NCBI RefSeq assembly: GCF_005160265.1
Contig: NZ_CP039865.1
Location: 3,744,828-3,808,827, forward strand
Length of the DNA: 64,000 bases
Origin: Phreatobacter aquaticus
GTDB taxonomy: Bacteria; Pseudomonadota; Alphaproteobacteria; Rhizobiales; Phreatobacteraceae
Direction of reading: 5' to 3'
Shown here: positions 1 through 64,000 of the stretch, piece by piece
Layout: each line of letters begins with the position of its first letter
How positions within the stretch are numbered: the stretch's first letter is position 1
The notes under the pieces: model-generated
What the model saw: the letters and a program-made list of their open reading frames with translations, nothing else
What the model was told of the DNA's origin: nothing
The model's database searches: none
Position numbers and translations under genes: made by a program

Positions 1-78
1 GCGGCACGCACAGGCGCACGGCCCGAAAAATGCCGTGTTCCATTGGGCAGCTGACGCCCCGCCGCACCTGCCCTGCAA

Positions 79-112
79 CGTCAGGCAGGCCTAGGAAGCC
101 GGCTGCCTGACG
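79..112 (-). terminator. Candidate terminator hairpin downstream of ntrC
   Basis: A perfect 10-bp stem (79-88 pairing with 103-112, arm CGTCAGGCAG) with a 14-nt loop starts 14 bases past the ntrC stop on the minus strand. There is no T-run after it, so it would be a weak or Rho-assisted terminator or an mRNA-stabilising 3' hairpin. The rest of 1-125 shows no gene. Confidence 0.4.
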
Positions 113-125
113 CTTCGGATCCGGA

Positions 126-1568
<1,443 letters not shown>

Positions 1569-1580
1569 GGAGAAACCTCG

Positions 1581-2701
1581 TCAGAGAGCTTTGCGGCCAT
1601 TCATGTCGACTTGCGACACGCGGGCCATGGGCAGAAGGATCCGGAACACTGTCTTCCGGGGCTGGCTGTCACATTCGACGATCCCGCCATGGTCGCCGAC
1701 GATCTTGGCAACCAGTGCCAGGCCGAGGCCCGTGCCGGAGCTTTTCGTGGTGACGAAGGCGTCGAAGAGATGGGGCACGAGGTCGTCGGGGACGCCCGGG
1801 CCATTGTCGCGCACGCAGACCTCAAGCGGCAGGGCGACCCGGCTCGAGACGCCCGGCATTGTCAGCCGGACACCGGGACGGAATGCGGTCGACAGCAGGA
1901 TCTCGCCATCCGACGTCTGGTCACCGATTGATTCAGCGGCATTCTTGACCAGGTTGAGGAACACCTGGATCAGCTGGTCGCGATTGCCATAAACCGGCGG
2001 CAGCGAGGGGTCATATTCCTCGACGAAGCGGATGTGGCGGGCAAAGCCCGACTGGGACAGCCGCTTCACATGTTCCAGCACGACATGGATGTTGACGGGC
2101 TCGCGCTCGACCGGCCGCTCGTCGGAGAACACCTCCATCCGGTCGACCAGCTTCACGATCCGGTCGGCCTCGTCGCAGATCAGCCGGGTGAGCGTGCGGT
2201 CCTCGTCATTGACCGAGGTTTCCAGAAGCTGCGCCGCGCCACGAATGCCGGAGAGCGGATTCTTGATCTCATGGGCGAGCATGGCGGCCAGCGCGGTGAC
2301 CGACCGGGCAGCGCCACGATGGGTCAGCTGCCGGTCCATCTTGTCGGCAATGGTCCGCTCCTGGAGCATGACGACGACATCGCCGTTCCGCTCCGGCATC
2401 GGTGCGACATAGATGTCGACGACGCGCTCGTGGCCGTTGCGCGGCGTGCCGATGTCCACCTTGTACTCGTTCACCGGCGCACCGCGGTCGCGCACCTGCT
2501 CGATCAGCGCCAGCAAGGGCGAGCCGAACGGCACCAGTTCGCGCAGCTGATGGCGGCGCAGCACCGGGATCGACGCCTGGAAGAAGGTTTCGGAGGCGAC
2601 ATTGCCGTCGAGCACGGTGCCGTCAGCGGCAACGCTGATCACCGGATGCGGCAAGGCATTGAGGATCGAGTCGTGGGACACGACCCGCGTGGCGGCGATA
2701 T

Positions 2702-2705
<4 letters not shown>
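1581..2705 (-). CDS. ntrB: Nitrogen regulation sensor histidine kinase NtrB
   Basis: Cytoplasmic histidine kinase/phosphatase partner of NtrC, normally controlled by PII protein. The 374-residue chain has a PAS domain at about residues 12-115, the phospho-acceptor His145 in [10 protein letters not shown], and a GHKL ATPase domain with the N box (LVKNAAES), the G1 box DNGPGVP and the G2 box GTGLGLAL. No membrane segments, as expected for NtrB. Its ATG overlaps the dusB stop by 4 bases (ATGA), so it is translationally coupled to dusB. Confidence 0.96.
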
Positions 2706-3742
<1,037 letters not shown>

Positions 3743-3890
3743 GCCGATGCCTAAATCCTGTGCGCTCTCGCGAATGCCTACACTTTAGCCTTTCTTTATC
3801 GCACTGCACAAGTGCGCTGCTCATGATGTCGACAGGAAGACAGCGGCGCTCTGCCGGGCTAGTTAACAACGGCGCAGAATGGGGATTTGA

Positions 3891-5093
3891 ATGAACGGCA
3901 CGCGCCAGATTGCAGCCTTGGTTGTGGCGGCCGGACGGGGAAGCCGCGCTGGCGACGGGCTGCCGAAGCAATATCGTGTCCTCGGCGGCAGGCCGGTCCT
4001 CGCCCATGTGCTCGACGCCTTCATGGACCATCCGGCCGTCGGCGCGGTCTGCGTGGTGATCGATGCAGCCGATGAGGCGCTGTTCAGGGAGGCGGCCGGC
4101 GATCATGCGGCCCGCATCATCACGGCCCATGGCGGCGCAACCCGCCAGGCCTCGGTTGCGGCCGGGCTCGCCGCGCTTGGCGGATCGGCCAAGGTGCCAG
4201 GCATCGTGCTGGTCCATGACGGTGCCCGGCCCTTCGTCTCGCACCCGCTGATCGACCGCGCCATTGGTGCCATCGAGGCGGGGCATGCGGCAGCCGTGCC
4301 GGGCGTGGCTGTCACCGATACGATCAAATTGGTGGACGGGGGGAGCCACGTCACAGAGACACCCGACCGGTCCGCGCTCCGCGCCATCCAGACTCCCCAG
4401 GCCTTCGCCTTCGACGCGCTTGTTGACGCCCATCGGGCCGCGGCTTTCGCCGGGACCAGCGTCACCGACGATGCCGGCGTGATGGAAGCGGCCGGCCATC
4501 CGGTACTGGTCTTCGAGGGCGATCCAGGCAATATCAAGCTGACCTATCCCGCCGATTTCGAGGCGGCCGAACGCCGTCTCGGGACCCCTGCCATGCCCCC
4601 TGCCCTCGACGACATCCGCATCGGCCAGGGCTACGACGTCCACGCCTTCGGCCCCGGTGATCACGTTATGCTCGGCGGCATCCGCATCCCGCACGGCCAG
4701 GGCGTCATCGCCCATTCCGACGGTGACGTGGTGCTCCACGCCGCAACCGATGCGCTGCTCGGTGCGATTGCGGACGGCGATATCGGAACGCATTTCCCGC
4801 CGAGCGACCCACGCTGGCGGGGTGCTGCCTCCGATCAGTTTCTCGCCCATGCCGCAATGTTGATCACGAAGCGCGGCGGCCGCGTTGCCCATCTCGACAT
4901 CACGGTCGTCTGCGAGGCTCCGAAGGTTGGCCCGCACCGCGACGCGATCCGGGCCCGGATCGGTGAAATTCTGGGCATCGGCCCCGACCGCGTTGCGATC
5001 AAGGCGACGACCTCGGAGAAGATGGGCTTCACCGGCCGCCGCGAGGGTCTGGCGGCGCTCGCGATCGCAACCGTCCGCCTGCCGGGAGCCTGA
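3891..5093 (+). CDS. ispDF: Bifunctional MEP-pathway enzyme IspDF
   Basis: Fusion of 2-C-methyl-D-erythritol 4-phosphate cytidylyltransferase (IspD, residues 1 to about 230) and 2-C-methyl-D-erythritol 2,4-cyclodiphosphate synthase (IspF, about 240-400), two non-consecutive steps of isoprenoid synthesis. IspD shows the nucleotide-binding [14 protein letters not shown] and HDGARPFV. IspF shows the metal-binding GYDVHAF (DxH), [10 protein letters not shown] and [11 protein letters not shown]. This fusion is typical of alphaproteobacteria. The 400-residue length fits. dxr, the preceding pathway step, is at 37.5 kb in this window. Confidence 0.97.
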
Positions 5094-5098
5094 CCGCC

Positions 5099-5596
5099 AT
5101 GTTCGACGCGAAGATCACCGCGCTTGCGACCGAAGTTCTCGAACTGGCGCGTGCGCGCGGCCTGATGGCGGCAACCGCCGAGAGCTGCACCGGCGGACTG
5201 GTGGCAGCCGCACTCACCGCCATTGCCGGGTCGTCCGACGTCGTCGACCGCGGCTTCGTCACCTATACCAATGAGGCCAAGCGCGAGATGCTCGGCGTGC
5301 CCGAGCAGGTTCTCGCGACCGTCGGCGCCGTGTCGCGCGAAACGGCGGAGGCCATGGCGCAGGGCGCACTTCACGCCTCACGCGCCCAGATCGCCGTCTC
5401 GATCACCGGCATTGCGGGTCCCGGCGGTGCAACACCTGACAAGCCGGTTGGCCTGGTCCATTTCGCGGGAGCCAGCCGGTCCGGCACGCTGATCCACGAG
5501 GAACGCCGCTTCGGCGCCATCGGGCGCGATCAGGTGCGTGCGATGAGCGTTATCGTCGCGCTGGAGATGCTGAAGCGGCTCGCCGTCTCAGGCTGA
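5099..5596 (+). CDS. pncC: CinA C-terminal family protein, nicotinamide-nucleotide amidase
   Basis: The 165-residue protein corresponds to the C-terminal (PncC) domain of CinA, which deamidates nicotinamide mononucleotide in NAD recycling. Visible family signature: ATAESCTGGL near residue 25, then GFVTYTNEAKREMLGV and the glycine-rich SITGIAGPGGATPDKPVG. The N-terminal molybdopterin-binding-like CinA domain is absent, which is common in proteobacteria. It starts 5 bases after the ispDF stop and is probably cotranscribed. Its 3' end overlaps the convergent ratA-like gene by 9 bases. Confidence 0.9.
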   Translation: MFDAKITALATEVLELARARGLMAATAESCTGGLVAAALTAIAGSSDVVDRGFVTYTNEAKREMLGVPEQVLATVGAVSRETAEAMAQGALHASRAQIAVSITGIAGPGGATPDKPVGLVHFAGASRSGTLIHEERRFGAIGRDQVRAMSVIVALEMLKRLAVSG

Positions 5597-6067
5597 GGGC
5601 AGCGCGGCCCCAGGCACTCCATAGACCTTGTCGGCGCGCGCTTCGAAGGCCTCGGCAAAGCGCCGGAACGCGGCGTCGAACACCGCCCCCATGACCAGGG
5701 CCAGGGCGCGGGAGCGGAACTCGTAGTCGATCGAGAAGGTCACCACCGTGCCGCCGCCGGGCTGCGCCACGAAGCGCCAGTGGTTCTCAAGCTTCGAGAA
5801 CGGCCCGTCGATATATTCCGCCAGAATGTGCAGGCGCGGCCGGTCGAGCGTCACGCGGCTGGTGAAGGTCTCGCGGATGAACTTGTAGGCGACCGTCATG
5901 TCGGCGACGAGGATCTCGATGCCGTCATCGCCGGCATTGACCCGGCGGCGCACCTTCAGCGCCTCGCAGAGCGGCACGAAGGCCGGGTATTGGTCGACAT
6001 CGGCCACCAGATCGAACATCTGCGCGGGATCGTGGCGTACCCGCCGTTCGGTCTTGAACACCGGCAT
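5588..6067 (-). CDS. RatA/COQ10-type START-fold protein
   Basis: A 159-residue single-domain protein of the polyketide cyclase/START superfamily, matching the COQ10 (ubiquinone-binding) and RatA family: an N-terminal FKTERRVRHDPAQMF strand-helix, LVADVDQYPAFVPLCEA, and the later YIDGPFSKLENHWRF. COQ10 homologues bind ubiquinone and support respiration; E. coli RatA was described as a ribosome-association toxin. In alphaproteobacteria it commonly lies beside lipA, as here. I favour the quinone-chaperone role, which the sequence alone does not prove. Confidence 0.85.
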   Translation of the reverse strand: MPVFKTERRVRHDPAQMFDLVADVDQYPAFVPLCEALKVRRRVNAGDDGIEILVADMTVAYKFIRETFTSRVTLDRPRLHILAEYIDGPFSKLENHWRFVAQPGGGTVVTFSIDYEFRSRALALVMGAVFDAAFRRFAEAFEARADKVYGVPGAALPSA

Positions 6068-6070
6068 GGA

Positions 6071-6595
6071 TCAGGCCCGTCCCGCAGGTGGAACGGCCGC
6101 CAGGAAGGCGTCGGCATCGGCGCGGGTGGTGAAGGTTGCGAGGCGCTGGTCGTCGCGAAGCCCGCCGACATACGCCAGGAGCTTCGGATGCTGGACGTCG
6201 CGATAGGTCCAGACATAGCGATAGAAGCCGAAATCGACCTTCTCCGGGCATCCCGGCGCCATCTCAGGTCGCACCCGGCCATAGCTGGCGATGCTGCGCC
6301 GGATCACGCCGGCAAGGCAGGTGAGCCGGGGCAGGTCAAAGAGGCAGACCGTATCGGCCCGGTCCCGCCTGATCGCGCCGGCATGGCTGGTATAATTGCC
6401 GTCGATGACCCAGGAATCGTGTTCGGTGACGGCTGCGACCTCAGCGGCGAACTCGGCCTTGTCTGGCTCAACCCAGCCCGGCTTCCAGAACATGCCGTCC
6501 AGCGACACATAGGGCACAGCGAGACGCGCGGCCAAAGCCGTCGCGAAGGTCGACTTGCCCGAGCCCGAACAGCCCATCACCAGAACCCGCCGCAT
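6071..6595 (-). CDS. Small P-loop kinase-like protein (FlaR/topology-modulation type)
   Basis: A 174-residue cytoplasmic P-loop NTPase with Walker A GCSGSGKST at residues 9-17 followed by YVSLDGMFWKPGW, the signature of the adenylate-kinase-like group often labelled DNA topology modulation protein FlaR. A WVIDGNYTS motif follows, and Arg-rich segments could form the lid. No substrate is known from sequence. It lies between lipA and the ratA-like gene with gaps of 13 and 3 bases, suggesting cotranscription with both. Confidence 0.7.
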   Translation of the reverse strand: MRRVLVMGCSGSGKSTFATALAARLAVPYVSLDGMFWKPGWVEPDKAEFAAEVAAVTEHDSWVIDGNYTSHAGAIRRDRADTVCLFDLPRLTCLAGVIRRSIASYGRVRPEMAPGCPEKVDFGFYRYVWTYRDVQHPKLLAYVGGLRDDQRLATFTTRADADAFLAAVPPAGRA

Positions 6596-6608
6596 GGAAT
6601 GACCGGCA

Positions 6609-7568
6609 CTACCGCCCGAGCCGGGCGAAGCGATTGGCCTTCAGCCGGGCGAAATCCTCGCCGGCATGGTGCGACGAGCGGGTCAGCGGGCTCGACGACA
6701 CCAGCAGGAAACCCTTGGCATTGGCTATCGTCTCGAAGCCCTTGAACTCGTCGGGCGTCACGAACCGCACGACCTCGTGGTGCTTGCGGGTCGGCTGCAG
6801 ATATTGGCCGATGGTGAGGAAATCGACGTCCGCCGAGCGCAGGTCGTCCATCAGCTGGAGCACCTCGTTCCGCTCCTCGCCCAAGCCCACCATGATGCCG
6901 GACTTGGTGAAGATCGAGGCGTCCAGCTCCTTCACCCGCTGCAGCAGGCGGATCGAATGGAAGTAGCGGGCGCCGGGGCGCACCTTCAGATATTTCGACG
7001 GCACCGTCTCGAGATTGTGGTTGAACACATCGGGCTTGGCCGCAACCACCACTTCGAGCGCGCCTTCCTTGCGCAGGAAGTCGGGCGTCAGGATCTCGAT
7101 CGTGGTCTTCGGCGAGCGGGCGCGGATCGCCCGGATCACCTGGGCAAAGTGCTCGGCGCCGCCATCGGCGAGATCGTCTCGATCGACCGACGTGATGACC
7201 ACGTGCTCGAGGCCGAGCTTCTCGACTGCAATCGCGGTGTGCTCGGGTTCGTTCGGATCGAGCGGGCCGGGCATGCCGGTCTTCACGTTGCAGAACGAAC
7301 AGGCGCGCGTGCACGTGTCGCCCATGATCATGAAGGTCGCGTGCTTCTTCTCCCAGCACTCGCCAATGTTCGGGCAGCCGGCTTCCTCGCACACGGTAAC
7401 GAGGCCGTTTTCCTTCACGATGCGCTGCGTCTCCGCCCATTTGGGCGAACCCGGCGCCTTCACGCGGATCCAGTCGGGCTTGCGCTGGATCGGTTGATCC
7501 GGGCGATGGGCCTTTTCCGGGTGCCTCGGGCGATTGTCCCTGCTCAGCGTGTCGATCAGCGTGGCCAT
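6609..7568 (-). CDS. lipA: Lipoyl synthase
   Basis: Radical SAM enzyme that inserts two sulfurs into octanoyl groups on the lipoyl domains of pyruvate and 2-oxoglutarate dehydrogenase and the glycine cleavage H protein. The 319-residue protein carries both iron-sulfur motifs: the auxiliary cluster CxxxxCxxxxxC (Cys60, 65, 71) and the SAM cluster CxxxCxxC (Cys86, 90, 93). The C-terminal serine motif reads RSSHHAG instead of the usual RSSYHAG, a conservative change that leaves the Ser ligand in place. First gene of the lipA/P-loop/ratA-like run. Confidence 0.97.
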
Positions 7569-7686
7569 GACGGGTTCCGTGGGGCGGATCGCTTCATTAG
7601 GCGTGGCATGGGGGCTTTCGCAAGGGCGAAGGCATCAGGCCGCAGGGCTGGCATTCGGGTGGAGCGTGCGGGAGGAAGCCAGAAAG

Positions 7687-7816
7687 TCCTTCGAGGCTCG
7701 GGCTTTCAGCCCTCGCACCTCAGGATGAGGAATGATGAAACTGCGCCCTGTGGAAAGGCAAATCCGGATATCTCCACCCTCATCCTGAGGTGCGAGCGTC
7801 AGCGAGCCTCGAAGGA
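7687..7816. repeat. Long inverted repeat of the dispersed Rhizobiales palindrome type
   Basis: The arm at 7687-7730 reads TCCTTCGAGGCTCG... CGCACCTCAGGATGAGG, and the arm at 7778-7816 is its inverted copy (CCTCATCCTGAGGTGCGAGC... CGAGCCTCGAAGGA). Outer and inner blocks of about 14 and 17 bases match exactly; only the centre (about 8-13 bases) differs. The spacer is about 47 bases. It fills much of 7569-7850, the longest gene-free stretch. Near-identical sequences are, from memory, scattered through intergenic regions of Bradyrhizobium and relatives. RNA from either strand could fold into a very long hairpin. Confidence 0.85.
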
Positions 7817-7850
7817 TCCTTGGGCCAAGTACAGAAGCGCGATCGACACC

Positions 7851-9119
7851 TCACCCCCGCTTGGCCGGATCGAACCCCTCGACGAACTTGATCAGCGCGG
7901 CCACAGCCAGCCCCATATCGCCGACGGTCGCGAACTCTGCCGGGTTGTGGCTGATGCCGCCCTTGCATCGGACGAACAGCATGGCGAAATCGGTGATCTT
8001 GGCCATGGACTGGCCGTCATGGCCGGCGCCGGACACCAGCTTCGGCGCCTTGAGCCCGAGCGAATCCAGGCTCTGTGTCAGCCCGTCCTGAAGCCAGGGC
8101 GCACAGGCCGCCGTCGGGCAGTCGTGATACGTGTCATGGGTCATCGAACAGCCGCGCGCGGCCGCGATCGCCTCGGCCTTGGCGATGAACTGCTTCAGGG
8201 CCTTCGCGCGGGGCGCATCGGAAGCAGCCCTGAGATCCAGAACGAACTCGACGTGATCCGGGATCACGTTGACCGCACCCGGCATGACCTTGATCGTGCC
8301 AACGGTTGCCACCATGGCATCGTCAGGATGGGCCTTGGCGATCGCCTCGGCGGCGAGCGCCATCTCAGCGGCGGCCAGATAGGCGTCCTGGCGGAGTGTC
8401 ATCGGCACGGTGCCGGCATGGCCGGCGACGCCGCGCACATTCACCCGGGTGCGGTTCTGCCCAGCAATCGAGGTGACCACGCCGAGCGGCAGGTCGCCAT
8501 GCTCCAGCACCGGCCCCTGCTCGATATGCACCTCGACATAGGCGAGCGCCTCTTCCTGCGTCAGCGCCGCGGTGCCGACCGCTGCCGTGTCGAGCCCGTA
8601 ATCCGCCATCGCCTTTTCCAGGCTGATGCCGTCGCGGTCCACACCCTTGAGCCAGGCCGTATCGAAGGCCCCCGCAGTCGCCGCCGAGGACGAGAGGACA
8701 GTCGGGAACCGGCTCCCCTCCTCGTCGCCGAAGGCCAGCACATCCACCGCGAAGGGAAAGCGCTGGTTCTGGTCGCGGAAATGCTCGACCGCCAGAATAC
8801 CGGCGACCACACCGAGCATGCCGTCATACTTGCCGGCATTGAGGACCGTATCGATATGCGAGCCGATCAGCAGACGCGGAACCCGGTTGGCGCCTTCCGG
8901 CTCGCCATCGCGCGCATAATGGCCGCGCACGGTCCCCAGCGCGTCCTCAGCTGCCACCATGCCGGCTTCCTGCATCCAGCGGCCGACGAGATGGGCGGCC
9001 CGCTTGTGCTCGGGCGTCAGGAACCGCCTGGTCAGACGATCGGGCTCTTCCGAGATCGCCGCCAGCTCGTCCAGCATGGCCTCGGCCCGACGGCCGAGGC
9101 GCTCGATATCCAGTGTCAT
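7851..9119 (-). CDS. Allantoate amidohydrolase-type M20 hydrolase
   Basis: A 422-residue zinc hydrolase of the M20 AllC/HyuC/HydC group. Metal and catalytic residues are visible: His88 in GSHIDTV, Asp99 in KYDGMLG, Glu133/134 in GDEEGSRF, a later VHIEQGPVLE and the C-terminal SGAGHDGQSM. Members hydrolyse allantoate, N-carbamoyl amino acids or ureidopropionate. The ATG overlaps the puuD stop by 4 bases (ATGA), so the gene belongs to a urate operon, and allantoate amidohydrolase (giving ureidoglycine plus ammonia and CO2) is the likeliest role. N-carbamoylase activity cannot be excluded from sequence. Confidence 0.85.
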   Translation of the reverse strand: MTLDIERLGRRAEAMLDELAAISEEPDRLTRRFLTPEHKRAAHLVGRWMQEAGMVAAEDALGTVRGHYARDGEPEGANRVPRLLIGSHIDTVLNAGKYDGMLGVVAGILAVEHFRDQNQRFPFAVDVLAFGDEEGSRFPTVLSSSAATAGAFDTAWLKGVDRDGISLEKAMADYGLDTAAVGTAALTQEEALAYVEVHIEQGPVLEHGDLPLGVVTSIAGQNRTRVNVRGVAGHAGTVPMTLRQDAYLAAAEMALAAEAIAKAHPDDAMVATVGTIKVMPGAVNVIPDHVEFVLDLRAASDAPRAKALKQFIAKAEAIAAARGCSMTHDTYHDCPTAACAPWLQDGLTQSLDSLGLKAPKLVSGAGHDGQSMAKITDFAMLFVRCKGGISHNPAEFATVGDMGLAVAALIKFVEGFDPAKRG

Positions 9120-10309
9120 TTGATGCTCGCGAGATAGGCACCGAGTTCAGCTCGATGGCTATCGGTCATCCCGCTCTCGTTGCCAAGGGGCATGGCGTTG
9201 GATTGCACGGCCTGCTGGACGATCTGCTGGGCATAGCGGCGAAGATCGGCCGCCGTCTCCAGCGTCACGCCCTTCGGCGCCTCGGTGAAGCCTTCATGCT
9301 TGGGGCGGCGCGCATGGCAATTGGCGCAATGGGTCGCCGTCAGTTCGAGCGCCCGGGCTTCCGTCACCTGCCCTGCCGCTGCAAGGTCGAGCTTGGGGCG
9401 CTGCGCCGTCACGAAGATGGCAACCACAAGGGCGATCGCCGAGACCGGCACGGCCCAGCCATAGCTTTGCCAGGGGTCGCCCGCTTCGTGACGATTGATC
9501 GTGTGCTGCACCAGCGCGCCGATCACCACCACCAGGGCCACGACCAGCCAGGAATGGGGATGGCCGTAGAGCATCGGATAATGGTTCGACACCATCATCA
9601 GGAGCACCGGCAGGGTCAGGTAATTGTTGTGGGTCGAGCGGGTCTTGCCGATCTTGCCGTATTTCGGGTCCGGTCTGCGCCCCGCGATCAGGTCACCGAC
9701 CACGATCTTCTGGTTCGGCACGATCACCATGAAGACATTGGCCGCCATGATCGTACCGACGAACACGCCGACATGGATGAAGGCGCCGCGGCCGGAGAAC
9801 ACATGGGAGAAGGCCCAGGCGGCCCCGATGATCAACAGGAAGACGATCGTCGACAGCACGGCAGGGAAGCCGGCGAGCGGCGACTTGCACAGCTGGTCAT
9901 AGATGATCCAGCCGGCGACGATCCCGCCAAGCGAGATGGCGATCGCCTGCCAGGGCTCGATCTTCGCGACTGTCGGATCGATCAGGAAGCCGCGGGCATT
10001 GAAATAATATTGCGCGACCAGCAGGCAGAAGCCGGAGACCCAGGTGAGATAGGCAGCCCAGCGGTGCCAGATCAGGTCCGGCGGCAGGTTGGGCGGTGCG
10101 ACCAGGTACTTGTCGACATAGTAGAAGCCGCCACCATGGACCTCCCAGGCGGTGCCGCCGGGGCCGCCCGGCGCATCGGCCGGCTTCGGCTTCAGCTGGT
10201 AGTCCAGCGACATGAAGTAGAAGCTGGTGCCGATCCAGGTGATCCCCACCGTGATGTGGAACCAGCGCGACAAGAGGTTGATCCAGTCGGCGGCAAGGGC
10301 GAAGTCCAT
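9116..10309 (-). CDS. puuD: Membrane urate oxidase PuuD with C-terminal cytochrome c
   Basis: Urate hydroxylase that oxidises urate to 5-hydroxyisourate and passes electrons to the respiratory chain. The 397-residue protein has about eight hydrophobic segments over residues 5-310 (N-terminal WFHITVGITWIGTSFYF is typical) and a C-terminal haem c site, CANCH at 328-332, with Met ligands available near the end (NAMPLGN). This is the integral-membrane form, unrelated to soluble uricase. It lies between the hydroxyisourate hydrolase gene (160-base gap) and the allantoate amidohydrolase gene (4-base overlap). Confidence 0.93.
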   Translation of the reverse strand: MDFALAADWINLLSRWFHITVGITWIGTSFYFMSLDYQLKPKPADAPGGPGGTAWEVHGGGFYYVDKYLVAPPNLPPDLIWHRWAAYLTWVSGFCLLVAQYYFNARGFLIDPTVAKIEPWQAIAISLGGIVAGWIIYDQLCKSPLAGFPAVLSTIVFLLIIGAAWAFSHVFSGRGAFIHVGVFVGTIMAANVFMVIVPNQKIVVGDLIAGRRPDPKYGKIGKTRSTHNNYLTLPVLLMMVSNHYPMLYGHPHSWLVVALVVVIGALVQHTINRHEAGDPWQSYGWAVPVSAIALVVAIFVTAQRPKLDLAAAGQVTEARALELTATHCANCHARRPKHEGFTEAPKGVTLETAADLRRYAQQIVQQAVQSNAMPLGNESGMTDSHRAELGAYLASIK

Positions 10310-10470
10310 CGAAATTCCGTTCCGGCTCTTGTCGTGGTGATGAGGGTCGTCGGGGGCTCGCGGGCGGGGGAGATCAACTCTGGTCGAAGGCGGCAGGGAG
10401 GCGGAGCGAGCACTCGCTCCTGTTCCACGAAAGCTCCTGCGCGGGTGTCACGCCGGAGAGGACTCGGATC

Positions 10471-10827
10471 TCACGATCCGCGATAGGTCGAGTAGCTGTA
10501 GGGGGCGAGCAACAGTGGGATGTGATAGTGCTGATCGAGCGCTGATACGCTGAACCTCAGCTCGACAATGTCGAGAAACGGCGGGTCAAGCACCGGCATT
10601 CCAGCTGCCCGATGATAGGCTGCCGCATCGTATTGCAAGGCGTATGGGCCGGGTTTGATCGTTGCAGGCGTCAGAAGCGGCTTGTCCACGCGGCCATCGG
10701 CATTGGTGGTGCCTTCGGACACCAGCGTGCGGTTCTCGCCGTCCATGCGGTACAGCCTGTAGCGGATGCCGACTGCCGGGCGGCCAAGCGCGACGTCGAG
10801 AACATGGGTCGTCAAATGTCCAGGCAT
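10471..10827 (-). CDS. uraH: 5-hydroxyisourate hydrolase
   Basis: Transthyretin-like enzyme that opens 5-hydroxyisourate to OHCU, the step after urate oxidation. From the ATG at 10827 (GAGGGG Shine-Dalgarno just upstream) it is 118 residues, the usual size. An upstream in-frame ATG at 10872 would add 15 residues not seen in the family. Family marks: LTTHVLD with His8, the Arg/His active-site residues, HYHIPLLLAPYSYSTYRGS at the end with the diagnostic C-terminal YRGS. The next enzyme, OHCU decarboxylase (UraD), is not found in this window. Confidence 0.95.
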   Translation of the reverse strand: MPGHLTTHVLDVALGRPAVGIRYRLYRMDGENRTLVSEGTTNADGRVDKPLLTPATIKPGPYALQYDAAAYHRAAGMPVLDPPFLDIVELRFSVSALDQHYHIPLLLAPYSYSTYRGS

Positions 10828-10962
10828 GGGCCCCTCAAATGGCACTGATCGCCCATATTGACGGGCCGCCATGGGATTTGCACGACGAAAGTACAGGCAT
10901 TCCGCAGAGGCAATTCGTATTGAGTTGCCAGAGGCGAAGGCAATGGCAGCGCCCGGCGGGCC

Positions 10963-11676
10963 CTAGACCTCAGGTTCGAGGTGCCGGATCACGAACCCGA
11001 TGCCAACGAAATAGACGCTCGCAACCCCCAGCCCAGCCTTGATCCAGAGATTGGGCTGAAGGTCGGTCACAATCGCCGCGAGGGCCGCGAGCGACCAGAG
11101 CGCCAGCATGGCCAGCGTCAGCGGCCGGAACCGGCGCACCCGGATCGGATGGACCATCATGATCGGGGCAAACATGGCTGCCACCAGCACCACGATCGCG
11201 CCTGCGTTGGCCCAGGACGGCGCATCGAAAGCGAAAATGAGAAAGGCGGCGATGTTCCAGGTGGCTGGAAAGCCACGAAACCCGCCTTCCGGGGTCTTCA
11301 TCGTCGTATCGGCGAAATAGAACGCGGACCCGATCAGGATCGCGGCCGCCAGCACGCCTTCATAGCCGCGCGGCAGCATGCCGGATGCGAACAGGGCATA
11401 GGTCGGAACCACCACATAGGTGGCGAAATCAATCACCAGGTCGAGGATTTCGCCAGAGAAGCGTGGCAAGGCTTGCCGGACATTGATGAAACGCGCGAGC
11501 GAGCCATCCACGCCATCGACGATCAGGGCCACAGCCAGCCAGAAGAACATCGCGGCGTGGCGCCCGTCGACGGCGGCCTGCAGGGCAAGCAGCGCCAGCA
11601 CCGCGCCGGTGGCGGTGAACAGGTGAACCAAAAGGGCCAGAAACCGCCAGGTCCTGAGGATCTGCTTCTCGTCCAA
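10963..11676 (-). CDS. pcs: Phosphatidylcholine synthase
   Basis: Integral membrane CDP-alcohol phosphatidyltransferase that condenses CDP-diacylglycerol with choline directly to phosphatidylcholine, a route found mainly in alphaproteobacteria that interact with eukaryotes. The 237-residue chain has about eight membrane segments and the family motif DGSLAR-x12-G-EIL-D-LVI-D (residues about 57-82), with the 12-residue spacer typical of Pcs rather than other family members. The start appears to be TTG at 11674-11676: no in-frame ATG fits, and GGGGAGAG lies about 8 bases upstream. Monocistronic. Confidence 0.92.
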   Translation of the reverse strand: MDEKQILRTWRFLALLVHLFTATGAVLALLALQAAVDGRHAAMFFWLAVALIVDGVDGSLARFINVRQALPRFSGEILDLVIDFATYVVVPTYALFASGMLPRGYEGVLAAAILIGSAFYFADTTMKTPEGGFRGFPATWNIAAFLIFAFDAPSWANAGAIVVLVAAMFAPIMMVHPIRVRRFRPLTLAMLALWSLAALAAIVTDLQPNLWIKAGLGVASVYFVGIGFVIRHLEPEV

Positions 11677-11830
11677 CCAACACTCTCCCCGGCCACGAAT
11701 CCCTGCCGTCGCCGTGCCGCCTTAGAAGCCCCAGCCTGCGGCATCGTCAACCGGCGAACCGGCGCGCCTTTCGCCACCGGCGTCAGAATGATATGTTATG
11801 GGCCACGGATCAAAGCAGGAGAGCGTGTCC

Positions 11831-13066
11831 ATGGCGCGCGAAAAAAGTGCCGCCCTCGACGTCCCGACACGGACCGATCTGTGCATCGTGGGCGGCGGTC
11901 CTGCCGGTTTTTTTTCTGCCCTCGCTGTCCGGTCGATTGGTCTCGATGTCACGCTTCTGGCGCCGCCGGCAGGCCCTGACCGGCGGAGCAGTGCCCTCAT
12001 GGATGGGTCGGTGCGCGCACTCGACGCGCTCGGCGTCTGGGCCGCACTGGCCGGCAAGGCGGCGCCTTTGCGGGTCATGCGGCTGGTCGACGATACCGGC
12101 CGGTTGATCCGGGCGCCCCTGTTTGAAGGCCGCTCGTCAGAGATCGGCCTTGATGCCTTCGGCTACAATCTTCTGAACACCGATCTGAATGCCGCCCTGC
12201 GGCTTGCAGCGGAAAAGGCCGGCGTCACAATCCTCGCCGAAGCCGCAACCGCGATCGAGATTGGCGAGGCCGATGTCGGGATCACGCTGGCGTCCGGCCG
12301 GCGGTTGAATGCCCCGCTGGTCGCTGGCGCGGATGGTCGCCGGTCGCTCGTGCGCCAGGCAGCCGGCATCGATATCATCGAGGAACGCTATCCGCAGACT
12401 GCCGTCACGGCGAATTTTGCCCATTCCAGGCCCCACAACGACGTCTCCACCGAATTCCATACGCCGTCCGGTCCTTTCACGCTGGTGCCGCTGCCGGGTG
12501 ACCGATCGAGCCTGGTCTGTGTGGTGACGCCGGACGAAGCCAGCCGGTTGCTGGAACTCGAGGACGCAGCATTCGCGCGCGAGATCGAGCGCCGCTCGCA
12601 GGGCATTCTCGGCAAGGTGACCGTGGAGCCCGGTCGCGGCCGCTTCGACCTCGCCGTGATAACCCCGACCCGCTTCGGTGTGCCACGCGTGGCGCTGGTC
12701 GGCGAGGCCGCTCACGTCGTGCCACCGATCGGTGCCCAGGGCTTGAATCTCGGCCTGCGCGATGGCGCCGCACTTGCCGATTGTCTGGCGGATGCCCAGC
12801 GTCAAGGCACCGATCTGGGAGGCGCCGACACCATGCGCGCCTATGACATGGCAAGGCGCGCCGACATCGTCAGCCGCTCGGCCGCGATCCATGCCCTGAA
12901 TCGCTCGCTTCTCTCGGAATTCATGCCGGTCAACAGCGCCCGCGGCATGGGTTTGTGGCTGATGGATCAGATCGGCCCGGTTCGCCGCGCCTTCATGCGC
13001 GAGGGCCTGCAGCCCAGCCACGCCCTGCCCCGGCTGATGCGGGGCGAGCGGCCACAAGCGGCTTAG
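11831..13066 (+). CDS. UbiH/UbiF/COQ6-family FAD hydroxylase
   Basis: Flavin monooxygenase of the ubiquinone-ring hydroxylase family. The 411-residue form from 11831 has AGGAGAG 8 bases upstream; an ATG at 11798 gives an 11-residue extension without a ribosome site. Visible: dinucleotide-binding IVGGGPAGFFSA near residues 20-31 and the second FAD motif LVGEAAHVVPPIGAQGLNLG near residue 290 (GE instead of the usual GD). The ring position (C1, C5 or C6) cannot be told from sequence. An uninterrupted T8 run at 11908-11915 encodes the FF after the glycine-rich loop. The 3' end overlaps the convergent transporter gene by 4 bases. Confidence 0.85.
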   Translation: MAREKSAALDVPTRTDLCIVGGGPAGFFSALAVRSIGLDVTLLAPPAGPDRRSSALMDGSVRALDALGVWAALAGKAAPLRVMRLVDDTGRLIRAPLFEGRSSEIGLDAFGYNLLNTDLNAALRLAAEKAGVTILAEAATAIEIGEADVGITLASGRRLNAPLVAGADGRRSLVRQAAGIDIIEERYPQTAVTANFAHSRPHNDVSTEFHTPSGPFTLVPLPGDRSSLVCVVTPDEASRLLELEDAAFAREIERRSQGILGKVTVEPGRGRFDLAVITPTRFGVPRVALVGEAAHVVPPIGAQGLNLGLRDGAALADCLADAQRQGTDLGGADTMRAYDMARRADIVSRSAAIHALNRSLLSEFMPVNSARGMGLWLMDQIGPVRRAFMREGLQPSHALPRLMRGERPQAA

Positions 13067-14058
13067 CCAGCGAAGAGATTGATCGGCAGAAGGTCATTCT
13101 TCACCAGGTAGAGCACGGTCGTCAGCGTGAACACCGAGACGACGGTGCCGAGCAGCACCGCGTTCGACGCTTCCTCCACCCAGGTGTCGTACTGGCGCGC
13201 GATGATGAAGACGTTGAGCGCCGGCGGCAGGCAGGCCATGAGCGCCGCGGTGTGGACCCAGGACGGCTCGAACCGCCCGAGCAGCGACAGGATGCCGATC
13301 ACCAGCACCGGATGAACCAGCAGTTTCAACGCCAGGATCGGTGAGATCGACGCCGCGACCCGGCCGAGTGCCGCGAAACTCTCCATGCGGATGGCGACTG
13401 TCACGCCAAGCGTGAAGAGTGCCACGGGCGCCGCCGCGGCCTGCAGGAACGCCAGCAGGCGATCAAGCATCTCCGGTGGCTCGAACTGGACGAAGGCCGA
13501 CACCACACCGGCAACGGTTGCCAGGATGAACGGGTGGGTCACGATCCGGGTGACGGTCTCGCGCAAGATGGACCAGCCGGACCGCCCGCCCCCTTCCGAC
13601 AGTGCCATCAGCAAGGGCACCAGCGAGAACAGCAGGATGTTGTCGAAGCAGAAGATCAGCGCGACCGGCACGGCCGCTTCCGGGCCAACGGTCGAAAAGG
13701 CAAGGCCAGGCCCCATATAGCCGATATTGCCATAGGCGGCGCAGATGCCGGCGGCCGTGGCAAAGCGCATGTTCCCACGCGATCGCCAGATCATGTAGGC
13801 GAAACCGAGGGCGAAGATCAGCCCGGTCGCCAGCGTCGTGCCGGCGATGAACGGGACGTTGTTCAGCTTCTCCAGAGGCGTCTTGGCGAGGATCCGGTAG
13901 AACAGGGCCGGTAGCGCGATATAGATCAGGAGGAAGTTCATCCACCCGAGGCCGGCCTCCGGGATCGGCGTTCCGCGCCACATCTTGAACCGGGCGGCAC
14001 CGAAACCGAGCGCGATCAGCCCGAAGAACGGCATCGCGAGATTGAGAACCTGGATCAT
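13063..14058 (-). CDS. AEC-family (auxin efflux carrier-like) transporter
   Basis: A 331-residue integral membrane protein with about ten hydrophobic segments arranged as two inverted five-helix halves, and the N-terminal pattern FFGLIALGFGAARF typical of bacterial AEC permeases. Helix-break prolines and polar residues (AAYGNIGYMGPGLAF near residue 110) match the family. Bacterial relatives export or exchange organic acids such as malate or malonate; no substrate can be given here. Convergent with the UbiH-like gene and not obviously in an operon. Confidence 0.85.
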   Translation of the reverse strand: MIQVLNLAMPFFGLIALGFGAARFKMWRGTPIPEAGLGWMNFLLIYIALPALFYRILAKTPLEKLNNVPFIAGTTLATGLIFALGFAYMIWRSRGNMRFATAAGICAAYGNIGYMGPGLAFSTVGPEAAVPVALIFCFDNILLFSLVPLLMALSEGGGRSGWSILRETVTRIVTHPFILATVAGVVSAFVQFEPPEMLDRLLAFLQAAAAPVALFTLGVTVAIRMESFAALGRVAASISPILALKLLVHPVLVIGILSLLGRFEPSWVHTAALMACLPPALNVFIIARQYDTWVEEASNAVLLGTVVSVFTLTTVLYLVKNDLLPINLFAG

Positions 14059-14147
14059 CGAGGGCCTTCGGTCGCCGCCCGTGGCGACTGGTCGCGGCGA
14101 TGGCTAGTCAACCGCGGTGCGCCCGTCAATCCGTGCGGCGGATGGCT

Positions 14148-14480
14148 CTACTGCAGATCGACCGAGCGTGTGCGGTACTGGCCGGTATCGTCTCGGTCGA
14201 ACACCTCGTCGACCTGCGGATGGCGGATGGGATCGCCACTGTTGTCAGGGACCAGGTTCTGCTCGGAGACATAGGCGACGTATTCCGTCTCCGAATTCTC
14301 CGCGAACAGATGGTAGAAAGGCTGGTCCTTCGACGGCCTGATATCCGCTGGGATCGAATCGTACCATTCGTCGGTGTTGGAGAATGTCGGATCGACGTCG
14401 AAGACCACGCCACGAAACGGATATATCCGGTGGCGGACGACCTGGCCGATCTTGAACTTGGCGACCCTGAGCTTGTCCAT
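14148..14480 (-). CDS. hspQ: Heat shock protein HspQ
   Basis: Small hemimethylated-DNA-binding/YccV-family protein; in enterobacteria HspQ is a Lon specificity-enhancing factor. The 110-residue form starting at 14480 (MDKLRVAKFKIGQ) is preferred because the family begins with KFxIGQxVRHR. An earlier ATG at 14531 would add 17 unconserved, Arg-rich residues. Conserved blocks seen: YPFRGVVFDVDP, QPFYHLFAEN, YVAYVSEQNL. Length agrees with the family (about 105-110). Confidence 0.92.
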   Translation of the reverse strand: MDKLRVAKFKIGQVVRHRIYPFRGVVFDVDPTFSNTDEWYDSIPADIRPSKDQPFYHLFAENSETEYVAYVSEQNLVPDNSGDPIRHPQVDEVFDRDDTGQYRTRSVDLQ

Positions 14481-14573
14481 GGACCTGTCTCTTCGCCGCA
14501 GGCGAGCGGGCGGATTTAAGGGGCGGGACAAAACTCCCTCGCCGCCGTCCTGTCAACGCGGCAGTTGGGTCTA

Positions 14574-14611
14574 AGGGGCTCAGGACCGGTGTTTTCCTGT
14601 CCGAAGCCCCT
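14574..14611 (-). terminator. Candidate terminator hairpin downstream of the CitE-like gene
   Basis: Arms AGGGGCTCAGGAC (14574-14586) and GTCCGAAGCCCCT (14599-14611) pair over 13 positions with two mismatches, directly after the stop at 14621 on the minus strand. There is no clear T-run, so the call is tentative. The rest of 14481-14620 should hold the hspQ promoter, which I could not pin down. Confidence 0.35.
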
Positions 14612-14620
14612 GTTCGGCGA

Positions 14621-15661
14621 TCACATTGCGTAGCGCGCGGCGAAATCCGGGTCCTTGGCGGCAACGATCCGGGCAAGGTCAACCATCACCTTGGCCTGTT
14701 TCCAGGTGGCGTCGTCCTGCATCTTGCCATCGATCATCACGGCGCCCGAGCCATCCGGCATGGCCGCCAGGATCTTCGCGGCGAAGGCGACTTCGGCGGG
14801 ATCCGGCGAATAGACCTGCTTCGCGATGCCGATCTGACTGGGATGAAGGGTCCAGGCACCCGCGCAACCCATCAGGAACGCGTTGCGGAACTGGGTTTCG
14901 CAGGCGACGGGGTCGGAGAAGTCCCCGAATGGTCCGTAGAAGGCCTTCAACCCATTGGCGGCACAGGCATCGACCATCTTGGCGAGCGTGTAGTGCCAGA
15001 GATCCTGCTGATAGCTCGCGCGGGGCCCCTCGCCCACCGCATCGGCCACCATCTTGTATTCGGGGTGGCCGCCGCCAACGCGGGTCGTCTTCATGGCCCG
15101 AGAGGCGGCCAGGTCGGCCGGCCCAAGGCTCATGCCATGCATACGCGGCGATGCCTCGGCGATCTGCTCGACATTCTTGACCCCCTCGGCGGTCTCGAGG
15201 ATCGCGTGGATCAGGATAGGCTTGCGCACGGCATGGCGCGCCTCAAGCTGGGCCAGCAACTGGTCGAGATAGTGGATGTCCCAGGCACCCTCGACCTTGG
15301 GCAGCATGATCACATCGAGCTTGTTGCCGACCTTGGCGACGATCTCGGTGAGATCGTCGAGGATCCACGGCGAGTTCAGAGCGTTGACGCGGGTCCAAAC
15401 GCCCGTCGATCCAAAATCGGTGGCCTGCACCATCTCGATGAAGCCGTTGCGGGCCGCTTCCTTGGCGTCGAGCGGAATGGCATCCTCGAGATTGCCAAGG
15501 ACCACGTCCACGGTCTTGGCCAGCTCAGGCACCTTGGCGCGCACCTTGTCCAGATGCGGCGGCACGAAATGGATCATCCGCTCCAGCCTGACCGGCAGTT
15601 CCCGGTAGGGATCCGGCGCACCGATGGCGAGCGGTTTGTAGACGTTGCGCGGCAGCTTCAT
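14621..15661 (-). CDS. HpcH/HpaI (CitE-like) protein, malyl-CoA lyase-like
   Basis: A 346-residue TIM-barrel C-C lyase of the CitE superfamily. The start at 15661 has GGAGGG upstream; 26 more residues from 15739 look non-coding. Motifs: [15 protein letters not shown] (metal-binding acidic loop), [23 protein letters not shown] (catalytic Glu), [11 protein letters not shown], and [19 protein letters not shown] plus [12 protein letters not shown] near the end. The GPFGDFSD and HPSQI blocks are shared, from memory, with L-malyl-CoA/beta-methylmalyl-CoA lyases rather than citrate lyase. It is about 30 residues longer than Mcl1. Such enzymes join or release glyoxylate and acyl-CoA. Not part of an operon. 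Confidence 0.75.
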
Positions 15662-15737
15662 GAGACCCTCCGAGACCCATCCGGTATCGGAGCATCGCAC
15701 CTCCGGCAATTCGGTTGAAGGGCCGATGTTGCGGCGC

Positions 15738-15771
15738 AAACAAAAACGGCGCGGACGGGGTCCGCGCCGTT
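15738..15771 (-). terminator. Rho-independent terminator of the IalB-like gene
   Basis: Perfect 12-bp stem AACGGCGCGGAC / GTCCGCGCCGTT (15745-15756 and 15760-15771) with a 3-base loop, followed on the minus strand by a T-rich run (TTTTTGTTTG). It lies 22 bases past the stop codon at 15794 and before the next minus-strand gene. Confidence 0.85.
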
Positions 15772-15793
15772 CGGATTGCAGATGGGTATTTGA

Positions 15794-16603
15794 TCAGCGC
15801 TGCGGTGGGGCCAGCGGCGCGCCTGCCGGAGCGGGCGGCACGGGGACACCGGGTGCGGGCGGCGCACCGGGCGCGCCACCCTGCTGCTGGAGGCGGCGCT
15901 GGGCTTCCTCGCCGCGGCGCTGAAGCTCTTCCGCGAGCCGGCGCTGGCTCTCCTCATAGGCCTTCGGGTCAACCGGCTGGCCGTCATAAGAGGCGGCGAA
16001 GCCCTGCAGCGACATCGCAAGCGAAATCGCGCGGTTGTTCATGTTGACGACCTGGATGTTCAGGTTGTTCGAACGCTTCATGCGGGTGAGGAACTCGGGG
16101 GCGAGCTCCATCTGGGCGAAGCAGGCATTCGGCAGGCAGACCTCATAGCGCATGGCCTGCGGCTGGGCCTGACCCTGCCCTTCGAGCACCACGCGGATAC
16201 CGGGCTGCAGCGACATGCCAACTGGCACCGCAATGATCAGGCGCGGCTTCTCACCCTCGAGGTCGCGGATCTGGACCGATGCGAGCATCTGCCCGTTCTC
16301 GGCGCGGGTCTCCTGCACGACCATGCAGAGCTTCTTGGTGGTCGGCGGCGTGCGCTCATCGACAGGGACATTGTCGCAAAGCTTGACCCACGGGGTCTGC
16401 ACAGCCTGCATGTTCTCGGCATTGGCCGCCGCCGCGGCGGCACCGGCCGGTGCTGCGGGCGCCGGTGCGGCCGGTGCCGCAGGAGCGGCCGGACGGGGCT
16501 GAGCCGGACGCGGTGGCGTCGTCTGGGCGAAGGCAACAGCCGGCGCGAGGAGAAGCGCGGCGCCAAGCCAGAGGCGGGCCTGGGCGGAGACTGGGCGGGA
16601 CAT
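15794..16603 (-). CDS. IalB-family exported protein with Pro/Ala and Gln/Arg-rich tails
   Basis: Exported protein of the invasion-associated locus B family, a periplasmic all-beta domain of uncertain function. The start at 16603 has AAAGGA upstream and gives 269 residues. A signal peptide (LWLGAALLLAPAVAFA, cleavage after AFA near residue 26) is followed by a low-complexity Pro/Ala linker to about residue 62. The IalB domain follows (WVKLCDN, CMVVQETRAENGQML, VPVGMSLQPGIRV, CLPNACFAQMEL) with paired cysteines. The C-terminal 60 residues are a Gln/Arg/Glu-rich helix then a Pro/Gly-rich tail, unusual additions to the core domain. Confidence 0.85.
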   Translation of the reverse strand: MSRPVSAQARLWLGAALLLAPAVAFAQTTPPRPAQPRPAAPAAPAAPAPAAPAGAAAAAANAENMQAVQTPWVKLCDNVPVDERTPPTTKKLCMVVQETRAENGQMLASVQIRDLEGEKPRLIIAVPVGMSLQPGIRVVLEGQGQAQPQAMRYEVCLPNACFAQMELAPEFLTRMKRSNNLNIQVVNMNNRAISLAMSLQGFAASYDGQPVDPKAYEESQRRLAEELQRRGEEAQRRLQQQGGAPGAPPAPGVPVPPAPAGAPLAPPQR

Positions 16604-16786
16604 CAAGATGGTCCTTTCGGGCTTGTCCCGCGGCGCACGCTTCGAACGGCTGCAGATCGGAACATCGGGAATCTGTTTCGGACGCGCTCTTTCGCCACCG
16701 AACATGGCGACACTTGGGCGCTCCCGACCGACGGGTTGATAACGGCTCCCCCGCAGGTTGGAAAGCGGGAATCGCATCGACGTCAT

Positions 16787-16804
16787 GTTAGGCTGATGCC
16801 TAAC
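16787..16804. promoter_or_regulatory. Perfect inverted repeat upstream of the peptide-binding protein gene
   Basis: GTTAGGC-TGAT-GCCTAAC is a perfect 7-bp inverted repeat ending 16 bases before the ATG at 16821. It may be a repressor operator or an mRNA hairpin near the ribosome site; no strong Shine-Dalgarno is seen between it and the start. The rest of the 217-base divergent region (16604-16820) shows no other clear signal. Confidence 0.4.
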
Positions 16805-16820
16805 CCTAACGTGAAAACCC

Positions 16821-18650
16821 ATGCACGCTCGTTTTCTGTCTTTTGCTTTCAGTCTTCTTCTAGCCGCGGCGCATGGCGCCAATGCGGCGGACTGGCCGCG
16901 CGCCGAAATCCGCCCAGGTATCGCCATGCAGGGCGAACCCGCGACCAGCCCCGACCTCGCCCACAGGCGCTACGTCAATCCGGATGCACCCACGGGCGGC
17001 AGGATCGTCTTCGGCAATACCGGCACCTTCGACACGCTCAATCCATTCGCTGTCCGAGGCCTCTCCGTCCCCGGCCTGCGTCCCTATCTCCATGAGACGC
17101 TCCTCACCCGCTCCTACGACGAGCCCTTCACGCTCTACCCGCAGATCGCCCGGGGCATCGAGGTCCCCGATGATCGCTCCTGGGCAATCTTCCACGTTGA
17201 TGAGCGAGCCCGCTTCTCGGATGGCCGGCCGGTCACTGCAGAGGATGTGCTTTTTTCCTTCGAACTGTTGCGCGAACGAGGTCGTCCCAACCACCGGACC
17301 TATTATCGCAAGGTCGTACGCGCAGACGTGATCGATCGCCTGACAATCCGCTTCGACCTTTCGGGCGATGACGACCGTGAAATGCCGATGATTCTCGGCC
17401 TCATGCCGATCCTTCCGAAACACGCCATCGACGTTGCGACATTCGAAGAGACATCGCTGACGCCGCTTGTCGGGTCGGGCCCCTATGTTGTTGTCGAGGC
17501 AAAGCCAGGCGAGAGCCTGCTCATCCGCCGCAATCCCGATTGGTGGGGCCGTGACCTGCCGATCAATCGAGGCATGTTCAACTTCGACGAGATCCGGTTC
17601 GATTTCTACCGCGACGCGAATTCGCTGTTCGAAGCCTTCAAGAAGGGCCTTGTCGACGTCCGCTTCGAGACCGATCCGGGTCAATGGGCCTCCGCCTATG
17701 ATTTTCCAGCGATCCGCGATGGCCGCGTCATCAAGACAACTGTCCATCAGAGTACACCGAAAGGCATCCGTGGCTTTGCGATGAACACCAGGCGCACCGT
17801 CTTCCATGACGTTCGTGTGCGTGAGGCGCTCGGTCTCCTGTTCGATTTCGAATGGACCAACCGCAATCTCTATTCGGGTGGCTTCGGGCGCACATTGTCG
17901 ATCTTTGAGGATTCGCCCCTTTCCGCCCGCCGGCAACCGGCCGGCGATCAGGAGCGTCAGCTGCTTGGGGAGGTTGGCGCCGATGTCCGCGCCGACATTC
18001 TCGAAGGCCGATACGACGCGCCACGCTCCGATGGAACGGGGGCTGACAGGACGAGGCTGAGGGAAGCACTCGCTCTCTTCCATGAATCGGGATGGGTGCT
18101 TCAGGCAGGTGTGCTGCGCAACCGGTCGACGGGGACACCGTTCTCGTTCGAAATCCTGGTGACGCTGAAGGAACAGGAACGGCTGGCGCTCGCCTATCAG
18201 CGGTTTCTGAAGCGTGGCGGCATCGACGCAAGAATTCGCACGGTTGATGCGGTTCAGTATGACCGGCGCGTGCGGGACTATGATTTCGACATGATCGACT
18301 ACCGGTGGTGGAACGTCTCGCTGTCACCCGGCAACGAACAGGCCTTCTACTGGGGCACCGAGGCGGGACGTTCGCCCGGCAGCCGCAACGTCCCCGGTAT
18401 CGCCGATTCCGCCGCCGATCGCCTGATCACCCGAATCACCGAAGCCCGCAATCCAGCCGAACTAAACCGCGCCGCCCGCGCGCTGGACCGTGTTCTGATG
18501 GGTGGCTTCTACTGGGTTCCGCTGTTTCACCAACCGGCGCAGTGGATTGCGCGCTGGAATCATATTGGAGTCCCTGCCGAATCATCGATTTTCGGCTATC
18601 TCACAGAGACATGGTGGCGTGACCAGCCTGGGGGGGCATTGCGGCAGTGA
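16821..18650 (+). CDS. Extracellular solute-binding protein, family 5 (YejA-like)
   Basis: Periplasmic binding protein of the peptide/nickel class 5 group. The 609 residues begin with a Sec signal peptide (FLSFAFSLLLAAAHGANA, cleavage before ADWPRAE). The typical opening follows (GGRIVFGNTGTFDTLNPF), then FHVDERARFSDGRPVTAEDV and GSGPYVVVEAKPGESLLIRR, all characteristic of YejA-type oligopeptide-binding proteins. No permease or ATPase gene lies beside it, so it must work with a transporter encoded elsewhere. The stop codon overlaps the next start (GTGA), after a G7 run at 18630-18636. Confidence 0.88.
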   Translation: MHARFLSFAFSLLLAAAHGANAADWPRAEIRPGIAMQGEPATSPDLAHRRYVNPDAPTGGRIVFGNTGTFDTLNPFAVRGLSVPGLRPYLHETLLTRSYDEPFTLYPQIARGIEVPDDRSWAIFHVDERARFSDGRPVTAEDVLFSFELLRERGRPNHRTYYRKVVRADVIDRLTIRFDLSGDDDREMPMILGLMPILPKHAIDVATFEETSLTPLVGSGPYVVVEAKPGESLLIRRNPDWWGRDLPINRGMFNFDEIRFDFYRDANSLFEAFKKGLVDVRFETDPGQWASAYDFPAIRDGRVIKTTVHQSTPKGIRGFAMNTRRTVFHDVRVREALGLLFDFEWTNRNLYSGGFGRTLSIFEDSPLSARRQPAGDQERQLLGEVGADVRADILEGRYDAPRSDGTGADRTRLREALALFHESGWVLQAGVLRNRSTGTPFSFEILVTLKEQERLALAYQRFLKRGGIDARIRTVDAVQYDRRVRDYDFDMIDYRWWNVSLSPGNEQAFYWGTEAGRSPGSRNVPGIADSAADRLITRITEARNPAELNRAARALDRVLMGGFYWVPLFHQPAQWIARWNHIGVPAESSIFGYLTETWWRDQPGGALRQ

Positions 18651-20317
18651 TCTTGACCGGACGACGGACGGGAACGGCGAAGACAGCCGAACCGGGCTTT
18701 GCTGGCCGGGCGACGGTCGACAGCCTGCTTCGCCGTGCGGCCGATATTCGTCCCGACATCGGGGCGCTGGCCGATGCATCCAATCGCACGGCATTGATCG
18801 GCGGCGAGCCTCGCCGGCTCGATTGGGCAAGCCTGGATCGCGCCGTCGATGTGCTGGCAGCCCGGTTTCAGGCGCTCGGCTTCCCGCTTGATAGCGTGAT
18901 CGCCACTCAGTTCCCCCTTTGCACTGATGCGGTCGTGGGCTTCCTGGCCATTGCGCGCGCTGGGCTGATCTCGGCGCCAATCCCGCTTGGCTGGGGAAGG
19001 CGTGAGACGGTCGCCCACCTTCAGCGTGTGGGTGCTCGCGGCATCCTGACCTGCGGACGCGCCGGCCCGCTGGAATGCGCCGACATGATGCGGTTTGCTG
19101 CGGCTGAAACCTTTTCCGTGCGCTTTGTGATGTCCATCGGCGGTCCGTCACTCGACGGCGTGGTGTCGCTCGACGACATCTTTGACCACGATGGTCCGGC
19201 CGACCGGATCGAGATCACCCGGCCGGGCAATCCGGCGGATCATGTCGTGATGGTCACCGCAGAGACGGCGGCGGATGGGCTGTATCCTGTGCCGCGCAGC
19301 CACAACGAACTGATTGCCGGTGGCCTTGGCGCTTTCATGGCTGGAGTTCCAGACGAGACCTCGGTGCTCGCGGCTAGCCTCGCCCCCGACTCGTTTGCCG
19401 CCATCGCGCTGCAGATCGTGCCCTGGCTGATGAGCGGTGGTCGTCTGATCGTGCATCCGCCGCTTGCTCCTCGCGTGCTGGCCGACGATCTCGGCCCCGC
19501 TGGCGTGACCCACGTCATCCTGCCGGTCGCTGCCGGCGCGATCATCCTGCGTCCTGCGCCCGAGAACCGGCCGGTCTTGCGCCACCTGACGCTGCTCGCT
19601 CGGCGGGGTGATGAACTCGGTCTGGCTTTGGCGCTTCGCCCAGAGGGAGTAGCCGTCGATTCCTTCCTTGCCATTGGTGAGGCAGCCCTCACCCGCATCG
19701 TGCCGGGAGGTGGCGGCGCCGCCATTCCGCTTGGCCCCGACACATTCGCGACAGGCGCCGGACAGGCGCCGATCCTGGTCGAGACCCGCGTCACCGCGGG
19801 AGGAACCCTGGCTGTCAAAGGCGCGATGGTGCCTTCGGCCGCCTTCCCGCCGGGCGCGGAGCGGGATGTGCCGCCGGTCTGGCTGGTCGACGCGCAGGGC
19901 TATTTCGATACCCAACTGCCGGTCAGCGTGGACAAGGCCACCAAGACACTGTCCGTATCCGGTCGCACCGCGGGAGTTGTTTCGGTCGGTGGCCGTCGCC
20001 TGGCCGAGCGAGACATCAAGCAGGCGTATCAGGACGCCGGTGGCGACATCGCGCCGGTCATCAAGGATGATGCGGTTCTTGGCCAGCGGGTGTCCGGCGT
20101 CATCGGCGATGGACGCGCCATCGTGGGCCTCGCGCTGCGCCTTGAGGCGACGGGCCTCACGCCCTTGGGCATTCCGGGCGCCGCTCGGCAAGGCACGCGG
20201 GTGCCGTTCGAAGATACCCGGCCGAAGGAGCCGGAGTCCCCTCGCGATGCGCTCGCCGAGACACAGGCAACGCTCGAACAGCTCCTCACCATGGCGCGGA
20301 CGGCCATCGCACGCTAA
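18647..20317 (+). CDS. Degenerate adenylate-forming (ANL superfamily) protein
   Basis: A 556-residue protein resembling acyl-CoA synthetases in outline: AVVGFLAIARAGLISAPIPLGW near residue 105, HVVMVTAETAADG where the ATP loop TSGTTGxPK belongs, GYFDTQLPV in place of GYFxTGD, and SGRTAGVVSVGGRRL at the subdomain hinge. The glycine/threonine ATP loop is not recognisable and the C-terminal catalytic Lys motif (PxTxxGKxxR) is missing, so adenylation is doubtful. The start is GTG at 18647, overlapping the previous stop by 4 bases. Function unknown; the frame is intact with ordinary codon use, so it is not an obvious pseudogene. Confidence 0.65.
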   Translation: MILTGRRTGTAKTAEPGFAGRATVDSLLRRAADIRPDIGALADASNRTALIGGEPRRLDWASLDRAVDVLAARFQALGFPLDSVIATQFPLCTDAVVGFLAIARAGLISAPIPLGWGRRETVAHLQRVGARGILTCGRAGPLECADMMRFAAAETFSVRFVMSIGGPSLDGVVSLDDIFDHDGPADRIEITRPGNPADHVVMVTAETAADGLYPVPRSHNELIAGGLGAFMAGVPDETSVLAASLAPDSFAAIALQIVPWLMSGGRLIVHPPLAPRVLADDLGPAGVTHVILPVAAGAIILRPAPENRPVLRHLTLLARRGDELGLALALRPEGVAVDSFLAIGEAALTRIVPGGGGAAIPLGPDTFATGAGQAPILVETRVTAGGTLAVKGAMVPSAAFPPGAERDVPPVWLVDAQGYFDTQLPVSVDKATKTLSVSGRTAGVVSVGGRRLAERDIKQAYQDAGGDIAPVIKDDAVLGQRVSGVIGDGRAIVGLALRLEATGLTPLGIPGAARQGTRVPFEDTRPKEPESPRDALAETQATLEQLLTMARTAIAR

Positions 20318-20344
20318 ACTCGTGGTTTCCTCAGGGAGGCCCGC

Positions 20345-21007
20345 ATGTCCGTTCAGCCGCTCTCGGTCGATGTCATTTCCGACGTCGTCTGTCCCTGGTG
20401 CTTCATTGGCAAGCGCCGGCTCGAGAAGGCTCTTGGGCTGGTTCCTGAGATCGCCGTGGAAATCCGGTGGCGCCCTTACCAGCTGGCGCCGGAACTTCCG
20501 GCCGGCGGCATTCCCCGGGACGAGTACCTGACGGCCAAGTTCGGCAGCGTGGAGCGCAGCCGCCAGTTGTTCCAACGGGTCGTTTCGGCCGGCGCGGAAG
20601 ATGGCATTGCGTTCGCCTTCGACCGAATCGCGATTTCTCCGAACACGCTGGACGCGCATCGCCTGATCCTCTGGTCGAGGACTGCTGGCACCCAGGACGC
20701 CCTGGTCGAAGCGCTCTTTCGGTCCTATTTTCTCGAAGGCGCCAACCTGGCCGACCGCGACACATTGATCGCGATCGGCGTGGCCCACGGGCTCGATACC
20801 GCTCTTTTGACTGAACTGTTCGGCTCCGATGCCGACATCGACCGCACGCAGCGAGATATCGCCTCTGCCCGCAACATCGGTGTCACTGGCGTGCCCTTCT
20901 TCATCATCGGCGGCCGCTATGGCATTGCCGGCGCCGAAGCGCCTGAGACAATCGCTGGCGCGCTTCGCCAGGCCGCGAGTGAACAGCACGAAGCAGCCAA
21001 CGCCTGA
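20345..21007 (+). CDS. FrnE-like DsbA-family oxidoreductase
   Basis: A 220-residue cytoplasmic (no signal peptide) thioredoxin-fold protein with an inserted helical domain. The active site CPWC sits near residue 19 in [17 protein letters not shown], and the cis-Pro loop is [19 protein letters not shown]. This matches the FrnE/2-hydroxychromene-2-carboxylate isomerase-like group of disulfide isomerases. It starts 27 bases after the ANL-like gene and lies ahead of moaC; whether it shares their transcript is unclear. Confidence 0.9.
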
Positions 21008-21071
21008 CGAACAGGCCACCCCTCCAGGCTTGCCCGTTGCAGTGCAAGACATCTGCGGCTACGTCCTGTGC

Positions 21072-21557
21072 ATGGCGCAAGGAACAGTGCTCACCCACCT
21101 CGACCCCAGCGGTCAGGCCAACATGGTCGACGTGTCGGCAAAGCCGGCGACCGAGCGTGTCGCTGTCGCTGAAGGCCGCGTCGTGATGCGGCCGGAGACA
21201 CTGGCCATTGTTCGCGCGGGAGAGGCCAAGAAGGGCGATGTGCTCGGTACGGCCCGTCTCGCTGGCATCATGGCGTCGAAGAAGACCCACGACCTGATTC
21301 CTCTCTGCCACCCACTCCTGCTCACCAAGGTCGCCGTCGACATCGTGCCGGACGACGCCCTGCCTGGCGTCCGGGTCAGCGCGATTGTCAAGGTGTCGGG
21401 GCAGACCGGCGTCGAGATGGAAGCGCTGACGGCTGTTTCCGTGGCTTGTCTCACGGTCTACGACATGGTCAAGGCCGTCGATCGCGGAATGCGGATCGAG
21501 GGCATCCGGTTGATCGAGAAATCCGGCGGAGCCTCCGGACCGTTCCAGGCCGACTGA
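21072..21557 (+). CDS. moaC: Cyclic pyranopterin monophosphate synthase MoaC
   Basis: Second enzyme of molybdenum cofactor synthesis, converting the MoaA product to cyclic pyranopterin monophosphate. From the ATG at 21072 the protein has 161 residues, the family size. Motifs: [18 protein letters not shown] at the N-terminus, [16 protein letters not shown] and the C-terminal [12 protein letters not shown]. The Shine-Dalgarno is weak, but family alignment fixes this start; the open frame continues upstream through the frnE-like gene. moeA follows after 2 bases. Confidence 0.95.
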
Positions 21558-21559
21558 CC

Positions 21560-22762
21560 ATGGCTGACCTCCTGCCGGTTGGCGACGCTTTGGCCCGCAT
21601 CATCGACGGCAAGGATGCCTTGCCGGAAGAATGGGTGCCGCTCGACCAAGCCGATGGGAGGGTTCTTGCCCGCGATCTCGCCGCCAGGCGGACACAACCG
21701 CCAGGCGACGTCTCTGCCATGGATGGCTATGCCGTCCGCGTCGCCGACCTTCCTGGCATTCTCCATGTTGTCGGCGAGTCAGCAGCCGGCAGACCGTTCG
21801 CAGGGTCAATTCCCGCCGGCGGTGCGGTCCGCATCTTCACGGGCGCGCAAGTGCCTGAAGGCGCCGACTCAGTCGTGATGCAGGAGGATGCGCATCGTGA
21901 CGGCTCCGCTGTGCGGATCACCGCGACTTCGACTCCAGGGCGTCATATCCGTCCGATGGGCCTCGACTTCTCCGAGGGCATCGTGGGTCTGCGCGCCGGC
22001 ACAAGACTCAATCCGCGCAGCCTCTCGCTTGCGGCAGCCATGAATCATGGCGAGCTGCCCGTGCATCGGCGTCCCAGGGTTGCCATCCTCTCGACGGGCG
22101 ATGAACTCGTCGAGCCGGGATGCGAACCTGGACCAAGCCAGATTGTGTCCTCCAATGCGACTGGCCTCGCTGCCTTTGTCCGGCGCGAAGGCGGCGAGCC
22201 CATCCCGCTCGGCATTGTCGCTGACCGGATCGACGACACGCTTGCCGCTGTCAGACAGGCCCGGGCCGCGGGCGCGGACGTTCTCGTGACATCCGGTGGC
22301 GCGTCCGTCGGCGAATATGACCTTATCCGTGATGTGATCGCTCGGGAGGGAGCGGCGCTGGGCTTCTGGCGGATTGCCATGCGCCCGGGCAAACCGCTGA
22401 TGATGAGCGACCTTGGACCGATGCGGTTGCTTGGCCTTCCCGGCAATCCTGTCGCCTCGTTCGTCTGCGCGACGATCTTCCTTGGCCCCTTGCTTCGCAG
22501 GCTCTCCGGCCGCAGCGACTGGCAATGGAAGACCGAAGCTGCGACTTTGGGGGCGGCGGTGCGGGCCAATGACTTTCGCGCCGACTTCCTCAGGGCGAAA
22601 CTGAGCGGCAATGGGCAAGCCTTGATCGCAACCGCCTTTGCCATCCAGGACTCCTCGATGATCCGGGTCCTTGCGGACTCGGACGCCCTCATCATGCGTG
22701 CCCCCTTTGCGCCAGAGGCTCCAGCGGGTTCGGCCTGCGAGATCATTCGCCTCGCCGACTAA
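21560..22762 (+). CDS. moeA: Molybdopterin molybdenumtransferase MoeA
   Basis: Inserts molybdate into adenylylated molybdopterin. The 400-residue form begins 2 bases after the moaC stop (TGACCATGG). Domain order is as in MoeA: N-terminal region with DVSAMDGYAVR, the MoCF-binding domain with ILSTGDELVEPG and TSGGASVGEYDLI, MRPGKPLMM, LPGNPVASFV, and the C-terminal beta domain. Cotranscribed with moaC; lexA follows after a control region with SOS boxes. Confidence 0.95.
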   Translation: MADLLPVGDALARIIDGKDALPEEWVPLDQADGRVLARDLAARRTQPPGDVSAMDGYAVRVADLPGILHVVGESAAGRPFAGSIPAGGAVRIFTGAQVPEGADSVVMQEDAHRDGSAVRITATSTPGRHIRPMGLDFSEGIVGLRAGTRLNPRSLSLAAAMNHGELPVHRRPRVAILSTGDELVEPGCEPGPSQIVSSNATGLAAFVRREGGEPIPLGIVADRIDDTLAAVRQARAAGADVLVTSGGASVGEYDLIRDVIAREGAALGFWRIAMRPGKPLMMSDLGPMRLLGLPGNPVASFVCATIFLGPLLRRLSGRSDWQWKTEAATLGAAVRANDFRADFLRAKLSGNGQALIATAFAIQDSSMIRVLADSDALIMRAPFAPEAPAGSACEIIRLAD

Positions 22763-22789
22763 ACTGTTCACGAAATCTCAATGCTTGCG

Positions 22790-22804
22790 GAACACATAAA
22801 GAAC
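22790..22804 (-). promoter_or_regulatory. SOS box (GAAC-N7-GAAC, minus-strand orientation)
   Basis: GAACACATAAAGAAC is an exact match, in reverse orientation, to the alphaproteobacterial LexA operator GTTC-N7-GTTC. It lies 67 bases upstream of the lexA start and 11 bases before a second box. Confidence 0.85.
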
Positions 22805-22815
22805 GGATAGTGATC

Positions 22816-22830
22816 GTTCATGATATGTTC
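22816..22830 (+). promoter_or_regulatory. SOS box (GTTC-N7-GTTC)
   Basis: GTTCATGATATGTTC is an exact alphaproteobacterial LexA operator, 40 bases before the lexA ATG at 22871. It supports autoregulation of lexA and also places the true start downstream of the in-frame ATG at 22820, which falls inside this box. Confidence 0.9.
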
Positions 22831-22870
22831 GTCCGATTCGATTGGACGTAGCACAGAGGGCCGCATCCCG

Positions 22871-23563
22871 ATGTTGACGCGCAAGCAACACGAACTCCTT
22901 CGTTTCATCCAGGAACGGCTGACCGAAAGCGGTGTGCCGCCATCCTTCGACGAAATGAAGGAGGCCCTCGATCTCAAGTCCAAATCAGGCATCCACCGTC
23001 TGATCACGGCGCTGGAAGAGCGGGGCTTCATCCGGCGGCTCCCGAACCGCGCAAGAGCGCTCGAGATCATTCGCCAGCCAGAGCAGTCTGCAGGCCCTGT
23101 CCGCGGTCGCTTTTCGCCGAGTGTCATCGAAGGGTCGCTCGGGCGCGCCCGCCCCTCGGCGCCCGACGATGACACGGTCATGCCGGTGGCCGTCCCGCTC
23201 ATGGGCCGCATCGCCGCAGGTGTACCGCGCGAAGCCATTGAGCACCGCGTCAGCACCATCTCCGTGCCCCCTGAAATGCTGACCCGCGGCGAACATTATG
23301 CCCTTGAGGTCCGGGGCGACTCGATGATCGATGCCGGCATTCTCGAAGGTGATCTCGCACTGGTCCGCAAGACAGATTCCGCTGAAACCGGAGACATCAT
23401 CGTGGCCCTGATCGACGATGAAGAGGCAACGCTCAAGCGACTGCGCAAGCGCGGGACCTCGATCGCGCTGGAAGCGGCCAATCCGGCCTACGAAACGCGT
23501 GTTCTCGGCCCTGACCGCGTGCGCATCCAGGGCAAGTTGGTGGGGCTGATCCGCCGCTACTGA
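22871..23563 (+). CDS. lexA: SOS repressor LexA
   Basis: Repressor of the DNA-damage response that self-cleaves on activated RecA. The 230-residue form from 22871 begins [10 protein letters not shown], the universal LexA start. The winged helix-turn-helix spans about residues 1-65 ([20 protein letters not shown]). The cleavage bond is Ala116-Gly117 in RIAAGVP; the catalytic pair is Ser151 (GDSMIDAG) and Lys189 (ATLKRL). The region between (about 70-105) is longer than in E. coli LexA, as usual in alphaproteobacteria. Two SOS boxes lie upstream. Confidence 0.97.
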
Positions 23564-23565
23564 TC

Positions 23566-25872
23566 TCACTGCGCGGGATCGGCCTCCTCCGTGCTTGGCT
23601 CCGCCGCGGCGGGTGCGACGACCACTGGTCCGGCTGTTGTCGGCTCTGATAGCAACGCAGGCATGGCTCCAGAAGGCCGCGGACGGTGCCACGGACGGGC
23701 TCCGCCGGCAGCCGGCCGGGCAGTTTCGATCCGATAGTTGGTCCCCGCACGATGAAGGGTGACGGCACCGGTCCAGGCGATTGCGCGCAGGTCGATCACC
23801 CGGGCTGCGCAAGGAACTGGCGCCGGTATCCTCGTCACAACGAAACGGGCCTCCCGGCAATCGTCCGCAAGGCCCTCTGGATCCGTCGACACGACGATGC
23901 GATCGCCTCCCGGAAGAATCGCACCGCAGCCCTGGGGATCGCAGGTCACTCCTGACCGGATCGTGTCATGGGCCGGCTGTCGCGCATCACCGTCCGACAA
24001 GAGCCAGCGTTGCAGCGTGAAGCGATTGCCTCTGGGTGACAGCGCTCGCAGGCGGCCGTCGCTGCCACGGACGGCAATACTGCCGCCTTCGCCATCGATC
24101 AGGATATCCGGCGGGTCCCGCAGCGGCAGGACGCCAAGACCGACCAGGAAGATAGGCACTCCGGCCCAACGCAGGGGTGTCGTCAGCAAAGCGAGCAGGA
24201 TGATGCCGGCCGAGATCAGCGCCAGCGACAAGGGCGAGAACGAGGGCACGACAATGCGTCCGCCCGGCCAGGACGCGACCCATTCCATCAGCCAGACGAA
24301 CCAGTGGATTCCCGAGCCGACGAGGCTCCACACGGGCTGATCGAACCCGAAGGGCCAGAGCAACAGCGCCAGGATTTCCAGCGGCATCACGACGAACTCG
24401 ATGATCGGCGCGCCTAGGAGATTTCCCGCGACGCCGAAGAGTTGCAGCGTATTGAAATGATAGGCGGAATAGGGCGTCGTCGCGAGGGATGCGACGAAAG
24501 AGCTTGTCGCCAGGCCCGCAATCCCGTTGGTCAGCGAGAGAAGCGCACGCCCGGCCCCTGCCCTGTTCTCGGCGTGGCGCTCGGCCCATGGCCTCAGCAT
24601 CCCGTACCCCGCGACGAGAGCGAGCGTCGCGGCAAAAGACATCTGGAAGCTCGGACCAATGATGCTTTCCGGGCTCAGGGCCAGCACGACCAAAGCAGCG
24701 AGAGCCAGTGTCCGCAACGTGAGCGCACCTCGGTCGAGCGCGACCCCGATGAGAACAACGGCTATCATGATCCAGGAGCGTTGGGTGGCGACCTCAGCGC
24801 CGGAAATCACCAGATAGGCCGTAGAAACCACCAGGGCGACCAAGGCTGCCAGTGCCTTCACGCGCCGTCTCAGCGCGAATGACGGGAAGAGGGCGAGCGT
24901 TCCCCTGACCAGAGCGAAGACCAGCGCCGCCACCAGCGCCATGTGGAAGCCCGAGATCGACAGGATGTGGTAGGTACCGGCCGCCCGCATGGCCTCGTTG
25001 AGACCTTCGGGAATGCCATCCCGCTTGCCTGTGACCAGTGCATCGGCAATGGCGCCCGCGGGTCCCGGTATCGCGGCGCGGATGCGCTCGCTGATCGCCG
25101 AACGCAGCCGATCGAGCGCCGCCCGCAGGCGGATTGCCCGAGGGGCCTCGCCGGCATTGGCGGCGGCAACCTGCCCGATAACAAAGCCGGTCGCGCCAAC
25201 ACCCGAATAGAACGCGTCGCGGCCGAAATCGAAGAGGCCGGGTGCGGCTGGATCCGCCGGCGGCCTGAGCCTGGCGGCTATTGCAATCGCCGACCCGGTC
25301 TTGGCGCCACTCGCCGCCCGCGCCGTGGCGCGCAGTCGCTCTATTCTGACGGGCAAGGCAGGTTCCGCACTGACCACCAGCAAGGTCAGCCTGTCGCCGC
25401 CTTCACGCCGCTCGACGGCTTCCACCCAGGCTGTCAGCCGGACGTACGGAACCTCCGTTCCGAGGACCGGATGTGCCACCCACGCCGATCGGAGCGCACC
25501 CACCGTGAAGCCGCAGCTAACCATTGCCGCACCTGCCAGAGCGAGAAAGGTTCCATGGTGCGTGCGCAGCCGGAAGGTCAATCCCGCCAGCAGGATCGTC
25601 AGCGCGAGAGGAGCCAACAGGGTTGGTTCGTCAGGAGCCGCGAAATAGATCAGGATGCCGGAGCCGAACGCGATCGGAAGAAACAGGAAAGCGCGGCCAC
25701 GTTCCAGTTCAAGCGCCCCCCAGACCTGGAGGCGCTGGACCAAGTCCCCGAAGACAGCCGAAGCACCACCCGCGAGCGAAGGGTGTGCCCCCTGCCCGAT
25801 CACCTGAGCGATGGCGCGCACCCGTGCCCTCAACCCATGCTCCCCAAGCCGTCCGCAACGTGCTACAGGCAC
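23566..25872 (-). CDS. comEC: ComEC/Rec2-family membrane protein
   Basis: Inner-membrane channel for single-stranded DNA in natural transformation. The 768-residue protein has N-terminal membrane segments, a DUF4131-like soluble part (about residues 130-250), and the competence domain with GIPEGLNEAMRAAGTYHILSISGFHMALVA (20-residue windows match the ComEC hallmark HxxxISGxH). About ten transmembrane helices follow. The C-terminal 200 residues lack an obvious metallo-beta-lactamase HxHxDH motif, so the usual nuclease-like domain seems degenerate. Start uncertain: the first 40 residues may not be translated. Convergent with lexA (2-base gap), divergent from gltX. Confidence 0.85.
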   Translation of the reverse strand: MPVARCGRLGEHGLRARVRAIAQVIGQGAHPSLAGGASAVFGDLVQRLQVWGALELERGRAFLFLPIAFGSGILIYFAAPDEPTLLAPLALTILLAGLTFRLRTHHGTFLALAGAAMVSCGFTVGALRSAWVAHPVLGTEVPYVRLTAWVEAVERREGGDRLTLLVVSAEPALPVRIERLRATARAASGAKTGSAIAIAARLRPPADPAAPGLFDFGRDAFYSGVGATGFVIGQVAAANAGEAPRAIRLRAALDRLRSAISERIRAAIPGPAGAIADALVTGKRDGIPEGLNEAMRAAGTYHILSISGFHMALVAALVFALVRGTLALFPSFALRRRVKALAALVALVVSTAYLVISGAEVATQRSWIMIAVVLIGVALDRGALTLRTLALAALVVLALSPESIIGPSFQMSFAATLALVAGYGMLRPWAERHAENRAGAGRALLSLTNGIAGLATSSFVASLATTPYSAYHFNTLQLFGVAGNLLGAPIIEFVVMPLEILALLLWPFGFDQPVWSLVGSGIHWFVWLMEWVASWPGGRIVVPSFSPLSLALISAGIILLALLTTPLRWAGVPIFLVGLGVLPLRDPPDILIDGEGGSIAVRGSDGRLRALSPRGNRFTLQRWLLSDGDARQPAHDTIRSGVTCDPQGCGAILPGGDRIVVSTDPEGLADDCREARFVVTRIPAPVPCAARVIDLRAIAWTGAVTLHRAGTNYRIETARPAAGGARPWHRPRPSGAMPALLSEPTTAGPVVVAPAAAEPSTEEADPAQ

Positions 25873-25930
25873 GCGCCTCCTGGCCCGAGACTAATGCGGG
25901 CCGTACCACTCTGTCCCGTTCGGATGAATC

Positions 25931-27349
25931 ATGACCGTCGTCGCCCGCTTTGCTCCATCTCCGACGGGTTTCCTTCATATTGGAGGCGCGCGTACTGCCC
26001 TGTTCAACTGGCTTTATGCCAAGAAGACCGGTGGCAAGATGCTGCTTCGGATCGAGGATACCGATCGGCAGCGCTCGACCAACGAAGCGATTGCCGCGAT
26101 CCTCGATGGGTTGGAATGGCTCGGCCTCGCATGGGACGACCAGACGATCTACCAGTTTGCCCGCGCCGATCGTCACGCAGCGGTCGCCCGTGACCTGCTG
26201 GCCGCCGGCAAGGCCTATTATTGCTATGCCACGCCGGCCGAACTCGACGCCATGCGCGAGCTTGCGATGAAGGAGGGGCGCCCGCCCCGCTACGATGGGC
26301 GCTGGCGCGACCGCGATCCCGCCGAAGCCCCGGAGGGCGTGAAGCCGGTCGTCCGTCTTAAGGCCCGGCAGGACGGCGAAACCGTCGTGAACGATCTTGT
26401 CCAGGGCCGCGTGGTCATTCCGAACAAGGATCTCGACGACCTCATCCTGCTCCGCTCCGACGGCACCCCAACCTACATGCATGCCGTGGTCGTGGACGAT
26501 CACGACATGGCGGTCACTCACATCATCCGCGGCGTCGACCATCTCACCAATGCGGCGCGCCAGACCCAGATCTATGAGGCGTGCGGCTGGGCCGTGCCGG
26601 CCATGGCGCATATCCCGCTGATCCATGGGCCCGACGGCGCCAAGCTGTCCAAGCGGCACGGTGCGCTGGGCGTCGATGCTTACCGCGCCATGGGCTACCT
26701 GCCCGAGGCGCTGCGGAACTATCTTGTCCGGCTTGGCTGGAGCCAGGGCGACCGCGAATTCTTCTCGACCGAGGAGATGATCGAGGCATTCGACCTGTCA
26801 TCCGTGGGGCGGTCGCCGGCGCGGTTCGACTTCGCCAAGCTCGAGGCGGTCAACGGCCATTACATTCGTCATGCCGACGATGCCCGCCTGATCGCGGCAA
26901 TCGATACGATCCTGCCGCACATCGAGAATGGCGATGCGATCGCAGCGACGCTCACACCCAAGGTTCGGGAGCAGTTGCTGAAGGCCATGCCTGGCCTGAA
27001 GGAGCGCGCCAAGACCGTCCTCGATCTGATCGACGGAGCACGGTTCATCACGGCCATGCGTCCGTTGCCGATGGAAGAGAAGGCAGCAGCCCTGCTGACG
27101 CCCGATGCTCGAAGCCACCTCGGCGCCCTGCATACGCGGCTTGCGGCCATGCCGGAGTGGAGTGCCGCGTCAGCAGACGCGGCGGTACGCGCAGAAGCAG
27201 AGGCACAGGGCGTCAAGCTCGGCGCCATTGCGCAGCCGCTGCGTGCCGCGGTGACCGGGCGGACCACGTCGCCAGGCATTTTCGACGTCCTCGACGTGCT
27301 CGGCCGCGACGAAAGTCTAGCGCGCATAGCCGATCAGATCGGCGGCTGA
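25931..27349 (+). CDS. gltX: Glutamyl-tRNA synthetase
   Basis: Class I aminoacyl-tRNA synthetase charging tRNA-Glu. The 472 residues show the HIGH-type motif in [13 protein letters not shown] (residues 8-20), the RIEDTD motif, and KLSKR at 238-242 in [12 protein letters not shown]. Full length for the discriminating or non-discriminating bacterial enzyme; gatCAB would be needed to tell, and is not in the window. Divergent from comEC across 58 bases, followed by gltA after 188 bases. Confidence 0.97.
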
Positions 27350-27537
27350 AACCGCCACTTTTGGGGCGAACGGCGCGCGGTTTGCGCGCGTCGGGGCAAC
27401 CATGCCCATAAGCGCGGGCCCGCGCTTGCCGCGGTGCGAAAAAGCGTCTATCGGAGCAGAAGGGCACGTCGGGCGATCGGTATCGGCCGCCATAGGCGAG
27501 AAGCCAGGATTCGCGACGTATTTTCAAGAGGTTGCCT

Positions 27538-28836
27538 ATGTCCGGAAGCAACAAGACGGCTACTTTGACCTATGGTGACAAGACGGTTCAGTTTCCCGTA
27601 TCTGAGGGAACCATTGGGCCGTCGACAGTCGACATTGCCAAGCTCTATGCCCAGACCGGCATGTTCACCTACGATCCTGGCTTCACCTCGACCGCCAGCT
27701 GCGAAAGCAAGATCACCTATATCGACGGTGACGAGGGCGTGCTCCTCTATCGCGGCTACCCGATCGAGCAGCTCGCCGAACACGGCGATTTCCTCGAGAC
27801 CTGCTACCTCCTCCTCTATGGCGAGCTCCCGACCGCCAACCAGAAGGCAGATTTCGACTACCGCGTGACGCGCCACACCATGGTCCATGACCAGATGTCG
27901 CGCTTCTTCCAGGGCTTCCGCCGCGACGCCCATCCAATGGCGGTGATGGTGGCAGCTGTTGGCGCCTTGTCGGCCTTCTATCACGACTCCATCGACATCG
28001 CCGATCCGCACCAGCGCATGGTGTCGTCGATCCGGCTGGTCGCCAAGCTCCCGACGCTCGCCGCGATGGCTTACAAGTACACGGTCGGCCAGCCGTTCGT
28101 GTATCCGGAGAATTCGCTCGACTATGCGTCGAACTTCCTGCGGATGTGCTTCTCGGTGCCTGCCGAGGAATACAAGCCGAACCCGGTTCTGGCGCGCGCG
28201 ATGGACCGGATCTTCATCCTCCATGCCGACCACGAGCAGAACGCCTCGACCTCGACAGTGCGTCTTGCCGGTTCGTCGGGCGCCAACCCCTTCGCCTGCA
28301 TCGCCGCCGGCATTGCGTGCCTCTGGGGCCCGGCCCATGGCGGCGCCAACGAGGCCGCGCTGAAGATGCTCGGCGAGATCGGCTCGGTCGAGAACATTCC
28401 GAAATTCGTTGCCAAGGCCAAGGACAAGAACGATCCGTTCCGCCTGATGGGCTTCGGGCATCGCGTCTACAAGAACTACGATCCGCGCGCCAAGATCATG
28501 CAGAAGACCTGCCACGAGGTCCTGGCAGAGCTCGGCATCAAGGACGATCCGCTGCTCGACGTGGCAGTCGAACTCGAGCGCATCGCGCTGTCGGACAGCT
28601 ATTTCATCGAGAAGAAGCTCTATCCGAACATCGATTTCTATTCGGGCATCACGCTGAAGGCGATGGGCTTCCCGACATCGATGTTCACCGTCCTGTTCGC
28701 GCTCGCGCGCACCGTCGGATGGATCGCGCAGTGGAAGGAAATGATCGAGGATCCGGACCAGAAGATCGGCCGTCCTCGTCAGCTCTACACCGGCGAGGCG
28801 CGCCGCGACTTCGTGCCGGTCTCCCGTCGCAAGTAA
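27538..28836 (+). CDS. gltA: Citrate synthase
   Basis: Type II (hexameric, NADH-sensitive class) citrate synthase that condenses oxaloacetate and acetyl-CoA. The 432-residue form starts at ATG 27538 with AAGAGG 7 bases upstream; a TTG two codons earlier is unlikely. Catalytic residues are visible in [10 protein letters not shown] (His), [15 protein letters not shown] (His) and the Asp in [16 protein letters not shown]. An N-terminal beta domain with Cys residues ([16 protein letters not shown]) is as in Gram-negative enzymes. A strong terminator follows. Confidence 0.97.
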
Positions 28837-28863
28837 GGCGTCACAACAAGAATGTGTCGGAAT

Positions 28864-28885
28864 GGGGCGCTTCGGCGCCCCTTTT
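28864..28885 (+). terminator. Rho-independent terminator of gltA
   Basis: GGGGCGC-TTCG-GCGCCCC (28864-28881) followed by TTTT on the plus strand, 27 bases after the gltA stop. A T-run is present only in the gltA direction, although the hairpin also lies just past the convergent lpxB stop. Confidence 0.9.
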
Positions 28886-28894
28886 CGTTGGGTG

Positions 28895-30070
28895 TCAGCC
28901 GGCGCTCGACCGGGACGCCGTATGGAGCACGACCCGCGCCGCCTTGCTGCTTGGGTCTTCGCCACCAAAGCCCATGATCGTGTCGAGGCGGCTGAAGGCA
29001 TGGATCTGCGCATCGCGCGCCGGGCCGTCCAGGATCACACTGGCAAGCGCCGGCGCGATGGCATCGGCGGTCGCGAACTCCTGAAGGAATTCCGGCACGA
29101 CGTTCTCGCCGATCACCAGATTGGCGAGCACCGCGGTATCAGCGGTGATCAGCCGGCGGGCGATCTGCGCTTCGAGCCACCCAGCGCGATAGGCGACAAC
29201 ATGGGGAACATCCGCCACCGCCAATTCGAGCGTCACCGTCCCGGAACAGGCGAGTGCCGCCCGGGCGCTGCGGAAGGCTTCGAACTTCTGCTGTTCCGTG
29301 GTCAGGATGCGCGGCTTGACGGGCCAGCCCGCGACCTCCTGACGGATCAAGTCAATCAGGTGCGGGACCGCAGGCAGCACCCAGTCGATCGGGCCGGCCG
29401 ATGCGTCGACGCGCTGGAGCACCTCGGCGAAGATCGGCGACAGCCGCGTAATCTCCAGCCGGCGGCTACCTGGCAGCACCAGCACCGAGGGCGGACGTTC
29501 TGCACGCCGCGCAGCCTCGGCTATGCCAGGGCGAATGTCGGCGACGCGCTCGGAAATCGGGTGGCCGACATAGGTGCAGGGCGGACCGCCAAGCTTCTGG
29601 TGAATGGCTGGTTCGAACGGCAGCAGCGCCAGCAGATGGTCGACATAGGGGCGCATCTCGCGCGCGCGGCCTGGCCGCCAGGCCCACACCGATGGCGAAA
29701 CATAGAACACGATCGGAATCTGCGGGCAGAGGGTTCGGATCGCGCGGCCGACCCGCCGGGTGAATCCGGGGCAATCGATCAGCACCAGCACATCCGGCGG
29801 GTTGGCCTTCAGGGCGGCGACCATCTCGCGCACACGCCTCAGCACCTTCGGAATATGCACGATGATCGAGGTGATCCCGAACAGGGCGATGTCGCTCATC
29901 GGAAAGCGCGAAACGAGCCCCCTCGCCTCCATGCGCGGACCGCCGATACCGCGAAAGGTCGCGCCGGCAGGTGCCATGGTGGCCAATGCGTCCATCAGAT
30001 GCGCCGCGAGCTGATCGCCGGACTCCTCGCCCGCGATCATGAACACGTCGAGCGGCTTCCGATCAGACAT
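28895..30070 (-). CDS. lpxB: Lipid-A-disaccharide synthase
   Basis: GT19 glycosyltransferase that joins UDP-2,3-diacylglucosamine and lipid X to lipid A disaccharide at the inner membrane. Start at ATG 30070 (MSDRKPLDVFMIAGEESGD) gives 391 residues; the longer frame overlaps lpxI by 65 bases. Motifs: AGEESGDQLAA, DCPGFTRRVG, FYVSPSVWAW, YVGHPI and LPGSRRLEI. It overlaps the lpxI stop by 8 bases and is the last gene of the long envelope/translation run. Confidence 0.96.
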   Translation of the reverse strand: MSDRKPLDVFMIAGEESGDQLAAHLMDALATMAPAGATFRGIGGPRMEARGLVSRFPMSDIALFGITSIIVHIPKVLRRVREMVAALKANPPDVLVLIDCPGFTRRVGRAIRTLCPQIPIVFYVSPSVWAWRPGRAREMRPYVDHLLALLPFEPAIHQKLGGPPCTYVGHPISERVADIRPGIAEAARRAERPPSVLVLPGSRRLEITRLSPIFAEVLQRVDASAGPIDWVLPAVPHLIDLIRQEVAGWPVKPRILTTEQQKFEAFRSARAALACSGTVTLELAVADVPHVVAYRAGWLEAQIARRLITADTAVLANLVIGENVVPEFLQEFATADAIAPALASVILDGPARDAQIHAFSRLDTIMGFGGEDPSSKAARVVLHTASRSSAG

Positions 30071-30923
30071 GCGCTGCCCTGCCAGCGGGATCGACGCCAA
30101 CCAGGAACAAGCCATGGCCGTCGGCAATGCGGATCATCTCCTGGGCATCGACCATCAGGGTCGAACCGGCAACGACCGCGATACCGCGCAACTTGGCTTG
30201 GGCCGCGCGCTCGACGGTCGCCGGGCCGATAGCTGGAAGGTCAAGCCTGCGATCCTGACCGGGCTTCGGCGCCTTGACCAGAATGCCCGTATCGGAGGTC
30301 CAGTTGAGACGTCTCGACTGTCGCATCGCTGCGCATCGCTCAAGCATGCCGTCGGTTCCCTCAGCCCCTTCGACGGCGACGATACGTCTAGCACCGATCA
30401 CCATGCCTTGACCGACATCATAGGGTCCAAGCGCAGCAATCGCCCCAAGGCCATGGGCAATGTCGGCGGCATCCTCGGCACTTGGCAGCCGCCGTGCGAG
30501 CGGACCCACCGGCATGAGCAATTCCGGTGCAACGTCCTGAGCGGCCAGCAACCGGAAGCCCTCGCGCTCGAACAGGCCCGCAATGCCGCGCAGCAGATGG
30601 TCGTCGCCACCGCGATAGAGCCGGATCATCTGCGGCGCGATGCGGATGGCCGCAAGGTCGGGGATGGTCGTCCAGAGATTGGGGCGGACAAGCGAGCCGA
30701 TGAAGACCAGGTCGCGGCAACCGGCGCCCTTGGCTGCGCGGATCATGGCCCCGAAGCGCCCGATCCCCACGCGCACATGCGGGAAGCCTTCCAGTTCCGG
30801 GCCCGCAATGCCCTTCAAGAGAATCGCGAAAACAGGCCGGCCCTGTGCCTTCGCCGTCTCCGCGATCGCAAGCGGGAACCGTCCGGCGCCTGCGATGATG
30901 CCGAGCGGCGACCGGTCAGTCAT
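30063..30923 (-). CDS. lpxI: UDP-2,3-diacylglucosamine pyrophosphatase LpxI
   Basis: Alphaproteobacterial replacement for LpxH; hydrolyses UDP-diacylglucosamine to lipid X. The 286-residue protein starts GIIAGAGRFPLAIAETA, and has GIGRFGAMIRAAKGAGC, the central DVGQGMVIGARRIVAVEGAEGTD and the C-terminal GIAVVAGSTLMVD, all characteristic. It overlaps lpxA by 8 bases and lpxB by 8 bases, so the three are translationally linked. Confidence 0.95.
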   Translation of the reverse strand: MTDRSPLGIIAGAGRFPLAIAETAKAQGRPVFAILLKGIAGPELEGFPHVRVGIGRFGAMIRAAKGAGCRDLVFIGSLVRPNLWTTIPDLAAIRIAPQMIRLYRGGDDHLLRGIAGLFEREGFRLLAAQDVAPELLMPVGPLARRLPSAEDAADIAHGLGAIAALGPYDVGQGMVIGARRIVAVEGAEGTDGMLERCAAMRQSRRLNWTSDTGILVKAPKPGQDRRLDLPAIGPATVERAAQAKLRGIAVVAGSTLMVDAQEMIRIADGHGLFLVGVDPAGRAAHV

Positions 30924-31755
30924 CGGCTCCAGCCACGCGGGTCTTCTTCGGCGCAGCCATCATGACGGGCCGCTTCTCACCGGCATCGATGAAGCTGATC
31001 AAACGGCCGGCAGCCGGATGGTCACGATAAGCAGTGCCCGCCTGTTCCAGCCTGTCGGCAAAGATGCCGGGCCCATAGAACAACATGTCGTAACAGGCGC
31101 GAACCGTGCGCAGATCGTCGCGGGTGAAGCCTCTGCGCTTCATGCCGATGACATTGAGGCCGATCAGCTCGCCGGAGACCCCGTTGGCGCCAAAGGCCAT
31201 GCCGAACGGGATGACATCGTCTTTCACGCCGGTCAGTCCACCGACCATGGCGAACTCGCCGATCCGGGTGAACTGGTGGACGGCGCATAGCCCGCCGAGA
31301 AACACGAAGTCCCCGACCTTCACATGCCCACCAAGCGTAGCGGCATTGGCGAAGATCACATTGTTGCCGACCCGGCAATCATGGGCGACATGGGAATAGG
31401 CCATCATGAAGCAACGGTCACCGATGCTGGTCAGGCCAGTCTTCGGCGTGCCGCGATTGACCGTCACGCCCTCCCGGATCACGCAGTGCTCACCGATCCG
31501 CGTCTCGGTGTCCTCGCCCTTGTAGGACAGATCCTGCGGCGGCGAGCCAAGCGAGGCGAAGGCATGAACCTCCGTGCCGGCGCCAATGCTGGTCTTACCC
31601 GACACATTGACGTTGGAATGGAGCGTCGCCCCGTCGCCAAGCGTCACGTCAGCACCCACCATGCAGAATGGCCCGACTGACACGCCCTGTCCGAGTTGGG
31701 CGCCGGACACGACATGGGCCAGCGGGTGAATGAAGGTCGGGCGCTCTGTCATCAT
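30916..31755 (-). CDS. lpxA: UDP-N-acetylglucosamine acyltransferase LpxA
   Basis: First step of lipid A synthesis, transfer of 3-hydroxyacyl from ACP. Left-handed beta-helix built from hexapeptide repeats starting near residue 10 (FIHPLAHVVSGAQLGQGVSVG), with the catalytic His in YSHVAHDCRVG and NVIGMKRRGF toward the helical C-terminus. Start is one of two adjacent ATGs at 31755/31752; the family begins a few residues before IHP. About 279 residues, slightly longer than E. coli. The start lies 7 bases after the fabZ stop. Confidence 0.95.
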   Translation of the reverse strand: MMTERPTFIHPLAHVVSGAQLGQGVSVGPFCMVGADVTLGDGATLHSNVNVSGKTSIGAGTEVHAFASLGSPPQDLSYKGEDTETRIGEHCVIREGVTVNRGTPKTGLTSIGDRCFMMAYSHVAHDCRVGNNVIFANAATLGGHVKVGDFVFLGGLCAVHQFTRIGEFAMVGGLTGVKDDVIPFGMAFGANGVSGELIGLNVIGMKRRGFTRDDLRTVRACYDMLFYGPGIFADRLEQAGTAYRDHPAAGRLISFIDAGEKRPVMMAAPKKTRVAGADD

Positions 31756-31762
31756 GCTCGCT

Positions 31763-32239
31763 TCAGGCATCGGCCAGGACGGCGGACAACTCGGCTTCGA
31801 CCACCAGCTTGCCATCGACGAAGGCCTCGCCGCGGTAGAACCACATGTTCCGCTTCTTGGCGATCTTGGTCATATGATACTCGATCCGGTCGCCGGGGAT
31901 GACGGGCTTGCGGAACTTCGCCTTGTCGATCGTCATGAAGTACACGACCTTGCCGGCGCTGCCGCCCGCGTTGAGGATGGCCATCACACCACCGGTCTGC
32001 GCCATGCCCTCGATCATCAGCACGCCGGGCATGATCGGATTTCCCGGGAAATGACCCATGAACTGCGGCTCGTTGGCCGTCACGTTCTTGATGCCGATGC
32101 CGAACTCGTCGGCCCGGATATCGACAACCTTGTCGATCAGCAGGAACGGATAACGGTGCGGCAGAGTGCTCAGGAGCTTCTGTATCCCGACAATGCCGAT
32201 ACTGGTGACCGGCGCCTCGGCGCCTTCAATGTCCGTCAT
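31763..32239 (-). CDS. fabZ: 3-hydroxyacyl-ACP dehydratase FabZ
   Basis: Hot-dog-fold dehydratase of fatty acid elongation. The 158-residue protein has [13 protein letters not shown], the catalytic His in [19 protein letters not shown] with the Glu at the helix start, and GDRIEYHM. It lies between lpxD and lpxA, where it balances 3-hydroxyacyl-ACP use between lipid A and phospholipids. Confidence 0.97.
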
Positions 32240-32269
32240 GATGTCTACCCGCGCTTCCGAGGGACTGTT

Positions 32270-33307
32270 TCAAACTGACTTCTGCCGCGCCAGGCGCTCG
32301 AGCGCGGCAATCTCGCGGAACCAGTCACGGACCGGCTTGGCAGGCCTGCCGCCCCAGCGCGCGCCGGCTGGCACATCGTCCTTGACCACCGACGTCGCGG
32401 CAATCTGCGCGCCAGAACCAAGGGTGACGTGGTTGTTTACCCCCACCTGCCCGCCCAGCATGACGAAATCGCCGAGCGTTGCCGAACCCGAAATGCCGCA
32501 CTGGCTGACAATGATGCAATGCCGCCCGATGACCACGTTGTGCGCGATCTGAACGAGATTGTCGATCTTGGTGCCCTCGCCAATGACAGTATCGCGCACG
32601 TGACCGCGATCAATCGTCGAATTGGCGCCGATTTCGACATCGTCCTGGATAATGACGCGGCCGATCTGGGGAACCTTGGAATGGCCGCGCGGGCTTGGCT
32701 CGAAGCCGAAACCGTCCTGGCCGATCCGAACACCGGGATGCACGATCGCCCGGTTGCCGACGAGGGCATGGGTCACCGACGCGCCTGCGCCAATCGCCGC
32801 ATCGCGGCCGATCCTCACCTGCGGACCGATGACAGCCCCAGCGGCAATGACTGTGCCCGCACCGATCTCTGCAGCTGGGCCGATGATCGCACCGGGATCG
32901 ACCACCACCCCGGGCTCGAGTCGAGCGCTCGGGTGAACCATGGCGCCAGGCGATATGCCGGTAGCACCGAACAGCGATTGCGGCCGGAGCGCCTGCGGAA
33001 ACAGGCGCCGCGACATGGACACGAAGGCTGCGTGCGGGTGGGCGACGACGAGAGCAACCGTGCCTGCGGGAACGCTGTCACGCAGCCGCTCCTGCACGAG
33101 GCAGGCCCCCGCCCGCGTGGACGCGAGCTGATCCAGGTATTTGGGACTGTCGCAGAACGACAGGTCGGTCGGCCCGGCATCGATCAGGGCCGCGACGCCC
33201 AGAACGGCACGATCGCCGAAGGCCTCGCCCCCGACGGCCCCCAGAAAGGAAGCGACCGAGGCGACATGCATCGCCTCGGCCGGTGTGAAGAAGACGGGAT
33301 CTGACAT
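32270..33307 (-). CDS. lpxD: UDP-3-O-acylglucosamine N-acyltransferase LpxD
   Basis: Third acyl-transfer step of lipid A synthesis. From ATG 33307 (GGA about 9 bases upstream) it has 345 residues; a start at 33313 adds two. N-terminal uridine-binding domain ([19 protein letters not shown]), then a hexapeptide-repeat beta-helix ([20 protein letters not shown]), the catalytic His in [16 protein letters not shown] and a C-terminal helix. A 10-bp intercistronic hairpin separates it from bamA. Confidence 0.96.
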
Positions 33308-33327
33308 GGTCATCCGGCCGGAAAGGC

Positions 33328-33350
33328 GCGCCCCGCTGAAAGCGAGGCGC
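33328..33350 (-). promoter_or_regulatory. Intercistronic hairpin between bamA and lpxD
   Basis: GCGCCCCGCT-GAA-AGCGAGGCGC: a 10-bp stem (one G-U pair in the minus-strand RNA) with a 3-base loop, 7 bases after the bamA stop and 20 bases before the lpxD start. It could stabilise the bamA message or partly terminate it; no T-run of four or more follows. Confidence 0.5.
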
Positions 33351-33356
33351 CGCCGA

Positions 33357-35975
33357 TCAGAAGCGCGTGCCGCCCGAGAAGCGGAAGAACTGCGTACGAT
33401 CCCAGGGCGCCTTCGACAGGACGAAGGAATAGTCGAAGCGGATAGGACCGAAGGGCGAGTTCCAGAGCAGGCCGACACCCACGGACGAGCGGATGTAATG
33501 GCCCGTCGTGTCCTTGCCGGACGAAGGGTCAACCGTGCTGACGGGCAGAATGCCGCCGGCCGTGGTCAACTGACGCACGCTGTCATAACCCCAGACCGCG
33601 CCGGCATCCGCATAGAGCGCACCGCGCATGCCGAAGTCCTTCGGCAGGAAGGTCATCGGGAAGGTGACCTCGGCTGACGCACCCCAGTAGTTCGTGCCGC
33701 CAAGAGCATCCGCCAGGCGCCCCGACCCGGGAAGAACCGTCGCATAGTCGCGAGGACCGATACCAGCTGTCTGGAAGCCGCGCACCAGCTCCGGACCCAT
33801 GAAGAACTGATCGATCGCGTCAAGCTTGCCGCCATCGGTCTTGGTTGCACCCCAGCCGGTGATGTTACCGGCCTGGACACGCAGCATGCCGATCCATTCG
33901 TTGCTCAGGTCGTGATAGTAGCGGGCCTCACCGGTGGTGCGGATGAAACGAGCATTGCCACCCACGCCGGCGAAGTCCTGGCGGAGCTCGGCATAGAGGC
34001 CCTGGCTCGGGTTCAGCGCGCGGTCAAGGTTCGAGTAGATCAGCGAATAGCCGAGCATCGAGATGAAGCGGGTCCGGCCATCCACTGCACGGAGAGCGGC
34101 GGAAGCTTCGCCATCGTCCAAGCAGGTGAAGTTGCCGGTCGAACCAGCAGCAGTGGTCGTCGCCAGACCGTTCGCACCGATATACAGCAGGCCATTGTTG
34201 GTGCCGCCACCGGCGAGGACATCATTCGCCGCAGCCGAGCCGGCCACCAGATTGACAACCGATCCGTCCGCCTTCGTGAACTGGCTCAGCTGGTTGGTAT
34301 AGCCCGTATTACAATTCGTCAGATCCGACCGGATCGAGATCCGCTGCGAGATCGCGCTGTAGCGCGTCTGCAAGGCAAACTGCTCGGTGATCGGAATGCC
34401 CAGGCGCAGCGTCGCGCCATAGGCCGTCGACGAATAGGCCTGGTAGGTCGAGGCATTCGTCTGGCGCCAGTAGAGATCGAAACCACCCGACAGGCGATAA
34501 TCGAGCAGGAAGGGCTCGGTGAAGGAGAAGTTGATGCCCTTCGAGCGCTGGCCAAGCGTGCCGCCGAGGCGGACGAACTGGCCACGGCCGAGGAAGTTGC
34601 GCTCTTCGACGGATGCTTCGGCGATGAAGCCGTCAGCAGTCGAATAGCCACCCGAGATCGAGAACTGGCCGGTCGGCTGGTCTTCGACATCGACATTGAC
34701 GATCACGCGGTCAGCGGCCGAGCCGGGCTCGGTGGTGATCTTGACGTTCTTGAAGAAGCCGAGGTTCTTCAGGCGGCGCTCGGCACGATCGACGAGCACG
34801 CGGTTGTAGGCGTCGCCCTCGGCCACGTCGAACTCACGACGGACCACGCGATCCTGGGTGCGGGTGTTGCCGCGAATGTTGATGCGCTCGATATAGGCGC
34901 GCGGACCCTCCTCGACGACATAGACGAGGTTGACGCGCAGCGTCGAGGGATCGCGCTCGCCGCGCGGACGAACCGACGCGAAGGCATAGCCGCGGCGCGC
35001 GACCTCAAGGGTCACGTCCTCAAGCGACTTGTCGACCAGTTCGACATTGTAGACGTTGCCTTCGCGCGTCTTGACCGCGCCACGCAGCGTCGCGCCATCG
35101 ACATCGCGGATGTTCGACTGAACATCGACCGAACCGATCCGGTACTGCGGACCCTCTTCGATCTCGATCGTCACCGTGAAGGCATTGGCGGCCTGGTCGA
35201 AATCGGCACGCGCCGACAGAACGCGCATGTCGACATAGCCATTGCGCAGGTAGAGGCGGCGGATGGCTTCCTGGTCGGCATTCAGCCGGTCGGCGTCATA
35301 GACGTCGTTCGACTTGAGCCAAGAAAAAATTCCGGTTTCACCGGTCGACATCACATCCAGCAGGCGCTGGCGGCCGAAAGCGCTATTCCCGACGAAGGTG
35401 ATGGCGCGCACGCCCGACTTGCGGCCCTCGGTGACCTCGAAGATCAGGTCGAGGCGGCCGTTCGGCTGGGTGATGGTCTTCGGAACGATCTGGACCTCGT
35501 AGCGGCCCGACCGGCGATAGACGTCGTAGAGGCGCTGCACGTCGGACTGAACGGTGGCGCGCGAGAACGTGCCGCGCGGACGCGATTCGATTTCGTTGAG
35601 CAGCTGGTCGCTCTTCAGGCGGCGATTGCCTTCGAACACGACCCGGTTGATCACGTCGTTCTCGGAGACATTGACCACCAGACGCCCACCCTGGCGGCTG
35701 ACGCGCACGTCACGGAACAGGCCCGTGGCATACATGGCCTTGATGCCCTCATCGACCTTGGCGGCCGAGAGCGGCTCGCCCGGGGCGGTCGAGAAATAGG
35801 ACCGAACCGTATCGCTCTCGATACGACGGTTGCCCTGGACAATGATCGAGCTCGCAGCCTGCGCTGATGCCTCCGTCGCAAGGAAGAGGCTGCCGGGCAT
35901 CACCGCGAATGCGGAAGCCGCTGCCATCGTTCCCGCGATCACGACCGTTCGGACCGTCCGAGCGAAAAGAGTCAT
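33357..35975 (-). CDS. bamA: Outer membrane assembly factor BamA
   Basis: Essential Omp85 protein that folds beta-barrel proteins into the outer membrane. 872 residues: signal peptide cleaved near ASAQA, five POTRA domains over about residues 42-440 (opening [18 protein letters not shown]), then a 16-strand barrel. The barrel ends in Phe (FRFSGGTRF), the outer-membrane signal, and has the conserved PLGI-type and VRGF-type loop ([18 protein letters not shown]). One extracellular loop near residues 560-620 is Gly/Ala/Asn-rich and expanded, as in several alphaproteobacteria. Lies between rseP (168-base gap) and lpxD. Confidence 0.97.
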
Positions 35976-36143
35976 GAATCAAGCGCCTGTCTGTTCAATT
36001 TGTCGTTTCCGCGCGAACGCGGATCACCCATGGAATCCTCCAGGGCGAGTTGCTTGTATCCGGTTTCCCGAACCGTGCAAACCGCACCCGGCGAACCCCG
36101 CCCATTTTTTGCCAGCCGTTGCCGCAGGGCCACGCCCCGCAAC

Positions 36144-37478
36144 TCAGCCGACCAATCCCCGCAAGTCGTTCCAGGTCGCGAAGATCATCATCATCAACAC
36201 CAGCGCAAGACCGACGCGAAACGCCATTTCCTGTGCCTGTTCGCTCATCGGACGGCCACGAATGGCCTCGATCGCGTAGAAAACCAGATGCCCGCCGTCG
36301 AGCATGGGAATCGGAAAAAGGTTGAGTAGGCCGATCGAAACCGAGATCAGCGCCACCAGACTCAGCAACGCACCGAAACCAATTGATGCCGCCTCACCCG
36401 ACACCTGGGCGATCCGGATCGGACCGCCGAGCTGGTCGGCGCTCTGGGTTCCCATGATCACACCGCCGAGATAGCCGAAGGTGCGCTCGACGACGAACCA
36501 CGTCTCCTTGACGCCAAGCCAGGTGGCGGTCGCCGGATCATAGCGGCGGATCACCATGGCGGCCTGATCGCGCGAGGGCGAGATGCCAAGGCGGCCGACC
36601 CGGTGCGTCCCACCGAAACGGTCCTTGAACTGCGTGATCGACGGCGTCGCTGTGATCTCGACATTGCGGCCGTCGCGGTTGACCACGACCTGAAGCGGCT
36701 CGCCAGCGCGCACTTCGACGAAGCGCTGCATGTCGGTGAAGCTCTCGATCGCCCGGCCATTGATCGACAGCACGAGGTCGCCCGGGCGGAATCCCGCCTG
36801 TTCGGCAACCGAGCCCTGGAACCAGGCGGCCTGCGGCACGGCCGAGACAGTCACCTGCTGGCTGCCGCGGCTGACCACGACATCAAGCTGTTGGCCGGCC
36901 TTGGCTGCAAGCGTGGCCTTGATCGCGTCCAAGCTGATCGCACGCTCGCCGCCAACGGAATAGATCACGTCACCCGGACGGAAGCCGCCCTGGTCGGTGA
37001 TGCTGACCGGCACCAACCCGCCGACCCGCGGTTCGATGAACGGCTTGCCATAGAGCGAGAAGATGCCGGCGAACACGACGATCGCGAGGATGAAATTGGC
37101 GATCGGCCCGGCGGCGACGATCGCGGCGCGCTGGGCCAGCGATTTGTAGAGGAAGCTGACCGAGCGCTCCTCCGCCGACATCGCTTCGGCACCAGCGAAA
37201 TCGGGCTTGCTGGCGGCGTCCGCGTCGCCAAAGAATTTCACATAGCCGCCCAGCGGGATGGCCGAAAGCTTCCAGCGCGTGCCGTGACGGTCGTTGAAAC
37301 CGAACAACTCGCGGCCGAATCCGATCGAGAACACCTCGACACGCACGCCACAGCGCCGCGCGACCCAGAAATGGCCGAGCTCGTGGAAAAACACCACGAT
37401 CGTCAGGACGAACAGGAACGGGATCACGACCGAGACCACAGTCCAGCCGGTCCCGCCCATTGCGGAGATGAAATTCAT
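36144..37478 (-). CDS. rseP: Site-2 zinc protease RseP/MmpA
   Basis: Membrane-embedded metalloprotease for regulated intramembrane proteolysis. 444 residues: HELGH zinc motif at 32-36 in the first transmembrane segment, GGYVKFFGD loop, PDZ-like domains around residues 140-215 and 215-300 (second: VAEQAGFRPGDLVLSINGRAIESF), and the third zinc ligand in LDGGH at 393-397 in the third transmembrane segment. The alphaproteobacterial homologue MmpA cleaves PodJ in Caulobacter. Conserved position between dxr and bamA. Confidence 0.95.
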   Translation of the reverse strand: MNFISAMGGTGWTVVSVVIPFLFVLTIVVFFHELGHFWVARRCGVRVEVFSIGFGRELFGFNDRHGTRWKLSAIPLGGYVKFFGDADAASKPDFAGAEAMSAEERSVSFLYKSLAQRAAIVAAGPIANFILAIVVFAGIFSLYGKPFIEPRVGGLVPVSITDQGGFRPGDVIYSVGGERAISLDAIKATLAAKAGQQLDVVVSRGSQQVTVSAVPQAAWFQGSVAEQAGFRPGDLVLSINGRAIESFTDMQRFVEVRAGEPLQVVVNRDGRNVEITATPSITQFKDRFGGTHRVGRLGISPSRDQAAMVIRRYDPATATWLGVKETWFVVERTFGYLGGVIMGTQSADQLGGPIRIAQVSGEAASIGFGALLSLVALISVSIGLLNLFPIPMLDGGHLVFYAIEAIRGRPMSEQAQEMAFRVGLALVLMMMIFATWNDLRGLVG

Positions 37479-37535
37479 GTCAACGTCCCATGGACATGCG
37501 CCAACCTAGCAAGGCCAACCCACATCCTCCCATGG

Positions 37536-38705
37536 TTAAGATGCCGCAGAGACGGCCCTGTGCATAGTGCTGGTGGCTCGCTCTCTGGCGACATGGTCAA
37601 TGAAGTTTAAGTCTTCCAGTGTGGCCGCAGAAGGGCCGGTGCCGAGCGCGTCAAGCGTCTCGGCGACGGTGCGGGCGATGTCGCCGAAGCCGATGCGCCG
37701 TGCCAGAAAGGCCTCCACCGCCACTTCATTGGCGGCATTCAGCACGCAGGGCGCCCTGCCCCCGGCGCGCATGGCGTCGATGGCCAGGCGCAGCGCTGGA
37801 AAGCGCACCAGATCCGGCTCCTCGAAGGTCAGACTGCCCAGGGCTGCGAGATCGAGCCGCCGCGACGGCCCGTCGATCCGTTCGGGAAATCCGAGGCAAT
37901 GGGCGATCGGCACGCGCATGTCGGCAGCGCCGAGCTGGGCGACCACCGAGCCGTCGCGGTAGCCGACCATGCCGTGGACGGCCTGCTGCGGATGGACAAG
38001 CACCTTGAGCCGGTCGGCCGGCATGGCGAACAGATGGTGGGCCTCGATCAGTTCAAGGCCCTTGTTCATCAGGCTGGCGGAATCGATCGTCACCTTGGCA
38101 CCCATGGCGTAATTGGGGTGCTTCAGCGCGTCCTGCGGCGTCGCCGCGGCAATGGCTTCGGCGTTCCAGGTGCGGAACGGCCCGCCCGAGGCCGTCAGCC
38201 AGACGGTCTCGACATCCTCGATGCGCGATCCCGCCAGCGCCTGGAAGACAGCGTTGTGCTCGGAATCGACCGGCAGGATGCGCACACCGTGGCGAGCCGC
38301 CTCCGACATCACCAGATCGCCCGCCGCGACCAGGCTTTCCTTGTTGGCAAGCGCGACCGTGATGCCGCGGCGGATCGCCGCGAGCACCGGGGCAACCCCG
38401 GCCGAGCCGGAAATCGCCGCCAGGACCATATCGGCGGATCGTTCCGCGGCAGCAACGACGGCATCCGGGCCAGCCGCGGCCTCGATCCCGCTACCGGCCA
38501 GTGCCGCCTTGAGCGCGTGATAGGCTTGCGGATTGGCGATGGCGGCGAACCGCGCGCCGTGCTCCCGGGCGACGCGGGCGAGGCCGGCCGCGTCGGAATG
38601 GGCGGTGACAGCCTCCACGGTGAAGCGGTCGCGATGCCGGCTGACAAGATCCAGCGTGCTGGTGCCAACCGATCCGGTGGCGCCGAGAATCGTCAGGGAT
38701 CGCAT
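37536..38705 (-). CDS. dxr: 1-deoxy-D-xylulose 5-phosphate reductoisomerase
   Basis: First committed step of the MEP isoprenoid pathway. From ATG 38705 (MRSLTILGATGSVGTSTLDL, matching the family start exactly) it has 389 residues; a GTG at 38714 overlapping the cdsA stop would add three. NADPH site GATGSVG, LANKESLV and the substrate/metal segment PVDSEHNAVFQ followed by TASGGPF and MGAKVTIDSASLMNKGLE. Pairs metabolically with ispDF at 3.9 kb. Confidence 0.97.
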   Translation of the reverse strand: MRSLTILGATGSVGTSTLDLVSRHRDRFTVEAVTAHSDAAGLARVAREHGARFAAIANPQAYHALKAALAGSGIEAAAGPDAVVAAAERSADMVLAAISGSAGVAPVLAAIRRGITVALANKESLVAAGDLVMSEAARHGVRILPVDSEHNAVFQALAGSRIEDVETVWLTASGGPFRTWNAEAIAAATPQDALKHPNYAMGAKVTIDSASLMNKGLELIEAHHLFAMPADRLKVLVHPQQAVHGMVGYRDGSVVAQLGAADMRVPIAHCLGFPERIDGPSRRLDLAALGSLTFEEPDLVRFPALRLAIDAMRAGGRAPCVLNAANEVAVEAFLARRIGFGDIARTVAETLDALGTGPSAATLEDLNFIDHVARERATSTMHRAVSAAS

Positions 38706-38710
38706 GATTG

Positions 38711-39577
38711 TCACCAGACCAGGATGCCGGTGGCAGCAGAGCCCGTTCCGCCCCGGACGATGCCGATGATGGCGGCGGCGACGGCGGCAACAAGAAAGCC
38801 GTCGAGCCGGTCCATCACGCCGCCATGACCGGGAATGAGTTTGCCGGCATCCTTGGCGGCGAATTGCCGCTTGACGAAGGATTCAAACAGATCGCCGCCC
38901 TGGCTGAGCGCCGCGATGACGAAGGTGACGAACCCGAGGGTCACGCCAACGTGGACATCGGCCAGATGGACGACCAGAAGCCCCAGAACCGTGCCGACAA
39001 GCGTGCCGCCGATGAAACCGGCCCACGTCTTCTTGGGCGAGAGTCTTGGCCAGAGCTTCGGACCGCCGATCGCCCGCCCGGCAAAATAGGCGGCGACATC
39101 GGTGCCCCAGACGACGGCGAACAGCCAGAGAATGGCGGTTGCTCCATGAACGGGATCCAGGCGCAGCAGGATGGGCCCCAGCACGACCGCGGCCGCATAC
39201 CCGAATCCAGCCATCGCCCAGTTGCGCCGATCCTGCGTCGCCATCCCGGCCACCAGGGCGGCCCCTATCGCCAGGAGTGCCGCCTCGACCAGCAGGTCGC
39301 CGAACTGGATGAGGGCCCAGACGGCAAGGACGATCACAAGGCCTTCGACCACCAGCATGGCGCGGTGGCCCGGCCCCAGCACCAGGCCATTCCACTCCCA
39401 CAGGACAACGAGGGCGGCGGCAAGCCACAACAGGGCGAAAAGCCAGCCGCCCATCCAGTCCGCCACCAGGGCGACGGGGACCATCACCAGTGCGGATGCA
39501 ATGCGCCGCAAGAGATCGGGATCGGAGAAGGCACCGGCCGGCCGGCTGTCCGTCGTCGTCGATTGGTCGCCCATCAT
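38711..39577 (-). CDS. cdsA: Phosphatidate cytidylyltransferase
   Basis: Makes CDP-diacylglycerol, precursor of all phospholipids including the choline lipid made by Pcs. 288 residues, about eight membrane segments, and the C-terminal family signature with KRQFAAKDAGKLIPGHGGVMDRLDG (diagnostic core KDxGxxxPGHGGxxDRxD). Starts 2 bases... upstream of uppS's end, within the uppS-cdsA-dxr run. Confidence 0.95.
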   Translation of the reverse strand: MMGDQSTTTDSRPAGAFSDPDLLRRIASALVMVPVALVADWMGGWLFALLWLAAALVVLWEWNGLVLGPGHRAMLVVEGLVIVLAVWALIQFGDLLVEAALLAIGAALVAGMATQDRRNWAMAGFGYAAAVVLGPILLRLDPVHGATAILWLFAVVWGTDVAAYFAGRAIGGPKLWPRLSPKKTWAGFIGGTLVGTVLGLLVVHLADVHVGVTLGFVTFVIAALSQGGDLFESFVKRQFAAKDAGKLIPGHGGVMDRLDGFLVAAVAAAIIGIVRGGTGSAATGILVW

Positions 39578-39578
39578 G

Positions 39579-40373
39579 TCAACCGCCCGATGCCGCGGCG
39601 ACGCCGCCGAAACGGCGATCGCGGCGCTGATATTCGGCCAATGCCTCCATCAGCGGCTCCTTGCCATAGTCGGGCCAGAGGATCGGCTGGAACACCAGTT
39701 CGGAATAGGCCGCCTGCCAGAGCATGAAATTGGACAGCCGGACTTCGCCGGATGTCCGGATGATCAGGTCGGGATCGGGAATGCCGGCAGTGCCGAGCTT
39801 TGCTTCCAGCACGTCCGGCGTGATCGAGGCCGCATCGCGCAAGCCCGCCGCCACTTCCTCGGCCAGAAGCCGCGCCGCCTGGGCGATTTCCTGACGCGCG
39901 CCATAATTGAAGGCGACAACCAGCGTCTGCCGGCTGTTGGCGGCGGTCAGGGCTTCCGCCTCTTCGAGAAGCCGCCGGATATCCGGCTCAAGCCCCGCGC
40001 GCTCGCCCGAAACCCGCACGCGAACGCCCGCCTCGTGCAGCTCGGCAAGATCGTTGCGGATGAAACGCTTCAAAAGCCCCATCAGGGCCGAGACCTCGGC
40101 GAACGGCCTCGACCAGTTCTCCGAGGAAAACGAATAGACCGTGACGACCTCGATGCCGATCTCGCGGGCGGCCCTGAGCGTCCTGCGAAGCGCATCGACG
40201 CCGCGCCGGTGCCCCTCGACACGCGGCAGACCGCGGGCCTGCGCCCAGCGGCCATTGCCATCCATGATGATCGCGACATGGCGCGGCAAACCGGGGGCAC
40301 GCCCAGCCTCATCGGCCGGCGGTCCATCCTGGGTCTGGTCAAACTCGCGGCCAGGTCGGCTCGTCAGGGTCAT
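39579..40373 (-). CDS. uppS: Undecaprenyl diphosphate synthase (isoprenyl transferase)
   Basis: cis-Prenyltransferase that makes the C55 lipid carrier for peptidoglycan and O-antigen. 264 residues: the catalytic block [17 protein letters not shown] (Asp near residue 38), [22 protein letters not shown], and the C-terminal [19 protein letters not shown]. The N-terminal 28 residues are a variable, charged extension. Lies between frr (16-base gap) and cdsA. Confidence 0.97.
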
Positions 40374-40389
40374 CGCTCCGGTCGCCTCC

Positions 40390-40956
40390 TCAGACGGTCA
40401 TGATCTCTTTTTCTTTGTGCATCACCAGCTGGTCGATCTCGGCGATGTGCTTGTCGGTTTCCTTCTGCACCAGATCGGCGGCGCGGACATGCTCATCCTC
40501 GCTCATCGAATGGTCCTTTTCCTTGACCTTCAGCACGTCGAGCCCGTCGCGGCGCACATGGCGTACGGCCACCTTGGCACCCTCGGCATATTTGTGCGCG
40601 ACCTTCACCATGTCTTTGCGGCGATCCTGCGTCAGTTCCGGGATGCGCAGCCGGATCACCTGACCCTCGGTCTGCGGATTGAGCCCGAGGCTGGATTCGC
40701 GGATCGCCTTCTCAACCGGCTGCACCATGGCGCGGTCCCAGACCTGAACCGACAGCAGCCGCGGCTCCGGCACGCTGACGGTTGCCACCTGGTTGACCGA
40801 CATGGTCTGCCCATAGGCTTCCACCACGATCGGGTCGAGCAGGTTCGGCGAGGCGCGGCCCGTCCGCAATGTGCCGAGCTCGTGCTTGAAACTGGCAATC
40901 GCGCCGGCCATGCGGCGCTTGACGTCCTGAATGTCGAAAACGGGTGACGCGGCCAT
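40390..40956 (-). CDS. frr: Ribosome recycling factor
   Basis: Releases ribosomes from mRNA after termination together with EF-G. 188 residues, the standard size. Three-helix-bundle signature [19 protein letters not shown] near the N-terminus, then [17 protein letters not shown] and the C-terminal [17 protein letters not shown]. Conserved place between pyrH and uppS. Confidence 0.98.
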
Positions 40957-41008
40957 GGGGTTACGCCTCTGATCGTTGCGCTGTCATCACGCGGAATGTT
41001 GCCACGGG

Positions 41009-41725
41009 TCAGACCGTGACAAGGGTGGAGCGCCCCTGCCCGGCCAGCACGCTGGATACGGCCATGGGAGCATCAAGGGAGAAGACGATTATCGGAAGTC
41101 GGTTCTCTCGGGCAAGCGCGAAGGCGGCGGTATCCATCACCTTGAGGTCCTTGGCGATCGCATCGGCCGCGGTGATCTCGTCGAAACGCTGCGCCTTGGG
41201 GTCCCGCTTGGGGTCGGCGGAATAGACTCCGTCGACATTGGTACCCTTGAGAACGACGGCGCATTCCAACTCCACCGCCCGCATGGTCGCTGTCGTGTCG
41301 GTGGTCAGAAGCGGCACACCGATGCCACCGCCCAGCACCACGATGCGGCCTGCCGCGATATGGGCGAGCGCTGCGCGGACGGTATAGACGTCAAGCGCCT
41401 CGGGCACCGGCTCTGCCGAAAGCGCGACGGCCGGGTGACCGAGCGCGGTGATCTGGCCTGCGAGCGCAATGGCATTCATGACGGTTGCGAGCCGGCCGAT
41501 GGCATCGGCATCGACCCGGGTCAGCCCAATGCCGGCGATCTGCTTGCCACGGAAGATGTTGCCGCCGCCGACTACGACCGCGAGCTCTGTGCCGGCCTTG
41601 GCGGCGGCAATCAGATCCTCGGCGATGGCGCGCACGGTCTTCGGGTCGAACCCGAAGTCCTGATCGCCGGCCAGCGCCTCGCCGGACACTTTCACCAGCG
41701 CGCGCTTGTAGCGTGGCTGCGCCAT
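41009..41725 (-). CDS. pyrH: Uridylate kinase
   Basis: Phosphorylates UMP to UDP; amino acid kinase fold. 238 residues with KRALVKVSGEALAG at the N-terminus, VVGGGNIFRG, the UMP/GTP-binding middle and LKGTNVDGVYSADPK. Separated from tsf by 161 bases that contain a terminator-like hairpin, so it may have its own promoter. Confidence 0.98.
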   Translation of the reverse strand: MAQPRYKRALVKVSGEALAGDQDFGFDPKTVRAIAEDLIAAAKAGTELAVVVGGGNIFRGKQIAGIGLTRVDADAIGRLATVMNAIALAGQITALGHPAVALSAEPVPEALDVYTVRAALAHIAAGRIVVLGGGIGVPLLTTDTTATMRAVELECAVVLKGTNVDGVYSADPKRDPKAQRFDEITAADAIAKDLKVMDTAAFALARENRLPIIVFSLDAPMAVSSVLAGQGRSTLVTV

Positions 41726-41828
41726 CCCGATCTCTCCGACTCGAACTGCCCGGTTCCGTGACGGACGGGTTTAGCGCAACCCGCCAAGCACGCAAGCCGA
41801 ACGGGGACAAGTGGTCATCGTACCCACG

Positions 41829-41856
41829 AAAAAGGGGCGGTCGCCCGCCCCTTTTT
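41829..41856. terminator. Terminator-type hairpin between tsf and pyrH
   Basis: AAAAAGGGGCGG-TCGC-CCGCCCCTTTTT: stem of about 12 bp counting A-T pairs, with T-runs on both strands. On the minus strand it lies 30 bases past the tsf stop, so it probably ends much of the rpsB-tsf transcript before pyrH. Confidence 0.85.
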
Positions 41857-41886
41857 GCCGGAGGTTTCGTGGAACAGGCCGGAGCC

Positions 41887-42810
41887 TCAGCTCTGGATAC
41901 CAGCCTGTGCCGCGACCTCTGCGGCGAAGTCGTTTTCCGCCTTCTCGATGCCCTCGCCGAGGCCGAAGCGCACGAAGGCCGTCAGCTTGATCGGCGCGCC
42001 GACCTTGGCTTCAGCTTCCTTCAGCGCCTGCGCCACCGACTTGCCGGTGTCGTGGATGTAGACCTGATCGAGGAGGCAGACCTCCTTGGCATAGGTCTTC
42101 ATGCCGCTCTCGACGATCTTGGCGATGACGTTCTCGGGCTTGCCGGCATTCTTCTCGGCAAGGATCGCCTTCTCGCGGGCGACGACGACGGGGTCGAGAC
42201 CCGACGCATCGAGCGCCTGCGGATTGGCAGCGGCCACATGCATGGCGACCAGGCGGCCAAGGGCAGCCAGCTCATCCTTCGAGCCCGTCGATTCCAGGCC
42301 GACCAGCACGCCGATCTTGCCGAGGCCCGGCTCGATCTGGTTGTGCATGTAGGAGCCGACGACGCCATCGGAGACCGCAATCACCGCCGCGCGGCGCAGC
42401 GACATGTGCTCGCCAATGGTGGCAACAGCCGAGGCGATCGCATCGGCAACCGAGCTCTGCGGGCTGGCGGGTCCGGCCAGGATCGCGGCGACATCGTCGC
42501 CGGTCTTGAATGCGACATGGGCGACGAGCTTCACCAGGCCCTGGAACTGGTCGTTGCGGGCGACGAAGTCGGTCTCGGAATTGACCTCGACGACTGCGGC
42601 CTTCGGGCCGTCGCTCCACACGCCGATCAGGCCCTCGGCGGCCACGCGGCCGGCCTTCTTGGCGGCCTTCGACAGGCCCTTCTTGCGCAGGAGGTCGACG
42701 GCGGCCTCCATGTCGCCGTTGGTTTCGGTCAGGGCGGACTTGCAGTCCATCATGCCTGCGCCGGTCATCTCGCGCAGTTCCTTGACCATCTGGGCGGTGA
42801 TGTTCGCCAT
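41887..42810 (-). CDS. tsf: Elongation factor Ts
   Basis: Nucleotide exchange factor for EF-Tu. 307 residues: N-terminal UBA-like domain ([26 protein letters not shown]), core with [15 protein letters not shown] (the TDFV contact to EF-Tu), and C-terminal [15 protein letters not shown]. Normal length for alphaproteobacteria. Follows rpsB after 139 bases that carry a hairpin. Confidence 0.98.
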
Positions 42811-42850
42811 GGGTCTTTATCCTTGACTATTGAGTGAATTCGACGGGAAA

Positions 42851-42878
42851 CGGCCGGCCCGAGGGGTCGGACCGGCCG
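42851..42878 (-). promoter_or_regulatory. Intercistronic hairpin between rpsB and tsf
   Basis: Arms CGGCCGGCCCGA (42851-42862) and TCGGACCGGCCG (42867-42878) form a 12-bp stem with a 4-base loop; the one mismatch becomes a G-U pair in the minus-strand RNA. Followed on that strand by TTT only, so it may be an attenuator or stabiliser that sets the S2 to EF-Ts ratio. Confidence 0.55.
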
Positions 42879-42949
42879 GAATGGAACCAAACCGTGTCAC
42901 CGCCACATCATGCGAACATGGCAGGCGGATGACTGTCGGCGAGAGGGCC

Positions 42950-43945
42950 TCAGGCCGCTTCGGCGTCGACCAGCGCCTTTGACTGCGCGATCCAGCCTTC
43001 GACACGGCCAGGCAGACCGACGCTGTCGCCGATCTCGGACACATCAGCCGGGGTGAAGGCGGCAACCTGCCAGAAGTGGAAGATGCCGAGATCGTTCAGC
43101 TGCTTCTCGATGGCGGCCGAGACGCCGGTGAGCTTGGTGAGCTCGTCGGCCGGGCCACGCGGGCCAGCCAGACGCTCGGTGCCGGCGGGAGCTGCCGGGG
43201 TGAGGTCCTCGACGACCGGCTTTTCCATGGCGCCGAGATCGACACCCGACGAACCCTGCGAACGGGCGAGACCGTCGATGGCGGCGCGGGCGATCAGATC
43301 GCAATAGAGCGTCAGAGCGCGGCCGGCGTCGTCATTGCCCGGGATCGGATAGGTGATGCCGTCCGGATCGCAATTGGTGTCGACGATGGCGGCCACCGGG
43401 ATGCCGAGGCGACGGGCCTCGAGGATGGCGATCGCCTCCTTGTTGGTGTCGATCACGAAGATCAGGTCCGGGACGCCGCCCATGTCCTTGATGCCGCCGA
43501 GGTTCTTCTCGAGCTTGTCGCGCTCGCGCGTCAGCTGGAGGGTTTCCTTCTTGGTGTAGCCGGCGCCGCCGTTCGACAGCGCGTCATCGAGCTTGCGCAG
43601 GCGCGAGATCGAGCCCGACACCGTCTTCCAGTTGGTCAGCGTGCCGCCGAGCCAACGCGAGTTGACGTAATACTGGGCGGCCTTCTTGGCGCCCTCGGCA
43701 ATCGATTCCTGAGCCTGACGCTTGGTGCCGACGAACAGCACGCGGCCACCCTTGGCCACCGTGTCGGACACGGCGACGAGCGCGCGATGGAGCATCGGCA
43801 CGGTCTGGGCGAGGTCGAGGATGTGGATGTTGTTGCGGACGCCGAAGATGTACTGGTTCATCTTCGGGTTCCAGCGATGGGCCTGATGGCCAAAGTGGCA
43901 GCCAGCTTCCAAAAGCTGACGCATGCTGAAATCGGGCAGCGACAT
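42950..43945 (-). CDS. rpsB: 30S ribosomal protein S2 with C-terminal HhH-like extension
   Basis: Small-subunit protein. From ATG 43945 ([21 protein letters not shown]) it has 331 residues, about 90 more than E. coli S2. The core ends near residue 230. The extension contains a Pro/Ala/Gly linker and a helix-hairpin-helix-like domain ([20 protein letters not shown], then [17 protein letters not shown]) like the tail of some NADH dehydrogenase subunit proteins. Such extended S2 is common in this order. An open frame of 21 more codons upstream lacks family support. The leader 43946-44115 may hold the rpsB promoter; none was recognised. Confidence 0.97.
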
Positions 43946-44115
43946 AGGTCTTCTCCGGTTAAGCCTCCGCAGACATGGGCCGGAACCGGGATGGAACCTG
44001 CAACCCACCGGAGCGGCTCAGGACATCGCCCTGCACCGCAAGCCTGCGTGTGGAATGGCGCGGCGATACACGAAGCGCCTGGAACATGCAAGCGTGGGCG
44101 AGCTTTTCCGCCGGA

Positions 44116-44766
44116 TCAGCCCATCAGGCCCGCCACCAGGGCAGGCAGATCGCCGGTCTTCTCGCACAGCCTGTCGGCCCCGGCTGCTGTCAGTTCCTCC
44201 GCGCCGCCATAGCCCCAGACGACGCCGATCGACGCGATACCGTGCCGTTTGGCGGCATGGATATCGTGCAGCCGGTCGCCGATCATCACGGTGCGCTTAG
44301 GGTCGATGCCCTGCTCGGCGATGATCTTGGCGATGATGTCGGCCTTGTCGTCGAGGCTGCCGTCCAGCGCCGCGCCATAGACCCGCTCGAAATGCGGCGC
44401 GTAGCCGAAGCGCTCGACGATGGGGATCGCATAGGGCTCGGGCTTGGCCGTGCAGACGAACATGCGGGACGCCTGCCCGCGCACGGTCGCGACCGCCTCG
44501 GGCATGCCGTCATAGAGCGAGAGATCATACATGCCGCCGCCGCGATAATGGTGCCGGTAGCGCTCGACCGCTGCTTCCGCGTCGGCGCCCTCGCCCATCA
44601 CCTTGGGAAACGACAGTCTGAGCGCCGGACCGATAATCCAGCCAAGGCTCTCGAAGGGCGGCGGCGCGTGGCCGAGATCGACCAGCGCCTTCTGGAAGGA
44701 GCCGATGATGCCGGAGGCCGGATCGGTGAGGGTTCCGTCGAGATCGAAGAGGACCGTATAGCTCAT
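44116..44766 (-). CDS. HAD-superfamily phosphatase, phosphoglycolate phosphatase-like
   Basis: A 216-residue HAD-IA hydrolase. Motif I is LFDLDGTLTD at residues 6-15 (nucleophile and acid/base Asp), motif II the Thr in MFVCTAK, and motif III/IV Lys and GDRLHDIHAAKRHG. The cap insertion after motif I is helical (subfamily IA). GVVWGYGGAEEL near the end fits the Gph/PpaX group, but the substrate is not determined by sequence. It ends 170 bases upstream of the rpsB start and runs in the same direction. Confidence 0.88.
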   Translation of the reverse strand: MSYTVLFDLDGTLTDPASGIIGSFQKALVDLGHAPPPFESLGWIIGPALRLSFPKVMGEGADAEAAVERYRHHYRGGGMYDLSLYDGMPEAVATVRGQASRMFVCTAKPEPYAIPIVERFGYAPHFERVYGAALDGSLDDKADIIAKIIAEQGIDPKRTVMIGDRLHDIHAAKRHGIASIGVVWGYGGAEELTAAGADRLCEKTGDLPALVAGLMG

Positions 44767-44899
44767 CCGGCCCGTTTATCGCCTGAAGCCGCAGAGGTCC
44801 ACGGCCGAGGCGGAACGTCACCCCTGCATGCCGGTGGCGATGACAAGACGGGCCGGATGGACCAGAACGCCGGAACCCGTTGTGAGGAGCTCGTTTGCC

Positions 44900-45436
44900 A
44901 TGGCCCTGGTCGCATCCGTCAGCCTCAGTGCCCAGCACGGTTTTTCAAAGCCGCTGGCTGATCGCCTGACACTGCTCGAGGGGCTGGGTATCGAGGGCGA
45001 CGCCCATTGCGGGCAGACCGTGAAGCACCGCTCGCGGGTGGCCGTCGACCCGACGCAGCCCAACCTCCGCCAGATCCATCTGATCCACGAAGAACTGTTC
45101 GTGGAACTCGCGGCCAAGGGCTATGCGATCCGCGCAGGCGACCTTGGCGAGAACATCACGACATCAGGCATCGACCTGCTGGCGCTTCCGACCGGCGCAA
45201 TGCTGACGATCGGATCCGCCGTGATCGAGATCACCGGACTGCGCAATCCATGCCGGCAACTCGACGACTTCCGGCCAGGACTGATGAAGGCAGTCCTCGA
45301 CCGGGCTGCCGACGGCAGCCTGATCCGCAAGGCCGGGATCATGGGTGTGGTTCGCTCAGGAGGCCTGGTGGCGCCGGGCGACCGGATCGTCATCACCTTG
45401 CCGCCCGAGCCTCACAGGCCGCTGGAACGGGTCTGA
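44900..45436 (+). CDS. MOSC-domain protein
   Basis: A 178-residue protein consisting of one MOSC domain (molybdenum cofactor sulfurase C-terminal type), a beta-barrel associated with molybdenum cofactor binding or sulfur transfer. Family features: LLEGLGIEGDAHCG near residues 30-42, GDLGENITTSGIDL, and ITGLRNPCRQLDDF with the conserved Cys. Start at ATG 44900 with GAGGAG 10 bases upstream. Similar small proteins (YiiM-like) handle N-hydroxylated substrates. Its last 25 bases overlap the convergent tandem-receiver gene. Confidence 0.88.
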   Translation: MALVASVSLSAQHGFSKPLADRLTLLEGLGIEGDAHCGQTVKHRSRVAVDPTQPNLRQIHLIHEELFVELAAKGYAIRAGDLGENITTSGIDLLALPTGAMLTIGSAVIEITGLRNPCRQLDDFRPGLMKAVLDRAADGSLIRKAGIMGVVRSGGLVAPGDRIVITLPPEPHRPLERV

Positions 45437-46221
45437 TCCCAGATCTTGTAGGGCAGCGGCAGGCCCAGGACCTGGTGCATCACCCGGTCGACATCCTCCG
45501 GACCGAACGGCCGCGCGAGCGGCTTGATCTCGCCCTGATAGGTCAGGGGGCGAAGGTTGGCCGCCTCATCCGCCATCAGCACCACACGGACACCGGGATT
45601 GTGCGCCCGGATGATCCTGAGAATCTGGAAGCCATCCGCCTCCGCAAGCCCCCGGTCCACCACCACCACATCGGCGGGCGAGCGCATATAGGCCTCGATG
45701 CCCGAGACAGCATCTTCGGCTTCTTCGACGGCGACTTCGAAAAGCGATTGCGCGAAGCAATCCGACACGGCCGCGCGGGTCTCGTCGGAAGGATCGACGA
45801 GCAGAATGCGCGTCTGCAACGTCATACACGCATAGGTTTCAAGGATGCGGGTGATAGCGTCCTGATCCAGGGGTTTGACGAGATGATCATAGACGCCGCT
45901 CTTGCGCATTGTCGCGACATCGGCCGCCTCAGATCCCTCGCCAAGCGTCACGACGAACGGTTTTCCTGTCAGGTCTTTTCTGTTGGAGAAGAACTGACAA
46001 CACGTCATGTCAATAAAGGCAATATTGATGCGGTTTGCTGTAAGAATATCAACAGCTTCCGCGCAACTGCAGGCTTCCAGAACCGTGAGCCACGGCGAGA
46101 ACGCAGTGATGCCCATGCGAATGAAGTCGCGCCAGTCCGCCGACGGATCGGCCACAAGAATAGCCCATGGCGCCGCCTCCACGAGCGAAATATCGCTCGT
46201 GCCGTCTGATAGATTGCTCAT
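45412..46221 (-). CDS. Tandem receiver-domain protein without output domain
   Basis: 269 residues forming two CheY-like receivers. The first (about 20-130) keeps Asp25, phospho-acceptor Asp71 (AFIDM), Thr92 and Lys116 (VKPLD). The second (about 137-255) keeps Asp143 and Asp189 (VVVVDRG) but has Arg237 (LARPF) where the switch Lys is expected, so its phosphorylation chemistry may be altered. There is no DNA-binding or enzymatic domain and no kinase gene nearby. It may act as a phosphate sink or a protein-interaction switch. A possible promoter and hairpin lie upstream at 46262-46326. Confidence 0.8.
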   Translation of the reverse strand: MSNLSDGTSDISLVEAAPWAILVADPSADWRDFIRMGITAFSPWLTVLEACSCAEAVDILTANRINIAFIDMTCCQFFSNRKDLTGKPFVVTLGEGSEAADVATMRKSGVYDHLVKPLDQDAITRILETYACMTLQTRILLVDPSDETRAAVSDCFAQSLFEVAVEEAEDAVSGIEAYMRSPADVVVVDRGLAEADGFQILRIIRAHNPGVRVVLMADEAANLRPLTYQGEIKPLARPFGPEDVDRVMHQVLGLPLPYKIWDQTRSSGL

Positions 46222-46261
46222 GTAACGTCCAGAATCGCGGGCAGCCGACCTCGGCCCGACA

Positions 46262-46326
46262 CACGATCCCGCGCCGCATCTTGGGATCGTGCGCAGAGTG
46301 TTAAGAGACTTGGTTGCTCAAATCAA
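46262..46326 (-). promoter_or_regulatory. Candidate promoter and leader hairpin for the tandem-receiver gene
   Basis: On the minus strand, TTGATT (46321-46326) and TAACAC (46298-46303) are spaced by 17 bases in an AT-rich patch. Just downstream, CACGATCCC (46262-46270) and GGGATCGTG (46283-46291) form a perfect 9-bp inverted repeat, either at the 5' end of the RNA or as an operator over the start site. Confidence 0.4.
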
Positions 46327-46365
46327 GACAGTATTATGTAAAAATGGCGTCAGTTGCCGGCAAAC

Positions 46366-47220
46366 CTATTCGGCTATACGCCGCAGGACACTAATCCGGC
46401 TGGGATTACCTTCCGCTAGGTAAATATCACCAGTCGAAGTCCCGAACAAACCGTGGGCGCCATTGAGCATCGGCCTGCACCGCCCAAGACGGGCCCCATC
46501 CGGGCCGATCAGGGTCAAACTTGGCACCATATCCGTGACATAGGCCCTGCCCTCCGCATCGCCCCAGATGCCGACCGGCTGGTAGAAGTCGCCCCAGGTC
46601 TGCAGATGCTTGCCTTCGCCGTCGAAAACCTGGACGCGATTCCATGTGCGATCTACAACCGCAACGCGTCCATCCGCGAAAGTCCAGATCGCATGTGGCC
46701 AGACGAATTGACCGTCCTCGGCCCCATGGCTGCCCCAGGTCTGCAGATGCGCGCCATCGGCCGAGAACCGGTGGACATGCGGCGCGCCATAGCCATCCGA
46801 CACATAGATGTCGCCCCAGGCGGAGACCGAGACATCGGTCGGATGGTTGAACGGCGTGCGCGGCTGGCCGCGGGTGCCGAGCTGCCCCAGCCGATCGCCA
46901 TTGGGCGAGAACCAGATCACCTCATGCATGTCACGGTCGACGACGATGATGTTGCCCTGGGGATCGACAGTCATCATGTGGGAATCGGCGATATCCGCCC
47001 CACCCCAGCCGTTGAGATAGCTGCCATCGGGCGCAAGCTCGATCACCCGGGGATCGTCGGGTTGGGTCTGGCTGTCGTGGCGCAGCATGACGAAGACGTG
47101 GTCGCGCGCGTCGACGGTCACATCGGTCACGAAGCCCGCATTCTTCGGCCAGGTGCCGAACGGGCGTTCGATGCGATAGCGGGTGTCGCCGAGTGCGACG
47201 ATCAGATCATGCGAAGCCAC
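46366..47220 (-). CDS. NHL-repeat beta-propeller, PAL-like
   Basis: A six-bladed propeller related to the peptidyl-alpha-hydroxyglycine amidating lyase (PAL) and NHL families. The start is probably GTG at 47220 (GGGAAGAG upstream), giving 284 residues with no signal peptide; an ATG at 47274 would overlap the previous gene by 41 bases. Repeats of the NHL type recur, for example FNHPTDVSVSAWGDIYVSDG, VWPHAIWTFADGRVAVVD and QPVGIWGDAEGRAYVTD, ending LFGTSTGDIYLAEGN. PAL enzymes cleave alpha-hydroxyglycines to an amide and glyoxylate. It is the last gene of the minus-strand catabolic operon. Activity unproven. Confidence 0.75.
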   Translation of the reverse strand: MASHDLIVALGDTRYRIERPFGTWPKNAGFVTDVTVDARDHVFVMLRHDSQTQPDDPRVIELAPDGSYLNGWGGADIADSHMMTVDPQGNIIVVDRDMHEVIWFSPNGDRLGQLGTRGQPRTPFNHPTDVSVSAWGDIYVSDGYGAPHVHRFSADGAHLQTWGSHGAEDGQFVWPHAIWTFADGRVAVVDRTWNRVQVFDGEGKHLQTWGDFYQPVGIWGDAEGRAYVTDMVPSLTLIGPDGARLGRCRPMLNGAHGLFGTSTGDIYLAEGNPSRISVLRRIAE

Positions 47221-47233
47221 GATGCTCTTCCCT

Positions 47234-48145
47234 TCAGGCGGCGAAGGGATGAGTCTTGACCCAATGCTGGGCAATGTCGAGACGGCGCGTCACCCAGACA
47301 CCCTCTTGGCTCTTCACATAATCCAGGAACCGGGCAAGGCCGGCGGCCCGCGCGGGATGGCCGATGAGCCGCATGTGCAGGCCGACCGACATCATCTTCG
47401 GTTGGGTCTTGCCCTCGGCATAGAGCATGTCGAAGGCATCCTTGTGCCATTCGAAATAGTCGGCCGAGGTGCCGAAGAAGCCCGAGCCGAACTTGCCGTC
47501 ATTGTTGACCAGCGAATAGGGCACGACGAGGTGCGGCTTGCCGTCGACCGTCTTCCAATAGGGCAGTTCGTCGTCATAGGCGTCGGAATCGTAGAGGAAG
47601 CCCCCCTCCTCCACCACCAGCTGGCGGGTGTTGACGCTCGGGCCATAGCGGCAGTACCAGCCGAGCGGCCGCTCGCCGACGGTCTCCTTCAGCGAGACGA
47701 TCGCCTTGCGGATGTGCTCACGCTCCTCTTCCTCGCTCAGGAGGTAATGCTTGATCCAGCGCCAGCCGTGGCAGCAGACATCGAAGCCGGAGGCCTTGAT
47801 GGCGGCAGCAGCCTCGGGGTTGCGCTCGATGGCAAGCGCGCAGCCGAACACGGTCATCGGCAGATCGCGCTCCTGGAAGAGCCGCATCAGCCGCCAGAAG
47901 CCGACGCGGCTGCCATAGGCGAACATGCCCTCGCCCGCGAGGTCGCGTCCCTCGACGCCGGTCGGCAGTCCGGTCGCCTCGGTGAGGCCGATCTCGGTAA
48001 AGCCCTCGCCGTCCTGCACCGAGGGCTCGGAGCCCTCCTCGTAGTTCATGACGAAATTGATCGCGATGCGCGCGCCACCCGGCCATTTCGGATCCGGGGG
48101 ATTGGCGCCGTAGCCGATCAGGTCGCGGTCATAGATCGAGGCCAT
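47234..48145 (-). CDS. PuuE-like polysaccharide-deacetylase-family protein (allantoinase type), paralogue 1
   Basis: 303 residues of the NodB-fold carbohydrate esterase 4 superfamily. It follows PuuE, the metal-independent allantoinase, along its length: DLIGYGANPPDPKWPGGARI at the start, NYEEGSE replacing the NodB TFDDG, HGWRWIKHY, EEGGFLYDSDAYDDELPYW, PHLVVPYSL and GLHMRLIGHPARA. Of the three paralogues in this window it is the closest to PuuE. It sits after the ABC permeases in the minus-strand operon (25 bases) and before the PAL-like gene. Ring-opening of allantoin or a similar cyclic ureide is the best guess. Confidence 0.85.
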   Translation of the reverse strand: MASIYDRDLIGYGANPPDPKWPGGARIAINFVMNYEEGSEPSVQDGEGFTEIGLTEATGLPTGVEGRDLAGEGMFAYGSRVGFWRLMRLFQERDLPMTVFGCALAIERNPEAAAAIKASGFDVCCHGWRWIKHYLLSEEEEREHIRKAIVSLKETVGERPLGWYCRYGPSVNTRQLVVEEGGFLYDSDAYDDELPYWKTVDGKPHLVVPYSLVNNDGKFGSGFFGTSADYFEWHKDAFDMLYAEGKTQPKMMSVGLHMRLIGHPARAAGLARFLDYVKSQEGVWVTRRLDIAQHWVKTHPFAA

Positions 48146-48170
48146 GGCCGATTGCTCCTCAAGAATTGCG

Positions 48171-48989
48171 TCAAGCGCTCATGCGCTTGGTCAGTCCGGT
48201 CAGCCGGTCCATGACCACCATCAGGATCAGCGTCGCCAGGATCAGCACGCCGGCAATGGCCGCGATCCGGACGTCGAGCGTCGATTCCATCATGCCCCAC
48301 ATCCGGATCGGCAGCATGGAGGTCCGCGCGTTCGACAGGAACAGCGACACCGGCACATTGTCCATCGACGAGATGAAGGCGAGGAAGGCGCCCGCCGCGA
48401 TGCCAGGCGCGATCAGCGGCAGCGTGATCCGCCGGAACGCATAGAACCGGCTGGCACCGAGATTGGCGGAAGCCTCCAGGAGCGCCGGGTCGAGCTGCGT
48501 CAGGCTTGCGAGCGTCGTACGGAAGATGAACGGCGCGATCACCACCAGATGGCCGGCGATGAGCAGATTGAGCGAGGGCCTGACGCCCAGCACGGAAAAG
48601 AACATCAGCGCTGCCAGTCCGTAGGACAGTGTCGGCAGAACCAGCGGCGACAGGAAGCTTGCCTCCAGCGCCTTGGCCGAGGGCCGGCTCACGCGCGTGA
48701 TGGCAAGAGCCGCCAGAACCGAAAGGACCGAGCCGATCGCGGTCGCAATGCCAGCCACCCACACCGAATTCAGCGCTGCCGTGTGGATCGGGCCGGAACG
48801 GGCGGGATCGAACAGCTCCCGGTACCAGCGGATCGACACGTCCGGCGGCGGGAAGCGGAGCGTCTGCGATGTCGTGAACGAAGTCGCAATCACGATCAGC
48901 ACAGGTCCGATCAGGATGGCGATCGCCAGCGTCGCGATCAGGCCGATCACCCAGGTGTAGGAGATGTCGGCGGGCGTCGAGCGTTGCAT
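48171..48989 (-). CDS. ABC importer permease, PotC type (system A)
   Basis: 272-residue inner-membrane permease with six predicted helices and the ATPase-contacting EAA loop (EASANLGASRFYAFRRITLP). N-terminal FTTSQTLRFPPPDVSIRWY is typical of PotC-like subunits, where the first periplasmic loop reads like this. Partner of the PotB-type permease 10 bases upstream. Belongs to the spermidine/putrescine/opine family of importers, whose substrates range well beyond polyamines. Confidence 0.92.
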   Translation of the reverse strand: MQRSTPADISYTWVIGLIATLAIAILIGPVLIVIATSFTTSQTLRFPPPDVSIRWYRELFDPARSGPIHTAALNSVWVAGIATAIGSVLSVLAALAITRVSRPSAKALEASFLSPLVLPTLSYGLAALMFFSVLGVRPSLNLLIAGHLVVIAPFIFRTTLASLTQLDPALLEASANLGASRFYAFRRITLPLIAPGIAAGAFLAFISSMDNVPVSLFLSNARTSMLPIRMWGMMESTLDVRIAAIAGVLILATLILMVVMDRLTGLTKRMSA

Positions 48990-48999
48990 CGCGATGTCC

Positions 49000-49872
49000 T
49001 CAGGTCGTCTTCGCGAAGCGGCCGAGCCAGCCGAGCGCCATGATGCCGGAGAGCACCGTGAACAGGAGCGTCAGCGAGGCGACCGCCGCGAACGGCCAGT
49101 TATAGACCACCATGGACTGCTGCCAGATCAGCGCCGGCAGATAGACGAGCCTGGCGCCGCCGATCACCGATTGCGAGATGAAGGCGGTGGTGGCCGAGGC
49201 AAAGACCAGCGTCGCGCCGGCGATCCAGCCTGGGAGCGTCAGCGGCAGGATCACCCGGAAGAAGGTCCGCCATTTCGAGCTGCCGAGCGCACGTGACGCG
49301 TCCACCAAGTTCTGGTCCATTTGGTTCATGATGGTGAGCAGCGGCAAGAGCATCAGCGGCATCTCGATCTGCGTCAGCGCGATGACGAGGCCGAGTTCGG
49401 TCTGCAGGAGATTGAGCGGGGTCGCCGTGATGCCGAGCGTCATCAGCGTCTGGTTGATCACCCCCTCGCGGGCGAGGATCACGATCCAGGCGAAGGTGCG
49501 GATCACCACCGATGTCAGAAGCGGCATCAGGATGACGAAGATCAGCACGCGCTGGATGCGCGGGCTGGAGGCGCGGAACACCAGGGCCAGCGGATAGGCG
49601 AGGAAGGTTGTCGCCACCACCGCGAAGACGCCAAGCTTCAGCGTGTCGTAGATCACCTTGAGATAGAAGGCGTCGGTGTAGAATTTGGTCCAGCTGCCGA
49701 AGCCGAGGACCGTCTGCTCGGAATCCGAATAGAGGCTGACCCCGAGCAGGATCGCGAAGGGCGCGGCGAAGAAGATGAGATAGGTCAGGCCGAGCGGCGC
49801 CGCGAGACGCCAGTCGACCTTCTCCATGAGGGCGCCGGCACCGCCGCCGCCCGTCGCCACTGCCCCTGCCAT
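49000..49872 (-). CDS. ABC importer permease, PotB type (system A)
   Basis: 290-residue permease with six helices and the EAA loop DASRALGSSKWRTFFRVILP. Start taken at ATG 49872, 11 bases after the binding-protein stop; ATG 49827 is an alternative that removes a Gly-rich leader of 15 residues. An in-frame opening that continues far upstream lies inside the binding-protein gene and is not coding. Confidence 0.9.
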   Translation of the reverse strand: MAGAVATGGGGAGALMEKVDWRLAAPLGLTYLIFFAAPFAILLGVSLYSDSEQTVLGFGSWTKFYTDAFYLKVIYDTLKLGVFAVVATTFLAYPLALVFRASSPRIQRVLIFVILMPLLTSVVIRTFAWIVILAREGVINQTLMTLGITATPLNLLQTELGLVIALTQIEMPLMLLPLLTIMNQMDQNLVDASRALGSSKWRTFFRVILPLTLPGWIAGATLVFASATTAFISQSVIGGARLVYLPALIWQQSMVVYNWPFAAVASLTLLFTVLSGIMALGWLGRFAKTT

Positions 49873-49883
49873 GCGACTTAGCC

Positions 49884-50912
49884 TTACTTCGTGATCTCTT
49901 TGTTGAACCGCTCGATCCAGGCCGCACGCAGCGGATTGATCTTCGACCAGTCGTGCGTGGCCATTTTCGCCAGCTCGTCCAGCGACTTGATGTCCAGCGT
50001 GTCGACCAGGGTCACGTCCTTGTTGATCGGGATCATGTTGTAGGGCTGGCGCTGCAACAGGGTCTGAACCTCGGCCGAGATCGCCGTGTCCATATACTTG
50101 TAGGCATTGGCGACATTGTCGGCGCCCTTGACGATGTGCAGCGTCGTCTGGAACGTGATCGCGCCCGTCTCCGGCTTGACGAACTCGATGTCGACACCCC
50201 GGCCCTTCAGGATCGCGACCGTGTTGGTGTTGGTGTACATGATGTCGATCTGGCCCTGCTGGAACAGGCCCGGCATGGCGGCGGGAGCCGCGACCGCGGC
50301 AGCCTTGGCGACAGCCTTCTTCAGTTCGGCGAAGACCGGCTCGACATTGGTCTCCGAACCGCCGAACACCTTGGCCATCTCGATGATCGACACGGTGCCG
50401 AAGGTCGTCTGGAAGCCGGTGAGGCCGAGACGCTCGACATAGGGCGACTTGAAGAGATCGGCCCAGCCCTTCGGCGCGGCGGCGAACTTCTTCGGATTGT
50501 AGGCGATGCCGACGACCTGCGCATTGCAGGTCACGCCGTGCGAGGTGATCAGTCCAGTGGGAACCTTCGGGGCATTGCTCAGCTTGGAAGCATCGATCGG
50601 CTCGAACAGTCCGGCGGCCTGGGCAGCGGCGGCCGGACCCGGATCCAGCACGAAGCAATCGAACGGCGGCACGCCGCGGGCGGCACGCACCTTGGCGACC
50701 TGATCGACCGCGAACAGCGAGTCGAAGGCGACATCGATATCGGCGGCCTTCTTCAGCGCCGGCGCGACGACCCCGCGATAGGCCTCTTCCCAGGTGCCGG
50801 GATAGATCGCGGCGGTCAGGGTGCCTGCGGCATGGCCAGTTCGCGGCAGGATGGCGGCTGCGCCAAGCGCACCGGCGCCAATCATCAGGTCTCGGCGGTT
50901 GAGGATGGTCAT
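49884..50912 (-). CDS. ABC importer solute-binding protein (system A)
   Basis: 342-residue periplasmic binding protein, PotD-like class. The signal has a twin-arginine look (NRRDLMIGAGALGAAA, cleavage near GHAAG), suggesting Tat export. Then TLTAAIYPGTWEEAYRG, GVTCNAQVVGIAYNPKKFAA and FVKPETGAITFQTTLHIVKG, the standard order for this class. The ligand is unknown; the downstream deacetylase suggests a ureide or cyclic amide. Second gene of the operon, 22 bases after the ATPase gene. Confidence 0.92.
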   Translation of the reverse strand: MTILNRRDLMIGAGALGAAAILPRTGHAAGTLTAAIYPGTWEEAYRGVVAPALKKAADIDVAFDSLFAVDQVAKVRAARGVPPFDCFVLDPGPAAAAQAAGLFEPIDASKLSNAPKVPTGLITSHGVTCNAQVVGIAYNPKKFAAAPKGWADLFKSPYVERLGLTGFQTTFGTVSIIEMAKVFGGSETNVEPVFAELKKAVAKAAAVAAPAAMPGLFQQGQIDIMYTNTNTVAILKGRGVDIEFVKPETGAITFQTTLHIVKGADNVANAYKYMDTAISAEVQTLLQRQPYNMIPINKDVTLVDTLDIKSLDELAKMATHDWSKINPLRAAWIERFNKEITK

Positions 50913-50934
50913 TCGTGTCTCCTGGGCTTTGGGC

Positions 50935-52038
50935 TTATGCGGGATGAAACAGGGCCGGGCGGGCGTGGGGGCCCAACCCGCAGAAATGGGAGCCGGCGAC
51001 GCCGAAGCCCTCGCCGGGGCGGCGGGGCGCGGCGACCTTGATCGCTTCGCCGCGCGGTCCGGTTGCGTCGTGGATCAGGTCGCCACCGATCGGCAGGCTG
51101 AGCTTGAGGTCGACCGGGAACCGGTCGGCGCCCGGTTGGTCCACCAGCAGCAATTGTTCGGGCCGGACCGAGACGACGACGGCATCGCCCACCGTGAAGG
51201 CATGGCGCGAGGCAATCGACCAGACGGCCCCGTTGTCGAGCGTCACCACATAGGTCCCGCTCTCGACGCCGGTCACGCGGCCCGGCAGCAGATTGCTCGA
51301 TCCGATGAAATTGTTGACGAACAGCGTCTCCGGCTCGTCATAGATCTCGACTGGTGTGCCCAGCTGCTCGATCCGTCCCTGGCTCATCACCGCGATCCGG
51401 TCGGCGATCGACATCGCCTCGTCCTGATCGTGGGTGACCATGATGGCGGTCAGCGCGAACTGACGCTGCAGCCGCTTGATCTCGATCTGCATGTCGAGGC
51501 GCAGGTTCTTGTCGAGGGCGGCGAAGGGCTCGTCGAGCAGCAGGATGCGCGGCCGGATGGCGAGCGCACGGGCAAGCGCCACGCGCTGCTGCTGACCGCC
51601 CGACAATTGCTTCGGCTTGCGGTCGCCGAACGTCTGCATCTGGACGATGCCGAGCATTTCCTTGACCCGCTCGGCCTGCTCATCGCGGCTCATGCCGCGT
51701 GCCGCGAGCCCATAGGCGATGTTGTCCGCCACCGTCATGTGCGGGAACAGCGCGTAGTTTTGGAAGACGATGCCGATCTCGCGGCGGTTCGGCGGCAGCT
51801 CGTCGATCGGCCGGTCGCCGATGATCACCCGGCCATTGGTCTGTTGGATGAAGCCCGCAACGATCCGGAGCAGCGTGGTCTTGCCGCAGCCGGACGGCCC
51901 GAGCAGCGCGACCAGTTCGCCCCCCTTGACCTTGAGCGTCACATTATCGACCGCGAAGCCCGAGCCATAGCTGTGGGTGACGCCATCCAGCGTCAGCGGC
52001 TGGGCGGATCGGGTCTCGGGCGGAGCCGTCTGGATCAT
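50935..52038 (-). CDS. ABC importer ATPase, PotA type (system A)
   Basis: 367 residues from ATG 52038. Walker A GPSGCGKTT at 47-55, Q loop VFQNYALFPH, signature LSGGQQQR at 145-152, Walker B ILLLDEP, then a C-terminal TOBE-like regulatory domain (SVRPEQLLLVDQ). No good Shine-Dalgarno is visible, and the frame stays open to 52242, so the start is the weakest point; the shorter form matches the family. First gene of the minus-strand operon, divergent from the amidase. Confidence 0.92.
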   Translation of the reverse strand: MIQTAPPETRSAQPLTLDGVTHSYGSGFAVDNVTLKVKGGELVALLGPSGCGKTTLLRIVAGFIQQTNGRVIIGDRPIDELPPNRREIGIVFQNYALFPHMTVADNIAYGLAARGMSRDEQAERVKEMLGIVQMQTFGDRKPKQLSGGQQQRVALARALAIRPRILLLDEPFAALDKNLRLDMQIEIKRLQRQFALTAIMVTHDQDEAMSIADRIAVMSQGRIEQLGTPVEIYDEPETLFVNNFIGSSNLLPGRVTGVESGTYVVTLDNGAVWSIASRHAFTVGDAVVVSVRPEQLLLVDQPGADRFPVDLKLSLPIGGDLIHDATGPRGEAIKVAAPRRPGEGFGVAGSHFCGLGPHARPALFHPA

Positions 52039-52201
52039 CGGGGGCGGTTCACATCGCAGCCGCCGGAATGGCGTCTGGTCCCGACAGGTAGCAACCGCCG
52101 TGCCACTTGCCGCAGGGGCAGGTGCCGGACGGGCCGGGTGCCAAGCGGCCTCCGCCTTGCTAAGCACGGGGTCCAAGCGAACCCGCGGAATGGAGACTGC
52201 A

Positions 52202-53590
52202 ATGACTGAAACCGACAGCTCCTGGCCGTCGATCGACGCCATCGCCGCCGCGGTGAACGCCGGCCAGTCCTCCGCTCGTCAGCAGGTCGAAAAGGCACTC
52301 AGCCTGATCGATCGCCTCAATCCGGCGCTCAATGCCTTCATTCTGGTCGATCGGCAGGAGGCGCTGAAACAGGCGGACGCGGTCGATCGGCGCATCGCGG
52401 CGGGCGAGCGCCCTGCCCTTGCCGGCGTGCCGGTGACGATCAAGGACAATATCTGGGTCGGCGGCTGGCGGGTCACGCAAGGATCCAATCTTTTCAAGGG
52501 CTTCGTAGCGCCTGAGGATGCCGTGGCGGTCGAGCGCCTGCGCCTGGCCGGCGCCATCATTGTCGGCATCACCAACACGTCGGAATTCGCCGCCAAGGGT
52601 CAGACGCGCAATCTGCTTCACGGCGCAACGCGCCATCCCCTGAACCCGGACCTCACGCCCGGCGGCTCGTCGGGCGGGCCGGTTGCGGCGGTCGCCAGCG
52701 GCATGGTGCCCTTCGCGCTCGGCACCGATGCCGGCGGCTCCAGCAGGCGGCCTCCCGCCCATACCGGTCTTGTCGGATTCAAGCCGTCCTTCGGGGCAAT
52801 CCCCTATGGTCCGGGCTTCGAGGAGCCGTTCTTCGGCATTTCCTGCAACTGCCCGATCACTCGCACGGTGGGCGAGGCAGCCCTTGCCTTTGAGGCGATG
52901 GCCGGCCCCGACGGGCGCGATCCGCACTCGGCTCTTGTGGAGCCTGCGGTCGATCGCGACCCCGGCACGCTGCGGATTGCATACAGTCCGAAATGGGGTC
53001 TCGACGTGCCTGTCGACCCCATCGTTGCCCGGCGCGTCTCCGATGCCGTCGACAAGCTGCGCTTCGCCGGGCTCGACATCATCGACATCGATCCCGTCTG
53101 GCCGGCAGGCGCCGCCGAAACCGGTCTCAATGCCATCCAGCATGCGGGCCTGGCCGCGCTCTATCGCGACGCCTGGCGGGCCGATCCGTCGCGCATCGAT
53201 CCCGACCTCGGGGCCCAGATCGACACCGGCGCGACCTATTCGGGCGTGGATGTCGCAAACGCACTGCTTCTCTCGGAAAGTGTTGCAATATCAGCAGCTA
53301 AATGGTTCCGCGACAATGCGCTGGACCTGGCCATCGGGCCGACCACGCCGTGTACATCCTGGTCGATCGACAAGCTGGGACCGGACACGATCGACGGGGT
53401 GAATGTCGGCCCGCGCGGTCACGCGGTCTTCACGCCGCTGTTCAACCATGCCCGCCAGCCGGCGATCTCCATCCCCTGCGGAACCGATGAGGCCGGTCTG
53501 CCCATCGGCCTGCAGATCGTCGCGCCGCGCCTGAAGGACCGCCGACTGCTGGAAGCGGCCAGCCTCCTGGAGGCGGTTTTCACCCGCTGA
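52202..53590 (+). CDS. Amidase signature-family hydrolase
   Basis: 462 residues, cytoplasmic. Catalytic Lys81 (VTIKDN), the cis-Ser in GGSSGGP (154-160) and nucleophile Ser180 in GTDAGGSSRRP complete the Ser-cisSer-Lys triad. Start ATG 52202 has GGAG 7 bases upstream; an ATG at 52190 is possible. Relatives include allophanate hydrolase, aryl-acylamidases and mandelamide hydrolase; no C-terminal allophanate domain is present. First gene of the plus-strand catabolic operon, 194 bases before the system B binding protein, so a second promoter may lie between. Confidence 0.9.
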   Translation: MTETDSSWPSIDAIAAAVNAGQSSARQQVEKALSLIDRLNPALNAFILVDRQEALKQADAVDRRIAAGERPALAGVPVTIKDNIWVGGWRVTQGSNLFKGFVAPEDAVAVERLRLAGAIIVGITNTSEFAAKGQTRNLLHGATRHPLNPDLTPGGSSGGPVAAVASGMVPFALGTDAGGSSRRPPAHTGLVGFKPSFGAIPYGPGFEEPFFGISCNCPITRTVGEAALAFEAMAGPDGRDPHSALVEPAVDRDPGTLRIAYSPKWGLDVPVDPIVARRVSDAVDKLRFAGLDIIDIDPVWPAGAAETGLNAIQHAGLAALYRDAWRADPSRIDPDLGAQIDTGATYSGVDVANALLLSESVAISAAKWFRDNALDLAIGPTTPCTSWSIDKLGPDTIDGVNVGPRGHAVFTPLFNHARQPAISIPCGTDEAGLPIGLQIVAPRLKDRRLLEAASLLEAVFTR

Positions 53591-53630
53591 CCCCGCCCCC
53601 CAAGGCACGCCTGCCTAATTGATGTGCTGC

Positions 53631-53664
53631 CGGATGCACCAGTCGGATGCACATTTTTTGTGCA
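53631..53664. promoter_or_regulatory. Direct repeat and small palindrome ahead of system B
   Basis: CGGATGCAC occurs at 53631-53639 and 53644-53652 (13-base period), running into TGCACATTTTTTGTGCA, an inverted repeat at 53648-53664. In a GC-rich region this looks like a regulator site for the importer operon starting at 53785. No other signal was seen in 53591-53784. Confidence 0.4.
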
Positions 53665-53784
53665 GAATCCTGATGCCTTCTGACGAACCCCTTCTGCGCT
53701 CTGGCGGCACGCCTCTTGCTGAATGGGATGCCATCTCAGGCCGGCGACCTTTCCCGGCCAAGGCAGAGGTGGAGGACCATAGGC

Positions 53785-54843
53785 ATGACGAGCAACACCC
53801 GTTCGGACGGTATCAATCGCCGCACCATTCTCGCAGGGTTCGGCGCGGGCACTGTTGCCTCGCTGGGCGCCCCTCAGATCCTGCGGGCCCAGACGCGTGA
53901 ACTGGTCGTCGGTGGCGCCGCCAGCCACAAGGCCTGGGTCGAGACCCATGTCCAGCCGCTGTTCGAGAAGAAGTACAACGCCAAGCTGACCTTCGAGGGC
54001 ACCCGCTCGCTGGTGAACCTCGAGAAGATGCAGAAGAACAAGGACCGGCCCTATCTCTCGGTCGTCCAGATGGACGATCCGGTGATGATCCTGGCGGTCA
54101 AGGAAGGCCTGCTCGATCCGCTGACCGCGGCCAAGGCGCCGAACCTCGCCAAGCTGAAGCCGGGCACGGTCCACATGGACGGCCAGTGGGCCAACTATCT
54201 CCAGCCCTGGCAGGGCATCGCCTACAATACCAATGTCATCAAGGAGCCGCCGACCTCCTGGGCCGATGCCTGGGACCCGAAGTACAAGGGTCGCATCATC
54301 ATCCCGTCGCTGCAGAACACCGAAGGCCTGGCCAATCTGTTCGTGGCCTCGAGCATCGCGACCGGCAAGCCGATGGCGGAAGCCATGCGCGACACCGAAT
54401 CCGGCTTCAAGAAGCTGGTCTCGCTCAAGCCCAACCTGCTCACCGTCTATAACCAGATGCCCCAGGCCTTCAGCCTGCTGGAGCAGGGCGAGGCGCACAT
54501 GATCGTTGGCGCCCTCTCCTCCTTCGCGCTTCAGCGCCGGCTCGACGGCGCGCCGCTCGGCCTTGCCGCGCCGAAGGAAGGCATCTTCCCGGTCCCTTCG
54601 GGCATCGCCGTGGTCAAGGGCGGCCCGAACGCCGATCTCGCCTTCGCCTATGTCAACGAGCTGCTCGGCGCCGAGGTCCAGAACAAGATCGCTCCGCCGA
54701 CCTTCGCACTGCCGACGAATGTCGACGTGCCGATCCCGGCCGGCATGCCGACCAATGCCACCATGCACACGATCGACTGGGCCTTCGTCGCCGAGAATCG
54801 CAATTCATGGGTCCAGCGCTGGGACCGCGAGATGTCGATGTGA
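53785..54843 (+). CDS. ABC importer solute-binding protein (system B)
   Basis: 352-residue binding protein of the PotD-like class with a twin-arginine-type leader (NRRTILAGFGAGTVASL, cleavage near LRAQT). Start ATG 53785 has GGAGG 9 bases upstream. Mature opening ELVVGGAASHKAWVETHVQP, then YLQPWQGIAYNTNVIKEPPT and VPSGIAVVKGGPNADLAFAY. Only distantly similar to the system A protein, so the two importers probably differ in ligand. Confidence 0.92.
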   Translation: MTSNTRSDGINRRTILAGFGAGTVASLGAPQILRAQTRELVVGGAASHKAWVETHVQPLFEKKYNAKLTFEGTRSLVNLEKMQKNKDRPYLSVVQMDDPVMILAVKEGLLDPLTAAKAPNLAKLKPGTVHMDGQWANYLQPWQGIAYNTNVIKEPPTSWADAWDPKYKGRIIIPSLQNTEGLANLFVASSIATGKPMAEAMRDTESGFKKLVSLKPNLLTVYNQMPQAFSLLEQGEAHMIVGALSSFALQRRLDGAPLGLAAPKEGIFPVPSGIAVVKGGPNADLAFAYVNELLGAEVQNKIAPPTFALPTNVDVPIPAGMPTNATMHTIDWAFVAENRNSWVQRWDREMSM

Positions 54844-54915
54844 TCATCGCCACTGGCGATTGACGTGCAGGACGGGTCCGGCTTGGTGCCGGACCCGCGA
54901 AAGGCGGCGGGTGGC

Positions 54916-55995
54916 ATGACCGACAGCATGACGTTTCTCGACATCCAGGGCGCCGCCAAGACCTTTGGCGGAACCACGGTTCTGGACGGTGTCGATCTCA
55001 CCGTGGCGCGCGGCGAGTTCATCTCCCTGCTCGGCCCATCCGGTTGCGGCAAGACCACGCTCTTGCGCATTGTCGCGGGATTGCTGACCGGCGACCGCGG
55101 CACGGTGACCCTCGACGGCGAGGAAATCTCCCGCAAGCCGCCCCATCACCGCGATGTCGGCGTGGTGTTCCAGAGCTACGCGCTGTTCCCCCATCTCACC
55201 GTGGCAGAGAACGTCGCTTTCGGCCTCGAGGCCCGCGGCGCGCCCAAGGCCGAGATCGAGGCGACCGTGCGCCGCTTCCTCGACCTTGCCCATATGGCGA
55301 GCTTCGCCGATCGCTCGGTGAAGATGCTGTCGGGTGGCCAGCAGCAGCGTGTGGCCGTCGCCCGCGCGCTCGCCGTCCAGCCGAAACTGCTGCTGCTCGA
55401 CGAGCCGTTCTCGGCGCTCGACCGGAAGCTGCGCGAAACCATGCAGATCGAGCTGAAGCGCCTGCTGCGCGAGCTCAACATCACCGCCATCTTCGTCACC
55501 CATGACCAGGACGAGGCCCTCGTCATGTCCGACCGGATCGCGGTGATGAACCGCGGCCAGATCGAGCAACTGGCCGATCCTGAGACCATCTATCGGCGGC
55601 CGGCCACACCGTTCGCGCTGGAATTCGTCGGTCTGTCGACGCGCATCGCCGGCAAGGTCGCCGAGGCGACGCCGGATGGCGTGGTGGCGATCGACACGGC
55701 CTATGGGCGCATCCGGGCCAACGGGCGCTACACGCCCGGCAGCCCGGTCCTCATCGGCATTCGCCCCGAGCGCATGGCCTTCGGTCCGAACGCGGCCGAG
55801 AACACCATCAAGGTGACGCTCACCGACATCGTCTTCCAGGGCTCGCGCATCCAGGCCCATTTCGCCTCCAGCGAGGACAGGCCGATCCAGATCGAGAGTT
55901 CGGAGACCGTTCCGGCAGGGCTAAGCCCCGGCGGCGAGACGGAGGTGTCCTGGAACATCGCGGACACCCTGCTCTATCCGGATGTCGCGGCATGA
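54916..55995 (+). CDS. ABC importer ATPase, PotA type (system B)
   Basis: 359 residues from ATG 54916. Walker A GPSGCGKTT at 40-48, VFQSYALFPHLTVAENV, signature LSGGQQQR at 138-145, Walker B LLLLDEP, and a TOBE-like C-terminal domain (GIRPERMAFGPNA). The frame is open to 54865 but the family begins here. Its stop overlaps the next start by 4 bases (ATGA). Confidence 0.93.
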   Translation: MTDSMTFLDIQGAAKTFGGTTVLDGVDLTVARGEFISLLGPSGCGKTTLLRIVAGLLTGDRGTVTLDGEEISRKPPHHRDVGVVFQSYALFPHLTVAENVAFGLEARGAPKAEIEATVRRFLDLAHMASFADRSVKMLSGGQQQRVAVARALAVQPKLLLLDEPFSALDRKLRETMQIELKRLLRELNITAIFVTHDQDEALVMSDRIAVMNRGQIEQLADPETIYRRPATPFALEFVGLSTRIAGKVAEATPDGVVAIDTAYGRIRANGRYTPGSPVLIGIRPERMAFGPNAAENTIKVTLTDIVFQGSRIQAHFASSEDRPIQIESSETVPAGLSPGGETEVSWNIADTLLYPDVAA

Positions 55996-56828
55996 GCGCT
56001 GCAGCCGCACGAGACCGCACCGGCTGGCTCGCGGTCCCCGCCGTCGCCTATCTCGGCCTGGCCTATGCGATCCCGCTTGCCTTTCTGCTGGCCCGCAGCG
56101 TCACCGGGCCGGATGGCTTCACGCTGGCGCTGTTCGCCAAGTTCTTCGCCGACCCCTTCTCCTGGCGGGTGATCGGCAACACGCTGCGCATCGGCCTGCT
56201 GACCACCCTGCTCTGCCTTGCCATCGGCTATCCGGTGGCATTGGCCATGGCCAGGTCGAAGGGCATCGTGCAGGTGATCCTGCTCACCGCGATCATCCTG
56301 CCCTTGTCGATCGGCGTCGTGGTCAAGGCCTTCGCCTGGCAGATCGTGCTCCGCCGTGACGGCGTGGTCTCGCAGGCGCTGGTTGCCTCCGGCATCTGGA
56401 GCGAGCCGCAACGGCTCCTGTTCACCGAAGGCGGCCTGGTGGTCGGCGCGGCAAACGTCTTCCTGCCTTTCATGATCCTGCCGATCTACTCGGTGGTGAA
56501 ACTGATCGACCCGCGCCTGACGGAAGCCGGCGCGACGCTTGGCGCAAGCCCGTTCTACCGCTTCCGCAAGATCCTGCTCCCGCTGACTCTTCCCGGCATC
56601 ATTTCGGGCGTCGCCTTCGTCTTCTCCATGTCGGTCTCGATGTTCGTCATCCCGAGCCTGTTGATCGGCGACCGGTTCCAGATGCTGGCGACGCTGACCG
56701 GCCGTGCCTTCCTCCTGATGCGGGATGAGGCGCTCGGCTCCACCACAGCCGTCGTGCTGCTGATCCTGGCGCTCTCCATCGTCGTCGGCTCGACCTGGAT
56801 CGCCAAACGGCTGGGGAAATCGGCATGA
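55992..56828 (+). CDS. ABC importer permease, PotB type (system B)
   Basis: 278-residue inner-membrane permease, six helices, EAA loop EAGATLGASPFYRFRKILLP. ATGA overlap with both the ATPase gene upstream and the second permease downstream, so synthesis of the three is coupled. Confidence 0.92.
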   Translation: MSAAAARDRTGWLAVPAVAYLGLAYAIPLAFLLARSVTGPDGFTLALFAKFFADPFSWRVIGNTLRIGLLTTLLCLAIGYPVALAMARSKGIVQVILLTAIILPLSIGVVVKAFAWQIVLRRDGVVSQALVASGIWSEPQRLLFTEGGLVVGAANVFLPFMILPIYSVVKLIDPRLTEAGATLGASPFYRFRKILLPLTLPGIISGVAFVFSMSVSMFVIPSLLIGDRFQMLATLTGRAFLLMRDEALGSTTAVVLLILALSIVVGSTWIAKRLGKSA

Positions 56829-57625
56829 CCGCGCTCGAACGCATCACATCCGCCCTTGTCTGGATCGTCGCGGGATGCGCGGTGATCTTCCTGCTGACGC
56901 CGCTGGTCGTCACGATCGCCGTCTCCTTCGGCTCCTCGGCGGTGTTCTCGCTGCCGCCGCCGCAATGGTCGATGCGCTGGTACAACCAGCTGCCCGCGAC
57001 CCGCGGCCTCTGGCCCTCGCTCGTCACATCGCTGCAGGTGGCGACCTTCTCGACGCTGGTGTCTCTCGTGCTCGGCACGCTCTGCGCCATCGCCCTGGTG
57101 CGCGGGCGTTTCGGCGGGCGCGACGCCATTGCGACCTTCCTGGTCTCACCGCTCATGCTGCCGGGCCTGGTGGTCGGCATCGCCATGCTGCAGGGCTTCA
57201 AGGCCGTAGGGCTCCGCGACGCCTATCCGAGCCTGCTGGTGGCGCATGTCGTGATCACCATGCCCTATGTCGTGCGCACCGTACTCGCCGCCCTCAGCCT
57301 GTTCGATTTCACGCTCATCGACGCGGCCCGGACCCTCGGCTGCTCCTATGTCAGGGCACTCTGGAAGGTTCTGGTGCCAGCGCTCGCGCCTGCCTTCCTC
57401 ACATCGGCCATGTTCGCTTTCCTGGCGTCCATGGATAATTATCCGATCTCGATCTTCTTCACCGATGCCTGGACCAAGACCTTGCCCATCCAGATGCTGC
57501 AATTCGTCGAGGAACGGCCCGACCCGACCATTGCCGCAATTTCGGCGGGTCTGATCCTGCTGGCGGTTCTGGCGATGATCATTGGCGACAGACTGGTGGG
57601 GCTCCGGCGCCTGGCCGATTTCTGA
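56825..57625 (+). CDS. ABC importer permease, PotC type (system B)
   Basis: 266-residue permease, six helices, EAA loop DAARTLGCSYVRALWKVLVP, PotC-type first loop (FSLPPPQWSMRWYNQ). The deacetylase paralogue 2 gene starts 1 base after its stop. Confidence 0.92.
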   Translation: MTALERITSALVWIVAGCAVIFLLTPLVVTIAVSFGSSAVFSLPPPQWSMRWYNQLPATRGLWPSLVTSLQVATFSTLVSLVLGTLCAIALVRGRFGGRDAIATFLVSPLMLPGLVVGIAMLQGFKAVGLRDAYPSLLVAHVVITMPYVVRTVLAALSLFDFTLIDAARTLGCSYVRALWKVLVPALAPAFLTSAMFAFLASMDNYPISIFFTDAWTKTLPIQMLQFVEERPDPTIAAISAGLILLAVLAMIIGDRLVGLRRLADF

Positions 57626-57626
57626 C

Positions 57627-58592
57627 ATGACCTTGTCCTTGCCCTTTGCCCTGCCCCCGACCGACCGTGACTTTCGCGGCTACGGCGCCAATGAGCCGGC
57701 TATTCGCTGGCCGAACGGCGCGCGGCTCGCGGTGTCCGTCGTCGTCAATGTCGAGGAAGGCGCGGAACTGTCGGTCGCCGCCGGCGACGAGGCCAACGAG
57801 TTCATCTATGAGGCCGTCGAGCGCGTCGAGGGCAGCCGCGACCTCTGCATGGAGAGCCATTACGAATATGGCACCAGGCGCGGCTGGCCGCGCATCCGCA
57901 AGGCGCTCGCCGATCATGGCGTGAAGGCGACCCTCAATTCCTGCGGACGGGCGCTCGCCTATTCGCCCTGGCTGGCCCGCGAGGCGGTTGCCGACGGCCA
58001 CGAGGTCTCGGCCCATGGCTGGCGCTGGGAGCGGCAGGTCGGCATGGAGGAGGCCCGCGAGCGCCAGGTGATCGGCCGCGCGGTCGCGGCGATCGCGGCG
58101 AGTGCCGGCACGCCGCCGGTCGGCTGGCACACGCGCTCGGCCACCTCGGTCAACACCCGCCGCCTGCTCGTCGAACAGGGCGGGTTTCTCTACGATTCCA
58201 ATGCCTACAACGACGACGTTCCCTATCTGCATCACGAGGCCGGACGGGATCTCGTGATCCTTCCCTATGCTTTCGACACCAATGACATGCGCTTCCAGCC
58301 GGGCGGCGGCTTCATCCAGGCCGAGGATTTCGCGCGCTATTGCATCGCGACCTTCGACCGCCTCTATGCCGAGGGCGGTGACGCGCCGCGCATGATGTCG
58401 ATCGGCCTGCACCTGCGCATCATCGGGCGCCCTGCCCGTATCGGCGGACTGGAGGCTTTTCTCGCCCATGCGGCATCGAAGGCGGGCGTCTGGTTCGCCA
58501 GGCGCGACGAGATCGCCAAGGCCTGGCGCGCAGGCCTCGGTCTTGAAGCATGGTCGCCCCGGCCCGCTCTCTCCGCCTTCGAGGTGGGCTGA
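57627..58592 (+). CDS. PuuE-like polysaccharide-deacetylase-family protein, paralogue 2
   Basis: 321 residues. Same architecture as paralogue 1: DFRGYGANEPAIRWPNGARL, NVEEGAE at the modified catalytic loop, SAHGWRWERQV, EQGGFLYDSNAYNDDVPYL, and GLHLRIIGRPARIGGL. N-terminal 12 residues and the C-terminal tail are extra. The metal ligands of true NodB deacetylases are not in place, as in PuuE. TGATG overlap with racemase 1, with which it forms the first of two tandem modules. Substrate unknown; a cyclic amide is plausible. Confidence 0.82.
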   Translation: MTLSLPFALPPTDRDFRGYGANEPAIRWPNGARLAVSVVVNVEEGAELSVAAGDEANEFIYEAVERVEGSRDLCMESHYEYGTRRGWPRIRKALADHGVKATLNSCGRALAYSPWLAREAVADGHEVSAHGWRWERQVGMEEARERQVIGRAVAAIAASAGTPPVGWHTRSATSVNTRRLLVEQGGFLYDSNAYNDDVPYLHHEAGRDLVILPYAFDTNDMRFQPGGGFIQAEDFARYCIATFDRLYAEGGDAPRMMSIGLHLRIIGRPARIGGLEAFLAHAASKAGVWFARRDEIAKAWRAGLGLEAWSPRPALSAFEVG

Positions 58593-59341
58593 TGCGCATT
58601 CTGGTCGCCAATCCGAACACCACCGAGGCCGTGACGGCCAAGCTGATGGCGGCGGGCGCGGCGGTTGCCGATCCGCGCACCGTTCTGGTGCCGATGACCG
58701 CACACCGCGGCGTGCCCTATATCGCGACGAGGGCCGACGCGGTGATCGGCGGCGCCGTCGCGCTGGAAATGCTGGCCGAAGCCCATACGACCGTCGATGC
58801 CGCCATCATCGCGGCCTTCGGCGATCCCGGCCTCGGCGGCGCCCGCGAACTGTTCGACATCCCTGTTGTCGGCATGGCGGAAGCCGCCATGCTCTCGGCC
58901 TGCATGCTCGGCCGCTCCTTCGCCATCGTGACCTTCTCCGGCGGTCTCGTCCCCTGGTACAACGAGTGCCTCGACTGGAACGGGTTGCGCGGCCGCTGCG
59001 CCGGGATTTTCGCGCTGCAGGGAGCCTTCCGCGACATCGCCGATGTCCAGTCGGAGAAGGAAGGCGCTCTCGTCGAACTCGCCGCCAAGGTCGTGATCGA
59101 TCACGCCGCAGACGTCGTGATCCTGGCCGGCGCACCGCTCTCGGGGCTTGCCCAGACCATCCGCGACCGCGTGCCGGTGCCGCTGGTCGATGGCATACAG
59201 GCCGCCGTCAAACAGGCGGAAGCGCTGGTCGCCCTCAAACCCGCCAAGGCGACGACCGGCACCTTCCGGCGGCCAGCCGCCAAGATCTGCACCGGCATTC
59301 CCGATGCGCTCAAGGCCCGTTTCGAGCGCACCGATGGCTGA
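58592..59341 (+). CDS. Asp/Glu/hydantoin racemase-family protein lacking catalytic cysteines (copy 1)
   Basis: 249 residues from ATG 58592 (MRILVANPNTTEAV, the family start). The fold signature is intact: NPNT, IIAAFGDPGLGGARE, PVVGMAEAAM, and FAIVTFSGGLVPWY. In hydantoin and allantoin racemases a Cys is expected in the AC(F)xDPG block and a second in the GCA block. Here these are Ala75 and Gly180 (LAGAPLSG). A two-base racemisation is therefore doubtful; a binding, isomerase or lyase role (compare maleate isomerase and arylmalonate decarboxylase relatives) is possible. Overlaps its neighbours on both sides. Confidence 0.8.
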   Translation: MRILVANPNTTEAVTAKLMAAGAAVADPRTVLVPMTAHRGVPYIATRADAVIGGAVALEMLAEAHTTVDAAIIAAFGDPGLGGARELFDIPVVGMAEAAMLSACMLGRSFAIVTFSGGLVPWYNECLDWNGLRGRCAGIFALQGAFRDIADVQSEKEGALVELAAKVVIDHAADVVILAGAPLSGLAQTIRDRVPVPLVDGIQAAVKQAEALVALKPAKATTGTFRRPAAKICTGIPDALKARFERTDG

Positions 59342-60245
59342 TCTCCCAGGGCACCGCGACCTCGTCGGCTATCAGGGGCAATGGCCCCGCTTCACCTGGC
59401 CCAATGGTGCCCGGCTCGCCGTCTCGATCGCCGTCAATTTCGAGGAAGGCGCGGAATGGCAGGTCGGCGACGGTGATCCCGTCTCCGAGCGCATGGGTGA
59501 GGTCCTGAGCGTCGTCGAGCCGGGACGACGCGACATGGGCCAGGAGCAGATCTTCGCCTATGGAATGCGCGCCGGGCTCTGGCGCATGCTGGGCGCGCTG
59601 GAACGCCAGAAACTGCCCGCAACCTTCCTGTTCTGCGGCCAGGCTGTCGAACGCGCGCCGGCTCTCGCGAGGGCTGCGACCGATGGCGGCCACGAGGCCG
59701 CCGTCCATGGCTGGCGCTGGCGTCCCCATGCCGATTACGAGACCGAGGCCGCAGAGGCCGCCGATCTAGACCGGTCCATTGCGGTGATCGAGGAGGCCTG
59801 CGGCACCCGTCCGATCGGCTTCTTCTGCCGTGGCTCGGAAAGTCCGACAACCCGCAAGCTGCTGATCGAACGTGATTTTCTCTATACGTCGAATGCCTTC
59901 GACGACGACCTGCCCTATTGGGACCGGTCAGGAAAGCGCCCCCTGATCGTCGTGCCCTATGCGCTCGACAGCAACGACATGAAGTTCTTCCACCCCAATG
60001 GCTTCGTGCGCGCTGGTGACATGGTCGACTATGTCGACGACGCGCTTGAGACTCTGCTGGCCGAAGCCAGAGCCGGTCACACGCGACTGCTCAATATCGG
60101 CTTCCATCTGCGCATCGTCGGACGGCCCGGACGCTTTGCGGCCTTCGCGCGCATTCTGGAGCGGCTGTCGGACCTCGGCGACCAGATCTATGTCGGCAGG
60201 CGCGACGACATCGCCCGCGCCTTCCAGGCGGCGGTGCCGTCATGA
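59334..60245 (+). CDS. PuuE-like polysaccharide-deacetylase-family protein, paralogue 3 (divergent)
   Basis: 303 residues from ATG 59334, which overlaps the racemase 1 stop by 8 bases. Motifs parallel paralogues 1 and 2: RDLVGYQGQWPRFTWPNGAR, NFEEGAE, VHGWRWRPH, FLYTSNAFDDDLPYW, and GFHLRIVGRPGRFAAF. It departs from the other two at several otherwise constant points (GFFCRGSESPTTRKL instead of the NTR block, and IERDFLY for EEGGFLY), so its substrate probably differs. Overlaps racemase 2 by 4 bases. Confidence 0.8.
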   Translation: MADLPGHRDLVGYQGQWPRFTWPNGARLAVSIAVNFEEGAEWQVGDGDPVSERMGEVLSVVEPGRRDMGQEQIFAYGMRAGLWRMLGALERQKLPATFLFCGQAVERAPALARAATDGGHEAAVHGWRWRPHADYETEAAEAADLDRSIAVIEEACGTRPIGFFCRGSESPTTRKLLIERDFLYTSNAFDDDLPYWDRSGKRPLIVVPYALDSNDMKFFHPNGFVRAGDMVDYVDDALETLLAEARAGHTRLLNIGFHLRIVGRPGRFAAFARILERLSDLGDQIYVGRRDDIARAFQAAVPS

Positions 60246-60919
60246 GGCTCTTGCTGGTCAATCCCAACACCAACGCAACCACGACCGACGCCATGGTGGC
60301 GATCGCGCAGGACTCGAGCCCCGACAACCAGTTCGTCGGCCTGACGGCCCCGTTCGGCGTGCCGCTGATCACCGGACCGGACGAATTGGCCATCGCCGCC
60401 GACGCAGTCGCAACCGCGCTCGCCATGCGCATGCCGTCCGGCATCAGCGCGGTGATCATCGCCGCCTTTGGCGATCCAGGCCTCGAAGCGGCGGCCGCCA
60501 GCATCCGCGTGCCTGTGGTCGGCATTGCCGAAGCAGCGATGGCCGAGGCCGGTCACGGCGACCGGCGCTTCGCGGTGGTCACGACGACGCCTGATCTGGT
60601 CGCCTCGATTGCCGGTCTTGCCGGCCGCTATGGCCATGCCGAGACCTTTCTCGGCACCATGCTGACCAAGGGCGATGTCCATCACGTCATGGCGGACAAG
60701 GAGCGGCTGGTCCAGGCGCTGGAAGCCGCCTGCCACGAGGCGATCGCGACACTGGGGGCCGAAGCGATCGTCATCGGCGGCGGACCGCTTGCAGCAGCGG
60801 CGCGCGTGCTTGCAAGCCGCCTGCCAGTCCCACTGGTCGAGCCGATCCCCGCCGCCGTCCGGCTGGCCGAACGGCGGGTCATGTTCCAGCAGCACAAGGG
60901 CGGACGCCGCGCCGAGTGA
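60242..60919 (+). CDS. Asp/Glu/hydantoin racemase-family protein lacking catalytic cysteines (copy 2)
   Basis: 225 residues, last gene of the plus-strand operon. MRLLLVNPNTNATTT start, VIIAAFGDPGLEAAA, PVVGIAEAAM, FAVVTTTPDLVASI and AIVIGGGPLAAAA. As in copy 1, both expected catalytic Cys positions are Ala75 and Gly180, although overall the copies differ clearly and the C-terminus is shorter. Convergent with dctM across 15 bases. Confidence 0.8.
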   Translation: MRLLLVNPNTNATTTDAMVAIAQDSSPDNQFVGLTAPFGVPLITGPDELAIAADAVATALAMRMPSGISAVIIAAFGDPGLEAAAASIRVPVVGIAEAAMAEAGHGDRRFAVVTTTPDLVASIAGLAGRYGHAETFLGTMLTKGDVHHVMADKERLVQALEAACHEAIATLGAEAIVIGGGPLAAAARVLASRLPVPLVEPIPAAVRLAERRVMFQQHKGGRRAE

Positions 60920-60934
60920 CGGCGCGGGCCACGC

Positions 60935-62215
60935 TTACTTCAGAAGCCCCATATAGCGGGGCAGCCAGAGCGTCAGCTCCGGGATGAAGGTGATCGCCGC
61001 CAGCGACAGCATGAGCGGCACCAGCCAGGGCAGGATCGCCATGGTCGCCCGCTCCACCGTCAGCCCGGATATTCGAGCGAGCACGAACAGCACCATCCCC
61101 AAGGGCGGATGCAGCAGGCCGATCATCAGGTTGAGCGTCATCATCACCCCGAAATGGATGGGGTCGATGCCCACTTTCTGGAGGATCGGCATCAGCACCG
61201 GAACCAGGATGGAGATGGTGGCGATCGGTTCGAGGAAGCACCCGACGACCAGCAGCAGCATGTTGATCAGGATGAGGATCAGGTACTTGTTGGTGGTGAA
61301 GGACAGGAGCCCTTCGGCGGCATATTCGGTCAGGCGCGTCGTCGTCAGAACCCAGCCGAACAGCGACGCGGCCGCCACGATCAGCAGCACGCCGGCCGTC
61401 GTCTCGATCGTGTCGAGCGAGACCTTGTAGAGCTGCTTCCACGACAGCGACCGGTAGAGCAGCAGGCCGAGGATCATCGCCCAGGCGCAGGCGGCGATCG
61501 CGGCTTCCGTCGGCGTGAACCAGCCCATGGTCATGCCGCCGATGATGATGACAGGCGTCATCAGGGCCGGCGCCGCCGCGATGAAGGTGATTGCGAGCAC
61601 CCGCCAGCGGAACACCTGGTCGGCCCCGATATTGTGGCGGCGGGCATACCACCAGACATAGGTCATCATCATCACGGTCATGAACAGGCCGGGGATGATG
61701 CCGCCGAGGAACAGGGCGCCGATCGAGACATTGGCCATCATGCCGTAGATGACGAAAGGCAGGGACGGCGGGATGATCGGGCCAAGCGTTGCGGAGGCAG
61801 CCGTCACGCCGACCGCGAATTCCGTCGAATAGCCGTGGTCCTTCATGGCCTTGATCTCGATCGTGCCGAGACCGGCCGCATCCGCGATCGCGGTGCCCGA
61901 CATGCCCGAGAAGATCACCGAGCCGATGATGTTGACCTGGGCGAGACCGCCGCGCATCCAGCCGGCGATGGCCACCGCGAAATCGTAGATGCGGTTGGTG
62001 ATACCGGCCGAGTTCATGAGGTTGCCGGCAAAGATGAAGAACGGCACGGCCAGTAGCGGGAAGGAATCGAGGCCGCCCGCCATGCGGTGCAGCACCACGA
62101 AGTCCGGGATATTGGCCATGAAGTGCGTGTAGACCAGCGACGAGCCGGCAAGAGCGATGAAGACCGGAAGTCCGGCGAGCAGTGCCGCCAGAAACAGGAA
62201 CAGGATGATGGTCAT
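60935..62215 (-). CDS. dctM: TRAP transporter large permease DctM
   Basis: 426-residue inner-membrane subunit of a tripartite ATP-independent periplasmic transporter. About twelve helices, with the family blocks GSVIFSGMSGTAIADAAGLG and AVGVTAASATLGPIIPPSLP, and NLMIGLLHPPLGMVLF near the C-terminus. Sodium-coupled import of organic acids or related small molecules. 13 bases after dctQ. Confidence 0.96.
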   Translation of the reverse strand: MTIILFLFLAALLAGLPVFIALAGSSLVYTHFMANIPDFVVLHRMAGGLDSFPLLAVPFFIFAGNLMNSAGITNRIYDFAVAIAGWMRGGLAQVNIIGSVIFSGMSGTAIADAAGLGTIEIKAMKDHGYSTEFAVGVTAASATLGPIIPPSLPFVIYGMMANVSIGALFLGGIIPGLFMTVMMMTYVWWYARRHNIGADQVFRWRVLAITFIAAAPALMTPVIIIGGMTMGWFTPTEAAIAACAWAMILGLLLYRSLSWKQLYKVSLDTIETTAGVLLIVAAASLFGWVLTTTRLTEYAAEGLLSFTTNKYLILILINMLLLVVGCFLEPIATISILVPVLMPILQKVGIDPIHFGVMMTLNLMIGLLHPPLGMVLFVLARISGLTVERATMAILPWLVPLMLSLAAITFIPELTLWLPRYMGLLK

Positions 62216-62228
62216 GATGGGTCCGGTC

Positions 62229-62801
62229 TCATTCGATCGGTGAAATGGGGGTCTGCGGTGCAGGCGCGAAGCCGCGTCGCGCAGCCTTCCTGACGTTTTG
62301 CGCCTGGCGGCCGACCATCATGAAGCAGCCAAGGGCGACACCGCCGTAGACCAGCGACATCGGTAGATCGATGACCGTCATGTAGAGGTTGTGCATCCGC
62401 TCGGTGATCAGGATCGAGAACCAGGCGAGCAGGCCGAGGAAGAACAGCTTGGTCAGTTCGACCAGCGCGGTCAGCGCGCGCTTGATCGGGCCGTCCTTCA
62501 TGAGGTTCGGCACCAGTTCCACAGCAATATTGGTGTTGCGGCGGACCACCATGGCGCCGCCAACGAACACCACCACCATCAGGAGATAGCGCGCGATCTC
62601 TTCCGTCCAGGCGAGGCTGTCGTTCAGCACATAGCGGGTGAAGAACTGCAGGAAGATGATGAAGGCGAGTGCCCAGAACACCGCCATGGCGAGCCAGTCC
62701 TCGGGGAAATACTCGATTGTCACCTCTTCATCGTGGGCAACGATCAGATGCACGTCCTCGGACGGCGTGTTCGGTGGCGGCGACGGTTCCGTCATGGCCA
62801 T
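62229..62801 (-). CDS. dctQ: TRAP transporter small permease DctQ
   Basis: 190-residue four-helix subunit pairing with DctM. The N-terminal 38 residues are a charged cytoplasmic extension (Pro/Glu-rich); then the helices with SLAWTEEIARYLLMVVVFVG, the DctQ hallmark, and VELVPNLMKDGP. Between dctP (102 bases, with a hairpin) and dctM. Confidence 0.93.
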   Translation of the reverse strand: MAMTEPSPPPNTPSEDVHLIVAHDEEVTIEYFPEDWLAMAVFWALAFIIFLQFFTRYVLNDSLAWTEEIARYLLMVVVFVGGAMVVRRNTNIAVELVPNLMKDGPIKRALTALVELTKLFFLGLLAWFSILITERMHNLYMTVIDLPMSLVYGGVALGCFMMVGRQAQNVRKAARRGFAPAPQTPISPIE

Positions 62802-62873
62802 TCCTTCGGTCAGTGCACCACCGGCGACCGGCGCGATGCGCGGTCAGCGGGCGGACTTGTCAGTGGAGAGGAT

Positions 62874-62894
62874 GGGGCGGCACGAGGCCGCCCC
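62874..62894 (-). promoter_or_regulatory. Hairpin between dctP and dctQ
   Basis: GGGGCGGC-ACGAG-GCCGCCCC: an 8-bp perfect stem starting 9 bases past the dctP stop on the minus strand, without a T-run. Probably a 3' stabiliser or partial terminator that gives more binding protein than permease. Confidence 0.55.
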
Positions 62895-62903
62895 GTCTTG
62901 AGG

Positions 62904-63902
62904 TCAGGACGCCGAGCCGAGTGCCTGCAGCGCGTCATATTCCGCCTTCGACCAGCCGGCGCCGGCCGAGGCATCGTTGTGCAGCGGGATGGCGGCGGCA
63001 CGGAAGGCGGCACGATCCGGTTCGATCACGGTCTTGCCGAGCTTGCGGAATTCCTCCGCCAGCGTCTGCTCGGATTCGCGGATCTTGTCGGTGGCGCGGG
63101 ACGCCGCCGCCATCAGCACCTCGTTGAAGATCGCCTTGTCGGCATCGCTCAGCTTGCTCCACACGTGGCTGCCGACGATGGAGACCAGCGATTCCGTGAT
63201 GTGGCCGGTCAACACGATGTGGCTCTGCACCTCGTAGAACTTCTTGGCCATGATGGTCGGCAGCGGGTTCTCCTGCCCGTCGACCGTGCCCTGCTGGAGC
63301 GCCAGATAGACCTCGGCGAAGGCGATCGGGGTCGCATTGGCACCGACCGACTTGGTGAACATCAGGAACAGCGGCGCCGGCGGCACGCGCAGCTTCATGC
63401 CGCGCATGTCCTCGGGCTTGTTGATGGCCTTGTTCGCGGTGACGTGGCGGGCGCCATAATAGGTCAGCGACACCACCTTGTGGCGGGTGCGGCCCTCGTA
63501 GCCGGAGGCGATCTGCCGGAACAGCGGCGAGTCGCGATAGGCCTTCCAATGGTTGAAATCGCGCAGCACATAGGGCGCGTTGGTGATGGCGATCGGCTTG
63601 TGGATCGAGCCGGCAAAGGCAACGCCGGTATAGATCATGTCCACGGTGCCGAGGGTGAGCCCCTCGTTGATCTGGTTCTCGTTGCCGAGCTGGGAGGCCG
63701 GGAACACGTCGATCTGGTAGCGGCCGTTGGTGCGCTTGGCGATTTCGCCGGCGGCCCACACGGCTTCGGTGTGATAGGGCTCCGGCGTCTCGTAGACGTG
63801 AGCCCATTTCAGCTTCACGGGCGACTGGGCCTGGGCGGAGGTGGAGGCGAATGCGGCAAGGCCGGCACCCGCGATGAGAGCTTCGCGGCGATTGATGGTC
63901 AT
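62904..63902 (-). CDS. dctP: TRAP transporter substrate-binding protein DctP
   Basis: 332-residue periplasmic binding protein. Leader with paired Arg (NRREALIAGAGLAAF, cleavage near SAQAQ), possibly Tat. Family blocks: GEIAKRTNGRYQIDVFPASQ, the substrate-carboxylate Arg in GMKLRVPPAP, and ALQQGTVDGQENPLPTI. The intact Arg suggests a carboxylate ligand. AAAGGAA lies upstream of the start; 63903-64000 should hold the promoter and contains an imperfect inverted repeat around 63940-63959. Confidence 0.95.
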   Translation of the reverse strand: MTINRREALIAGAGLAAFASTSAQAQSPVKLKWAHVYETPEPYHTEAVWAAGEIAKRTNGRYQIDVFPASQLGNENQINEGLTLGTVDMIYTGVAFAGSIHKPIAITNAPYVLRDFNHWKAYRDSPLFRQIASGYEGRTRHKVVSLTYYGARHVTANKAINKPEDMRGMKLRVPPAPLFLMFTKSVGANATPIAFAEVYLALQQGTVDGQENPLPTIMAKKFYEVQSHIVLTGHITESLVSIVGSHVWSKLSDADKAIFNEVLMAAASRATDKIRESEQTLAEEFRKLGKTVIEPDRAAFRAAAIPLHNDASAGAGWSKAEYDALQALGSAS

Positions 63903-64000
63903 GGGGCGTTCCTTTGTTCCCTGGTCGAATGTCGTGTTGGAGGCGGTTGCTCCGCCCTCTTGCCGCGCCCGGTTGGGGTCACGGATGTGGATTGGTTCAC

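Follow-up and report, generated by a model that had tools for sequence, protein, structure and literature searches.

Two adjoining gene modules of Phreatobacter aquaticus with a proposed role in the breakdown of small cyclic ureides or imides

Two separable gene modules lie side by side in a 64,000-nucleotide stretch of Phreatobacter aquaticus DNA (the whole stretch analyzed, here called the window). On balance, we favor the view that these are two joined catabolic modules, each directed at small cyclic ureides or imides, with the ring-opening and PAL (peptide-hormone amidation lyase) steps proposed below; we infer the substrate class, the order of the steps, and the PAL reaction.

Layout of the locus and its two modules

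The locus comprises 15 genes in two divergent operons at window positions 46366–60919 (Table 1). Every gene named in an initial annotation proved to be an open reading frame at its given position and in its given family (Pfam for all genes, NCBIfam scores for 10 of the 15), and the length given there for the shared intergenic region is also correct. Neither a sigma-70-like promoter nor a terminator was detected in 51900–52300, and the shared region is free of inverted repeats; the direct repeats in it, three short ones with two copies each, could be due to chance.

Table 1. Features of the locus, with window coordinates; paired scores are bits/cut-off.
Feature	Position	Strand	Remarks
PAL-like six-bladed propeller	46366..47274	-	NHL repeats; first TTG 47274, GTG 47220 likelier start
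PuuE_A, metal-free NodB-fold ring hydrolase	47234..48145	-	TIGR03212 399.2/424.6; HGWRW replaces metal HxxxH motif
Left permease, PotC-like	48171..48989	-	PF00528
Left permease, PotB-like	49000..49872	-	PF00528 (query began three codons upstream); ATG at 49872
Left solute-binding protein (polyamine/opine/phosphonate type)	49884..50912	-	PF13416/PF13343; PotD 25.6/582, PotF 30.8/636, PhnS 58/395
Left importer ATPase (PotA-like)	50935..52038	-	PF00005 133 bits; best NCBIfam PhnT2 368/457.7; PotA 354/482
Intergenic region common to both operons	52039..52201	.	163 bases
Amidase-signature amidase (AMD)	52202..53590	+	PF01425 306 bits over 29-450; upstream ATG 52190 possible
Right solute-binding protein	53785..54843	+	PF13343 96.6 bits; PhnS 71/395, PotD 38.2/582
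Right importer ATPase with TOBE domain	54916..55995	+	PF00005, PF08402
Right permease, PotB-like	55992..56828	+	PF00528
Right permease, PotC-like	56825..57625	+	PF00528
PuuE_B	57627..58592	+	TIGR03212 299.4/424.6; relatives adjoin RAC_1
RAC_1, Cys-less Asp/Glu/hydantoin-racemase-fold protein	58592..59341	+	PF01177 145 bits; A75 and G180 at Cys79/Cys184 places
PuuE_C	59334..60245	+	TIGR03212 271.6/424.6; RAC_2 partner in three same-genus genomes
RAC_2, second Cys-less racemase-fold protein	60242..60919	+	PF01177 126.6 bits; Ala and Gly at both cysteine places

In the left operon, 22 bp separate the ATPase and binding protein genes and, provided the PotB-like permease starts at the ATG at 49872, 11 bp precede it, followed by gaps of 10 and 25 bp. 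The PAL-like gene either overlaps PuuE_A by 41 bp or, from the later start, follows it after 13 bp; the later start is favored because PAL starts are called 22–25 bp past the end of PuuE_A in three genomes of the same genus. Spacing along the right operon is 194 and 72 bp, then −4, −4, +1, −1, −8, and −4 bp, so the tight overlaps described earlier hold from the ATPase gene onward, but not for the amidase and binding protein genes.

Module 1 consists of the amidase, the right PotABCD-type importer, PuuE_B, and RAC_1, and module 2 of PuuE_C–RAC_2, divergent from the left importer, PuuE_A, and the PAL-like propeller. All three same-genus genomes examined have module 2 intact with no adjoining module 1: PuuE_C–RAC_2 goes with the left operon, and the remaining right operon is elsewhere (module 1 at ~109 kb from module 2, one genome) or lost, with only a lone RAC_1 left (two genomes). 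Since related genomes carry the halves apart, the one coordinated pathway that had been read from the gene overlaps does not follow from them. On two Hyphomicrobiaceae contigs (L023 and L027), a left-type importer, amidase, RAC_1, and PuuE_A form a single same-strand run.

Gene linkage and genomic context

To describe the linkage of RAC_1, we fetched the flanks of 80 loci picked by similarity to it; the loci are not independent (Cupriavidus 12, Bradyrhizobium 12, and Reyranella 11, by genus). A PuuE-type or hydantoinase-type hydrolase was present in the flank of 71 of the 80 (PuuE-type at 43, hydantoinase-type at 33, both at 5), with an amidase near 36 and a PotABCD-type importer near 43. By distance from RAC_1, 43 PuuE genes fell within 3 kb versus 3 at 6–9.5 kb, and for importer genes the counts were 84 versus 3. 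Record titles name 11 genera, from Alpha- and Betaproteobacteria, and every one had at least one RAC_1 locus with such a hydrolase. A lack of co-occurrence beyond close strains, which the initial annotation had held would speak against its reading, was therefore not what we found, and the substrate class put forward there (ureides or cyclic amides) is backed by this linkage and by a second PAL operon described below.

PuuE-type and hydantoinase-type hydrolases belong to different families and mostly substitute for each other beside RAC_1 and the amidase, the pattern expected if both fill one ring-opening slot. RAC_1 can persist alone: no ring hydrolase or amidase was recognized near it in L016 or, under Phreatobacter titles, in L015, L017, and L019, nor in G019 and G065. 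Of 18 other same-order genomes with RAC_1, 4 had neither in the fetched stretch. PAL occurred at none of the 80 loci. Among 19 PAL matches examined, 12 had a ring hydrolase nearby, the window's own included; six of these 12 are congeneric, two lying in the window genome and four in other members of its genus, and outside the order the count was 2 of 6.

The window also contains urate oxidase, HIUase, and allantoate amidohydrolase genes at 7851–10815, with no adjoining allantoinase. Across the genome there were six hydantoinase-family matches and no match to AllA-type ureidoglycolate lyase (PF04115), for which an E. coli control was positive. In this genome, the second PAL operon has the gene order OHCU decarboxylase, TctCBA, a binding protein, HIUase-like, hydantoinase, right-type importer, and lastly its own PAL gene; its HIUase-like, OHCU-decarboxylase, and hydantoinase genes therefore tie PAL to urate-derived ureides. 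Bradyrhizobium (11 loci) and G035, G070, and G106 also have HIUase-like genes near a left-type importer and amidase. In the HIUase-like proteins inspected, the C-terminal residues are FRGA, FRGV, or FRGS, not YRGS, and all three that were scored fell under the HIUase cut-off.

Enzyme and importer families

By sequence, RAC_1 and RAC_2 are placed in the allantoin-racemase family, RAC_2 by PF01177 alone. For the RAC_1 model (pLDDT 88.2), Foldseek ranks 1–5 were all allantoin racemases (best TMq 0.85). Compared with KpAllR (3QVJ) and PfAllR (5LFD), its fold matches at TMq 0.85–0.86 with 32–34% identity in structural alignment, and the Asn12 place is kept; it differs in having Phe at the Thr119 place. 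At the places of the catalytic Cys79 and Cys184 of KpAllR (PMC12661438), both RAC proteins have Ala and Gly, and the same holds for 81 of 81 clade proteins (RAC_1 and its 80 closest relatives). In all 18 same-order genomes, RAC proteins were without cysteine at either catalytic place. The earlier label "Cys-less racemase-like" thus applies to the whole clade examined; the hydantoin racemization assigned with it is not supported by the sequences of RAC_1 and RAC_2.

All three PuuE-type hydrolases fall below the TIGR03212 equivalog cut-off, as do five PuuE_A-type relatives (393–406 bits); the purine-cluster PuuE of genome G037 passes at 521 bits (positive control, L131 PuuE: 521.4). PuuE_A is the nearest of the three to PuuE allantoinase. 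They share with it (solved 3CL6) the NodB fold family and a metal-free HGxRW motif, but lie outside the canonical PuuE clade in our tree (four solved or purine-cluster rows, support 100/98), and their gene neighbors are importers, an amidase, RAC, or PAL, not urate oxidase. The motif is HGWRW in PuuE_A, PuuE_B, and PuuE_C, versus HGYRW in PuuE and HGYSH in HpPgdA, so all three are NodB-family proteins that lack the second metal histidine. Against the three proteins, P. fluorescens PuuE scored 222–366 bits (366 for PuuE_A) and HpPgdA 44–54. A search of the window genome with PuuE_A found no canonical PuuE: other than PuuE_B and PuuE_C, none of its matches exceeded 31% identity, and the canonical G037 PuuE is 52% identical to PuuE_A.

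The PAL-like protein matched PAL (3fvz) at Foldseek rank 3 with TMq 0.68, from a single-sequence model with pLDDT 66, though TRIM-type NHL domains outscore PAL by sequence. H99, Y162, H194, R209, and H274 are invariant in a 12-homologue alignment. By alignment end-points, H99 aligns to PAL His585; counting from other alignment ends, Y162 and R209 fall at Tyr654 and Arg706, H194 is one place off 690, and H274 lies beyond the alignment. We take 585 and 690 to be known catalytic-site histidines of PAL. From these alignments, the protein seems to retain PAL catalytic residues, including the catalytic dyad Tyr654/Arg706 (PMC10303134). Unlike PAL, the bacterial gene was seen with neither a monooxygenase partner nor a peptide context, and it adjoins ring hydrolases and importers.

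Solved relatives of the importer binding proteins include agropine permease, MotA, and polyamine-, iron-, and aminoethylphosphonate-binding proteins, and those of the left protein include agropine-, polyamine-, and phosphonate-type binders. NCBIfam scoring of the importers covered the left ATPase and both binding proteins, with the right ATPase and four permeases left to Pfam, and the PotA, PotD, and PotF equivalog cut-offs were not reached (Table 1). The amidase contains IKDN, GGSSGG, and GTDAGGSSR stretches, in which we presume the Lys and Ser-Ser positions of the catalytic triad to lie; none of 25 listed NCBIfam models reached its cut-off.

Proposed steps, alternatives, and known systems

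In our proposal, each module's importer, with its own binding protein, would take up an allantoin- or hydantoin-like ring, and the PuuE-type hydrolases would cut its amide bond. The Cys-less RAC proteins are encoded straight after a hydrolase (PuuE_B with RAC_1, PuuE_C with RAC_2). In module 1, the amide or ureido nitrogen that has been freed would be removed by the amidase. Module 2 adds PuuE_A and the PAL-like protein, a putative metal lyase that would most likely convert a carbinolamide of ureidoglycolate type to glyoxylate and a urea or amide. We also entertain, more tentatively, that RAC_1 and RAC_2 carry out a reaction new to the Asp/Glu racemase superfamily on cyclic or ring-opened ureides, in concert with a PuuE- or hydantoinase-type partner hydrolase, and that PAL-like propellers beside such hydrolases are bacterial ureidoglycolate-type lyases replacing AllA.

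The left module could instead be an ordinary allantoin route, in which PuuE_A is the allantoinase missing from the 7851–10815 genes, the importer takes allantoin, and PAL replaces ureidoglycolate lyase. We consider this somewhat unlikely: the purine cluster without an adjoining allantoinase, the lack of a canonical PuuE or an AllA match in the genome, and the retention of module 2 in the three same-genus genomes argue for it, but PuuE_A and its relatives score below the cut-off that the G037 enzyme passes, the canonical clade stands apart, and the six hydantoinase-family matches could serve instead. Moreover, the search covered the AllA-type lyase, one of several routes that also include ureidoglycolate dehydrogenase and ureidoglycolate amidohydrolase. 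A cyclic-imide route like that of Aspergillus HxnM/HxnN, with PuuE_B and PuuE_C turning an imide into a half-amide and the amidase releasing ammonia and a dicarboxylate, is fairly doubtful. That pathway uses a PuuE-related cyclic imidase and then an amide hydrolase (PMC9304392), and module 1 likewise pairs a PuuE-type hydrolase with an amidase, beside which PuuE and hydantoinase alternate. However, HxnM is described as structurally nearest HpPgdA (PMC9304392), the more distant branch by our scores, and the HIUase-like and OHCU-decarboxylase neighbors of related operons point to ureides. The Aspergillus system also differs as a eukaryotic nicotinate pathway, for which the available part of that source mentions neither RAC nor PAL.

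That RAC_1 and RAC_2 are true allantoin or hydantoin racemases using other residues is unlikely, given the loss of both cysteines throughout the clade and the presence in the same genome of two racemase-like genes with both, one adjoining a hydantoinase gene. Their fold and sequence are nevertheless nearest allantoin racemases, and one cysteine is not universal, since a solved P. fluorescens racemase chain aligns Gly at the first place. Both this racemase reading and our main proposal draw on G037, in which a Cys-less RAC relative lies within a canonical PuuE–PuuD–GntR–HIUase run. G037 is a single genome with 8% contamination, and its RAC relative had no match at E ≤ 1e-60 among 385 genomes; that limit is strict, and no known positive was available for it. 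It is very improbable that the importers serve polyamines, opines, or phosphonates and that the enzymes act on unrelated compounds, with incidental linkage. The names of solved relatives would fit this, as would the HpPgdA relatives reported to adjoin polyamine importers (PMC3084791), but both binding proteins are far under the PotD cut-off and also short of that for PhnS, the left one is far under PotF as well, importer genes concentrate close to RAC_1, and in several genera these importer types turn up again alongside the same enzymes.

Known hyu clusters combine a hydantoinase, a Cys-type racemase, and a carbamoylase. Many RAC_1 relatives similarly lie near a hydantoinase, and both hydantoinases that we scored clear the D-hydantoinase cut-off. 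The 15 genes here, however, contain none of the hyu set in that form: RAC is Cys-less, an amidase-signature amidase stands in place of the carbamoylase, and in the window PuuE-type enzymes replace the hydantoinase.

In caffeine C-8 oxidation by Pseudomonas sp. CBB1, a racemase and the final reactions that yield glyoxylate and ureas are described as undiscovered or poorly understood (PMC4408171), and the locus would supply candidates for them. Urate-type rings are likewise processed there by HIUase-like, OHCU-decarboxylase-like, and allantoinase-like activities (PMC4408171); the likeness is by analogy only. If the PAL assignment is true, the lyase of peptide-hormone amidation would have a bacterial counterpart in ureide breakdown.

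We found no description of the combination of importer, interchangeable ring hydrolase, amidase, and Cys-less RAC in the open-access literature searched, most subscription journals being outside it. Many Alpha- and Betaproteobacteria have this combination, which also occurs on plasmids: a Defluviimonas plasmid carries the hydantoinase version, and on a Salipiger plasmid the PuuE and hydantoinase versions are adjacent.

Operon layout and module separation

In confirmation of the initial annotation, 15 genes of the window form two divergent operons flanking a shared intergenic region. The left operon comprises L_ATP-L_SBP-PotB-PotC-PuuE_A-PAL, and the right one AMD-R_SBP-R_ATP-PotB-PotC-PuuE_B-RAC_1-PuuE_C-RAC_2. 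In the right operon, genes overlap or abut from the importer gene R_ATP onward (junctions of −8 to +1 bp), with looser spacing between the amidase AMD and the binding protein R_SBP (194 bp) and between R_SBP and R_ATP (72 bp). The window holds no Rfam match at the gathering threshold and no tRNA. A protein with response-regulator receiver domains is encoded directly downstream of PAL, the gene for the PAL-like propeller.

PAL and RAC_1, one of two cysteine-less proteins of the allantoin/hydantoin-racemase fold, were searched in 121 Rhizobiales genomes, and the neighborhoods of matches were retrieved. In all three genomes of the same genus that gave matches (G019, G065, and G101), the pair PuuE_C-RAC_2 is directly divergent from L_ATP-L_SBP-PotB-PotC-PuuE_A-PAL (loci L108, L110, and L112), together forming module 2. 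The module 1 genes AMD-R_SBP-R_ATP-PotB-PotC-PuuE_B-RAC_1 are an operon of their own in G101, on the same contig and ~109 kb edge to edge from module 2 (L111, L112), while in G019 and G065 RAC_1 is the sole recognized gene at the corresponding place (L107, L109). As the halves of module 2 are joined in these genomes, module 1 sits between them in the window. The separation of the modules means that gene overlaps are no proof of a single pathway, and it weakens the earlier reading of one coordinated pathway drawn from them. On two Hyphomicrobiaceae contigs (L023, L027), a left-type importer, amidase, RAC_1, and PuuE_A (69–73% identity) occur in a single same-strand run, an arrangement that links parts of both modules and suggests a functional tie.

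A TRAP transporter neighboring RAC_2 was considered as a module member and rejected, as it does not adjoin RAC_2 in the three same-genus genomes and the TRAP genes of L018, L020, and L021 are just 27–36% identical.

Coordinates of features in the window and in compared loci
Feature	Position	Strand	Content or context
Shared intergenic region	window 52039–52201		between the divergent operons
Receiver-domain protein	window 45412–46221	−	
TRAP transporter (DctM, DctQ, DctP)	window 60935–63902	−	convergent with RAC_2
Purine catabolism cluster	window 7851–10815	−	allantoate amidohydrolase, PuuD-type urate oxidase, canonical HIUase (YRGS)
Second PAL operon	L121 8820–18000 and L144 2–3241 (~3.604–3.616 Mb of the same genome)	−	OHCU decarboxylase, TctC, TctB, TctA, binding protein, HIUase-like (FRGV), hydantoinase, right-type PotABCD-type importer, PAL'
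HIUase-like protein, Bradyrhizobium	L090 16082–16417	−	
Arylmalonate-decarboxylase-like protein	L088 5732–6463	−	
Arylmalonate-decarboxylase-like protein	L146 7194–7907	−	
G037 urate gene run	L131 5997–10923		PuuE-PuuD-GntR-RAC-HIUase

Neighborhoods and active sites of the RAC proteins

The co-occurrence of PuuE-like and racemase-like genes, among those that the initial annotation had proposed to look for, was borne out by a neighborhood survey. Among the best 80 of 177 loci with RAC_1 relatives, a PuuE-type hydrolase was present in 43 and a hydantoinase-type enzyme in 33 (both in 5, either in 71), an amidase in 36, and a PotABCD-type importer in 43. Genes were called with a purpose-written script; the RAC genes of L113 and L131, which it missed, were read directly. 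Across these 80 loci, 43 PuuE genes lay within 3 kb of RAC_1 versus 3 at 6–9.5 kb, and the corresponding numbers for importer genes were 84 and 3. The loci are not independent, with 12 from Cupriavidus, 12 from Bradyrhizobium, and 11 from Reyranella. Record titles name 11 genera, metagenome bins with genus titles included, and every one of them has one or more loci containing a ring hydrolase; for Phreatobacter it was one locus of four. Eight loci had neither ring hydrolase nor amidase under our thresholds (L015, L016, L017, L019, L033, L066, L073, and L086); of these, L033 and L066, which lie on short contigs, do show a match to an amidase or to PuuE.

Within the order, RAC_1 was detected in 19 of 121 genomes (E ≤ 1e-40). 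The stretches retrieved from the 18 genomes other than that of the window contained a ring hydrolase of the PuuE, hydantoinase, or ATZ type in 11 cases, an amidase alone in 3, and neither in 4, leaving a weak PuuE_C match in G024 (25%) out of the ring-hydrolase count. The same pattern recurs on plasmids: a Salipiger plasmid carries importer-PuuE-amidase-RAC adjoining hydantoinase-RAC-TRAP-amidase, and a Defluviimonas plasmid carries TRAP-RAC-amidase-hydantoinase. An arylmalonate-decarboxylase-like (AMDase/EutA-like) protein was encoded near RAC_1 in 16 of the 80 loci; the one scored, from L146, reached neither NCBIfam cut-off, with 64.8 bits against 225 and 73.2 bits against 318. ABC, TRAP, and TTT transporters are described as adjoining arylmalonate decarboxylases (PMC4996985). 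We also note that the Klebsiella oxytoca plasmid pIron_OXY (L140), typed as mobilizable, encodes a hydantoinase, two RAC-fold proteins, an ABC importer, GntR, and oxidoreductases.

The five best fold matches of the predicted RAC_1 structure (pLDDT 88.2) were all allantoin racemases, with TMq of 0.85–0.86. The catalytic cysteines of the racemase KpAllR are Cys79 and Cys184 (PMC12661438); in RAC_1 and RAC_2 these places are occupied by Ala and Gly, so the active site gives no support to the racemase reading. The same two residues were found in 81 of 81 sequences (RAC_1 and its 80 best relatives), a uniformity that led us to reject gene decay, and also in all five RAC_2-type relatives found. Cysteine was absent from both places in 18 of 18 other genomes of the order, with Val at the first place in G037, read by eye. 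Two more racemase-like genes in the window's genome have both cysteines, and one of them adjoins a hydantoinase gene. As a caution against overreading this loss, the solved Pseudomonas fluorescens chain, which is possibly not wild type, has Gly instead of the first cysteine in our alignment and keeps the second, leaving the second cysteine alone common to both solved allantoin racemases. The RAC tree was built without four AMDase-like rows and took in every sixth RAC_1 relative of the 80. The idea of RAC as a stand-in OHCU decarboxylase came from G037, the single case where a cysteine-less RAC relative lies between GntR and HIUase in a canonical PuuE-PuuD urate gene run; it was rejected, as G037 has two OHCU decarboxylase matches elsewhere and the window's genome also has two.

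PuuE-type hydrolases and the PAL-like propeller

As in PuuE, the HxxxH motif of metal-binding NodB enzymes is replaced in PuuE_A, PuuE_B, and PuuE_C, by HGWRW in all three; PuuE has been termed non-metal-dependent (PMC10967932). With 399.2, 299.4, and 271.6 bits, respectively, all three fell short of the PuuE equivalog cut-off (424.6 bits), which the PuuE of the G037 urate cluster passed as a positive control (521.4 bits). Under this model, PuuE_A-type relatives scored 393–406 bits (n = 5) and PuuE_B-type relatives 297–344 bits (n = 3). In the PuuE tree, solved PuuE-type proteins and the G037 PuuE formed one clade (support 100/98), PuuE_C a clade with 100/100, and PuuE_B a separate clade with 94/98, with PuuE_A joined weakly (60/8). 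For a hydrolase of the PuuE superfamily together with an amidase, the closest precedent is in PMC9304392, and HpPgdA relatives are described beside polyamine importers (PMC3084791).

In PAL, residues H99, Y162, H194, R209, and H274 of the 302-residue reading (H94, Y157, H189, R204, and H269 when numbered by the first sequence of the alignment) were invariant across 12 homologues. By the end-points of matches to PAM chains, H99 falls at PAM residue 585, the place of a zinc histidine; counted from the other ends of the matches, Y162 falls at 654 and R209 at 706. These last two correspond to Tyr654/Arg706 (human 651/703), the catalytic dyad of the PAL enzyme, for which PMC10303134 gives the human numbers and rat 706, with rat 654 derived via the same offset. 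TRIM NHL domains ranked above PAL 3fvz in sequence matches. In the fold comparison, made with a single-sequence model of only modest pLDDT (66.2), 3fvz ranked third, and its TMq (0.68) exceeded that of every other match among the 50 listed. A ring hydrolase was found in the retrieved surroundings of 10 of 13 PAL matches in the order (9 of 12 if the one in the window is excluded), two of the 10 being from the window's genome and four from same-genus genomes; the retrieved surroundings in G106, G050, and G070 showed none. In further genomes of the class, the count was two of six.

Linkage to urate-pathway genes and proposed mechanism

Linkage supports the predicted ureide-like substrate class of these proteins. 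A second PAL operon in the same genome, its Tct names assigned by eye from sequence, includes an OHCU decarboxylase (131.8 bits, cut-off 96.25) and a hydantoinase (523.6, cut-off 393.25). HIUase-like proteins adjoin a left-type importer in G035, G070, G106, and 11 Bradyrhizobium loci; in the latter they are divergent, end in FRGA or FRGS, and lie beside a PotABCD-type importer and amidases. HIUase-like C-termini, where read, were FRGA, FRGV, or FRGS, and the three proteins scored were all below the HIUase cut-off. In the window's purine catabolism cluster, ~36 kb from the two operons, scores exceeded the cut-offs for allantoate amidohydrolase (512.8 against 479), PuuD-type urate oxidase (399.9 against 26.9), and HIUase (122 against 87.45), and neither allantoinase nor OHCU decarboxylase adjoins the cluster. 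The genome had no match to ureidoglycolate lyase (PF04115), for which the Escherichia coli control was positive, and none to allantoicase (PF03561), for which the control likewise had no match. AllA is described as nickel-dependent and urea-releasing (PMC3793230), and steps that are missing from caffeine C-8 oxidation are listed in PMC4408171. Two further papers, PMC4016543 and PMC6983136, have no direct bearing on the locus. Our searches of an open-access library, in which few subscription journals are represented, listed no account of this gene combination.

Beyond gene content, linkage, and residue patterns, we infer a mechanism in which the ABC importers would receive a cyclic ureide or imide from the binding proteins, and a PuuE-type enzyme would open its ring. 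The module 1 amidase may then set free the released nitrogen, and in module 2 the PAL-like lyase may cleave a carbinolamide of the ureidoglycolate type, yielding glyoxylate and a urea. The cysteine-less RAC proteins would act either on the intact ring or on the ring-opened compound.
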